Shown in pieces: positions 1-64,000 of a DNA stretch of 64,000 bases (positions within the stretch are counted from its first letter, which is position 1; every line of letters starts with the position of its first letter). Under the pieces are notes generated by a model. The model made no database searches and was not told the DNA's origin. It saw nothing but the letters and a program-made list of their open reading frames with translations. Made by a program: the position numbers and the translations under genes. Origin of the DNA: Asterochloris sp. CNOR1 (taxonomy: Eukaryota; Chlorophyta; Trebouxiophyceae; Trebouxiales; Trebouxiaceae); NCBI GenBank assembly GCA_963969365.1, contig OZ017761.1, forward strand, positions 1,550,001 through 1,614,000, read 5' to 3'.

Positions 1-34
1 CCCGAAGCTACTCAGTCCTGTTGCCCATGTGCAG

Positions 35-3000
35 GGCGCACGGTGTCCAAAGCTGCTGAACAGCAGCAGGACGGCGGGGATGACCTGGACTGGCAGTTCC
101 GGGGTTCAGGGGAGCAGTATCCCATCTCCTTTGTAGACAACCCGCCAACAGAGGCTGAGCTGGAAGAGGTAGGCTTGTTGGCTGCGTGTAAGGGAAGGCA
201 GAAGCAACGCCCAATGCTGAGGGAGACGTCTTCAGGGAAAGAGCTACCCCGTCTTGTGTGTGGACAGCTCGCCAGAGGCTGACCTGCAGGGGAGTCCTCT
301 GGTTGCATATCTGCTCTACAAGGGTGGAGTGGGTTGCTGCCATCTTTGGATGTGAGTGCCTTCTGGGCAATGCTGCGGCTGGCGGGCACACTGACGCCAA
401 GCTGAAAGAGGTGGACTTGCTGGCTCTACGTGGAGCACAGCTGTGTGGGCTTAGCTGCAAGTATAGGCTGAGGCCTGCTCCAGAGGCTGAAGTTGGCATC
501 AGGCAGGAGGAGATAAGGTGCAGCGGCTATGACGCAGATGTGTTGCCTGCACCGCAGGTCAGGGCTGACGCACCTACATGCAGCTGAGTTGTGTGGAGAG
601 TCCTGAGCATGGACTCAGGCCCAAGCGTGCTGCTGCTGCAGGCTGAGGCCGCCATGGAGCAGGAGTTGGAGGAGGTGGGCTTCAAGGGTTACGATGAGGC
701 CGATGTGTGGCCTGAGCGCCCCGAGGACTCTGCACGGCAGCTGGAAGAGGACATGGAGCTGGTCAATGAGCTGTGGGACGAGAAGGGCGAGGGGGAGCCC
801 CTCTCGCAGGAGTAAGGATGTCTGTGTGGATGCATCGGGGCAAGCATTGACGTGGGGACTTCTGTCAATGTGAACCAGCTGACATATTTGTTGGCGGAGC
901 CCAGTGGTGGCCTGGTGGTGTTGGGCCCCAGCTGCTGCTTGTTGGACGCCGACCTGATTAGGCAAACGTGGGACGAGTGGGGAGAGAGGGAGCCTCTCTC
1001 GCAGGAGTGGGTGTGCTTGTGGAGGGGTTGGACTGACTGATGTGGTCAAGATGTGCTGGTTACGTCAGGCGGGTGGCTGCAGTGGGACAGGAGGGGGCCA
1101 GGGCATTCCTCATGCAAGAGAGGGCTGTTAGTGGACCTGTGCTGTGGCTGCAAGGCTGAGGTGCCGGCTCATGGCTGGCAGCATTGGCAGGGCAGCTGCT
1201 GATGTGAGGCGGTAACCTGTGATGGCGCCTGGGCTGCTTAGCTGGGCTTTGAGGCAAGACCCTGCTTCTTCAGGGCTGTTGTGAGCAGCTTGGGGGCAAG
1301 GGCCGCTGTTTGGCCCTGTGAACTGCAGGGACTCGGTTGCCTTACTCTGCTTTGGACGAATCCCAAATCGCCAGCCTTGCAACAGACTGGAGCACAGTGG
1401 ACTGAGCTTAGTGGTGTCTGGGGAAATGCTCAGATTGTGCACACAATCCTGTGTGAGAGCAGAGGTGCTTGCCGGTGGCAGGAATGATGTGCCAAGCTGC
1501 TCTCCCCTCAGGGTATCTGTGACGCTGCAGCCAGCCTGGACAGCCAGCCTGTGCCACAGAAAAAGGTTGTCACGATCTGTACCTGGTTGGCCTGTGGTGG
1601 CCACCTATGCAAACTGTCCTGCCGGAAGCCTCACGATTGCCGCATTTCATAACAACAATCTGCTGCACTGCAGGGATCTGGTTTCCACCTATGTGGTCTG
1701 GTGCAACAACAACTTCCACTGGCCAGGCCTGATCGAAGTGCACCAGGGCTATGGCGGCCTCCCCATGGTGCGCGCCAGCCCACGCAGCATATGCTGCCTG
1801 CTTTGTCCGCTCCTACCTTGCTGTACTGCTGGCCTTTGCATGCGTGGTATGGCAGAGGCTGCTTGATCAGAGGCTAAGAAGCATTGTCCTCAAGGGTGTT
1901 ATGTCTGGAGCCCTTCAGGTTTGCCTGCACAGGTGCTACGGCTGCCCTTCAGCAAACACTGACTCATGCAACATGTTCTGTCGAGGCATGGGCGGCAAGC
2001 TCCTGCGGCTGCTGCCTGTGCTGTGCCGCTGAGCCATCCTGCGGCTGCTTTCCACCTGCTCAGCTGAGATTGGGGGGTTCTTGTGCACTGATCCTGTGGA
2101 CAAGTGACATTGAGAGTGCTGCCGCCTCTGGCCACGTGCTCAGCCCCTGAGGGCTTGTCACGTGTCTTCCCGCATTGTTGGCCTGCAGGTGTGCATGCTG
2201 CACCACCAGAGGGGAGGCTTGTCGTGACTCCTGAGTAGTGGTCCCCTGTGATTGCCCACAGGTGCGCCTGACCCACCCCAAAGGGGATGCGGTGGAGGTT
2301 TACATGCAGGGGGCCACCATCACCTCCTGGAAGCGCAGGAATGGACGGGAGCTACTGCACCTCAGGGACTACAACCCCTTTGACAACTCAGACAGCATCC
2401 AGTGAGCCTGCACAGCAAGCTGCGTCCCACCCAGCCAGCCGCGTGGGGCGCACGCATAGCCAGCTTGACAGCCATGCCCCGCTGATTGGGCTCCCAGCTG
2501 CTGCCCCTCGACAGGCTGCACGACCTTCATGCTACTGTTTGTATGCCTGCAAGTGTGACTGTTCAGAGGGCATTCTCCTGGCAGCCTCCCTCACAACAGC
2601 TCATGCGTCGCCACTTGACCAGCCAAATCTTGAGGCTGTGCTGCAGGGGCTGTACTTTGTCCTCCCACCTTGAAGTGCCTGTGTGCAGTTCGCTGATGCC
2701 CCTGCAGACAGGCAGATCCAGCCTGAGCCTTCCAGCGACCCACTGCCCTGCCCCTGGCTGTGCCCTTAGCATCGCTACCTCCCCAAACACTGCAAAACAC
2801 AATTTTCACATGTGTTTTGCTGCAGGGGCAGCTTTTAGATTGCCTCCCCCACCTTAAAGAAATCTGTCGGAGTTGCCAGAGGGTTGAGTACCTGTGCCCT
2901 TTACCTCAGGCTGCTCACCTGTCTGGCCCTGCTGCAGGGGAGCCTGAGGCGTACCACACTAATGCTCATGTGCACATTCTCTCGTGTAACGATGATGTTG

Positions 3001-6000
3001 AGGTATGGACACTCGATGCATGCAGGGCTGGCACCCACCCCGCTGGCCCCACTCTCAACAAGATATGGGGAGCTGCTCAAGAAGTGGCATGGGGCTTCCC
3101 TGCAGCAGAGCTACGTGGGTCGACGAGGAGTGCCACTACTCTGCCAGCGCTCGCGTGGCAAGAAGTTGTCTCAGCACCATCATGTTGGCATGTTGATCCC
3201 GCTGGCATGCAGGGGTGGCATCCAGATCGCGTTCCCCACCTTCAACAAGTCGCGGGAGCTGCCTCAGCATGGCTTCATGGACAAGATGCAGTGGAGTCTG
3301 GCAGACAGCTCCATAGGGCCCAAGTCGGCGGAGGACCCCGCCCCCCATGTCACCTTTGTGACCCGCAGCAACGAGCAGACGATGAAGCTGTGGCCACACC
3401 AATTTGAGGCCTCCTACTCAGTGAGCTGCCTGGCTTCTGTTGTGGAACAGGCCCGCCAAGAAGCCTGGGCGGCCAAGTGTCTGCTGTCTTTTGTCAAGTG
3501 TACTGCTGGTGGCCGCACATGGCAGCATGATGGCTTGGTATGGTGAGGACCAAGGAATCACAGCAGCCCATGCAATGCAGCATGCATCTCCATCCACCCC
3601 CCTCCGCCCCCCCAAAAGCCAGACCTGCCAGAGTGTGCACGCTGCAGAGCAGCTGAAGGGACCTCTCATGGTACCAGTCATATTGTTTTCTGTCTGGCCG
3701 CCTTGTCCATATGTTGCAGGCCATGCAGGCCACAGTGCGCACAGCGCAACCAGACTGCGCAAGGCCACCTCCAGACTTCTGAACTGCTGCTGCTGGTGGC
3801 TTGTCCTGGCTCTGTCTTTGGCTGATGCCTGTCTTTCTGGGCCACAGGTGCAGCTGATGCAGCCCGATGACCAGAAGGACCCGCGGCCGCCAAACCCTCT
3901 GCCAGAAAAGAGCGGGTCCAAGTCCTTCACAACAAACACAGGTGAGCGCAGTGGCCCGCTGGCAGCACACAGTCGACCCCTGCAAACGTCTTTCCGAGGG
4001 ATGTTTGCTGGGGCCTGAGAGGACTCAACAGCAAGGCTTGCTACGCTGCTCATGTTAAGCCGACTGTGTTCCCTGCAGGATTTGTGATAGATCAGAGCAA
4101 CAAGTCCACCCTGGGGAAGGAGGACACAGACGCGGATGAGGTCATGCAGCTGCTGATAGAGCTGCGCATCAGCAACGATGGTGAGAGCTCTGCAGCTGCC
4201 AGAAACTAGACCCCAAGTGCTTTGATAGGTGCCCTCTGTGAGAGGAGGGTTTGCTGCACAGGCTGATGCATGCTGATGCTGCACCTGCAGCTGCTGCAGC
4301 ACCAGTGATGGTGAGCCTGCTGCTATGTATGAACTGTGCGTTGTGAGTCTGTGCCCAAATGTGCACACAGTCTGTATCTTCCATGATCATGCTGAGATAG
4401 CCCCCTGCCGTTTGTTGGGGGCTGCAGCTTGGCTGCTGATGAGCAAGCAGCCTGTATCCTGTGCATGTCCGTCACTGCGCACAGCAATGCCAACAGGCAC
4501 CTGCCAGCCACGAGTCTGAGTGATTGGCATCAGCAGCAGTGACAGGCATGCTGCTGGCCGCTGCCACCAGGTCGCCCCAGCTTTCTGCAGGTGGCGAGCT
4601 CTTCTCCTGATGACAATGCTGGTCACCCATGGTGCATGGTTGCAACGACCTGCTGCTTGCGCCCTCAGCCTCCATCTGACCAATGGCCTGACCCTGCCCC
4701 TTGCAGGCGAGGAGCCCTTCAGCTTCACAACTGCCCTGCGCCCCCACTTCGCCTGCGATGACCTGAGCCAGCGTCCCGAGTTTGTGCGCATCCTGGGCCT
4801 GGGAGGCAAGTGGACGTACGACTACGAAAACCCCTACCACCCCAAGCTGGGCATGGAGGGGGATGACTACGTCTACTTTGCAGGCATGCCGAGATACCCG
4901 AGAGAACATGTTACAAGAGCTGAAAGGGGGCCTGATCACACCCTTACCACCCCAAGCTGGGCACTGGGAGGGTTGATGTCTAGTGTGCATGAAAGCCTTC
5001 CAACTGTTGGGGGAACAATGGCAGGCATTGCACCTGCCTGCTGTGGAGGCAAGCGCATTGAGAAGCTGTATGTGCACGCGCACACCAGCAAAGCCAGTCA
5101 TGCCTGCTGGATGCAATATATACCGAGTGACTGCACTTATGGATCCAGCAGCCTGTCTCACCCCGGAGCACCCTGCAGGAGCAACACCAACACACTGAGC
5201 AGCCTCTCTTGCCTTGCAGGCAAGCGCATTGACAAGCTGTGGGTGGATGCACACACCAGCGACGTCAAGTTTTGCCCGGGAGACGCCACCCACATGGAGC
5301 TGCTGCTGCGCCATGGCTTTGAAGATGTGGGGGCCTTCAATCAGGGGCTGCTGTACGAGAAGGACGCCGAGTTCGCCAACTTTGTGGTGCTGGCCACCGG
5401 CAGGGTGGCCCGCAAGATCACGTGAGTTGGCGCTCAAACATGTTGGTGTGCACCAAGGTTGCATTGAGCATGTTGTCACATTGGGTCATTGTTGGACAAC
5501 CCTCTGAACCTGCTGGAGGACTGGTCTCCAGAATGTTTCTGATGCTCACATACAGGGACTGCTGTATGAGAAGGTGCTGAGTTTGCATACTTTGAGGTGC
5601 TGGCTGCGGCAGGGTGGCTTGCAAGACCCCGGCAGGAGCTTGGTGCTGCATTCTGGTGGCCATGTGGCATGCTGGCCACTGGCAGCTCAGCCTCCCAGGT
5701 CACATGTGGCAGAAAAAGTCCTCCTGACTCCATGGTTTTTGGCTTGAGCCTACATTGCCGCTTGGCTCTGTGACGTGCTGTGGGACAACTAGCCGGCACA
5801 GGAGGAGATGGCAGGGGAAGTTGCTGTTGCTGATTGTACCTTTGGAAGCCCCTGCAGTCCATGGGCAATAGGGCTGCGCTCGCCCGTCCCACCCTGGCAG
5901 ACTATGTCTACTAACCATTTCCCTGCCTACAGGTTGCTGCCAGGCGAGATGTGGACTGGCCAGGTGGCCTACAGGTCCCACACCAAGTACTGGACCCAGC

Positions 6001-6595
6001 CAGACTTTGACTTTGATGACCTGGACGATGAGGAGGCAGAAAGCCTGTGAGTTCTGGGGAATCGACTACCTGCACGTTGGCTGATGGGCATGGTCGCTTG
6101 GCTTGCCTGCATACAGCTGCTGCAGGCTGTGGCATGGCTGTGTTGTGCTCATGCTGAGGCAGGAAGCATGAGTGTTAGCCGTTGATTGTGTTACGCGGTC
6201 AGGCTTGTGTTCCATTAATGTGCTTGTCATGAGATGACGCATGCTCTAGGCAGGGTGGCGCCTTCAGTGCTTGTACTGACAGCAGCTGGTGTCAGCCGCC
6301 ACGGCTTTGCTGCCTCCTCAAGCGACCTTGGGGACCTCGCAGACTATGCGCTACTGCCTGTGCAAGCCTGTGCCAGGCTGCCGCCTGCATCCATTCATAT
6401 GACACACTTTTTTTGTGTGTGTGCAGTGAGCCCGCTCATGACCGTATGTTTGATGACATTGGACCCCAGATGAGGCCCATGCAACCGCGCAAACACAGTC
6501 AGAAGGAAGAGGAGGACCGACAGAAAAAAGCGCGCAAGGAGACAGAAAAACAGCAACAGCTGACAATAGAACGGAACAGAAGAAGAATGAACTGA
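35..6595 (+). CDS. Aldose 1-epimerase / glucose-6-phosphate 1-epimerase-fold protein, 5' partial
   Basis: Spliced exons 35-168, 642-811, 1674-1767, 2262-2401, 3213-3420, 3848-3941, 4079-4180, 4707-4883, 5220-5421, 5933-6046 and 6427-6595 join in one frame (533 codons seen). The first exon follows an acceptor at 34, so the N-terminus lies upstream. Residues 1-100 are acidic and low in complexity. The mutarotase-like fold starts with GLPMVRLTHPKGDAVEVY and continues through ATITSWKR, GGIQIAFPTF, LPQHGF, KLWPHQFEA and LLPGEMWTG, the same order as glucose-6-phosphate 1-epimerases. The family interconverts alpha and beta hexose-6-phosphates using a His (in PQHGF, kept) and a Glu (in a CVEPG-like strand). 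Here that strand reads FVVLATGRV, so the Glu seems lost. A binding or structural role, as in the plant NDH-complex subunit PnsB2, is possible but not shown. The C-terminus is a charged, Gln/Arg/Lys-rich tail. The intron after 4883 has a GC donor. Convergent with the exchanger gene, 196 bp apart. Confidence 0.8.
3021..3095 (+). repeat. Echo of the acceptor and start of the exon at 3213
   Basis: The stretch from tgcagggctggcaccc onward copies the real junction from 3209 (tgcaggggtggcatcc) at an offset of 188 bp. The copy continues through caacaag and gggagctgc for about 75 bases, so it includes roughly 70 bases of coding sequence, now with substitutions and out of use. Confidence 0.85.
5048..5089 (+). 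repeat. Echo of the exon start at 5220
   Basis: Thirty-six of 42 bases match 5219-5260 (both begin ggcaagcgcattga). The same intron also has a copy of the upstream exon's end (4940-4966 against 4830-4857, sharing ctaccaccccaagctgggca apart from the first base). One intron therefore carries echoes of both its borders. Confidence 0.9.
5554..5630 (+). repeat. Echo of the exon end at 5343-5421
   Basis: The copy begins agggactgctgtatgagaag against aggggctgctgtacgagaag in the exon. It follows the coding sequence for about 75 bases with a small internal deletion and lies 211 bp downstream of the original. Confidence 0.88.
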
Positions 6596-6791
6596 ACCTC
6601 AACAGATGTCTGCAGACCCCCCTTTCCACTCCCATACTAGCAGAATTTGTGTAAGGATATGCTTTCAAGTCATTTGTAAAAACAACAACAACAGCCAAAT
6701 TTTCATCCTCTCATTGATTGGCAGGACATTCTTCAATTATGGTCTGATCAAATGTGGGCCTTGAGGACAAGTCGGTCAGGAGCAAGGTATC

Positions 6792-9700
6792 TCAACCAAG
6801 AATCGATTGGGAGCCGCGGGCAGAAGCAGACCACTGATACTTCAAAACAAAGCCTGATTGTGTCAGGAAAAAGAACAACTGGAAGACGACGTAGACACTC
6901 ACCAGGACGTAGCTCAGCCACTGGTGCATCTGCCACCTCCAGTATAAGGGCACAGCCGTGGCCAGAAAAATCAACACCACCACAGTCTGTAAGACCAGCA
7001 GCACAATGCCATTTGTGGGGTCCACCGCCAGTGAGCCTGCCATCAGTGTCTGGTACATGACTGGAAGGCTCAGACCAACCATTAAATTGAACACAGGCCC
7101 AGCAAAACAGCTGGCGATGGCCATGGTGCTGTGACCCATCCTTGCGAGAGCGTAGCTGGCCACCAGCTCAGGGATTGTCTCTCCCCAGGACAAGATGGTG
7201 CCACCTATGAGCTCCTGCAGGGCGGTGCTGGGACTTGACACTTGGCACAGCACGTGCTGGCATGCTTGGCAGCGCTGAGCAGGGATATGTTGCATGGCGT
7301 CCTGTCATGCAAGGGCAGTGCTGGGGCTTGGCGGTGGAGGGAGGCATGCTGGCCTGCGCAGAAGCGTCTGCACTCAGCAAGGCGAGCAGCAAGCAGGGCG
7401 CTGCCACCTGGCAGAAGGCGCAGCATGCTCATATACGGTAAAGTACTGCGATGGGGCCTGGGTGCAGCTCACTGCCATGCAGGGCTCTCCACGCCCTGGC
7501 CTCACAGGCGCCGAGCGATGAGCGCGGCGTGCATTGCAGGGTGCAGGTCAAGCTCAGGCTTGCTGCCAACCCCAGGATCGTGGCCAGATGGCAGGTCCCT
7601 GCCGACCAGCTTTCTGGTGCCGGGCAGGGCTCTTCGCAGCACCAGCCTCCAGACAGGCAGCTAGCGTCGTCCTCTCACCGTGTCAAAGCCCCAGATGTGG
7701 CCCAGCGCCTCCAGCAGAGCGACCACCTCCCCAGCGATCAGGCTCAGCCACACAGAGCTCATGGCCACGCTCAGGATGGCAAAGGTTGCATTCATCCTGC
7801 AGGCAGACGGGCGGCAGACAGTGAGCAAGCAGCACAATAAGGTAGACAAGCAACGCGCACAGAGTGAGCAGGCAATGCCTCCATGGAATGCAATGCAAAG
7901 AGACAGGCAGATCTCGACCTGCAGCACGCTCCTGGCCGCCTGCAGCAGTGCCCTAGTGCAGGGAATTGCTGGCAATGCGCGCTTAAGCCTAGCCACTTGA
8001 TGGACATGACACACCTGGGCCCCAAACCACCACCAGGGGAGCGAGATGTCAGGCAAAAGCACCAGCTGCACATGCCAACCCCCGTTCCCCCAGATGATCA
8101 GCTCCTATATGCAGCTGCTAGCACTGCATTTTCTTTTTACAACCACCCTGTTGCCCCTGGGGCAAGGTTGACTGGCTGCGGCGCCACTGCCCCGGCAGGA
8201 GTTGATGAGGATTGCACAGGTTGTGTGCCACTTCAAAAGCTGCTCACCTGGAAGCAGCGCCTGCCCCGGCATGCCGCTGCAGCCGCCACATCTGCAGCGC
8301 CAGCGCGCAGGTGAACATGGCCCAGCTGAGGAGGAAGGCCCACCACCCCAGAGCTGCAGGACCAAACCCTACCACCACCATGGCAAATGCTGGCGCCAGG
8401 GTTGCCACGCAGTATCCATAGGTGGGCTTGAACGTCTCTGCAGCAAGTGCGTGAGAAGTTCTGATCAAGGTGAAGTGAGGCAGGGGGGCAGGACCTTTCC
8501 GAAATCTGTGACAGCCTTTGAGGGTATGTTGGGATGGTCAGGAAGTGCCACATGTAACGGGCAGTCTGTAAGAAATGCTGATGAACTAGTCAGCATGGCC
8601 ACAGGCGTTGAGCCAAATACATATGCCTTTACACGGCATGGCCTGTTCCTATGTGCACATACTGGGCAGCCAAGATACTGTCATAATGAGCTTGACAGCA
8701 AAAGGCTGCAAGCAAGAAGAGTGAAGTTGTAGGGGCGGGCACATCCAAGCATAGAGGATGCGCTGGGGAGAAAAGCTGTCAGCTTACGCCTAGCTGTGTG
8801 CAGGGTTTATGCATCAGCAGCGCAAGGCCCACTCAAGACAGCCCGGCAGGCCCATTGTGGGGGACCCTGTGCAGGGTCGGTGGCAGGCATGCCTCAGCAA
8901 CTGCGCCTCTAGTGGGTTGCACTTGCCTACGACCTGCAGAGTGGCACGCAGGGAGCACAGGTGCAGGCAGGCCCACCTATGTGCAGGGAGGGGTTGGTGG
9001 CGTGCATCACCAGCACCAGCGGCGCAGAGGCCAACACCAGTGCCTTCCTGAAGCGCCCCCGTCGCGTGGGCAGGTGGTCCACATAGACGTGATACACATT
9101 GAGCAGGGCAGCCTTGGCCCGCAGGTGCCAGCTGAGCTGAGTGTATGCGCCATCCTGCGAGACCAAAGCCAACAGGTGTCAGCAGCTATTCAGTCTCTAT
9201 ATGACAGCCTTAGGATGGAGGTAGCATGCGGCGGCCAGCTGAGCCGAGTGTACAGGCCGTCATCAGAGGCCCTGAACTACCAGAGTGCTTATGAACAGCT
9301 GCACAACTAGCAGAGCAGCCTGGGGGACCGAGTTGGCTTATAGGTGGCAGCTCAGCTGAAAGTGAGAGGTGTCCTGCAGGCCTGACACATTCTCATCAGC
9401 AGCATGCCATGGTTGACAAGCAACAGCCAATAGCACTTAGGAGGCAGTTCACCCGGCGTGGGCCAAGAGTGTAGGCGCCAGCTCAGCTGAATATGCGAAC
9501 CGCACAGGAAGCATGATAGGCGCTCATGACATCTCCGCAAGCTATGGGACAGCATGCGTGGGACAACTCTCTCGTGCACTGCACTACTCACCACGCAGGC
9601 CATGCCGTGCAGTGGCCTTGCCTGCCTGCTTGATGACTCAGAGCTGTTTGCTATATCTGCCAGGCATGCCAGCTGACATCAAGGCGTGCAGATTCCCATG

Positions 9701-12700
9701 ATGCTTCATTGCAGACATGCAGCCTTGGTGCCATAGTGCTACAGTCTTGGCGCGGGCAGAGCAACTTGGACCAGAAGGAAGCTATGCGCTGCAGAATGCA
9801 GCAAGCGCGCAATGCACAACTTGGAATCACCTGAGAGAAGATGGACACAATGTGCTCCTGGCCGGCCCCAGGCTGCTGCTGAGCTGCGCTGTTGGGGTGC
9901 ACCAAAACAGCAAACTCATCTGCACAGAGAGGGCAATGCTCAGGCCCTGCTGCTTCACTGCATTGGGAAAAAGAGCTTTGAGCAAGAGATCCTGGTATTG
10001 ACTGGGTCATGCGCAGCACACACCTGTCTGCATAGGTGGACCTGTGAGAAGGAAAGCCATCTGTCATAGAGCTGATCAGGCAGTGGTATTGCACAACATT
10101 TCAAGGCCAAGCATTCCAACAAGATCTGCTGGATCGCATCACCAAGTGAGGGAAGTTATACACGTCGCTATGCGACATTCACGCTCAGCATATCATTTAT
10201 CAGGACCTGGTAAGCTGCCTGTGACTGTTACAGGCCGGCCGCAGAGCCTCTGACCGCACATGCAGGCAGACAGGCTAATAATGGCTATCCCTGAAACCCA
10301 CAGATGACTTTTCAGCATCTGCCCGCCCCTCCGAGCACGCAAACCAACACGGACACTGACTCTGGCTGCTCACCTTCACTGTCGTCCCAGTCGTTCCAGC
10401 TGGACTCTGCCTGAGGTGCCTCGGGGTACCCTGCCCTTATACTGTCCCTGTGTAGGTTGGGCGGTCCAGGCAGCCCTGCCAAGCCCTGCTTGACTGACCC
10501 ATCTGCCTGCCCACCTGCAGCGCAGGACGAGCAGAAGTCAGGCAGGCACAGCAGCGACGCAGGATTGTGCGTGTCTAGGGGTTTCTCTGCCCGTGCTCGT
10601 CAGGCAGGCGCCTTCTGCATGCACGTGACTGGAGCGGACATGTCGGTATCCAGCGCCAACGTCTTCCCAGCCTGACAGCAGCAGCTGCTTTCTGTGTAAA
10701 GTCTACCTCCCAAGAACACCACCTGCAGAGTGGCCAGTATAATCCAGCAGCTGCAGGCAGATCCAACACACACCTCTTGCAGTCTGCTCAGTGCACAACC
10801 CCAGCAGACAGTACGAGGCCGCCCCTCAAGCAATCTGCTCAAACAGGTGCCTGCTGCAGGCTACCTCACTGTGCAAGTTCCCCCTACAGACCATGCATGG
10901 CCATCTTAGCGCAACACACCTGCTGCAGGCTGCTCCAGATTGCGTCCCCCAATGACAAGCAACTCCTCCCCAGTGACGTCTTCAGCAGCCTCCTCCCCAT
11001 TAGCGGCACTGCCTGCCTGCCATACCGGGAGCTCAATGCCCTCGGACCTTTTGGAGGGGGCCTGCAGGGGGGCACACAGGAAAGAGCTCAGGCAGTTCCT
11101 CCACTCTTGCAGCGCAGCCTACCAGCCACACAGGGAGGCTCAAGCCCTCAATCTTGTTTGAGGTGCCTGCAGGTACACTACAGGACAGGGCTCAGGGCAA
11201 CACTGCAGCTTCTTCTCGACTCAACGCAGTGCCTGCCTACACTGGCAGCTTCATACCTCCAGGGCTGTCCCACAAATGGGCAAATCATAGCCTCAGTCAT
11301 CAGCCACCATTTCATATGCTCAACCCTGCCATGTTGCCATGGATAGCAAGCAGCAATGCCGTGAGTAGCATGCAGCACTTCTTTGAGTGCAGGTTCCGCT
11401 CCTCGAGGGCTTCTTCACCGGTAAGGGCGCTGCTGTGCAGCAGGAATCTCACAGTGCAGGAGGCCAGCTGCTGACGGCCAGCAATTGCCCCATACCCACT
11501 TCTGAACTTGTCCAAAGCAATACTAACTGCCTGCGTTGCTGAGTTGGCTGGCAAAGTTGCCAGCAAGGCAATCGCTTCAAGTCCTTATGGCAGTTGTTGG
11601 CACTCCCACCTTGAGCAGAACTTTGAAGGCTTGGGATACCTTGGTCGGCGTCAACGACACTTGCGCAGGGGCACTGACACGATTCAGACCATTGCTGCCC
11701 TCTGTCTTGAGAGCATGTCCATGCTGCCTGCCTGTAGCATGCACAAGAGCCAAATGCACCAGGGTCGTTTCAGTGGGAGAGGTTCCAAGGGCTTCTGGTA
11801 TGACGTGATGGCTTGGGCGGGAGGCTTCAAGCATGACATGGCGCCGCAGGGCCTGCCCAGACAGGCTCACGCCTCTGCCACCTTCAATCGCAACATTGCA
11901 GAAGCAGAAGACAGTGCAACACTCAGCAATTTGGTGCACAAACTGGCCCACTAAAAGCACAGAGTGCCGAGGAAGGCACAAAGGGAACTCTCTGTTGGGT
12001 CTCTATCTATGCCATGCACCTGGCATAGCAAAGGCAGCAGGCGTCCTTGCAGGAGCCAGGTAACGGCCTGGACCAACAACCAACAGACTGGGCAGAAAAC
12101 CCTCCTCCCCTCTCCCCGGGGTTGCCATTCAGGTACACATCTGGAGCAGCAAAGGCAGCAGGTGCATTGGCAAGGGTCAAAGAGACACCGGAAGCAGGAA
12201 GTTGACCCAGGACAGACAGGGATGCACCAACCTGAGGCAGAGGAGGCTGCAGGTGCGCTGACAGGTGTGAGGGGGCTGCCAGGCGGCGAGCTGGCAGCTG
12301 CGGAGATCTCGTGAGTCAGGCGCCGTAGGGGCGCCTTGTTGAGGCCAAAGGCAGACTGCCCATGCCCAGGGGCAGGCTTGGGAGGGACAATGCGCCTGCA
12401 GGAGTGACACGAGAGACTGAACAACCCAGCATCATCTCTGAACACAGGCGGTTGACTTTGGCAGGCTGATCTGCAGAGGTGCTGGCCAGAGGGACCCCTC
12501 TGACCCCTCGCATGTGCTGGCCGCCAGCACAACAGGCTGTGCAAGGTGCTCTCAATGGCGGTGCAAACCTGAGAAAGGTCTAACCAGAGCTGCCTTCAGC
12601 AGACAGCTGGCCCGCCCTTCCTTGTGTACATGCTCTCACATGCTAGTATGGCAGGTAATGCAGCCACAACAGTGCTGAAGCCTGCACATAGACTCAGGTG

Positions 12701-15700
12701 CTGGTGTAGCAGGCAGACCATGTAGCAGAGGGTGCACATGAGCTCACGTGCTAGTGTAGCAGGCAATGACCACATAGCCGATGTAGAGCAGCACCAGCAC
12801 CAAGCTCTCTGCCAGACTCAGCCACCCGTCCCACAGGAAGGCCAGCACCAGGCAGCTGGCCCCAATGTAGGCTGTGATGTCGCGCACAAAGGCAACCTGC
12901 AGGGCAGGGACTGGGTGCTTGACCGCATGCGAGGCAGCCTTCAGAAAGGTGATGTTGCGCACAAAGTCATTCAGCGGGCCAGGAGGGGTTTGGAAGGACA
13001 TGACAGGCGCAGCATGAGCAAGCCTGGAAGTTAGCAGGGGCTTATGCGCAGTCAAGGTCGACAGATGTCTGCCCCTGAGCAACAGAGCTCACACCTCAAT
13101 TCTGCACAGATTCCTGTAGGAATGCCACAGCAAATGAGGCGCAGCATAGAGGAAGCCGGCGCAGGGGTGCAGAGACAGGTGTTTGCAGCTCCATGTACCA
13201 CATCATGACCCAGAGCAGCGTCAGCAGCAGAGTGGCATCAGTAGAGTGGCAGCTGCAGTGTGGCAGCTAGCAAGCGAGGCTGCACAGAGAGGACACTGAA
13301 GCCTGGCACACCTTGTCAGAGATCTGAATGGACCCCAGCAGAAGGATGGCGGCGGTCATGATGCAGGCAATGAACAGGCCACTGCCCAGGGTGGAGGCCA
13401 CTGCCAGTCCCAGGTCAACATGGCCGCCTGCAAGGCACCAGAGAAGCCGATGAGTCCATGCCTTTGCCTGCAGTTCACAACAATCCTGGCTGCAAGAAGG
13501 GCACAGAGAATGTTTCCCTCAAAGGGAGGGCACAGACACTCCTTGAAGGCTCTCCCCTGGGCACCTGGCAGCAGGTGCTCGAACGCTGCCCTTGGTAGCC
13601 TGGTACGCGGGGAACACACATCAGTTGGGCTGCTAATTGGATGCTATCCCTTAGCTCAGCCTTCCCTGAGGGACTAAAATCCAGGACGGCTGCCAGGCTA
13701 AGTGCCCTGGTGGCATGAAGAGGCTGTCCACATGAAGCAGCATGTCAGATTGCCTCCTGCATGCCGAGCTGCTTGAGCAGGCTGCGCGGTCTCACACCCC
13801 AGCAGACTCATGCATGGGTCAGGCAGACACGAGGTCACCCTGTTAAATACCACACCAAGCAGCAGGGCAGCTCACCTGCTGTGATGGCGGCCAGCTGTGT
13901 GAAGAGGTCAGGGGACCCGCCCGCAAAAGACAGGAGGGTCACGCCGGCCACTGCTGGTGGGAGCTTCAGGACTATTGAGATCCACTGCAGGCAGGCAAGG
14001 CAGAACTCGAAGGTGATACGATGTCGCAGTCTTCAGCCTGCTGTACCTCAAGGGCAGCCCCTGTACCCTGCTGGTGGCAGCTGGGGACCAGGTCACTCCA
14101 CAGCCGGCAGGTGAGCATCACGGAGGTGAGCAGGTGGCAGGCGAGCTTGAGTGACATGCAAGACCGTCACAGGCGTGGGGCAAGCTGGTACGCATGCAGC
14201 CTGCCAGGCACTTTGTGGTCACAGTACCTTGGGACTGCACAGGCAGGACTGCTAGCCAGCCTCTCCCCCCAGGGTGCAAGCAACAAGAGTGTGAGTACAA
14301 CAGCTGCTCGACAGCCAGCCTGACCTCGAATTGAGGCGCAAAGAGCCAACTGCCAGCTTTAGGGTGCCTGGAGTGGCACCAGCCTTGCAGACAGCAAGGG
14401 AATGTCAACCCTTCACGACCATAGCCCTGACCAGGTTCGCAAGCCCGCCTCACCTCGACAGACGGCACCAGAAAGCCCTCTGCCACCTCTGACAGCGCAT
14501 AGAACAGCACCAGCATCCACGCAAGGTACAGGGGCATCATCAGCCACTTGATGTGGCCACCGCCTGCGCAGTAGTAGCTGGGCAGGTAGGAGAGGTAGTG
14601 GTCCTCTGCATGGCAGGCCTCGTTGCCCGTCACATACTCACACCTGCAGTGACAGCATGCCACCAGAGCTTAAGGTGCGAGGGTGCAAGGGCGCAGCGCT
14701 CTGCTGGGCAGGTCTGGTTGCCTGTCGACCTCAGGCACCCACAGTGGCAAACATGCAGCTGAAAGTATGCGGTGCAGGCACGTTAGCGCCTGATACTGAC
14801 TGCACTCGCAAGCAGCCAGCATGCAGGAGCGGGCAACTGGAGCCATTGCCTGCCGTGCAGCACATGAAGTAGACGGAAGGAGAGTGCATCTAATCGCTGC
14901 CTTGTTGTTCCATTTTGGGCCGCGCTGCACCATGAATGCCTGAGTCAGGAGCACCAGCCCAACATGGCCCCTGTGCCTGGAGGGATGCAGACTCACACAT
15001 CGCCCTCTGCAGCATCCAAGTTGCAATCCCCCTCCTCCTCCTCGTCCTCCTCCTCCTCATCTGCCTCCTGCTCAGGCTCTGCCTCCCCAGCGACCACCTC
15101 TGCAGCCAAATGTGTGGGTGTTCTCAGAGATTCCAGCAGCACCTTCAGAGATCTCCTCAGCAGCACCTCCAGCCTCTGCAGTGGCAGTGGCGTGCGCATC
15201 AGCAGTGCCCCCAACCATAGGAGCCAAATCCACATGTGCTGGGCGGACTCAATGACTGGCCAGCAGCCAGCGCCGGGGGCTGCTGCTGCAGCCCATCATG
15301 CGTGAGGAGGCAGGTGTCGGCAGCCACAGTGAGAGGACTCAGGCAAGCTTTGGCAGAGGTGCTGGACAAAACGTCTGCATACAGATTTGTGATGCTGAAT
15401 GCCCTTGCCAAAAGCGATTGCCGAACCCCTCCGCCTGGGGCTGCCAGTGCGTCTGCTGGACTGAGCTGTGGCGCAGTGTTCTCAAGATGTGCACTTTGCT
15501 CAGTAATTTCAGTCCATTCACGGCAGCATGGGTTGACCACACCTAGCCATGATCTGCTGCTTCTGCAGCAGCTTCCAACTGTGCACCCAGTGCCTCACCT
15601 GCAGCGTCTGCAGCCCCGCCCTGCTCTGTCTCATCAGACTGGTCACCCTCGTTCCCCTGGGTATCTGCCACCTTGGTGCCTTCAGCTGTCACGCCCCCAG

Positions 15701-17955
15701 CGATGCTGGGTCGCTGAGGGGCCTGCTGGCTGCTGCCTGCCTCCACTGGCTCCTCTGCCAAGACTGAGGCTGTTGCCTGCTGGGGCTCATCTACTTTGCC
15801 TGGCCCACCCTCCTGGCTGCCGGCCTCACTGCCTGGCGCATCCTCCTGGCCAAACTCTTCAGAGGTAACTGATGCTGTCGCCTGCTCCATCCCAGGCGCC
15901 TGTGGCTGCAGCTGAGCTGCTGCAGCTTGCCTTGGCTCTGCATCAGCCTCTGCGTGCTCAGCAGGAGGGTGCACAGCCTGAGCCTCCGCGTTCTGGATTG
16001 TCTCCTCAGAAGCCCCTGAGCCAGGCTGAGCCTGGCTGCTAACCCCAGCCTGAGCATCCACAGGCTGAGCATTGACACCCTCAGCAGAGGCACCGGTGTA
16101 CTGCTGCTGCTGCCCTGGTGGCAGCTGCGAGGCCAGCTGCGCCACTCCGCTGGCCAGCAGTCTGCGCTGACCAGACACCTTAGTGGCGTTGCTGTCTGTG
16201 GGCTGTAGGCAACAAGACGGTCACTTGTGAGTGTCCAGTGTGCAGTCAGTCATGTGACAGGCCAGCCCCTCCACAGAACATGTGCTGCTTCTCCCAGCCA
16301 TGTGCCTTGCTGGCAGTGCAGCAGCACCGACGACAGGGCTCTGTAACCCTCTTTGGCCCCTTGCCCACGACAACATATGGCCTGCCCTGGCAGCAATGCC
16401 AGCGCAGCACGCCTTGTACCCAGTCTGTCACCACATGCACTCACGTCTCTGGCACCAGCGCCGACAGGGACGACAGGGAGATGCACTGTTTGCCGCACCA
16501 CAAGCGCAGAGAATCTCAGCTGAAGGGCATTGCCTGCACAATCTACACAAGCAGCCTTGTTGCCATGGCAAAGCATGAGGGCAGCATGTCCTTCTGCAGC
16601 AGCAACGACCTCAACGCTCAGCCCATTTCACGAGAATGGCAAGCACAGTGGGGTCCAGGACAGTCACCCACATCCTGGCACATCTGCCACCCACAGGCCC
16701 AATGCACCTTACTCCTTGAGCCCATTTGAGCTGATTCCGCACTGGCAAGCCCAGGCCTCATTGCAAGCGCAGCTGCCCAGCAGTGCCTCGCGCCCTTGGA
16801 TGACACTTAGCGGGAATGTCAGTGCCACATGCTGGGCACGGCCTCACCGCGATGGCCAGCGAGAGAAGTTGCCCAGCAGTGCCTCTCACGATGTCGCGCC
16901 CAGGGGTGTTGTTGCGTCCCCCCACCCAGGTTTGTTCATTATCCAGTCTCTCCAGCTGCTCCTTAACAGACCTGCTGTCGGCCTTGGACTTGGCAGAAGT
17001 TTGGACTGAGCTGCGGCGGGAGGCCCCGGGTGTTTTGTGGCGAGGTCGGCGACCACTCTTGTGTGGTGCATCTCCCATGGCCATTTTCACAAGCTGCTTG
17101 CCCGAGCCCCGGATGAGCTGCCTGCAGCAGCCAACAGCAGGGCAGGATCAATGTCTTTATAGGATGCATCCAAGATGAGCTGGGGTCAGCGGTCACCCTT
17201 GTGAGCAACACCCCCAGGTATCTTGGCGAGCTGCTGGCCTGAGCGTTGTTTGAGCTGCCTGCAGCAGGCTGAAAGTGAGCAGGATGAGTGTCGTTGCAGG
17301 GCAGAGGGCACAGCTCATAGCCTGCCCCCCAGGAGACCTCACCTCATGCATGCCTGAGCCCCGCATGTCCTGTCTGCAGCAGACTGCACACCTTAAAATT
17401 AGTGGCATAGGCTGCAAGTCAGATCTCCTGATGAGCTGCCTGCAGCAGCCAAGAAATGGGTCAGAGTAGCGCTAACCCAGATGCACAGCTTCATCTTAAT
17501 TGTCTGCTCAGGATGCTGCAAGGCTGGAGCCTCCCCCTTTCGGCTGCAAGACCAAGGTTTTGGAATGCTTCAGGGGTGCCCAAGAACATGAAGGTGACAT
17601 GGGAGCAGAAGGTCTGAGACACGCTCTCAGAGCAGATGTGTTGAGAGGCGACAGGGTGCACGCTGATAAAAATTGCACAATGTAAGATCGGGCAGTCTTA
17701 GTGATGCATGACATGCCTGGCTAGTTTGGGGAGCCCTGCCACGCCCTGGCTGAGGCCCTCGGTGAGCGCTGCATCGCTGGTCACATTGAGAGCTCCAGAG
17801 GCAGCCAGCTGCTCCTGAAGTTGGCTATCTCCCTCCAGATCTGAGCTGGCAGCAGGGACAGTGCCGCAGAGGAGTAGCAGCACCATCAGTAGGAACAGCT
17901 GTTGCAGACGTCCTGCAGACCGTCTGCTGAGACATCTTGCCCAGGATGTGGTCAT
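6792..17955 (-). CDS. Cation/calcium exchanger (CCX / NCLX-type Na+(K+)/Ca2+ exchanger family)
   Basis: Twelve exons, read right to left: 17717-17955, 16926-17121, 15599-16202, 14997-15099, 14454-14643, 13876-13984, 13312-13427, 12748-12896, 8977-9131, 8248-8437, 7679-7796 and 6792-7214. All phases agree and give 863 residues. Order: signal peptide with a Leu-rich core (LFLLMVLLLL); a basic stretch; a long Ala/Gln/Glu-rich spacer (residues 145-346); an Asp/Glu run; then the CCX signature CEYVTGNEAC and about ten hydrophobic segments. The alpha-1 repeat (about 455-475) reads LLSFAGGSPDLF and alpha-2 (about 726-740) reads ILSWGETIPELV; ACFAGP-like sequence (SCFAGPVFN) follows. CCX proteins exchange Ca2+ or other cations for Na+, K+ or H+ in internal membranes or the plasma membrane. 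Usual CCX alpha motifs are GNGAPD and GNSIGD, so both repeats diverge here. The first intron uses a GC donor. The 3.6 kb intron 9132-12747 is the longest in the window. The ATG at 17955 was chosen because it directly precedes the signal peptide; an in-frame ATG lies at 17985. Confidence 0.85.
9132..12747 (-). other. Longest intron of the exchanger gene, rich in decayed repeats
   Basis: No conserved protein reading frame was found here on either strand. Near the 3' (low-coordinate) side are three further copies of the acceptor of the exon at 8977-9131 (about 9229, 9345 and 9473). Near the 5' side are two more copies of the donor of the exon at 12748-12896 (about 12642 and 12691). A separate direct repeat pairs 12003-12050 with 12131-12180 (both contain GCAAAGGCAGCAGG). 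I see no transposon ends or terminal repeats. Confidence 0.6.
15034..15056. repeat. (CTC)n trinucleotide tract in coding sequence
   Basis: An interrupted CTC repeat on the + strand that reads as a Glu/Asp run on the - strand, within the acidic exon of the exchanger gene. Acidic lumenal or cytosolic runs are common low-affinity Ca2+ binders, but that role is inference here. Such tracts vary in length easily. Confidence 0.7.
17228..17452 (-). repeat. Three echoes of the acceptor of exchanger exon 2
   Basis: The true junction (17092-17130, + strand text gatgagctgcctgcagcag) recurs at about 17247-17269, 17352-17386 and 17430-17452. The second copy keeps the CCTGAGCCCCGCATG equivalent of CCCGAGCCCCGGATG, and the third keeps gatgagctgcctgcagcagc intact. 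Confidence 0.85.
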
Positions 17956-19236
17956 TTCACTCCAGTGACACCCTACAGGTGTCATCTAAGAGTACAGACT
18001 AGCATGCTGACGCTGATAGGGAGCCCTAGCCTGCTTGTTCGAGTCTTTTTCATGACAAGCAGACCATTTACTTTCCCATTCATGCCGGAGCTCACATGCA
18101 GCAGGGTGCTGCGACGAGGCTTCGTTCAAGCAGTCAAACCCCCCTGGGGCCAATTTAAGAAAATCTGAAGTATGCGGAGCTCTTTACTTTGCTGGCTTGT
18201 GGCAGTGCAGTCTTCATACGCTCGACAAGCTGGTGCTGCATGAGGGAGACACTTTCATAGAATGCTTGTCAGCCAGCTGTGACTGGGATCTACCCTGAGT
18301 CTAGCTGTAACAGGGACTGAATGCACTGTATTCAGAACAAGGTCAGGCGCCAGCACTGGCTGCGCTGCAGTGCAGCACAGCCATCTGAGCTGCTGTCTGC
18401 TTGCATGGCTCAGGACATCACACTGAGGCACCCAGGTCGCGGTGCCGCCTGCTGGCTGTAGCACATGAAGTGCACCTCGGCTGCTGTGGCCTGAGGCGTG
18501 GGAGGGGGGAGGGGGGGAGGGGTGCGTGGGAGCTTGGTGGCTGCAGTGCATCGCTTTTCAAAATTGCGAATGCAGCCCACCACATGAACACCATCTGCTA
18601 TACTTTGCATGCAGACAGTCGAACTGCCACCGCAGGATTAGTGCGGCCGCTTGATTTGGTGAGAATCTGACTTGCACACAGGCTGCACAGCAAGCCCAGG
18701 TCGCCGCAGACATTTCTTGATGCCAATGCGTGCATAGGTTTCTGCCTGCACACAGCATAAAAGCTTGAGTGATGAGGTGCCCGCAAGTTCCAGATTCAAG
18801 GGTCCAGACAGGCTCAAGTTTGGCCAGAGAGACATCATTGAGCTGTTTGGATTCTCCGGGCCGCCAAACATTCGAATCACCATCACGGGCGCAAGAACGG
18901 GGGTCTCATGGTCACACCTCCATGCTGGGCGGGCCGTGATCTGTGTGAGCAAAGCCACTTCCACTGGCCTTCTTGCAATCTGCATGCCACAAGTTGGTTT
19001 CCGTGTCGACCTTGGATCAGCTGGACCGCGGCAGGGCAATACACACCACTTTCAACCCAGGTGCCGCCCACTATTGACAGTGGCTGTCACCACTTGCACA
19101 CGCCTTCATGACCTGACATCTGACGGTCTGCTGCCGATCTAATGCAGCCCCGAGGGTGCAGACAACATATCTGGTGCCAGCCAGCAGCTGAGGGGGTGCC
19201 AGTCAGCAGCTGAGGGGGGCCCAGCTGCATCTGAGA
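17956..19236. promoter_or_regulatory. Divergent 5' region between the exchanger and zinc transporter genes
   Basis: About 1.3 kb between the two opposing start codons. It must hold both promoters and 5' UTRs, perhaps with non-coding first exons. It contains a G-rich tract (18502-18525) and an open + strand frame from 18765 that I could not join to the downstream gene in phase. Tandem copies of GGGGGTGCCAGTCAGCAGC-like sequence lie at 19172-19215. No convincing TATA box was seen. Confidence 0.45.
18502..18525 (+). promoter_or_regulatory. G-rich tract, possible G-quadruplex
   Basis: The + strand has four or more runs of G, each of four to seven bases, separated by single A residues. This meets the usual sequence rule for an intramolecular G-quadruplex. 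It lies about 560 bp upstream of the exchanger start codon and about 720 bp upstream of the zinc transporter start codon. Any regulatory role is inference. Confidence 0.5.
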
Positions 19237-22200
19237 ATGTCGGCAAGTCTGCAGCAGCCTTTGAAGCTGCAGTCAGCCTTCAGTAATGGAGATGGCCTCC
19301 CTGATGGAGCGGACGCCCTGAAACACGCCCATGGAGGCTCCATCACAATGGGCCAATCTGCAGGGGCCAGCACCCACATCGAAAGCCCTGTACGGCAAGC
19401 TGAATGCACAGGTGCGTTCTGCTCACGCAGCCATTGAGTGGATGCTTAGCCCGGAAGCCTGTCAACCCTGAAACCCAAGTAAGTTTACCAGTCCCAGTCA
19501 GAATGCCAGTGCTGTTGCTGCCTGCCATCAGGACCTGCTGATTCCCATACCAGTGCGCAGTCGGGACAGCCGTGCCTGGAGTTGGGGACAGAACTGCAGC
19601 GTTCCCACTGCCACCTTCGGCACTCTCCTCCAGCAACAGGCACTGTCACATAGACTCCCTGCTCTGTGCAGGTGGGTTAGCCAGGGACCTAGAGGAGGGC
19701 GTGCCCCGATCACCCTCTGAGCGAGACCCCCTGTGCTCCCTCGCCACCAATCGGGGCAACGGCGGCATGCAGGGCAAGTGGCGCCTGGCAATCGCCATCG
19801 TGCTGTGCACCATCTTCATGATTGGAGAGGTGGGCTGGCCTGGCTTGTTGGCGAAGCACTTTGTTGCCTTGCATAGGCAGTCTTGTGCACCCTCTGCATG
19901 TTCAGCACCCGTGGCCTGTCTCAGCTGAGCTGCCAGCCGTGCAGTTACCGGCTTTGTGAACGCAAAGCCTGCTGCTGGGAGGCCAGACGCTGCCTGGGAT
20001 GCGTTGGAGCAGGCTGCCCATGTGCTGTGCACCCGTACATGATTGCAGACGTGGGCTGGCTTGGCTGGCCTGACAATCCGCAGCAGTGGCCATGTGTAGG
20101 CATAGGTCGGCCAGCAGCAGGCCAGAGTCTGCCTGGGACTTATCTGGGACAGGATTAGGCATGTTGTGTAGGGCCTCTTTCCGTTCTGTCTCTGCCGTAC
20201 ATGCAAACTGCGGTGCTTGACGATGGCTGGTCTGATGGTCTGCCCTGGCGTACTCTGCTCTCCTGCTCAACGGGGCCCATAACCCTGAAGTCTTCGCTGC
20301 TGGTCTTGAGGCCAGGCCTCTGCTGGTTCCAATGTGAACACCAGGAGCCTTGGAGCCAGCCCACTCTCCCTCTCTGGTGTGCTGCAGGTTGTTGGAGGCG
20401 TCTACGCCCACAGTCTGGCTGTTCTGACAGATGCAGCCCACATGCTGAGTGACGTGTCAGCCTTTGCCATCTCGCTGTTTGCCGGCATCTATGCTCTCAG
20501 GTGAGTCGTGGCCCCTGCCTACAAAGAGCATACCTGTCAGCCTGCATGTCTGCAGCTGCCATGCATGGGCCCTATTCACACCAGAGCTCTCAGCGCAAAG
20601 AGGGCCTGAGCACAGGTCACCCCTCCCTCATCCTGAGTCTCAGCTGCCCAGTGTGAACAGGGTGTTGGCCTGCCCAGCTGGCCACGGCGGTCTGAACCCG
20701 CCATGCTGCATGCTCTCTTCAGCAAGAAATGTGGGGAGATGTCAGCCTCCAGATCTGCTGAGCATAGCAGGCACTGCACTGCACGCTGGCTACAGCCTGC
20801 ATCCAGCGTGCAGCTGCAGGGTGTCCTGCTGTCACCTGCAGAGTTCTGCCTCCAGTGCTGCCCCAATGTGCCTCTGTCGCACATAACCAGGACAGCAAGA
20901 GCAGGGCAGACCTGTGGCTGCGAAACAAGGCAAAGTTTGAGCAAGCATGTCTGCCTCTCCCCGACCCGCAGGGCTGCAGAAGACCTCATCACCTACTGCA
21001 CAACACGCCTCGGTGCCCTCTCTACCTGCAGGGCAGCAGGGGTAGATCACACCTTTGGCTACCACCGAGTGGAGGTGCTGGGTGGCATGTTGTCAGTCCT
21101 CATCATCTGGGTGGTCACTGGCGTGCTGGTCTTTGAGGCCGTCCAGCGCTGCAGACACCCAGAGGATGTGGATGGCAAGATCATGTTCATCCTGGCAGTC
21201 TCAGGTGACAGGGAAAGACGCGGCGTGGCGCTGCATGGCTGCTGAAAAGGGGGGTTAGGGGGGCCTTGACAAGCTCTCGATGGACACATGCGCCAGGGGG
21301 TCCGCTGCTCACAGGGCAGTGATCTGGCAGCCCTGCCCTGCATGGCAGCTGCAGGGCAGCTGGCCGAACAGCAGTCTTCTGGGTGGTGCATGCAGAGCGT
21401 CACCTCAATGATTCTGCCAGTCTCAGGTGGGCAGGCGGCTCGTCTTGTGTTTATTGGAGTTGCCCAGGTCTGCAGGCTTGGCAGCTCAGCTGTACTGTCA
21501 GGGCACCTCTGTCCCTGGCAGGTTGTAAACAGCATCAGGTAGCATGGCAACTGCAGCAATGTGCCTGGTGTGCGTGCACAGGTGGGATGCTTCTCAGGCT
21601 GCGTCTCATGTACACATGCACTGCACCATCCTGGGAAGCTGGTAGCCTGCAGGCAGCAGTCTTGAGCCAGGCTTTCTCATTGTTGCCTGCCTGCTGCAGC
21701 TAGTGTCGTGCAGGTGACCACCCTGGCGATGCTGGGTCTGCATCATAAATAGCACCAGAAGGAGCACCACCAAGCAACTGTGTGTACCATCTGCTGCAGG
21801 TATTGTGGTGAACCTGCTGACCCTAGCTGTGCTGGGGGGGCAGCACGGGCACAGCCATGGTGGCCATGACCATGGGCACGGCAGCCACAGCCACGGTGGA
21901 CATGAGCACAGCCATCATGGAGGTGCGTCGACCTCGGCACCCAGGCTGTCGGCATTGCTGGCTGCCCATGCCATGATCAACATCAGTCTGCTGCATTCCT
22001 GCACCACGCTGTCCAAGCTTTAGGTTGCAAAGCTGGGTTGGTGGATGCCTGGCACCATCAGGCTGCAAAGGCAGGACCTACCGGCCAGCTTAGTCATGGA
22101 CCCCTGCTGCAAGCCTGGGCACCATGTGTGCACCATATACTTGCAAGGCAGCAACCCAGCACTGCTGTGTGCCGTGCAGCTTGCAGCCTGTGCTGCGTCA

Positions 22201-24926
22201 GACGCAACTCTCACAGAGTGGTCCAAGTGCCTGCAGGCACACACAAGCACGACCTAGGCGAGGAGGACGCGCCCCACGCAGGCCAGCTCACGCATGTAGA
22301 GGCTGAGGCACCGACAGCTGCATCGGCCCATGCGCATGGGCACTCGCACGGGGCACCTGCGCCTGCAGGTGGGCTTGGTGTGCTTGGGGTGGCGAGCCTG
22401 GCTGGCTGAGTTGCAGGGCGGCTGCTGCGTGTGTGGGGCAGACCGGCGGCCGTGTGACAGGACCCACGCAGCAGCCCTGCTCAGGTGGCGGCTGAGGAGG
22501 GAGGCTCTGCTCAGCAATGCAGCCTGCACTTCATGCAAGGCATGCTCCCTGGAACAGGTGGTCCTGGGCCAGACGGCCTCCAAAGGGCACTGCTGCCAGT
22601 GCCTGGAACGCTGAGACAAGTCAGCTCATTCACCTAGACATGGCGTGGCATGAATTTGGCCGAATCTGCATGTTTGCTAAAGGCACTCTCTCAAGCCAGG
22701 CCTTCTGAACGACTCACTGTGGCCGCATTGCACCCTCAAACATGTTCACAGCTGTTCCCTGGGCTGCCTTTGTGTGGATGCTGGTCCGCTCCCAGGAGTG
22801 TGCCCAGCAGCAATCTTGGGTGGTGCTGTAGAAGGGTGTGGCCTCTGCCATGCAGCTCACTGCCCCTCTTATGGCGTGAAACTTGCGCAGTCATACTTGC
22901 AATGACAGGCAGCATTTGCTGAGCATTCCATTGCACTGCAGGTGGTCATGGCGGCAGCCATGCCGGTCACGGCCACTCTGAAGTCGCAGGGCATGCCTGC
23001 AGTGGCCAGGTCCACAGCCATGAAGCCCATGGCCCAAGCCAAGGCCATGCAGGCCACGGTCATGGGCATGGTGGCCACAGCCACGAGTCCCTGGGCATGA
23101 AGGGCGCCGTCATTCACGTGCTGGGCGACTGTGTGCAGTCTGCGGGAGTGGCCCTGGTGAGTCAAGAAGACATGGCGGCACCACGGCCAGGCAACCTGGC
23201 AGACCGTAAGCAGGGATGACAGCCTGCAGGGGCAGGGTCCAAGGGCAGGTCTGCCAGGATCGAGCTGGGCCCAGACTATTGCAGGCCAAGCCAGGACATG
23301 GCAACAGCAGGAAGCACTGCAATTGTCCCTGTGCCTGACATAGAGCTTTCATCCTCCATCTTTCCGCAAGTGCATGCAATCTGCAGGGTTGGCGCTGGCC
23401 CATCGAGTAACTGTCAATCAGTAGTCAAAACCTTTCTGCTGAATAGGGCAAACGTGCAGTCAGGCCTGTCACATCCATGTCCTGGGAACTGCATTTGGAG
23501 CGACTGTGTGCCGTGCGCAGTCACTCAGGGGCAGGGTCATCTGGGCAGCCCCATCGCATCATCACTGGCTGCAACTGTTCTGCAACGGGTATGAGTACCT
23601 TGGCAAGGGTTGGCCCGGGCAAGTGCAGAGAGGCCCCTGCTACAGCAGAGGAGTATGCAGCTGCCTGCTGCATGCTGTTGTCTGCTTAGCTGCAGGCTGT
23701 GCAGCCCCTGTCAGTGTTGTCTGCGGTGGCTCAGTCCTGCAGTAGGCCCCCCAAATTTGTGTCAGGTCTGAATGCAGCATTGGCGGACCCAGCTTTTGCT
23801 CTGGATCACTCTGGGTCCACCTCACTCCCTGAATTGTCTGCTGCAGGCTGCGATCCTGATCTGGGTCAAGCCCGAGTGGAAGATTGCCGACCCCCTCTGC
23901 ACCTTTGTCTTTGCCATCCTCGTCCTGCTGACCACGCGGGGCATGGTGCGCGACATCTTGGACATAGTCATGGAGCGGGTGCCTCGGGGGCTGGACATCG
24001 AGCACCTCGCAGGTGGGACTTCATTCTTTTGTTGGCACCAAGAGTGGGGGGTGCACACCAAGTCCCTCTGCAGACTTTTGCCGGCATTGGCATCCATCTT
24101 GTGCATGTTCATCCCCTGGCGACATTGACCTGTGGCAGATGGGCTCCAGGACTCGCTGTCCGGGGGGTGCCTCTCAGCAGATTATGTACCACTTGACCCA
24201 TCGTGCGCCTCGCGAGCTGGCAATCAAGCACCTGCAGCAGGGTGCGTCTGGAGAGAGCATTCAAAGCCATCAGACTGTCAAATATCCAACTCTTCACTAG
24301 CTTCCCATGGGCATGTGCTGAGAGGCCTGACTTGGTATCTGGCAAGGCTGATACGTTCTGCGGCAGCCATTGGCAACATTGACATCATCTTTCTGGCAGG
24401 TGGGGCTCCGCCATGCAGGTATCACACTTTCTTCAGATGCAGCACAGCAGGTGTGCATTGCTCTATGCAAGGCAGCACAAATCAGGGCGATGGCCCAATT
24501 TTTTTAACTTGGCCGGGCCACACAACAGGCTACCCCTGCATGTGACGCTTATATGGGCAGCCTGTTCTAGCTATAGACATACCAGCTGCCTCTCAGCCAT
24601 ACCAGCCAGTCCAGCAAGCACCGCCATCAAGTTGTTGATGTCTGCTGCTTGCAGATGGCTTCAACGCCATTGAGGGGGTGAAAGACATTCATGACCTGCA
24701 TGTATGGGCCATCAAACCCGGCATGCTGGTGCTCGCCATGCACGTGGACATCCTGCCTGATGAGGACGCAGCAGAGGTGCTCAGGCGCATCACCAAGAGG
24801 TGTCGTGCACGAGGCATTGACCACAGCACCATCCAGCTGTCTGCGCATGGGGAGGTATGCCCCTGTGTGCCCTCCCCATCCGAGAAGTTGCGCCTGGAGG
24901 ACACACATAACGGGCACTCCCACTAA
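19237..24926 (+). CDS. Zinc transporter of the cation diffusion facilitator family (ZnT/MTP type)
   Basis: Nine exons (19237-19411, 19672-19829, 20388-20500, 21032-21204, 21800-21922, 22237-22368, 22942-23156, 23847-24012, 24655-24926) give 508 residues with all phases matching. Six transmembrane segments are recognisable. The metal site of transmembrane 2 is His129/Asp133 (in TDAAHMLSD) and that of transmembrane 5 is His350/Asp354 (in HVLGD). The HxxxD pair at both positions is the pattern of Zn2+-selective members. Between segments 4 and 5 lies an unusually long His-rich loop (about residues 215-337), spread over three exons with many HGH/HSH units. The C-terminal domain has the family signature HDLHVWAI. 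The protein should move cytosolic Zn2+ into the vacuole or secretory compartments in exchange for H+. The start codon rests on the phase match (1 to 1) between exons 1 and 2; an additional upstream exon cannot be excluded. Confidence 0.92.
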
Positions 24927-25115
24927 AGGCCATTATTTTATGTTTCACAAACCCATGCACGTGCTAAATGAACAGTCCCTGCATACACAGCAAATTGCAT
25001 CCAGCCACCCTGTCAACACTGCAAGCGTCTGGCATGCTTACACAGTCCTTTAATTCATAGTAATTGCAAGATTTTAGGTCTGTTAGGCAAAGGACAGAGC
25101 AGCAGCTCGCCGCGC

Positions 25116-27506
25116 TCAAATGTAGTGTGCCTTGTTGAGGACAACACCCTCGAACTTTGTCTGGAACCACTTGATCGCGTCATCCTTTGTGACCTTGTGC
25201 TGTGTGCCCACCACGGTCTTGCATCTCCGCCTCTTGGCCACCCGGTAGCCTGGCCTCTCCAGCACGACATAGAAGTCCATGCCTGCAGCATGGTGCTGAA
25301 TCTCAGCCCCCGCCAGTGAGCTTTCACCGCCCATGTGGCAGCGGCGTCTACACCAAGGTCCTCCTTAGCTGTTGCTCGCCGCTGTACGCTGCTACTGCAG
25401 AGCGCCTTGCTGTCTTGTCAGACAGCACCACAACATCATGTGTAAGTATGGGCCTGCAAGTAGGCATGTGGGGGGATGCCAGAGAGAATGTGGCAAGCCC
25501 TGCTGTCTGGCTGCAGAGGGGGCTGCAGGACAGAAGGTGACCAGGAGGTCACAGGTGTGGCCCCTCCTGGCAGCAGCGCCTGCCTGGGGTTGACTGTGGC
25601 ACCAGGCTCATACCGCTGCAGTCACAGACTTATGCAGGGTGTTTTTATGTTGCCGCAACCAGCTTTCACCAGACAGATCTAACAGGGCTCGGATCACTTC
25701 TGTGCTCCCTGTGGCTACGTTGCCCACCCTGAAGATGCTCCACAGCAGGAGTTCAGGTGGTGCCAGGGGTCTGCAAGCCAGTCCAGCTGCAGGAGTTCCC
25801 CCTACTATGGTATACACAACAACTGGAGTAGCAGGCATGTCAGGGACTCACCATAGATGCCTGTGGAGGGGTCATACTTGATGCCCAGGTCGATGTGCTC
25901 ATTGATGCCGAAGCCGAAGTTGCCTGTGTCACTGAAGTTCTTGCGCAGCAGCTCATATTCCCGCACCTTCAGGCCACGGTCCTGCAGGCAGGGACACCTT
26001 CTGTTCAATGACAGGCTGGAGGCCAGGGTACAGTCTTAAGACCTTTGGGCCAGAGCACTGCAGAGACCTGCAGCACAGCTGCTGACGCTAGACCTGCTGT
26101 GCATGTCACGATGCAGTGCCATGTCACGATGCAGTGCTGGGGGCAGCAGTGTGTCTGGTGCCTCGTTGGGGGCTCCCATGCTGGCTTGATTGCCACATTC
26201 AGTGACAATATGCTGTGAGGAGATCCCCAAGAGCGCTGCGCGCCTCTGCGCGACGTGAGGCCACCTCTTCTGCCGGAATCAGCATGGTCCTGCCTCCAAA
26301 TGACAAGGGCTCTGCTGAACGAGTTGCATTGCTCGACAACTGTGCATTGCGGCACTGCTGCACAGAGAGGCGGAGTGCAAACCAGACCTGCAGCTATGCA
26401 GACAGTGCCCAGAAGGTGCCCTGCCACCGACATGGCAGAAGACCAGCTGATGTGCTGACACTGCCGACATTGTGCTGCAATGGCAAATTCCACATCCCTG
26501 CGCACAGACTTGAGACCACCATGCAGCATGGTGAGTGCCATGCCCCTACCCTGGCATGACTTCAGCTGCAACACTGAAGCTGCAGACACCATGCTGAAGC
26601 ATGTGATGTGCCATGCTCTGTCTTAACAAGAACACCTAGCTGCACAGTGTGGACAGACTCACAATGAGGGACAGCGCCTTCTCGCCGCGCACAGTCACAA
26701 AGCAGGAGATCTTCTCATTCCTGCGAATGGAGAACGTCCGCACAGTGTAGCGGGCCTTGCCGTACACTGGCTGCTGCTCAGTCAGCTGTTCCAGCACCTG
26801 CAGGCATGAGCATCCTCTGGATTGATTTCTAGCAGGGGGCCAGGTCGTGGGAGATGTCAGGGCGCAATAGGTGCAGGTGCACCCCAAGGAGCTGCTCAGA
26901 GCTTAGTGCTACTGCAGCGTAACGGCATGGCTCAAATCCGACGCTGCTCAAGGGCAGAATGGGCGTGCGGTAGCCTGGTGCCAGCCCTGTACCATGCTGC
27001 GCACATGCATGACAGGCTGATGCACCCAACACCCACCACTATCTGTCGGACAATGTGCTGCTATGGGGCAGCGTGCGGTGGCAGCCTGGGGTGTTGCCCG
27101 GGGCTGACAAATTTGCCTAGTGCAGTGCAGCATGAGCATGGTACTGCCTGCTGCCACAAGCTTGTGTATTGCGGGCTGTGCATGCAGGCTGGGTGCAGGC
27201 GAACCCCAGCGCTGGCCCTGCCCTGTCCAAAGCTCCTGAATCGCTGCGCACCTTGGCTGCCTTTGAAAGCCTGTCTCCAGACTCGCCGACTGAGATGTTC
27301 AAGATGAGCTTAGCCACCCTGATCTCCCGCATGGGGTGCCCCGCCTTCTTGTCATTCTACAGACAACAACAGGGTCATCAGTGAGCACAGACAGGCTGCG
27401 CCTGCTGTCAGTGTGTTTGTGCGGGCAATGCAAGCAGAGCAGGCCATGTCACAGGCGTGCAGGATCGCCCAAACCTGCATACCAGCAGGCAGCCGCTTAC
27501 CACCAT
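25116..27506 (-). CDS. RPL11: 60S ribosomal protein L11 (uL5)
   Basis: Five exons (27501-27506, 27252-27356, 26663-26797, 25852-25981, 25116-25282) give 180 residues, close to the plant length of about 182. Conserved blocks appear in order: [66 protein letters not shown] and [19 protein letters not shown]. The [15 protein letters not shown] form is typical of plants. The protein binds 5S rRNA with uL18 in the central protuberance of the large cytosolic subunit. Exon 1 carries only two codons, ATG GTG, directly before a gtaagc donor, so any method needing a longer first exon would miss the start. The 3' end converges on the zinc transporter gene, 189 bp away. Confidence 0.97.
26099..26137. repeat. 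18-bp perfect tandem duplication
   Basis: The unit catgtcacgatgcagtgc occurs twice in a row in the RPL11 intron between exons 3 and 4. It looks like a recent slippage or duplication event, and shows that short tandem duplications also arise away from splice junctions. Confidence 0.85.
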
Positions 27507-28611
27507 GGCTCCTGGATCAGCCCAAACGCGGCTGTCCTCCCCTGTCTGAAAGGGTGTGGTCACTCGAAGAGCAGCCGGCGAGGTTTTAGGGGGGCACACA
27601 GAACCTATGTTGGGCCAAGTCACAGGCTGGCTGTTCTTGACTTCGGCATGCAGTGGCCCAGCCTGCAGCACTATTGCTGACCCAGCTTTGTGACTTTTGG
27701 CTGTTCTGCATCAGGCAGTCTTGGCAGCAGGATCACAGGCTCCACAGAGCCCCCTGCAGGGCTGGCCTTTCCAAGTCAGTAACCCCATCTGCTGAGAAGC
27801 AGGAAGCTGGTGCAGATGCAGTTTGGGCCGCAAGGACCGAGGCCTGCAGCTGCTGCTGTGGCAATCCCTCGCCGAGTCGGCCACTTTGATGGCATCAAGA
27901 AGGTGCAGCTTTCCCTGGTCCTCTTCTTGCGACACCATAGATGGCCAGCAGCGTCCCAGCCAGCTACGAGGCAGAGGCAGTGCACAAAAACAGGAATGGA
28001 AATGGTCCAACCATCCCCTGCAGCTGGGTCTGCTGGAGGGCTGGTGACAATCTGCAGCATGCAATGTGTGCAGCTACGAAGAAGCCTTCGGCACTGGAGC
28101 CAAGGCTGTGTTCTATGACAGTACTGAGCCACGCCTGGCAATGCTGGTTCACGCCTGATTAGTGGCAGCTGGCTCAGGTGCTATGTGCGCCATCACACTA
28201 TCATTGATCCGTGGGTCTCCACGATGGCAGGTGCTCAAGCTGCACTGACATGTGCACAGCCTGGAACTGCTTGAAGGCGCTTGTATGCCTGGTGGCTGCA
28301 GGCCTGTCAACAACCAAGTTGCTAGCATTGTGTGTGGCCAACCCTCTGCTTCACCTCGTGAGACTGCTAGGCCGCTCATATGACTTTGAAGCCATGTCAA
28401 ACAGGCAAAGCGTCCTTGGTTGTTACCAAATGATTGGCCTCAAGTATCCCAATGACTTGCAGTGTGAGATGCATGACTGGACTGGCGCAGAGCAGATGAA
28501 TTGTCTATGCAATCTTCAGGCTTCATGTTAATGTGACCAGGTCAACGCTGGTCCAACCTAGGCAGTTGTGCATTTCTTGCGTTCGCAGGGCAGCTCTTGA
28601 TCTGCTTCGCA
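27507..28611. other. Divergent 5' region between RPL11 and the small mitochondrial protein gene
   Basis: About 1.1 kb between opposing start codons. A 73-codon open frame begins at 27941 (+) with an ATG, but it has no usable donor in a phase that fits the downstream gene and no recognisable protein. I treat it as 5' leader or chance. No RNA gene was recognised. Confidence 0.4.
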
Positions 28612-29367
28612 ATGCAGAATGCCCTGCAACGCTTTAGCAGGCCCCTGGCACAAAAGATCCAGGGTGCGGGTTCCATCTGCCAACAGCAACGAAAGGCCTT
28701 TTCAGCAGGTACTACTTCTGCTTGAAAGCAATGCCAGTGTAGCAGGACATGCAAGCCTGCTGTGGCACTGAACATGCCCATGATGTTGCTGCAGATGCTC
28801 ATGGCGAGGTGCGCAGGAAGGGCTGCAAACATACACACGCCTGTGCATAGGATACACTCACCGATGGCAGGCTGGGCAGCAGCCGTATCCAGCTGGATTG
28901 CAGCTGTTTGCATGATGTTTTGTGTCTGGTTCACTAGTGCCAGCATGGACAGCATAAAAGGGCAGGCTGGCAGCAGCCATGGCTTGTGGTCTCTCATTGG
29001 CTTACATCTGCAGGTGAAACTCAATGCTTGGGAGGCGCCAACTTCTATCTCAAAATGGAAGGAGGAACACGTGAGTGCTGCCCAACATCATTGCATGTCG
29101 AGCCTTTTGCAATCTCTCACTGCCTGCTGATTGCCCTGATCCTGTGCTGCAGATTGTGTTCCTGGTCCTGGGGTGCTGGGCTGCAGGCATCACCACTGCA
29201 ATGAAGGTGGGCAGAGCCTCTCGGCCACCCTGCAGTGACCTGCAGGCATCCTGCCACCTGCTTCCATGCTGGTAACACCACAAAGCCTCTGACTGCAGGT
29301 CTTTGGCGGCAAGAAGGAGGGCTCACCTGGCGAGCCCACGGGCTCGCCTGCTCCAGCAAAGCATTAA
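28612..29367 (+). CDS. Small single-pass protein with mitochondrial-type presequence, unknown family
   Basis: Five short exons (28612-28708, 28795-28808, 29014-29070, 29153-29206, 29299-29367) join in phase to encode 96 residues. Exon 2 is only 14 nt. The first 33 residues are Arg/Gln/Ser-rich without acidic residues and end in RKAFSADAHG, a typical matrix-targeting cleavage region. Then come WEAPTSISKWKEEH, one hydrophobic segment (IVFLVLGCWAAGITTAM, about residues 57-73), a basic FGGKK and a Gly/Pro/Ser tail. The pattern (cleaved presequence, one membrane helix, under 70 mature residues) is that of supernumerary subunits of respiratory complexes or ATP synthase in the inner membrane. I do not recognise the exact family. 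The model is supported by agreement at all four junctions and a clean stop. Confidence 0.72.
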
Positions 29368-29774
29368 AACCAAATCCAGGGCCAGAATGACAGCCTGCAC
29401 GGCCTAGAGTGCTTCAGCACAGCTCCTGTGGAAGTAATAGTGGCAGCAGTTCTTTATGCCTGCTGAAGTAATCCATTTTGACACTGGTGGTCAGCTTTGC
29501 TAGATGCTGCATCAACAAGCAGAGGTCCACCGTGACGAGAGCCGCAAATGCCGACTTCAAAAGATCCTGGGCTGTCCAGGGAATCCACTTCATTGGCAAA
29601 GCACCTGGTCGTCCCATACTGTCCCAGGTCAGCAAAGTGATTGCGCATCTCCCAATTCCCCGCCAGAATCATGCCAATGCCAGTCTGCGGCCGTCCTCTC
29701 AGCGCATCACTTTTCCAACATCCCAGAGGGCACTCAGCCCTCAGATGTGACTGCATCATGGAGGCCGCTGCCCA

Positions 29775-31439
29775 TCAGTCGCTGTCACTGCCAGATCCGT
29801 AGCCCGCCAGGCCGGTGAAGGCAGCCCCTTCCTGTGGTGCAGCGGCGGCTGCCTCCACTCTTGCTTTCTTGGCCTCCGCCTCCTCAGCAGGCAACTGTAG
29901 TGCAGCCAGACTGTGCATCACAGGCGCAATACAATCAGATGTGCAATGTGCCACCTCTTCAACTTGCTCACTTGCAGCAGGCTGATACCCTATTTGCCCA
30001 ACCTGCCAGCCTACCTGCTGCCTTTTTACTTGTATCCTGGGCTTGATGACAGGCTTGCGCTGGGGAGTCTCTGACTTCCTGGCGCTGGGGACCTGAGCAG
30101 CAGCTGGCTTTTCAGTGAGAGCCGCTTTTGCGGCCCTCGCCTGTGCAGCCAGCTGCACAGCCTGCAGCAGGAGGCTATCAGATGTGGGGGAACTACCCCT
30201 CGGCTAACTTGGGCTGCCATCATGTTCAGGGCATAGCTGAGGGCAGCCCCATTGCTCTGTGTCGGGCATGGCAAGTCTGCAGATGGTCCCAACAGGCGCT
30301 GCTGCCGAGCTGCAAGCTCAGGGGCCTGAACATAGATGTCATTGCACTTACTAAGCATGCCAGAGCAGTCAGCAGCAATCAGCTTGGAAGCAGGCAGCTC
30401 GTGCTTCCTCTCATGCCAGCCAACCACCTGCTGGAAGGCCTCCAATTGCTGAGACTCCTCCAGCTGCTGTCCTTTTTCCTTCAGCTGCTCCTGCTGCAGG
30501 ATCTGGTCCACAAACTCCAGCTCATCCTCGTCCAGAGGCCTGTTCTTGCCTGAAGTGGGGGTGGCATAGGTCAAGGTGTGCGGTGGTAATCGAGACCAAC
30601 ATGAAGGAACCTGGCAGTCCGCTTCGTTGCTGTCTGCAGTAAATTCTTCTGTTCAAGGGTGCTCTGTTTTGTGAATAAGCTTACGCACACTCAATGCTAA
30701 GCTGCCTCAGCCCAAGCAAGATGCTTGAGCCACCATTAGGTTGCTTGTTCAACAGGCGCAAGAGGATGCAGCAAGAATGGCAGGGCTTGCCCTGCTTCAT
30801 TGTCTTCCACTGGTTCTGGAAGGCCTCCTCCTTGGCCTCCTTGGCTTCTCGTAGCACCTCAGCGAGCGGCTTGTTTGGAATGACCCCCTCGTTGTCCCTG
30901 GCGCCACCAGCAGAGGCTCGCAGCTCCTCCAACTGCAGGGCAGCAGGCAAGATCTCACGAACCTCCTCAAGCCCGCCTGGATGCACAGCGGGTTGCAGAG
31001 CCTGTTGAGGCTACTACGCTGATGCTCTTCAGGTATCCAGCAGAACCATGTACCACCTCAGACTACACAGAGGACAGAATCATGATGGCACTTGTAATGA
31101 TGTTGGGAGGCAGCCTTGGGCTGCTGAGATGTAATAGGGAGGCAAGTAGAGCTTGCAGCTGTCACGAGGCAGCTGAGGCCCAGTCATGTTGGTCTGGCTG
31201 CTGTAAAGCAGAACGCCCAGTGTGCAGTCAACGACAGCAGCTATGCGCCTGGTTGCCAGACAATGCTGGCTGACAGCAAAATTCATTCACCAAAGTGCGC
31301 AGACCTCTGACTCTGTGATGAACTGCGTCGCTCCCAAGGCGGCCTTGGTGGCCTCATGTGCATCGTTTTGCAGCTCCTTTGCATGGCTGGGGAACACCGA
31401 GGTGGCATCTCGGCCCAGCACCTCTTCCCTGTCGTACAT
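29775..31439 (-). CDS. NIP30 / FAM192A (PSME3-interacting) family protein
   Basis: Five exons (31305-31439, 30791-30962, 30428-30549, 30015-30161, 29775-29894) give 231 residues. The central block IPNKPLAEVL, then NQWKTMKQGKNRPLDEDE and LEFVDQILQQE, matches the NIP30 domain, where a helix is followed by a (R/K)xLDEDE motif. The C-terminal GLAGYGSGSDSD matches the acidic serine end of human FAM192A, which binds the PA28-gamma proteasome activator when phosphorylated by CK2. The upstream FITESEV corresponds to the family's FVSEAEL start region. The middle is a Gln/Glu coiled region followed by a basic, Ala-rich stretch, probably nuclear. The intron after 30791 (read on -) has a GC donor, gcaagc, and frame plus homology both require it. 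The start is uncertain: an in-frame ATG lies upstream at 31478. Confidence 0.82.
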
Positions 31440-31839
31440 GCGCTCCTGCCTGCATGCACTGACGGTGATTGCTGCCAATGCAATGCATATATTGAGGTCA
31501 TGCTTGGCCTTCTTCCTAGACTCGTCTCATTTGAGCAGGGAATCACAGACCCAGCAGGATAAACCAGATGCCACCACAAATGGCTTGCCTGGGAACTCGC
31601 AACATGGGCATCGAGGGATCCGACGACATGGCTGCTGTGTTCTGAACAGCAACAATGAGAAGTTGCGGTAGTTTAGGCAGCAAGGCGATGCAGTCCCGGA
31701 GCTTTGACCATGTGAAAAGTTGATGATGCGAACAGCCACCTGAACACAGAGCGGAGTCCAGAGTCACTGGCGAATTAGCACCGTTCAGCTCAGATCAGGC
31801 ACGCGGGGGCCTGATCGAGACCTGCATGCCCTAAGCAGA
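31440..31839. promoter_or_regulatory. Divergent 5' region between NIP30 and glutamate dehydrogenase genes
   Basis: Four hundred bases separate the two opposing start codons, or about 360 if NIP30 starts at 31478. The interval must hold both core promoters. I see no clear TATA box, CpG-like tract or repeat in it. Confidence 0.4.
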
Positions 31840-36516
<4,677 letters not shown>

Positions 36517-36663
36517 CACATGCAACATCAAGGACCCCATGCAGAAAATATAGGAAATTATTTGTCTGATCCCCATCAGGGTTTCTTACGAGCTGAAGCT
36601 CGTTGTCCGCGGCTGCAACGCCTTTGCACTTGTTGATCTTGCAGCCCCGTCTGCACCAGCACC

Positions 36664-39600
36664 ATGGCAGAACATTTGGCTAGCATCTTCGGCACAGAAA
36701 AGGACAGAGTGGTATGTCGACGCTGCCTTGGCTGTTGTGTACCGCTTGCCCTTCACAGCCTGCTGGCTTTGAGCTGCCTGGATGCTGACCCCTTTTCCTC
36801 ACACTTGCAGAACTGTCCTTTCTTCTTCAAGATTGGGTAAGGCTTGTTGCTCATGCTGTGGTCATGTCTGCCAGTGCCGCCTGGTGTCACTGCTGGCCCC
36901 GTGCCGTCAGATCCTGTCAGGCTCTGAAGCAGCCCCTCAAAGGTGCCTTTCTTGTACCCGCAGAGCATGCAGGCACGGCGACAGGTGCTCACGCGTGCAC
37001 AACAGGCCCACCATCAGCCAGACGCTGCTTCTGCAGAACATGTACCAAAATCCTGCTCTCAATGCTCCCATTGGCCCTGACGGCCTACCCATGCCTGTGG
37101 ACGCTCGCCAGAGCCAGGAGCACTTTGAGGTAAGCCAGCTTGCATCTCCTGCTGGTGTGTCAGCCTGGTCCAGCTGGGCTTAAGCAGCAGCAGCTACCGA
37201 CCCATGAGTAGCTTCCTGCCCATCCTTGGCTAAGGACAGAGCGTCTCATGGGTGCTGAGCTCTGCCCTTGTATGCTGGTCTTGAGCTGCATGCAAGACTG
37301 GTCAAGCAGGCGCTGCGTGTTGGCAGCTTGATCCCACTTTTTGCTTTGTGCAGCACTGACCAGCTCACCCCACCGGCCTCTGGCATGGTGCTGCTCACGT
37401 AGGCTTGTGTCTGTCTCTGGCTTGGCCTGGATTTCTTGTGGGCGGCAATGGACACACACATCGAGACATGCAATCTGCTGCGCAGGACTTCTACGAGGAC
37501 ATCTTTGAGGAGTTGGCCAAGTACGGCGAGATTGAGAACTTGAATGTGTGCGACAACCTGGCTGACCATATGGTGGGCAGCGTGTACGTCAAGTTCGCCG
37601 ATGAGAATGGGGCGGCTGCGGCGCTGCAGGCCATGCAGGGACGCTACTATGGCGGCCGGCCCATCCAGGTGGGCAGCTGCTGCAGACTATATGCTACAAA
37701 TTGGCTGTGCAGTGGACGGGTTTGCACATGCATGGCTATATGGCTGTGCACTGCATGCGGGGGTGGCTCTGGCATTGCAGGCAACGCAGGGGCGCTGATG
37801 TGAGGTCTACCCTTCCAGGTGTGCTGTAGCTGCGTCACATCCGCATTGAGTTGGGCCCATTGCGGCGCTGATGGTGCAGAGTGCAGCTCTCAAGACTGCC
37901 CTGTCATGGCCAGCTTAAACTTTGGCGAGGTGGTTTCATACAGCATCTGACTAGGGTGCATACAGCATCTGACTACCTGCCCTTATGAGAACAACATAGG
38001 TTCACGCACATCCACTGCTGAATCCCACGCTTATCATGGGCCTGCCACCTCTGCAGGTGGAGTTCAGCCCTGTCACAGACTTTAGAGAAGCCACCTGCCG
38101 GCAGTATGAGGAGAACACCTGCACACGCGGCGGGTACTGCAACTTCATGCACCTGCGGCCCATCAGTAGGTGAGGCAACTATACAATTCTGGTCTGGCAG
38201 GCAGACCCACAAGTCTGCGCTGTTCAGTCGTGGTTTAGCTTACCTGCCCATGCCCAAGGCAGCACTGGTGCCCAGCCATGCTGGGCTGCTGCTGGATGTG
38301 AAAGGGGCTGCAGCTGCATTTTGCAGCCTCCCCTGCTCAGCAGAAAGTCAACTACAGCTCTGCTTGCAATGGCAGCAACACACCCACATCGATGAGCTGT
38401 GCTGGTGCCCGAGTCCAATCGGGTTGCACACCCTGCAGGGATCTGCGCAAGCAGCTGTTTGGGCGCTACAAGAGGAGGGAGGACCACGGCGGCGGTGGTG
38501 GCGCCGGCGACAGGTGTGTGTGCCTACCATTGTCGGCACCAAGTTGCAGCATGGCACGGAGGCAGCCCTCAGCATGTGCGGCTGCCTGATTTGGTGCACA
38601 CTGCATGAGCCTACTGCCAGAGACCAGCGATCCTGCATACCCAGCGTGCTGTACCCAAGCCCGGCTGAGCTAGCCTCTGAGGCACCACAGCAGCCCCATG
38701 GGAAGTGCTGCCAGGAAGCTGTGCTTGCAGGGGCCACAAGCTGATGCAGTCTTATTTGAGCCCGCCTCTGCAGCTGACTTTGCCTGAGGGCTGCCATGAT
38801 GCTGTGTAGGCGGGGTCGTGACGACAGGCGTGATGGTGGGTACAGAGACCGAGACCGCAGTCGTGACAGGGGCCGTGGCAGGTCAGCTCCCTGGCTTCTT
38901 GGGCAGCCTCCTGCGACAGACAGTGTGCCTGGCCCCAGCATCACAGCAGCCCCCGTGGCCGAGGCATTGCTGTTCCCTGCACAGGCAGCCACTTATGCAG
39001 AACTGTAATCTTGACACAGTCTCTGCCAACCCAGTTATTGGGGCCAAGGCCATGTCAATGGTGCTTGGCAGTGCAGCATGCACAGTCTGCAGTCAAGCGT
39101 CTTGACACGGATGCTTGTGGCTCTGAGGTGGCTTGACTGGTGTGCTCAAACCTTGAGTATCACCTCTTGCAGGGACAGGGAGGACCATCGTGGTGGGGGC
39201 AAGCGCGAGACCAGCACAGAGCGGCGTGCTCGCATCGCTGCCTGGACGGCTCAGAAGCAGGGTGAGCCCCCCCAGAGCCCCAGGCCCATGCTTCACATGG
39301 GCTGTGCTGCAAACCAAGCTCGGTTCAGCCAGGCTTTATGCTGCCCCCATGGCGTCATACAATGCTGGCCAGCATCCTCTGCAGCTACACGGCAGGGCAT
39401 GGCCCTGTGTGTTGTGCACCTTCAACATATCCTCTTAACACCATGACCCACCATGGATGCTGCTGACCCGTGCACTCTGCAAGCAGCTAAGTGGTTTGCA
39501 GGGATGTTGTGCGTTGCCCTTCGTGGCACTGTGCTGCAAGAACCCAACAAAACTTTTTGTTACAACTGTGTTTTCTTGTGCCTGCCTGCAGGCGGTGGTG

Positions 39601-39797
39601 CTCCTGGAGGGCCCCCTGGCGGTGGGGGAGGCTATGGAGCACCCCCGGGGCAGGGCCCCTATGGAGGCGGCCAGCCAGGCTACGGGGGTGGGCAGCCAGG
39701 CTATGGCCAGCCGCCCCCAGCTGCAGGGGGCTATGGGCAGGCGCCCCCTCCAGGCCAGTACCCCCCGCCGCCCCAGCACGGCGGGGGGCGCTACTGA
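36664..39797 (+). CDS. U2AF1: U2 snRNP auxiliary factor small subunit (U2AF35)
   Basis: Nine exons (36664-36711, 36811-36836, 36964-37129, 37486-37668, 38057-38169, 38439-38513, 38810-38881, 39173-39261, 39592-39797) encode 325 residues. The protein starts [20 protein letters not shown] as in plants and animals. Zinc finger 1 is Cys18-x8-Cys27-x5-Cys33-x3-His37. The UHM/RRM spans about 64-141. Zinc finger 2 is Cys155-x7-Cys163-x5-Cys169-x3-His173. An Arg/Asp/Ser region (about 195-235) replaces a classic RS repeat, and a Gly/Pro/Tyr/Gln-rich tail (about 258-325) ends the protein. U2AF35 recognises the AG at 3' splice sites, relevant because acceptors here are so uniform and so often duplicated. 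Donors after 38881 (gtcagc) and 36836 are readable but weak or variant. An echo of the RRM exon's 3' end lies in the following intron. Confidence 0.96.
37937..37976. repeat. Short perfect tandem repeat in U2AF35 intron
   Basis: catacagcatctgacta occurs twice with a five-base spacer (gggtg). It is a local tandem duplication inside the intron upstream of the exon at 38057. It does not include an exon border. Confidence 0.8.
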
Positions 39798-40509
39798 ATT
39801 GTGCAGCCTCTGCTGCGCAGCCATATCCCTGCCTGCTAGGTGAGGAGCCCCGGCTTGACGCAGCAGGCGTGGCACCTGGCGCAGTGTCTCGCCCATCGAC
39901 GTGCTTGCCATGCAGATGCTGCTATTGGTGCCCTGCAGCTGCAGATCAGCCCACAGGGCTTTCCGCATTTGTGTGTGCAGACAGCCGTCCTGCCTGTGCC
40001 TTCCCTGCAGCCGCAGCATTCAAATGCCATCAGGCGGAGGGCTGGTGCCAGGAGGCACCTCTGTGCAGCCCCTTGTGTCTGTGCCTGCACATGCCCCAAT
40101 CCCTGCCCTGCTGCAACAGGTTCAGTCCGCGACGACAGGGTGCATGGCAGGTTGCACTCATGCAACAGGACCTTTCCACAGGAACAGGCACAGCAGGCAC
40201 AGGCTCGCAACGCAGGCACAGGCTCGGCAGATCGCAGGCACCAAGCAGATGACTACAGAGGGCGCCTGGCCTGCTTTGCCTGCATGCTTTGTTTGCAGGC
40301 CACTTGAGTGTTGAATGAAAGCTTTCCTGTCCAGTTGAAGTACCTGCAGATGAAGGACCCATGCAGAATTTTCTGACGTAAAGGGAGCTCGCAAGAAAGC
40401 AACATTCAAATCGCCATTCCTGTCACAGTCACAGCCGTCAAGGGATGCAACACTCTCTCACAAGACAGCCCTGTGCTCCCTTGACTAATTTGCTACCAGT
40501 GAACGAGAG
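39798..40509. other. Gap between U2AF35 and the thioredoxin-like gene
   Basis: This 0.7 kb should hold the 3' UTR of U2AF35 and the promoter of the next gene, which has the same orientation. It contains a Cys/Pro-rich open frame without family features and a CAGGCACAGGCTCG repeat (two copies, 40193-40228). No RNA gene was recognised. Confidence 0.4.
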
Positions 40510-42097
40510 GTGAGACTTACCCAAGGATCTAAGATGGCACGTCCCTCTGCTCTGCCAGGCTATGGGACTGGGGTTGGTGCACTGTTGGTTGAGCTCACAA
40601 TCCAGCAGCTGAGGGTCACCGCAATGAACCTCTTGCACAGAGAGCTGAAGCTGATGCACTCAGAGGTGTGTTGTAAAAGTCAGACAGCTCGCCGCCCCTT
40701 GTCTGCTGCATGCAGGTGCTGCAGCAGGAAGGCATGGCAGACGCGCCCACCAGCAGGCATCCAGCAGCTCTGTCTGGACACCTTGCGCGACGTGAGGGCC
40801 ACGGCGATTTTGGACCATTACCGGCGCCTCAAGCAGCAGATGACGGGCAGCTTTGACAGCGTGTCCACCTCATCACTGGATGATGACGACACGCCCTGCC
40901 CTCTGGAGTGTGTGAGGGAGGTGAAGACAGGTGAGCTCAATAATCATGTAGGGTGCTTGCTCTGTTTGATACGGCTCTGAATGGGTCAGGGAGGTCAGGC
41001 CAGCACTCTGGCAGGCAGTGGGTGTGTGCCTGCCAAGCAAGCAGCCCAGCAACCTTTCCACAGATCAGCACCAGTCTGGGCTTGTTGCCCTCAAGGGTTT
41101 CAGGGCGGTGCAGCACAGGTGAGCATGCAGGTTGTTGAGGCAGCAAGATCACTGCCACATCCACCCAAGCTGTGTTGTCAAAACAACCACTGGCCCTGCG
41201 CTGCAGTTCAGGAGTCTGACCTGCCTTTCGTCGAGTGTACCCGCCAGCGCGCTGCTTTGCTCAATGCATCACTGCTTTGCCAACTGCTCCCTAGACTGTG
41301 TCTTTTCAGGTCGTCTATCAATTGCTGCAGACCAGTGCATTTTGCCTCACCCTGAGCTCAAGAGCGGCCTCGGCAGGTGACCATTCCACTGTCCCAATTT
41401 GCTGCATTATGAACCCCTGTTCCCAAACCGCTGCAGTTGACGAATTCAACAAGGTGATAGAGAGCGCCTCGCCCCGCACCCTGGTGGTGGTGGACTTTTT
41501 CAGGACGGCCTGCGGGGCATGCAAGTACATTCAGCCGGGCTTCATAAAGCTGTGCAAGCGCAGCGGGGACCACCACGCTCCTGTGGTCTTCCTTAAGCAC
41601 AATGTGATTGATGAGTGAGTGGGCCCAACGTGCTCTGATGCCTGACCGTCCTAGGGCTGCCAGGGTCCTTGAGGGCCTGTGTGTGGACTGCCACACCACG
41701 CTAGCGCAAGTGCGTAAGGATATGTCTGGTGTCAGCTGCTGCTGGAATTGAGGCTGCTGCCCCTGTGTCTTCCTGAATAACAACATGACTGGTGGGGTGG
41801 CCATGCAGTGCTGCGCTGAGGCGCTCTGGCGTGGAGTTTGTCGAGATGTGCATGTCCTGCTGCCTAGAGTTGTCAATGTGTGGTGCGTGCCCCCGTAGAG
41901 TTGTCCTTTCTGTCACCAAATCAGGTGCCTGCAGGTATGATGAGCGCACAGAGCTGGCAGATCAGGTCAATGTACGCAATGTGCCCATGTTCCAGTATTA
42001 CATGAACGGCAAGCTGGTGGAGCAGTTTGCCACCCGAGACAAGGCCAGAATCAGTCTCTCCATTGACAAGTATGTTCCAGGAGCAGTGAGCTTGTGA
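40510..42097 (+). CDS. Thioredoxin-like protein with CGAC active site (ACHT-like), probably plastid-targeted
   Basis: Three exons: 40510-40930 (or from the ATG at 40534), 41437-41614 and 41935-42097, giving 253 or 245 residues. The first exon is a single open frame holding a basic, Ser/Arg/Cys-rich leader and a Ser/Asp-rich linker before REVKT. The thioredoxin fold then follows with LVVVDFFRTACGACKYIQP, VVFLKHNV, the cis-proline motif NVPMFQYY and a C-terminal helix. The WCGPC of classical thioredoxins is replaced by A-CGAC, as in the atypical ACHT/TRX-like group that oxidises 2-Cys peroxiredoxin or regulates enzymes in chloroplasts. That group assignment is inference from motif and layout. 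The leader contains a segment (40590-40660) resembling the one at 40755-40850, so part of exon 1 may itself be a duplicate. Convergent with the PDH gene, 282 bp apart. Confidence 0.82.
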
Positions 42098-42379
42098 GCC
42101 AGCGATAGATGACAGGCAACAATTCTCAGATTTTGTCGACCCCATACCATGTCCTTGGGCTTTTGTATTGTGTGGCTATCACTGACTTCTTCTGCGCCCT
42201 CCCCATCTTGGCCATGCCATCAGGCACTCTAAACAGCAGCTAGTTTACACCTCCTCAAAAGAATGCACTCTCCTCTCATGAATGGTCTGGCATTCGCTTT
42301 CATGTTTGTGACATGCAACTTGGTCAGGCTGATTGTCAATCGCATGGTGCAGCATCAGCAGGGAAGGGGGCAACATACT

Positions 42380-45300
42380 TTATGCATAAGCCAGGGCTGG
42401 AGCGCCCGAGACCACCTTCTGCACGGCCTCGACAACCTGCTCAGGCTGCACAATTGTGGCAGCCTCCAACTCATATGCGTATGCTGTGGGCACATCCTGG
42501 CTACTGAGTCGGACTACCTGCAGAGCAGACAAGACATGGGCTCTGGCACCTCCTTGAACCCTTGCCACAAACTCATGCCAGTGCGCAGGCAGCACATCAG
42601 CTGCTGCTAGGTGCATGCGAAACAAGGTGCAGCCAGGGCTTTGGGTGAAGCACCGACATGCACGTCAGCGTGGAAGCATTGCAAGCCTTCTGCCAGGGCT
42701 CATGCCACGCACAGCAGCTGGTATCTGAAGTCAACAGCTGACTGTCTCTGACGAGAGCACTCAGGGAGCACGCTAAGCTGCCTGTCAGCTGCCTGGCATC
42801 GCCAACAGGTCACAAGGCCTCATAGGCTATTGACTAAAGCTAGCACTGCACCCAGCGTTGTCAGAGACCAGAGGCCCCTCACGGGCACTTTTCATACACA
42901 TACCTGGTGATCCAAGTCATCAAAGAGGGTTTCATTGATGACAGCCGAGAGTGAAGCGCCGATGCCCCCCGTCTTCATGCACTCCTCAACAATGATGGCC
43001 TTGCGAGTTTTCTTGATGCTCTTGCTGATGGTCTCCAGGTCAAAGGGCTTCAGGCTGATCAGGTCGACCACCTGAACAGGTGAGCACACAGCAGGCTCTT
43101 TGCTGCTGCACAGCGCCTTACAGGTCCAGCACTGCTAAGCTCAAACTCTCACTCAAATGCACCTCAGGCAACACCAGACAGTCCAAGAGACCGTGCTAGC
43201 TCAGCTTCGTAGCGGCTCCAGCCAAATCTGAGGGCAGAAGTCAGGCCTGGCTCCACCTTAAGGTTGTGCAGTTACTTCTCCAGCTGCTGCATGGCCTGCA
43301 GTCACGCTGCCAACCCCCCACGCAAGTCAGCAGTCAGGGCCAGCTCTCACCTCGGGGTCATATCCCTGCTTCTCCAGCTGCTGCACGGCCTGCATGACCA
43401 CGTAGCGCATGCGGGAATAGCACAGAATGGTCACGTCCCCACCCTCGCGCACCAGCTCAGCCTTCTCCAGGGGCTGGTAGTACCCATCCTGAGTGTCACC
43501 TGCACAGGTGAGAGATGTCCCTCAGGAAAGCTTCAAGAGAGGCAGGCAGAACCCTTGCTGCAGCCTTCTGCTGGGGGTGAGGAACCAGTGACAAAGTCTT
43601 CAACATGCAGTCACTTGCCCAGCTCAGCCTTCTCTAGGGGCCGCTAACACCTGTCATGGGTGTCGCCTGCAGGAGCGAGAAGAGATCTACTACCAGTTGA
43701 TTGTGTGGGGAGCATGGCTGGGGTCAGCACGCACTTCCCTTCTGCTGCTGGGTGTGCTGCACAGCGCAATGAAGCGAGGGTGGAATGGCTGGCAGCGGCT
43801 ACCCTGGGTGTCGTCTGCGCCACGACAAACTTACAATGAACCACTAGAATGCAACCACTTGCAATAGATCAGCCATTGCCAGATGCTAAAAGTGCTGCCT
43901 GGGTGTCACCTGCAGATTCCTTGACAATGCTCGACAGGACATCCAGGCTCAGGCTTTGAGGACGGTTAAGCAGGCAGTAGCAGACTTGCTATTCAGTGTC
44001 GTGCAGGATATCACGGCTGTGCTGCTGCCCAGTGGACAGGTGTCCCCCGATCGCAACAAGGGGCACTCACCCTTCACGTTGTACAGCAGGACGTGCTCGA
44101 AGAAGATGATGGGGTTGTCGCTCCGGATGGCACTCTTGAGGAGAGCCTTCGAGTTGGCCACTGTGGAGCAGGCCACCAGCTGCACCCCGGGGATGGACTG
44201 GAAGTAGGACTCGAGGCGCTGGCTGTGCTCGGCGCCCAACTGGCGACCGACACCACCAGGACCTCGGATCACAACCGGTACCTGCACCAGGCGGCAGGCT
44301 CGGCAGCTAAAGAGGGTGCCTCTGTGAGCCCTCAGGCAGGACACAGCCAGAATGCATCACGAAGCCATGCTGTGTCCTGTGCACCCGGGAGACTTTTGCA
44401 GGAGCCCCACATTTAAAGAGCGCCCTGCTCCTGCCACTGGAAGCAGGCTGCAGCAGCAGGCAGGCAGCTGTGCTTCTCATGCAGCGCACTGGGCTGCACA
44501 GCCGACCCTCACAACGGGCAGGACCAGCTCCCTGGCAAACCCGCAGCACACACGACTGCCCGACTTGACCACTTTTGTGGCCGGCCACCTGTGACGAGGG
44601 ACAGCTGTCGTGTTGACTGCCTCCTTTTGTAGTCGCCAACACTCACCTTGAACTGGCCGCCGGAGGTGTAGTGCAGCATGCCCGCATTGTTGGATATCTG
44701 GTTGTAGGCCAGCAGCAGGAAGCCCATGTTCATGCCCTCGATGATGGGGCGCAGGCCAGTCATGGCTGCCCCAATGCCCATGCCCATGAAGCCGTTCTCT
44801 GCAGGCAGTCAGCGAGTCACAGGCTGCTGTGTGCAGAGCACATGACCACAGGCCGGTCATGGCTGCACCCCTGCTTGTGCCAAGGAAGCCACTCTCTGCA
44901 GGCACTCAGCAAGATGGCAGGGCAGTCAAGGTGTCAGCACCTGATGCGGCACGCAGCACCTGAGTGGCACGGATAGCAGCACCCCACAAAGGCAGGGCGG
45001 CCTCAGGCCAGAGGCAGGCAAGCGTATCAGGCGCGCTTGCAGGACAGCACGCTGCAGTGCCCCTCCAAATCAGTTTGCCACAGTGCCAGGGAGGCACGAT
45101 CTGCACAGATGGTGGGGAGCAGCAACTTCTCAGAGCCAGGCAGCATGCAACGACAGGCTGGCACGCAGGTCCTTGCAAGCTACATCATGGCTGCAGGGCC
45201 GCTCCCAAGAGCTCTCAAATTGGGACATGCCCTACAACACTGCGCATCCAGCTCACCACAGATGGGCGTGTCCAGCAACCGCATCTCTCCATACTTCTTG

Positions 45301-46128
45301 TACAGGTCGTATGTGACCTTGTAGGAGCCTCCATAGTGACCAACGTCCTCGCCTGCAGCAGGCGTGTGTCATGTTTGGCTCTGATGAGTTTGGAGTGCCA
45401 AGTGGGGCAGTGAGGCGCGCTGGGAGGGTAAGGCGAGGATGGACACAAGCCTTGCTTCTTCTGCCTCTGGGCTGACGTCCAACCAGTGCAAGGTCTCAGT
45501 CGGGGTAGGCCCCTGACTGCCTCTTTGCAAGGGACAATTTGGCAACATGGTGCAGTTGAAAACCCAACGGTGAGGCACAGCTTACAGTTCCTGGTGCTGC
45601 TATGGCAGCTGGGAACACAGCAACATTTCACGTGGCCTAAGAGTGTGGATGCACGGCACAATTACTACTCTGAGGACAATCCACGGGGGGAGCTCACATG
45701 CGCAGCTGCAAATTGCTTTGGCCAGTGCTGCTATCCATGCTTGAGCTGCATAACTACTGCTGCACAATGCTGGCCAGAGCAGCTGCATTGACCCAGGGTT
45801 ACCCACCGGCTGGCATGGGGCCTCCCTTGCTGCAGCTGACAATAAAGCTGGACTCACCCATGACGCACACTGCAGGGTCCTTCTCCATTTCTTCATCGAT
45901 GGCCTCTCTGAGGGCTTCCCACATCAACTTCTGTTTCTTCTGTGCCATTGCCATTACATTGAGCTGCCTCCTGCCCTGCCGTGGCCCTGCAGAGGAAGCA
46001 GTGGACTGCTGGCCCAGGCACTGGCAGGGTGCACTGCGCGTTGCGTATCTCAGCAGGTCACATGGCAGCTTTCATTGATGCTGATCATGCCGGTCTTGTC
46101 GACTTAGGCAAATGCCCGCTCACCCCAT
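42380..46128 (-). CDS. Pyruvate dehydrogenase E1 component, beta subunit, plastid type
   Basis: Exons 45858-46048, 45257-45352, 44647-44798, 44071-44281, 43351-43499, 42904-43071 and 42380-42517 are well supported. A 5-nt first exon at 46124-46128 (ATGGG before gtgagc) is proposed because it closes the frame at 369 residues. Conserved blocks: [87 protein letters not shown] and [12 protein letters not shown]. The LGAEHSQ and SSQDVP forms mark the plastid isoform rather than the mitochondrial one. With E1-alpha it decarboxylates pyruvate, using thiamine diphosphate, to supply acetyl-CoA for fatty acid synthesis. Residues before about 35 are Arg/Ser/Gln-rich, as in a transit peptide. At least four echoes of its own splice junctions lie in its introns. 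Confidence 0.92.
43610..43915 (-). repeat. Three echoes of the PDH exon border at 43499
   Basis: The + strand text cccagctcagccttctctag and following bases to tgtcgcctgcag (43618-43674) copies accagctcagccttctccag to tgtcacctgcacag (43450-43507). Shorter copies of the junction (ccctgggtgtcgtctgcgcc, tgcctgggtgtcacctgcag) lie at about 43800 and 43897. Confidence 0.88.
44851..44912 (-). repeat. Echo of the PDH exon border at 44798
   Basis: Positions 44851-44912 align with 44752-44813 over the full length at a 99-bp offset. Shared blocks include gtcatggctgc, gaagcc, ttctctgcaggca (ctctctgcaggca in the copy) and gtcagc/ctcagc. It includes about 47 bases of exon and 15 of intron. Confidence 0.92.
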
Positions 46129-46399
46129 GCCAGCCTGTGCTGTGACTTGGCACCGGCTGATCTCGACCCCTGGAAACGAAGCCTTCGCGAATGGCATCCA
46201 CAGCCTTGCATGCTGGAGCTACAGAGCTGAGCAAGGTCCACCAACAGCCAAAGTTGCCCCTCACTCCACAAGCCTTCTCTGACCGTGTAGATGAGCGGCG
46301 CACAGGGGATTTAGATTTAGCATCCCACTCTGTTTGACCCTCAGCTTGAACTGCATCTGCACATTGCAGGTGTTACCCATCTGCCTGTGTCTTATAAGC

Positions 46400-49031
46400 A
46401 TGCCTGGAAGCACAGAAGACTCTGAGAATGGAACCCCACCCATTCTGAGAGCTGTATGTGCTGGTGATTTGGAAGGTTTGGAGGTAGGCTGTGCTGGTCT
46501 GCCTGCATCCAGTGCCAGTTTTGAGGGCCTGACAGGGCTGCAGGATGCATTGACGGCAGGAGACGACATTGAGCAGCCAGCAGCCAGCGGCGCAACCGCC
46601 TTGTAAGCTGTTGCTTTCCAGATGTGTCAATTTTTGCCTTGGCTGCTTCTCCTCCTTGAGGCGTCTGCATCGCAGAGCCCGGGGGCCCCCCTCTCACAGA
46701 CCTGAAGCTACGGCTGCAACTGCAGGGTCCTGGCAGCAGCGAGGGGTCACACACTTCTGGTGAAACGGCTGCTGGAGGCTGGAGCAAGTACAGAAGCGCG
46801 CACCAAGTGAAGGCTAGCACACCTGGCTTTGCAGGCTGAAAGTATGTCGAGCCATGCATTGCTGAGCGCTCATTCACTTCAACACCTGCCTGCAGAACAG
46901 GTGACACTGCCCTGCACTGGGCCGCCTTCCATGGGCATGCAGAGGCTGCTCAGCAGCTGCTGCAGTCAGGAGCCAAAGCGGTGAGTGGCACTCTTTATCA
47001 CCATGGTGGCTTTGCACGGCTTCATTCTGCGAGCTGTTGGCAACAGGCCACAGATGGGATGTGGCAAGTCAGCTTTGGACTGCTTTCGATACCGTTGACC
47101 AGCATTCTGGGTGTGGTATCCCGCCTGTCATGTGTGCCCTGCTGGATGCAACTGTGCCCCTGCTGTCCTGCCATCACTGGGGTGCAGCATTGCTGCCCAG
47201 GTGTTTCAGCTGAGCAGAGTCCTGCTGGCTGAGCTGCTCACATCCTGCAATGCTGGTGTCCAGATGGCGCACTCTGCCCCTGCCTGCTTAGCCCTGCTGC
47301 CTCCTTGACAGCAAACAGCCAGCTGAAGACAAGTCCTGCCATGATGTGCTGCTGGAGGAGTCACTGTGTCTTGTGCTCAGTGTCAGTGGCATGTTGGAGA
47401 TTTGCTGCAGGATGCTGTGGGGGACTTGCAGAACAGGCCCATCCATCTGGCAGCTGCTGCAGGGCACACCCAGGTGGTGAAATTGCTGCTGAGGCATGGC
47501 GCTGCACCGGTAAGATGTCATGTCACGAACATCCTGGCTTATCAAGGCAATGCATCAGTGCGAGAGGTTGTTTGTCCAGTGCTTGCGGTCTGTTCTTTGC
47601 ATTGATCAGTGCTGCTGTGCAGAGCGCCACAGCAGGTATGGTTAAAACGGAAGGCACCAGCATTGCAGCCCAACGCCCTTTACAAGGACAGCCGCTGACA
47701 GGAGTTGCCTGGTCTCAAGTGGCAGCCCTGCAGCTGCACAGGAGGCAAATTGCAATACAGCATCTACCACTTGATGTGTATCACCAGACAGCCTCCACGT
47801 GCAGCCTTGCTTGCTGGGGTGCATCAGCCAAGAGCAACCTGGGTTGATGTATTCTGCAATGAGCCCTGCCCCTGCAGGTGTGCCGCAACCTGTACGGCAA
47901 CACGCCGGCCAAGCTGAGCGCCCAGCAGCCAGACTGCCGGGAAGCGCTGAGCGCCATTCAGATTGGGGGCCTGCCTGCACGCACCAAGCTGGCGGAGGAC
48001 CTGCAGGCGGCCGCAGCAGAGGTGGAGGGGCGGCGCCTGGAGGAACACCTCAAAGCAGAGGAGCTGTAAGCGGCTGTGCACTGCCTCACAAAATGCGGTG
48101 TGTTGACATGGGAATGGTATGGGTTATGAGTGGGTGCTGGAACTCATCTGCGTGCTGCCTGCTTCTGGCAGCTGCAGCAGAGACTGAGGGGCGGTGTGCA
48201 GAGGACCTTTTAAGTGCTGAGGAGCTGTGAAGTGGCTATGCACTGACTCACAGAAGGCAGCAATTTGACACGAGAATTGAGATGTAGTGCCCGCCTGCAG
48301 GGAGAAGCAGCAGCAGACCACCCGCACAGCAGTGCAGGATCGCCGTGCAGCAGAGGACGCAGAAGAGGACAGGGCCGAGGAGGAAATGCTGGCCAAGCTG
48401 GCCAGTGAGCAGGAGGCAGTCAGGAAGGCAGAGGCAGACAGGCTGAAGGTGAGGGTCCCCAAGCGCTTTCGGCCTCTCAAAATGAGGGAATGTGGGCTGC
48501 GAGGGGTTGGTGTAGTACACTTGGGGGGCCCAGCGTTGCTGTCTCAGGTCTGGAGCTAGGGCTGAAGGCAGTCAAGAAGGCGGAGGAGGACAGGCTCAGG
48601 GTAGAGACCATGTGCTTGTACAAAGGCTGTAGAGACGCTGAGTTTGCATGCCCAGGGGCAAAGGCCATTCAGGGGGTCGAAGAGGTAGTTTGCAAGTGGT
48701 AGAGTACTTATTGCTGTCAAGCAGCTTGCCTGCCATCGGGTGGTACACACCCTGCAGAATTACATGCAGGTGTGACAGAGACCTGTCACAAGGTGAACAG
48801 CCAGGTCAGGGAGAGGCCTGGCCTGCAACACAGTGCAATTGACTCCACAGGGTGGAGAGCTGATTGCAGCCTTGCAGCACCAGAACCACTGAAGCCAGTC
48901 TGGTGGTCACAAAAAGGCTTTTGCCGCAGGCTGAAGAAGAGGCCAAGCTGAAGGCCGAAGAGGAGGCTTGGCTGGCCAAGGCTGCAGCCAAGAAGGCTGC
49001 TGCAGCTGCCAAAGCGAAATTGAAGAAGTGA
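46400..49031 (+). CDS. Ankyrin-repeat protein with C-terminal charged helix
   Basis: Eight exons (46400-46483, 46544-46602, 46726-46806, 46896-46980, 47411-47509, 47878-48065, 48301-48448, 48930-49031) give 281 residues with every phase matching. Residues 10-140 form three to four ankyrin repeats, seen as ARGHTLLVKRLLEAGA, GDTALHWAAFHGHAEAA and PIHLAAAAGHTQVVKLLL. From about 175 onward the chain is a long Glu/Lys/Ala helix, likely coiled coil, ending in an Ala/Lys-rich segment. This is a protein-binding scaffold with no enzymatic motif; partner and location are unknown. Two of its introns contain clear copies of the end of the preceding exon. Divergent from the PDH gene: 271 bp between start codons. 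Confidence 0.88.
48166..48290 (+). repeat. Echo of the ankyrin-gene exon end at 48065, with intron sequence
   Basis: gcagctgcagcagagactga to gctgaggagctgtgaag copies gcggccgcagcagaggtgga to gcagaggagctgtaagc (48005-48070). The match continues into the intron (ggctatgcactgactcacag against ggctgtgcactgcctcacaa). The duplicated unit is therefore a block crossing the donor, 160 bp long from start to start. Confidence 0.92.
48557..48612 (+). repeat. Echo of the ankyrin-gene exon end at 48448
   Basis: aaggcagtcaagaaggcgga then ggacaggctcagggtagaga copies gaggcagtcaggaaggcaga then agacaggctgaaggtgaggg (48414-48455). Coding sequence, donor and early intron are all present. Confidence 0.9.
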
Positions 49032-49335
49032 GGACCTCATGCTGCACACAGCAACCAGCGCTGGGGTCATGGGGGTTCATTGGCAGACGTTAGCCCTGAA
49101 GCACTCGCACTACCAGCTGCAGGGCCATAATGATATGAAAGCTGTGGTGTGCTGGAAGTTGCCGGTGGGAATCTCCAGTCAGTGATCATTCACAACGGTC
49201 CTGCTCATGTCACACTCATGCATTCAAGCAGTGTTGAGACCCCTCAATGAAACCTTGAAGCCTCTCACAAAATCAGGGTGTTGACTGCCATATGTTGGAC
49301 ACAAGTCGTTTTGCAGCCCAAAAGTGAACTGACAG
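49032..49335. other. Convergent 3' gap
   Basis: Three hundred and four bases between two stop codons on opposite strands. It must contain both 3' UTRs and poly(A) sites. No open frame, RNA gene or repeat was seen. Confidence 0.5.
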
Positions 49336-52300
49336 CTAAACCTGCTCTTGCTCCTCTGGCTTTGTGATCTTTGCCCCTGTGGGGAGCCCAGCCAGCACGT
49401 TGCTGAGGGCTATGTGAGCATCATTCAGCTCATCAGCTAATTGCTGCAGACAGAGAACAGGCTGAGGATCGAGTAAACAGAGTATACCACATGTCAATGA
49501 CGTGCAACATTGGCTGCAGACACAAGTGCTGTTGAGCGTGCTGATCACTCTGCATTACTTACCTGCATAAGGAACTGGAAACTGAACCACCGCACCTGCA
49601 GAGCAGCGATGCAATCAGTCAAGAGCAGTTCTGTCTGGCAGAGCTGATGGCCAGTCAGAGATGTTGACCATAGCATTGCCTGTCAACAATGTCCTAGTCA
49701 CTAGCAAAAGCAGGCATGAACACAGACCTTGGACTACCTCTTCTCTACCCTGCTCTTCAGGCATGCAGCAAGGCTCAGCTGCACCCCATACCCTGCAGCG
49801 CCTCAGCGCAGGCAGGGGAAGGCTCTGCATCTTGTGTAGCAGCCGACAAGTTGCTCACATTGATGTAGCTTACAACCACCTGTCAAAATCCACGCCATGG
49901 ACTTTCACATCAGGTCCACCCGTGGAACAAGCGTTGGCAGGGAAGGTGCATGAGCAGCAGTGTCTCTTATCAGTATGTCAAGTGTGTCACCCCATGGTGG
50001 CAGGCCACCTGTAGTGGCATGCTGGACCGCCAGCTCACCTTGGAGATGTAGCCCTTGCTGCTGACGGGGAAGGCGTCCACACGATCAGCGACCTCTGCAG
50101 GGTCTGTGTCACGGGTGATCACAGGGTACCCATCCTCATCCTGCACATGACAGCCCACAAACCTCCTGAGGCTCAGGAGCTGGTGCGGAATGCCTGGTGT
50201 GGTTCATGCAGCTTCTGAGCCTGTCTAGCTGCTTGAGTCATCCCCTAAAACGCATAGCCAGCTTGTCTCTGGTCTGCAGCAGGCTGAAACACATGCCTCC
50301 ACACAGGTACAAGGTTGGGCAGGGAACAGGTGGGCACAGGTAACACTCGTATGCGCAGCCTGCACCCTTTCAGTACTCAATCGTGCAAGCTTTGCAGGAC
50401 CGCATCAGCGTCAAGGCCTCCAGCGCCTTGTATGCCTCCCTGGCTGTTTCTTCAGAGCACCGCCCAAGGCGTGACAAATGCTGAAGCTGCATGGTCCAGC
50501 ACTCCCTGAGGCCAGCTCACCCCTTCTGAGAACTGCTGCAGCCTCAGGGACGGCAGGGCCTGCATGTCACGTGAGGGGTCCTGGCTGCTGCTGCGCATCT
50601 GGCGGCCCTTCCACACGGGAGTGGGAGGCCCTTCCTGTTCTGACGTCCACCGCCCCAGCAGCAGGCCCTCGCCATCATCTGCAGATCGGCAAGTTCCAAG
50701 TCCTCAGCTTTTGAATACAAGGCAACTTGTAGCGAGGTCTGCCAAAGTGTTCAGAATGCCCAGGGCGCAGTGTGACTACCTCAATCTTGCAGGCAAGGAC
50801 TGACGTTTCAGCCATGTCAATCCCCTGGGAATGCAGATCACACCCAAAGAGCACCCTGGGTCTGCAGGCAGGGCACCACCTTGGCACCTGGAACTTGTCC
50901 ATGCCGGAGCGGAGTCTCAGGAATGCATCCGGCAAAGCACAGGGATGGTGGTTGGCCTGAGCTACAGCAAAGCACAGCCAGCAGCCGTCAAGCTCTGGGC
51001 AAGCTGCGCTGCCATGTGCCCACCAGAGGTCTCCTTCCTGCCGGCCTGGCCGGACGCCCCATCGTTGAGGGCCCGTGCCGCGTGCTGCCCAGGTCCGGGC
51101 ACCTCTCCAATGCTGTCAAGGTGCCCACTAGAGGGCGAGCTGATGCCGTTGGTGTGCTGCAGCTCTGTGGTGGCTGCCTTCTGCTGCGGGGAGAGCTCTG
51201 CCGCCTCTGATAGAGCCTTGTGGACAGCAGAGGGGGCGCTGCCTGCCACCTGGTTGCGAATGGCCATGGGTGCTGTCGGGCCGAAGGGCATGCCTGCATG
51301 GCAGAGGGGCGCGAGTTTCAACAGTTTGCTGGCAGGACGTCTCACAGTGCTGTGGCGGGGAATGAGCATGCCTGCTCTCTGCAGCACAGCAGCCCTCAGA
51401 GGGTGCAATGCCTCAGTGGCCAGGTACACCAGCAGGCCCTGCACGCACCTGTCAACTATGGACATCTTGGCCCGAATCTGTCACTCTGCATGTTAGCACC
51501 TCCCACTGAGGGCAGCACTGAGAGACAGCCGGCCAGTAAAGGAGCATCCCTGGACCTCAGATTGCAGGGAACGACTGCAGCACGACCCAGCTTTCATTGT
51601 CCTCTGACTGGGGGCAGTACTGAGAGACTGCCAGGTGGTACAGCACTACTGCTGGATTGGATGCGGTGACTGCAACAGGACCCAGCTCATGAGAGAGTTT
51701 GGCTCCAGCCAGTTGATGCAGGACACTGCCCCCCCACCGAGATGAGTGTCGCCTTGCAGCCTGGGCACCACTGCCGTTGCTTTGCCATGTGCACCAAGAT
51801 AGCCATTGCACCTGGCAGAGCAGCATGCCCACAAGAGGCAGCATATTGAGTGAGCAGGGCAGCGCTATAAAGCAGGCTCAACCTCATGGCTACAAGACTC
51901 ACCAGCAGCGCCTGTGCGAGTGTTGCCTGGCATGGGTGTCATCACTTCAGGGGACAGCACTGAGAACGAGGGCTCCCGAGAGGACCTGCAGTCGGTGATA
52001 TCTTGAGGGCAGCCTTTGGGTTTGCAAGTAGGGTTAGGATGCAGCCTGAGCTCAAGTTGTCAGCAGGCATGCTCTGCGCAGCAACCTGACCCAGCACAGC
52101 AGCTCACCAAGCCTGAAAGATGAAGACCTGCGCTGCGCACAGCCACGAGGCTGCCACCAGCTGTACTGGTCGCGGCAGCTTGTGCAGCAGACCCCTTGGG
52201 CGTCGTCAGCGGCTGCCGCATATTGACGCAGTGGTGACAGTCAGCAGAACAGGGCTCTATACCAGAGGGAGGGTCCCACCTGGTAGCAATTTCCCGCAGG

Positions 52301-55300
52301 TAGGTCATAGTCTTGGTGCGCTGCTGGTCAGAGACTTTGATGAGCTCCTGCACTGTCTGCAGGCGGGCAGCCAGGTGGTCAAACACAAGCCTTCCCAGCT
52401 TGCATCCCCAAGACAATCTACTGGGGCTGAAGAGCCACATGAACGGCACATCCACAAACCCACTTGAACATCTGCAACCTCAATAAGCAGAAAGAGCAGC
52501 TCTCAGAGAGTCACTGGCGCCACCACCTGTGGCATGATCAGAAGCGCCGCCAGCCACGTTGCAGCCTGTTCCCGCAGCACACACAGTCCGCCAGGGCCGT
52601 GCATGGGAATGCACCACCTGTTCATGCGCAAGCACCCTGCCCTCCACCCTTCAACCTCACTTCCAGGAAGCGGTGCAGCTCAAATCTGTCAATGGTGATG
52701 TATCATACAAGTGTTCCCCACAGGCACCCAACCTGGCCTGACTGCTCTTTTGCCCCGGCCCTGATCAACCGGGTGCTCAACTGCAGCACAGCCCCACATG
52801 ATGCTTGAGAGCCTTGCCTGTAGCAATCAAAGCGGGTGGCAGCTCCTGGAGAAGGGCCAGCCAGCCCTTGGGCTCCTTGAAACGTGGCAGGCAGATATCA
52901 GCTTAAGTGATGTCACCTGGTCCCAATGGCAACGGCCACGACACCCCAACCTGTTCATTTGCAGCCCTTGCCTTCAGGTCACACTGCCTGTGCACAAAAG
53001 CATGGGGCCTTGCCTGCAGGAAGCGGTGCAGGTGCGAGCTGCGGGCGATGATTTTGTCTGGGAAGGCCTCCACCAGATCTTCAATGGCCTCGTGGCTGAA
53101 GCCCTTGAGGTCCTCCATGAGCCTGGGCGGGTACCGCTTTCGCAGCACAGACATGATGTCTTCCTCAAAGCCCTACACAACAAGCAGGTAATTGTGACAC
53201 TGAAGAAGCTGATTGCTGTTGGGACCATGAGGCCTGTCTGCTTCCAAGGAGCCGAGCACGGCATCAAAGAACCTGGTTTGGCGCTACTCTAGGCCTGCAT
53301 AACCATGAGACAGCCTTGCTGAGCACCCAGGATACCTACTCGATCTCCTGTCCAAGTGCTAGACCATGACAGCAAGCTTTGACACCGCTTGCTGACTTTC
53401 AGCTGGAAGACCCTGATGAGACATCGAGTGCAGGACCCACACTGCAGCTGTGCATCGGCAGCCACACAGGCTCTACACGGCCGGCAGGCCCCGCACCTGC
53501 TGGGTGCCTGTGATCTCAGGCAGTGCCTGCTGTGCAAACATGCACAAGCTGCCAAGCAGATGGTGGCAGGCTATGCTGCCAGCCTGGCCTGTGATCGTCC
53601 TGTGCAGTGCGCACAATGCAGCTTTGTAGACGCTGCCATGCATGCTCAGGCAGGCAAGTGACCTGCTGGATGTCACGATGAGGGGCCACAGCACATGTGC
53701 AGGCTCCAGATTGCATGTTCTGCCAGGCAGCCTCACCTGCTGAAATGTGACATGCAGGGCCCACAGAACACGCGCCAGTTTCCGCACAGCTGTAGCCAGG
53801 TCGGCCATCTCCTTCTTGGGCAGCTCCCACCTGCGCAACAGAGAGGGCAACAGTGCAGGTTGAGCCACACAAAACAAACAGGTGATATGCAAGCAGCACA
53901 GGGTGTGCAGGGGTGGGGTTTCTGCAGTTGATGAGGGAACAGTTGGATGACAGGCGGCAGGCATGAGCTGTGCAGCCAATCACAGCGCAGAAGACACAGG
54001 CTGCACAGCAGAATGCAGTGGTCCAATGACCTGTCTGTGCAGCACTGCTTTGCGGCAGCTTGATCATAACCCTATGTCACTGCAGGTGCTGGAGCCTGCT
54101 TCCCATGAGCATGCAGCAGGGCTATGCTGCAGCGCCACAACATGCACGGTGCTGCGGTGCATCTGTGGCCCTTCATGCACCACAGCATGCCTGCTGCATG
54201 AAGGCCAGAGATGCACCGCAGCACCGTGGCCCCACACGAAGACTGAGTCCCATACTAAAAATGCCCCGCAGGTTACGCCAGAGCCCCACAGCAAACTAAG
54301 CAGTGCCACAGCTTGCCTGCTGCACTCACGGCACTGCTTGTGCTGGATGCCCCCCGACTTGTATCCCCACAGGCCTCAATGGCAATGCAGCTCATCTGTC
54401 GCACTTAACGTAGCGCGGCGCAAAGCAAGAGCATTCATATTTTGTGTTCTGATAAAGACACAACTCACCTGCTGCACTAGATGAATGAGACGCCCAGGGC
54501 AAAGCACCAAACCCCCCCTTGCAGTGCACTTCTAGACCCATCTCACTTGCTGCACTGCAGATATGAGATGCCTGGGACAAAGCACCACCGCCCGCGTATT
54601 GTCGCAATGTAGTTCTCGTTCTCTGAGAGGGGCATGTACTCCTGCGACTTGTTCAGCTTGTTGTAAACATCCATCAGGACCTGCACAGCATAATAGAAGA
54701 GCCTCTCTGACATGTCAAAAAATGGTCAGGGCACTGGCATGCTTGTCCTGTCAGCACCGCTGTAAATGTTTCACAGTCAGTATGGCACAGCAGGCGCATC
54801 ACTGTCTTTCTGCAGATGGTTTGCGCACATTGCTTGGGGCCATTGCATGAGGCCACTGCAATGCCGCTGCTGCGCAGGGCAGGCAGAGCCACACAGCACC
54901 AGACGGCTGCACAGTGGACACCGGCTTCCAGGGATTTGCTGGCAGACGTGAACACACCTTCTCGCACTCAGCCTCCCGGCTCTCCACCTGCTCCCTGTAC
55001 CACTCCCGGTCGCTCTGATCGTTGTCCTTGGACTGGATGCGCTGATACCCTGTCCCCCGCCCCAGGCTCCTGCAGAAATAGCAGGCCGCTGTCTTGAGGC
55101 TGCCCGCAAAAATTGACTGTGCAGAGTAGACAAGTGCTGGACCCCTGTACCCCATCGCTGCCTCCTGCACGCATGGCCCAAAGCCTTGTGAGAGCGCCCA
55201 GCTCGGGGCAGCACACCATAACCTTAACCTCCGGGGCAGTCCTCTGGCCAAACCCCTGTGATGCTGTACTGGGTTTGGCAGTAGCGACACGCTTACTCCA

Positions 55301-57567
55301 GCCTGTGCTGAGGTACAGGGTTGAGCCGGCGCAGCAGTTATGGGCCACCTGACCCCAGCAAAGCAGATGTCATCACTCTGGCAACTCAGATGCACACATC
55401 TGGCAGTTCTCTACTGATGCCCTGTGCAGCACCTCCCAAGCACTCTACAGTGTGCAGTACCCTGCAAGCCATGTATGCCAAAAGGACTCACGAATTCTCC
55501 TCCATGGATCGCCGACTGCCCACGTCGCGGTTCCAGGCCAGTTCGCTCAAGTCAGCCAGAGCGCACAGGGCAGCAGCCATGTTGTCAGTGGCCTGCACCG
55601 ACAGCACCTGACACTTTCAGCCCAGGCTACCGCATTGCTGCGCAGCTAATGCAGAGGCATGCCGCCATGTAGGGTGGCATAGCAATGTGCTGCAGGGCCT
55701 GCACCATGCTGCAGCATGCGAGCAAGAAGCCAACAATGCAAGGCCGAAGAACATGTGGGCACAACATGCACCACACCGCTGCCACTGTGTGGGTCGTACA
55801 CATGCAGGTGAGGCCTGCCTGATGAGAAGCGCTTTTGGGGAAGATGATGACACTCATGATCAGGGAGAGGAAGACGCCCAGCACGATGCCTGAGATTCGG
55901 GTGACAGCCACCAGGGCAGCATCTGCAGACAATAAAGAGGCGAACTAGTGGCAGCTTGTTCAGGGACTGACGAAAAATCTCTGAATGGCAGGTGGCAATC
56001 GCCTCCAGAATGGATGCCTGGCACGATGCCACAGGTGCGCGTGAGAGCCACCAGGGCTCTGCTGCGGGCAGGAGCTGCAAAGGTGGTAGGCGGCAAGGCA
56101 GACAGCAGCAGGAGAGCGATTGCTTGTCGCGACTCAGCACAGTGCCTGAGGTGCATTGGCAGCCACCAGGGCGTGCCTGCACGCAGCAGCAGTTCATGCG
56201 CCAAGGGGTTAGCTGCTAAGGAAACCTGAACAGTCCTATGACAGCCACCAGCGCTGCGTCTGCAAGCAGCGCCAGCAGAGGGCCAGAGGCTGCGGGGGAC
56301 AGCCAACAGAGCTGTGTCAGCAGGCACAGACCCTATTGGGTGGTGGCAGCAGCCCTGTGTGGTTTGCATGCACATAAGCGCACCACAATGTCAGTACACA
56401 GCAGGTCCCAGCGGCGGGGGCCGCAGCATAACGCCCTCTGCAATGCTCCCTGCAGCGGTGCTACAGTGAGGAAGTGCACAGGAGCCTGTCACAGATAGCA
56501 AAGCATCGCCTGTCTCACACATAACATCCTGGGTGCCGAAGTCAGCAGCGAATTGACTGCCTGCGCAGACATTGCCCATTCCCAGACTGGCCTTGTCAGC
56601 AGCATGGCCACCTGCGCAGGTGCTACCCGTTGCCAAATTGCACACGAGACGTGCTCAAGGACCCCACCTGCACCCGTCTGCGCCCCCATGACCACCAGCA
56701 CAAAGGTCAGCACAAACAGCTTGGCGGAGTAGTCCAGGCCCAGAAACCAGCCCCCAGCTGCGGCAACAAAGCCCACGAGGCCAGCCGAGACCGAAGCCAA
56801 GACTATGTCGGGCAGCTGGGGGATGCGGCTGCCCACTGACACCACCAGCAGTCCCAGCAGTCCACCTGCGTGGCAGCAGGGAGGGTGACGGGGATGGCAT
56901 TTGTGCTAAGCTAGACATGTCACGCCAGGAAAGCCATAGCGCAAGATGTGTCAGGGACATTGAGGTGGAGGCCACTGCATCCAGGCAATGCGGCCCCACA
57001 GAAGCCTGCAGCAGCAAGCAGTGCCAGGGTGGAGGGTGGCGTGCCACCTGCTCATGCGGACTAGCCACGATCTGGCCGAGCAGCGAACCTGAGACGGTTC
57101 CCAGGGTGCGCTCTAGGGAAACCTGAGCCACTTTGCCCAGCACGGGAGCCGTGACCACGACGCATGTGATGGCGGCCCACTTGCAGCCCTGGAGCCACTG
57201 GTTTGCAGCACGGGGATGCAGGCCTGCAGCACAGCAAGCACAGTGTGCAATTGTATCAGGAGTGCAGGGCAAGCACTCAGGGCACTATGCAAGCTTGTGC
57301 ATTTTGTCAGATGCAATGCATCATGATGGGATGTAGTATGCTGGATCTACACGAAACAAGAGTTAACTGGATCTGCAGCATTACCTGATATCTCATCAAT
57401 GAAGAGGTAACCTATACATACCTGTAGCAGCATGGTGTTTGTGATCAGCAGGAGGCAACTTGTACAGGCCGTTAGCGACACACACCTACCGCCAAAGCAA
57501 CTCCAAGTCCCTGCCTCAGCCCTCTCCTGATATAGTCTGGCACCACAGTGCGCTTACGTAGAGTCAT
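49336..57567 (-). CDS. ALMT/FUSC-superfamily membrane protein
   Basis: Seventeen exons, read right to left: 57490-57567, 57385-57421, 57089-57223, 56674-56865, 55819-55922, 55492-55592, 54958-55069, 54547-54680, 53737-53830, 53014-53172, 52280-52356, 51903-51985, 51024-51293, 50521-50678, 50039-50140, 49563-49595 and 49336-49443. Together 658 residues, all phases consistent. The N-terminal third holds about six hydrophobic segments, including GCKWAAITCVVVTAPVLG, ERTLGTVSGGLLG, FVLTFVLVVMG and a last helix ending VIIFP. The layout of a helix ending in FP followed by a long cytosolic part is that of plant aluminium-activated malate transporters, anion channels related to bacterial FUSC exporters. 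The cytosolic part has a WELPKKEM segment at the ALMT W-x-P position, a helical domain (about 330-430), a Ser/Pro/Gly-rich linker and a short helix at the end. Substrate unknown. Two introns have GC donors (after 55819 and after 53014). Confidence 0.75.
56018..56325 (-). repeat. Four echoes of the ALMT-like exon border at 55922
   Basis: The + strand text gacagccaccagggcagcat then ctgcag (55900-55928) recurs as gagagccaccagggctctgc (about 56042), ggcagccaccagggcgtgcc (about 56157), gacagccaccagcgctgcgt (about 56239) and gacagccaacagagctgtgt (about 56298). The first also keeps the upstream cacgatgcc, the exon part of the real border. Confidence 0.9.
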
Positions 57568-57658
57568 CAGGCGGGCCGGAAGCTCAGCAGAAATTGAAAG
57601 AAGCAGGTCTCTTCTTAGGTTTTCATCAGTCAAATTTAGTGAACACTTCAGGCTTCAC
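57568..57658. promoter_or_regulatory. Very short bidirectional 5' interval
   Basis: Only 91 bp separate the proposed start codons of the ALMT-like gene (-) and the lipase gene (+). Both transcripts must start inside this interval or inside each other's first exon. If the lipase instead started at the in-frame ATG 57548, its coding region would overlap exon 1 of the other gene by 20 bp. No TATA box is apparent. Confidence 0.5.
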
Positions 57659-60600
57659 ATGTTATCTGTGTCAGAGTACATGCCCCCTGACACAGACCAT
57701 GTAAAATTATCGAATCTGATAGAGGGCAGTGATGTCACAAAGCCGGGGGATCTGGCCCTGCCAGGTCACCAAATGCCTCCAGTGCCTGCTTATCACGACT
57801 TTGGAGGGCAGACCACGGTATTGGATGGCAGGCCTGTTGTGGTGCTGCGCACTGAGCTCCTGACAGATGCTGAGGGCCGGGTGGGTCAAGAACCATGGAT
57901 TCTTGTTGCAGCAGCTCCAGCTGAATGTGCTGAGTTCATCACAGTTGTCAATGCTCTGTTCTCTCAGTGAAGTTCTTGGCTGCAGCTGGCTGACAGGACT
58001 GTCCTCTGTGCTGAGCTCGTTGCCTTGCTCAGCCTGGTTCCTCTGATTGCCATCAAATATGTCATCAATGACCGTGCGGTGCTACGACATCCCTTCCTGC
58101 AAGTGGGTTGCGACGCGCTTGCTGGCCCGCTGCATTTGCCTACAGCAGTGACATTCCAGCCCTGGACCTGCAGATATGGAACTTGGCAGCAGCCAGCCTG
58201 TACCTCTGCATCCTTCTGGTTACTGTCTGGTGGTGGGTTTCTGCCATCTGGAGGGCTCAGCAGCGAGGGGCAGTCTGGTATGCACCTGCGCACTCCTCCA
58301 GTGCTTGACTGCTGCCATGGGCCAAGAGCTGCCGGTACCCAGAGCAAGCAGCTACCAGTGCACAGAACTGTCTGCCCGCCAACGTTGATGCACAGCGCCA
58401 GTGACAACTTGCAGGATGCGGCGCCGGAAGGTGATGGTGGTGCAGCAGTCTGTGGAGCTGGGCCTGCAACTCGTGAACATCGTGATGTACCTTGTGCCCA
58501 ATGCTCGTGCCCTAGCACTGCGCTGTGTGTGGTCTGATAAGGCAAACAGCTCGATGGCAATCATACGCTTTGCTTGTTGGTTCACGGTGAGCGCCCGCCT
58601 GGGAGCCTGCTGCTCTGAGTTGTTGTATGGTGCTTCCAGTGCGACTCCTTATGTGAGTGCTTCCTCACTGCCTCTGCAGACGTTCTGCTCGATGACCATC
58701 TCGACCAGCAACTGTGTCCTCTGGACTGGGAAATGCAGCACTTGGAGCAGCTCTGCACGCACACCACACGGAGTGTTTCTAGTTGACAAGCCCTTTTGGC
58801 CAACCCACTGGCCCAAGATTGCAGTCCTGTGAGTGACATGTTGGGCCCCCATGGTCACCAATGATATCGCTGGTGGCCACAGTCGGCAGCTGACCCCTGT
58901 CACATTCGGAGATCTTGCCACCCTGTCTGCAGGCTTGTTGGCTATCTTGCACTGCTCTTTTTTAGTCTGTATGTCTTCACCAATGTGTTTGGCGCCAGTA
59001 AGGCTCACTGGGTGTCTGCCCAGCCAGTTGATTCCATCATCTATTGTCTGCACGTGTTTTTGTTGGGATCACGACCACTGTCTGTCATGTATGCAGACAC
59101 AGTCGATGCCACCTTGGACTTGAGTCGGCGGCCCAACGCCGAGGAAGCACATGATTGCCGCCTTTGGCCTTATAATTGTCGTGAGACCTGTCAAGCTCAG
59201 CGTTCAGAGCAGCACGCCTCATGCTGCCCCAGGTGTCACCTTGGGTTTTTGGCTGCTGCAGACACTGTTGCTGGCTTGGGCGCCTTCACTTCCATCTTTC
59301 CCGTTTTCCCGGCGATATTTGAGGTGCTTCTCCTGCTGAGACAGTAATCAGTCTGCTGCACAGGTTCTCTGATGCGTCCTTGGCCTCATGTCCAGGTGTG
59401 GTTCTTGTGGTGCACGTTCCAGGTCAGGCGATCCCTTAAAACCGTTGGGTTCGCAGCTTCTCGGGTTGTCAGCATGACAGCAGAGATGCAGGTCAGTCGC
59501 GCATGCCTGACATACTGAGGCTGTCCATGGCCAAGCTCTGCATGCTCTAAGGCTGAGCGTGAGGTGTCGCTACGCAGTCCCTGTCTGCCCTCAGCTGCGC
59601 CGTTCATCTCATTGACCCGCACTGACCTACGCTGCGTGCAGATCCATATTCGCACTGTGGCATTCCTCATCATGCTTCAGTCCACACAGATTCTGTGGTT
59701 TTGGTGAGCAGCAATGTTCAAGCTGTTCTCAGCATGCCGTACTGTTGCAGAAAGTGTGAATCGTTGTTGCAGGAAAATCGGTTCTTGCACCTCATTCCTC
59801 GAGGTAAATGATTGCTGGTGCAGGTGCCAGGGTTTGTTGAAATTCCTTTGAAGAGTTTTGAAGCCTCTGCAGGTCTGGCTGGGGATGTTCCCAATGCAGA
59901 CGGTCATGCTGGCAGTGGTCTGCTGCTCATGCGTTCTCCTCACGCCTCAGGTGGACGTTCCCAGGGAGAAGCTCCAGGTGATGGTTGTGCTCTCATGCAT
60001 CACCTCCCTGGTGCCGCCTGCGTGTGTGTGTGGGGCTGAACTGTTGGTCTGTGGGCTACTGCGTAGTAAGTATATCGTGCAGAGCAATATCGATACCAGA
60101 GTTGGCTAAGACGACTCCAGTCAGTCCACCTACAGCAACAAGAAAGATGAACCTGTTGTGCAGGCTTTGCAGCAGCAATATGCCTGGAGTGAGCAAGATG
60201 AATGCCTGGAGGCGGCGGGCAACCTGGGAATGCCCATGTTCTGCTTTGAGACCGCACTCAAGGCAAGTTTAGTGTGGCAGCCTTCATGCAGCGGTTCTGC
60301 ACCTTAGCAACCACCACCTAAGGACATGACACTGGAGGTGCATTCCTTTGCACGCAGGCCTTCTACTGGTCCCGAGCTGTTTACCGGCACCATGAAGAGG
60401 TGGGCATGTTGCCTGCCTGGCACTGCTGTCTGTGAAGGCGTGCAGTGCATGTCATGGTGCCATTGCTTGGCTTCCCAGTTCTGACTTGTGCAGGCGGCTG
60501 CTGTGTAGAAGCGTGATGCCCAATACAGCCTAGAGCTGGCAAAGAAGCTCTATGAGCTCGAGCATCACGAGGTCATCTGGATAAAGGCGTCAGACATCAA

Positions 60601-63108
60601 GGCAAGCTGGCCTATAGAGGCCATGGGTGACATGTCCTTCTGGGCTGTGCACCATGGCCAGTGCGCATGTAGGACTGCTGCATCTGGGGCTCCCTTGCAG
60701 CTACACTGGATGTAGCTCTACATGGGTACTCAAGAGCAATCTGTCGTCTAGCATGCACCACCCTGCAGCCAGATGGCCAGCATCAGGATGCCTGCATGAA
60801 GGATCTTGGTGAGGGGGGTACAGCAGGTGCTCACAGCGTCCCTTTCCTGCTGCTTCTGGGCTGGGCTGCCATGTCCCAGGCTCGCTGCATGTGGCGTTAC
60901 GCATCACAGCAGGCTGCCACTGGCCGATTCTCGAGGGTCTGAGCAGCTCTGCTGCTTGCAGGTGCTAGTGGGGTGGACAGCCATGTCTCAGCCCCGCCAA
61001 CGCATTGTTCTGTCCTTCCGCGGCACCGCCTCCATGCAGAACTTGCTCAGTGACTTTCAGGTGGGTGACTCTCGCTGCTTGCTGAAGCGGCGGCTCAAAC
61101 CCACACCATCACTTCCTTGCTGAAGTGGACAGTGCTTTGCAGATCTGGCGCACAAGGTATCCAGCCAAGCAACGCTCACGCGCCTCCCTCACGACATTGT
61201 TTAGGTCAACGAGCAGGGTCCATAAAGGTGAGCCTGCCAATGGCTTTGCAGAGGTTCAGTCTGTGCCTCGACAAGCCTGATTGGGCATATTTGACTTTCA
61301 TGCACGGTTTGTGCTGGATGTCATCAGCTTTCTTTGACACCTTGCACTGCGCTTGTGCAGGGTTCTTGCAGGCTTGGCTAGGCTTTGGCCTCCGGGATCA
61401 GGTGGTGCAACGTGTGAGGGAGCTGCTGCAGCAGCTGGCACCTGATCAGCACTGCACCATCATGCTCACAGGCAAGCAACCGGCAAGCTGTGACCCTGCA
61501 GTGTGAGGCAGTTATTTCAAGGTATATGAGCAGGTGCCTTGCCTATCCCCTGCAAGCAACTCCTGCACCTTTGTCTCGCCCATATCTCTGCATCAGGATT
61601 GAGCTTCTCTTGGCCCCTTGATGTTTCCTGATGTCTCGTTGAGTCCTCCCAGGCGATGCTGTTCAGGTCACAGCCTGGGTGGAGCACTGGCTGTGCTGGC
61701 TGCGCATGACATTCAGACAGCACTCAAAGAGCAATTCCCCAGGGTCTGGGTGAGCTGTTACACCCTGGGGAGCCCGCGTGTGGGCAACCGGACGTTTGCT
61801 GATACCTTCAACTGTTCAGGTGAGTTGAGAGCTAGCATGGCCATCTCAGTTTCTGCTACCCTGCACGGAGACAGGAGGCGTATGGCAGCACGCTGGGGCC
61901 AACAAACACTTAGGAGCCTGAGAATGTTGACGGCAGGTGGGAACCCCCAGAATTTGTGCCAACTGCCTTCAGGTGTTGAGAGCTGGAGTGTTATCAACGA
62001 TCAGGACGCTGTGGCTAGGGGTGGCAAGCTGCTGGGGCTGTTCAAGAGGGCTGGGGAGCGGGTTCTCATGAACGCTAAAGGTAACGCATCTGACTCCGTC
62101 GGCCTCTGCCAGCCTGACAACCTTGCAAACAGCTTCTTATCCTGCAGGGGACATGCTCGTGTGTCCGGGCTTCCTGGAGGCAGCCGTCTGGCGTAAGCTG
62201 GCATTCACCAATGTCAGGCATCATCTGATGACGGCTTACATGAAGGTGGGCTCAGTAGCATGGCTTGTTGCACCCGAGGTTGCTACGCCAGAGCTCTCGG
62301 CAGACAGCAGCAGAAATAACGAGTCAGCTCTGTGAAAGCACATAGTACCCACCTGCCTGCTTGCAGTCCTTCTTGGCAGTGGTGCAACGCCAGATGACCA
62401 TGCAAAAGGCCAGCAGGGATGGCCAGCAGGTGCTTTTGGCAATGGCAGACAAGCCAGGCATGCGCGAGGTGGGGCAGCCTGTTGAGTTTGCATGACCTGA
62501 TGCATCCAAACCCCTTTGCAATTCAGGAGGATGTTGTCTGGCCTGTCACTGCGAGAGCTTAAAGCAGTGCTGTCTGCCTGCCGTCAGTGAGCTGCAACAT
62601 GACAGCTGCAATGGGACTCATTGCCCATCTGGCTGCATTATGTCTTCGCAATGATTATGTCATGCACTCTTGCAGTTATTTCTGGCTGTCTTTGGCATCA
62701 CCAAACAAGACCTTCTAGAGTGCATCAAGGCAGGCTTTGGAGGCAGTCTGGTGAGCTGCAAGTGGCGCAGCCAGCCAAAGCCGCCTTCCAGCATTAGACT
62801 GCTCCCTTCCACGCCTGCGCAGCTGGGAGCAGATTCTGGACAGGAACAGATGGAGACAAGGGAATCTGAGCAGGTGCACATTGGTGCTGATACCGATCTG
62901 AGCTCCATTGAGAGTGCTTTGACTGCATCATCATGGCCTGCAGCTCCTGTCCTCATGGTCAGCAGGGCCACATTGTCACCTGTCTCTGCTCAGGCTGCCA
63001 GATGCCCTGCAGGTAGCCATCCCCTCCAACATTGACGCTGGCATTGCTGGCGAGGAGGCAGAACAGGCGCAGGCCTGGATGGCCCGGCGACCCTTCCTCT
63101 GGAACTAG
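57659..63108 (+). CDS. Class 3 lipase with N-terminal membrane segments (sn1-diacylglycerol lipase-like)
   Basis: About 23 exons. Well supported: 57659-57880, 57986-58102, 58174-58277, 58415-58586, 58680-58828, 58933-58997, 59262-59323, 59396-59422, 59642-59703, 59773-59803, 59873-59950, 60164-60262, 60358-60399, 60509-60601, 60962-61060, 61143-61227, 61361-61471, 61667-61819, 61973-62080, 62148-62245 and 62367-62468. A further exon 59097-59180 has symmetric phase and may be optional. The last part (from 62676 to the stop at 63108) is unresolved because two frames compete. The N-terminal half has several hydrophobic segments; the rest is the lipase: [10 protein letters not shown] (oxyanion region), HKGFLQAW, the nucleophile elbow GHSLGGAL (Ser about 570), [23 protein letters not shown] and HHLMTAYMK. 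The HKGF/INDQD pattern is that of DAGL-like lipases, which release a fatty acid from diacylglycerol at membranes. Three introns have GC donors. Confidence 0.82.
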
Positions 63109-63498
63109 CCCAGCTGTGGCTTCGCCGCGCAGGCGTCCCCCCTTGAGCTGCTGTGCCTCCTGTTTCATTATGACCCCTCATGTACTTCGCATTTGCACAT
63201 AATGGCAAGGATTGCAGATACTTGTCATCCTCAGCTGCTTGAATATGGTTTTGCCCTCCCTTATCGCTTTTTATGAACATGCTTGACTGAACGCCTGGAG
63301 CCTTTTGAACCCCCTGCAACAGCTTTATTCGCAATCCAAATCTCTGCCAGCATATATCAGGGCAAATTGCAAGGTTCAGAGTAAAGAGCCGAGGCACACA
63401 GGTCACTTAAATATGTTGTCAAGCTTCAGGAGGAGGGAGGTTTGGTGCCCAGCGCACACCGCAGATCTTTGGGTTGGGCTGGGCCTCGCCTGTCCTGT
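63109..63498. other. Convergent 3' gap after the lipase gene
   Basis: About 390 bp without a convincing coding frame, presumably the 3' UTRs of the lipase gene and of the minus-strand gene on the right. It is more A/T-rich than its surroundings, as expected for 3' UTRs. Confidence 0.45.
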
Positions 63499-64000
63499 TC
63501 ATTGTTGCCTCGGCAGCTGCCAAAGGTCAATGGGAGTGTTGGACCGCACATTCAGCAGCACTCCTCCACTGTCCTGGTATGCTGCCAGGATGTTCTGGCT
63601 CCAGGTGGCCATCTGTAAGCAAGTCCACAGCGTGAAACAGCTTGCCCCAGGCCGTGACTGGCCCTGAAATGCGTGCAGGAAAACGTACAAAGACAGGCAG
63701 CTTGCAAGCAACAGGCAGGCTCACTGCTCCTGGGAGCACACAATGGGCATACCTGGCATATTGACCAAGCTGCCTCACCAGCCCACATCGTCGAATTGCT
63801 TGCCCTGAGCAATTGGCTGGCTCAGCTGCCCATAGGTGCATGTGCAGCCAATGCGCGACAGAGTTGACAACTTCACGCACGAGCTGCCACAACAGGCACC
63901 CCCCTAACGGGGAGGTTGCCACTGATGGGGAGCCTCGCTGCGCCCCACTGCAGCCCAGGCAGACTGAGACATGATCAGATGTGGGCTCACCGTGGTGTTG
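63499..64000 (-). CDS. 3' part of an unidentified minus-strand gene, running off the window
   Basis: The right edge reads, on the minus strand, as an exon end followed by gtgagccc at about 63991, then intron, then an acceptor ctgcag near 63945. Two readings of the rest compete. One is an uninterrupted frame 63527-63922 ending in VQHSH. The other is a spliced last exon at about 63499-63612 after an acceptor at cttacag, ending in PIDLWQLPRQQ with AAYQDSGGVLLNVRSNTP upstream. The second looks more protein-like, but I could not find a phase-matched exon before it. I recognise no family in either. Confidence 0.35.

What the first reader, a model, noticed from the sequence alone, without database searches (positions are those of the whole stretch)
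1..64000. Introns are filled with decayed copies of their own exon borders
In genes A, B, C, G, H, I, J, K and L I find direct-orientation copies of splice junctions plus 20-80 bases of neighbouring exon, lying inside the adjacent intron 70-250 bp from the original. They come from both donor and acceptor sides, are 70-90 per cent identical by eye, and carry frameshifts and stops. The usual reading, chance similarity or alternative exons, does not fit: copies often cross the border and include intron bases. A recurrent tandem-duplication process acting at exon-intron borders, with only one copy kept in use, would explain both long introns and the extreme uniformity of acceptors. Tandem duplication containing AGGT is a known proposed route of intron gain; here it looks chronic and genome-wide. 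I know of no named description of this pattern, but I cannot search.
Basis: partly seen in the sequence, partly recalled or inferred. Interest (0 to 1): 0.88.

Follow-up and report, generated by a model that had tools for sequence, protein, structure and literature searches.

The report
Decayed tandem duplications lengthening algal introns
In what looks like a lichen green alga, about one intron in six carries a recognisable worn-out second copy of a stretch of DNA, usually the edge of the neighbouring exon, left by an old tandem duplication; the pattern is real, but untargeted duplication plus natural selection can explain most of it.

Summary
In the 64-kb window plus 18 other 10-kb stretches of the same genome (244 kb), blastn finds 129 direct repeat pairs at offsets 30-500 against 2 inverted. 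Introns match their own flanking exons at score >=32 in 43 of 941 comparisons; swapped exons give 0.1. The copies are decayed tandem duplications: 46 of 49 copied borders lie where tandem geometry requires, acceptor copies upstream, donor copies downstream. Differences by codon position (0.161/0.153/0.247) fit a neutral copy beside a constrained exon, which argues against alternative exons. Affected introns exceed the others by about one repeat length.

The interpretation needs changing. A simulation of untargeted duplication, purifying selection and decay can give the observed shortage of non-coding-only pairs, so border targeting is not needed, though no single setting fits every statistic. 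It rejects a constant rate: 18-20% young full-length copies expected, 1 of 129 found. An older wave, now quiet, fits better. No general intron-gain signature appeared. Copied acceptors are kept slightly better than the simulation gives. No RNA, related genome or other eukaryote was available for comparison.

The parts
968..1023 (+). intronic copy of donor border 811 (source 773-830, 81.0%)
3018..3076 (+). upstream copy of the exon-start region 3205-3262 (76.3%); my model calls it exon, rightly or wrongly
   Evidence: class BE
4940..4997 (+). downstream copy of exon part 4830-4890 (75.4%); my model extends the exon into it
   Evidence: class BE
5044..5089 (+). intronic copy of acceptor border 5219 (source 5215-5260, 84.8%)
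5553..5626 (+). intronic copy of exon end 5342-5417 (81.6%), with two single-base gaps
11097..11196 (-). intronic copy of acceptor border 11061 (source 10991-11092, 73.1%); alignment 104 at offset 106, i.e. head to tail
12624..12660 (-). intronic copy of donor border 12747 (source 12732-12768, 81.1%)
12949..12983 (-). intronic copy of acceptor border 12896 (source 12874-12908, 80.0%)
17229..17452 (-). three serial copies (17229-17295, 17347-17382, 17411-17452) of acceptor border 17121 (source 17092-17158)
20018..20066 (+). intronic copy of donor border 19829 (source 19795-19845, 84.3%), cation-efflux transporter gene
   Evidence: domain
33663..33706 (+). intronic copy of donor border 33505 (source 33474-33517, 82.2%), glutamate dehydrogenase gene
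   Evidence: gene checked
34984..35037 (+). intronic copy of donor border 34933 (source 34884-34939, 78.6%), glutamate dehydrogenase gene
   Evidence: gene checked
37760..37833 (+). intronic copy of donor border 37668 (source 37609-37683, 72.0%)
43275..43300 (-). intronic copy of exon part 43369-43394 (96.2% over 26 bp), pyruvate dehydrogenase E1-beta gene
   Evidence: gene checked
43619..43671 (-). upstream copy of acceptor border 43499 (source 43452-43504, 81.1%); my model calls an 18-bp exon inside it, probably falsely
44849..44913 (-). intronic copy of acceptor border 44798 (source 44752-44816, 80.0%)
48167..48277 (+). intronic copy of donor border 48065 (source 48006-48115, 72.1%), ankyrin-repeat gene
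   Evidence: domain
48566..48602 (+). intronic copy of donor border 48448 (source 48414-48450, 83.8%)
54456..54509 (-). copy of exon edge 54534-54587 (80.4%, offset 78)
   Evidence: class BB
56013..56326 (-). serial copies (56013-56057, 56135-56172, 56239-56264, 56298-56326) of exon edge 55873-55927

Best explanation
Small tandem duplications, mostly 60-300 bp with a mode near 80-120 bp, arose all over this genome without regard to gene structure. Where both ends of the duplicated unit fell in coding sequence the event disrupted the protein and was lost. Where at least one end lay in an intron, splicing could keep the original copy in use and leave the extra copy inside the intron. That makes donor copies lie downstream and acceptor copies upstream, and lengthens the intron by one unit. 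The extra copy then decayed neutrally. Copies of exons stay recognisable longest because the original is held still by selection, while copies of intron-only DNA diverge on both sides; this makes the survivors look centred on exon borders. Most events are old (ages around 0.15-0.3 neutral substitutions per site in the settings that fit best), so the process was more active in the past. Shown here: tandem geometry, neutral decay, shortage of young copies; the length addition agrees. Inferred: the untargeted origin (sufficient, not proven) and the molecular cause, most likely end-joining of staggered breaks after fill-in synthesis.
For: Direct versus inverted 129:2. Of 5 pairs at least 60 bp long and at least 85% identical, 3 fill 0.95 or more of their offset: L013 68-bp unit x3 at 96.2%, L008 121 bp at offset 119, L003 62 at 65; the others are the second-neighbour match of the same L013 array and L019 at 0.60. 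Similarity continues beyond the detected match on the same diagonal (8.44 versus 7.92 of 20, p=8e-6; local score 13.20 versus 12.38, p=0.003; 207 flanks). Side rule 46 of 49 borders, 40 of 43 after collapsing clusters. Codon-position differences 0.161/0.153/0.247 lie between two old-age simulations, 0.144/0.139/0.222 and 0.186/0.181/0.282. Affected introns median 364, minus the largest repeat offset 189.5, unaffected 194.5. Untargeted simulation with ages 0.15-0.3 and longer indels: non-coding-only 0.22/0.15/0.09, identity 10/50/90 percentiles 0.73/0.81/0.91, young 0.001; observed 0.26/0.18/0.09, 0.72/0.80/0.91, 0.008.
Against: The same run gives 0.37 of pairs at score >=50 (observed 0.25), exon-only 0.40 (observed 24 of 129, 0.19) and border-crossing 0.38 (observed 71 of 129, 0.55); a second old-age setting fits that split (0.24 and 0.53) but gives lower identities (0.69/0.76/0.85) and 0.49 at score >=50. 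Copied acceptor positions -5 to -1 match in 117 of 125 cells, 94 of 102 with one row per border, against 0.875 and 0.846 in two old-age simulations; donors show no excess (0.837 against 0.883 and 0.844). The intron half was the more similar half in 22 of 30 pairs, about half expected. The size distribution has a trough at 40-60 bp that plain slippage would not predict. The age fit is a comparison of 18 grid settings by eye.
Confidence: 0.72

Rival explanations
1. One reading: a duplication process that acts specifically at exon-intron borders and is still running.
For: Border-plus-non-coding pairs are 47 of 129 against 27.9 by random relocation; exon-exon pairs 1 against 9.3. Non-coding-only pairs are 3 of 32 at score >=50 against 0.38 under constant-rate untargeted models. 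Border-crossing matches exceed the setting that fits identities best (0.55 against 0.38).
Against: The deficit of non-coding pairs follows from old age without targeting. Non-coding-only tandem pairs do exist, 33 of 129. Young full-length copies are 1 of 129.
Confidence: 0.12
2. Local copy-and-paste by template switching during repair, so that the copy need not be strictly tandem.
For: Most detected matches cover only part of the offset (median length/offset 0.20-0.49 by identity class), as a short pasted piece would.
Against: Three of the five long, less decayed pairs fill the offset, similarity continues past the match ends, introns grow by about the offset, and inverted pastes are almost absent.
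Confidence: 0.1
3. The copies are functional alternative or mutually exclusive exons or splice sites.
For: Copied acceptors are kept slightly better than simulated neutral copies.
Against: Differences at codon positions 1 and 2 are as frequent as a neutral copy predicts; 20 of 46 carry a frameshifting gap; only 2 pairs appear in both the donor and the acceptor list, the rest hold one border.
Confidence: 0.04
4. Chance similarity or composition (repeated words such as CTGCAG).
For: The acceptor word TGCAG is nearly uniform here, which helps short matches.
Against: Swapped-exon, reverse-complement, inverted-repeat and shuffled controls give near zero.
Confidence: 0.01

Closest known systems
Small tandem duplications from double-strand-break repair (PMC8355091, passages read; the rice study of Vaughn and Bennetzen 2014 seen only as a reference there)
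   Same: Head-to-tail units; that paper states they are the most common short (<100 bp) insertions in the human genome and, in mouse and human cells, links them to breaks with 3' overhangs, fill-in by Pol alpha-primase and end joining.
   Different: Here units are mostly 60-300 bp, old, and seen through their effect on splice borders; the repair pathway was not tested in this alga.
Intron gain by tandem genomic duplication of AGGT (PMC3443670, passages read; PMC4974935, search listing only)
   Same: Tandem duplication plus splicing choice leaves the protein intact.
   Different: These events lengthen existing introns; the in-register signature of a new intron was not above control as a whole. 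One array in L013 is a possible exception.
Tandem exon duplication and mutually exclusive exons (PMC6071210, search listing only; otherwise recalled)
   Same: A second exon copy lies beside the first.
   Different: Here copies are mostly partial, contain one border, and decay neutrally.
Introners (PMC9860276, search listing only; otherwise recalled)
   Same: A genome-wide process that changes intron content.
   Different: Introners are dispersed copies of one element; these copies resemble their own neighbouring exon and not exons of other loci.

Membership tests
Small tandem duplication | direct orientation, head to tail | tested here: met
   129 direct to 2 inverted; 3 of 5 long, less decayed pairs abut; residual similarity along the diagonal
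Small tandem duplication | made by break repair (Ku80, CST, Pol alpha-primase) | not testable with these tools
   needs genetics or fresh junctions; almost all junctions here are too old to read
Intron gain by AGGT tandem duplication | intron start resembles downstream exon start and intron end resembles upstream exon end, in register | tested here: not met
   >=14 of 24 matches: 0 of 433 (0.23 expected) and 1 of 432 (0.4 expected); that one intron reaches >=16 (0.0 expected) and was not looked at
Mutually exclusive or alternative exons | copy keeps reading frame and protein constraint | tested here: not met
   codon positions 1 and 2 differ at 0.161 and 0.153, third 0.247, as neutral simulations give; 21 of 46 broken
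Mutually exclusive or alternative exons | copy is spliced into some mRNA | not testable with these tools
   no RNA data held
   excess under constant-rate ages; with old ages the non-coding-only share fits, and the border share fits one setting (0.53) and not another (0.38) against 0.55

The most novel reading that the evidence does not exclude
A past burst of roughly 100-bp tandem duplications swept this alga's genome and supplied a large share of its present intron DNA. Dividing the 84 clusters or 129 pairs by a simulated detection of about 0.25-0.29, with a mean unit near 170 bp, would give very roughly 30-50% of non-coding DNA (my arithmetic). Some of the duplicated acceptors have been kept by selection or use, giving ready-made second splice sites. 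I lowered the probability from 0.25 after weakened the acceptor evidence.
Probability: 0.2. Interest if true: 0.75.

Novelty: new variant of a known kind. Interest (0 to 1): 0.5.

Why it matters
It turns intron lengthening, often ascribed to mobile elements, into something that can be read and dated event by event, because the exon preserves the reference copy. It also gives a simple filter rule, that an event survives if one end is non-coding, which predicts which copy stays in use. It warns gene annotators: my own gene finder seems to have put false exons into some decayed copies. If the age shift is right, a mutation process rose and fell in one lineage.

Tried and rejected
Chance, composition and inverted repeats: rejected. 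A dispersed element family: rejected, since exons of other loci give no matches. Intron creation by AGGT duplication as the general process: not seen. Constant-rate duplication: rejected by the shortage of young copies and of non-coding pairs. My first reading of the simulation (identity spectrum alone) was that a constant rate fitted; the later statistics overturned it. My reading that copied borders are kept far better than neutral rested on a simulation with ages 0-0.6; rerun with old ages most of the gap closed. Repeat-directed C-to-T mutation as a cause of fast divergence: the exon-to-copy spectrum shows G>A 0.102, A>G 0.103, C>T 0.082, with no one-sided excess. The zero count of blastn pairs at offsets 20-50 I take as a culling artefact of blastn (recalled); the diagonal scan covers that range and still shows few at 40-60. 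Desiccation damage as the source of breaks in a lichen alga: one paper search gave no paper that I judged from the listing to be on the point, left as a guess. Papers: ten searches, several with capped listings, showed among the listed titles and abstract starts none describing this pattern in green algae. Passages seen do not mention it: PMC6652019 (12 of 19 places), PMC3446292 (7 of 7), PMC12636532 (11 of 11). That is a claim about those searches and passages only.

Dropped before counts: L001 (overlaps the window) was left out of all genome statistics; pairs at offsets outside 30-500 or below score 32 were left out of the 129; in the codon-position, side-rule and splice-site counts only classes BN and EN (71 pairs) were used, the 24 BB and BE pairs, the 1 EE and the 33 NN being left out; exon ends shorter than 20 bp were left out.

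Full report
What the window is. It lies at G000:C16:1550001-1614000 of a 56.38-Mb assembly in 21 contigs. Eighteen contigs are chromosome-sized (2.0-4.5 Mb); C19 has 43,319 and C20 110,056 bases, which leaves 215,390 for C21 (sum). The published lichen alga Asterochloris glomerata has a 56-Mb genome, 98% of it at 56-62% GC, a chloroplast genome of 217,546 bp and a mitochondrial genome printed as '11,0932', which I read as 110,932 (PMC6652019, passages). I infer an Asterochloris species; the name was not tested. G+C in the window is 55-62% in 2-kb steps.

Gene models. No annotation was available, so I wrote and self-trained a small gene-finding hidden Markov model on the window and the 18 fetched stretches: 51 gene models, with 515 introns flanked by predicted exons on both sides. 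Window models were checked against Pfam: 5 of 6 queries gave families (ribosomal L5 family, cation efflux, transketolase domains, ankyrin, and one fused model with glutamate dehydrogenase, RRM, zinc finger and thioredoxin; a single exon gave none), 4 of 4 (aldose epimerase, Na/Ca exchanger, ALMT/FUSC, class 3 lipase). Two were checked against solved structures: pyruvate dehydrogenase E1 beta, E 4.9e-71, and glutamate dehydrogenase, E 4.8e-135 and nearly gapless. Models fuse some neighbouring genes and seem at times to call decayed copies exons. The acceptor is almost always TGCAG (T 0.91, G 0.94, C 0.99), though training began from a GCAG hint, so this is partly circular.

The observation. Self-comparison of the window shows direct repeats almost only at short distance. 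Over 244 kb there are 129 direct and 2 inverted pairs at score >=32 and offset 30-500, forming 84 clusters, 12 of them with three or more pairs.

What it is. Three results point to tandem duplication. First, among five pairs at least 60 bp long and 85% identical, three fill their offset: L013 (68-bp unit, three copies, 96.2%), L008 (121 bp at offset 119), L003 (62 at 65). Second, similarity continues outside the detected match on the same diagonal. Third, the side rule: a duplicated acceptor can stay harmless only if the copy is upstream, a donor only if it is downstream. 25 of 26 acceptor crossings and 21 of 23 donor crossings obey; one exception involves a 27-bp exon in L003, one a multi-copy array in L017, one a doubtful 11-bp exon in the window. 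In the window 16 of 17 crossings obey.

What became of the copies. Against the exon in use, differences are 0.161 and 0.153 at first and second codon positions and 0.247 at third. A copy free of constraint adds equally to all three; the exon adds mainly silent changes. Two old-age neutral simulations bracket these values. So the copies behave as neutral. 20 of 46 carry a frameshifting gap and 4 an in-frame stop. Introns with a copy have median length 364 (88 introns); subtracting the largest repeat offset gives 189.5, against 194.5 for the other 450. Longer introns are also larger targets, so part of this is expected anyway, but the match is what growth by one unit predicts.

Is it aimed at borders? 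Compared with random relocation of the same pairs, border-plus-non-coding pairs are in excess (47 versus 27.9), as are pairs with both copies on borders (18 versus 7.1); exon-exon pairs are nearly absent (1 versus 9.3) and non-coding pairs fewer (33 versus 47.6). I simulated untargeted duplication with loss only when both ends are coding, then decay with constrained exons and neutral copies. With ages uniform from zero, 38-42% of detected pairs should be non-coding only and 18-20% young and full length; observed 25.6% and 0.8%. With ages 0.15-0.3 and frequent longer indels the simulation gives 22%, 15% and 9% non-coding at scores 32, 40 and 50 against 26%, 18% and 9%, nearly the same identity percentiles and almost no young copies, but too many exon-only (0.40 against 0.19) and too few border-crossing matches (0.38 against 0.55). 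With ages 0.2-0.3 and fewer, shorter indels the split is 0.24 and 0.53 with 24%, 15% and 10% non-coding, but identities are too low. So untargeted duplication seen through conserved exons is enough for the main bias, while some preference for borders is not excluded. Any steady process, with or without loss of fresh duplicates, would leave at least as many young copies as old ones per unit of time (inference). The shortage of young ones therefore means a higher rate in the past, or a clock that runs fast at first, or collapse of fresh duplicates in assembly; the last two were not tested, except that no one-sided mutation spectrum was seen.

What does not fit. Copied acceptor positions -5 to -1 match in 117 of 125 cells, 94 of 102 with one row for each of 21 borders, against 0.875 and 0.846 in old-age simulations; donors show no excess. 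In 22 of 30 pairs the intron half is the more similar half, where old-age simulations give about half and the earlier one, with ages 0-0.6, about a third; over all columns the halves are equal (0.815 and 0.813), as simulated. The size trough at 40-60 bp and mode at 80-120 bp lack an explanation.

Mechanism. The best-supported chain is: staggered break or similar lesion, fill-in and end joining giving a head-to-tail unit (shown in mouse and human cells and hinted for plants, PMC8355091 passages; inferred here); filter by splicing and selection (supported by the side rule and the near lack of exon-exon pairs); neutral decay in the intron (shown).

Limits. 244 kb is 0.43% of the genome and the 18 stretches all begin at base 500,001 of their contigs, not at random places. 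Gene models are my own. No relatives, RNA or other eukaryote genomes could be compared, so I cannot say whether the density is unusual among algae.

Noticed in passing
window 54145-54228: An 84-bp imperfect palindrome (88%, score 106) inside an intron of the model that carries the ALMT/FUSC domain; a hairpin or the remains of a small inverted-repeat element. A weaker one lies at 20774-20819.
   Followed up: no
L013 545-748: A 68-bp unit in three copies at 96%, each holding a candidate acceptor and an AG|GT; splicing from the first AG|GT to the third would remove about 136 bp, not a multiple of three.
   Followed up: partly
L012 6184-6987: A larger tandem duplication, about 400 bp, 81% identical, head to tail.
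   Followed up: no
L013 8386-10000: A long open frame that looks like a reverse transcriptase by eye; no family search was run on it.
   Followed up: no
window and fetched stretches, predicted introns: Acceptors are almost uniformly TGCAG and the first exon base is G in 65%; training started from a GCAG hint, so this needs RNA evidence.
   Followed up: partly
G000 contigs C20 and C21: Contig sizes (110,056, and 215,390 by subtraction) match the organelle genome sizes printed for Asterochloris glomerata within about 1%, suggesting the genus.
   Followed up: partly
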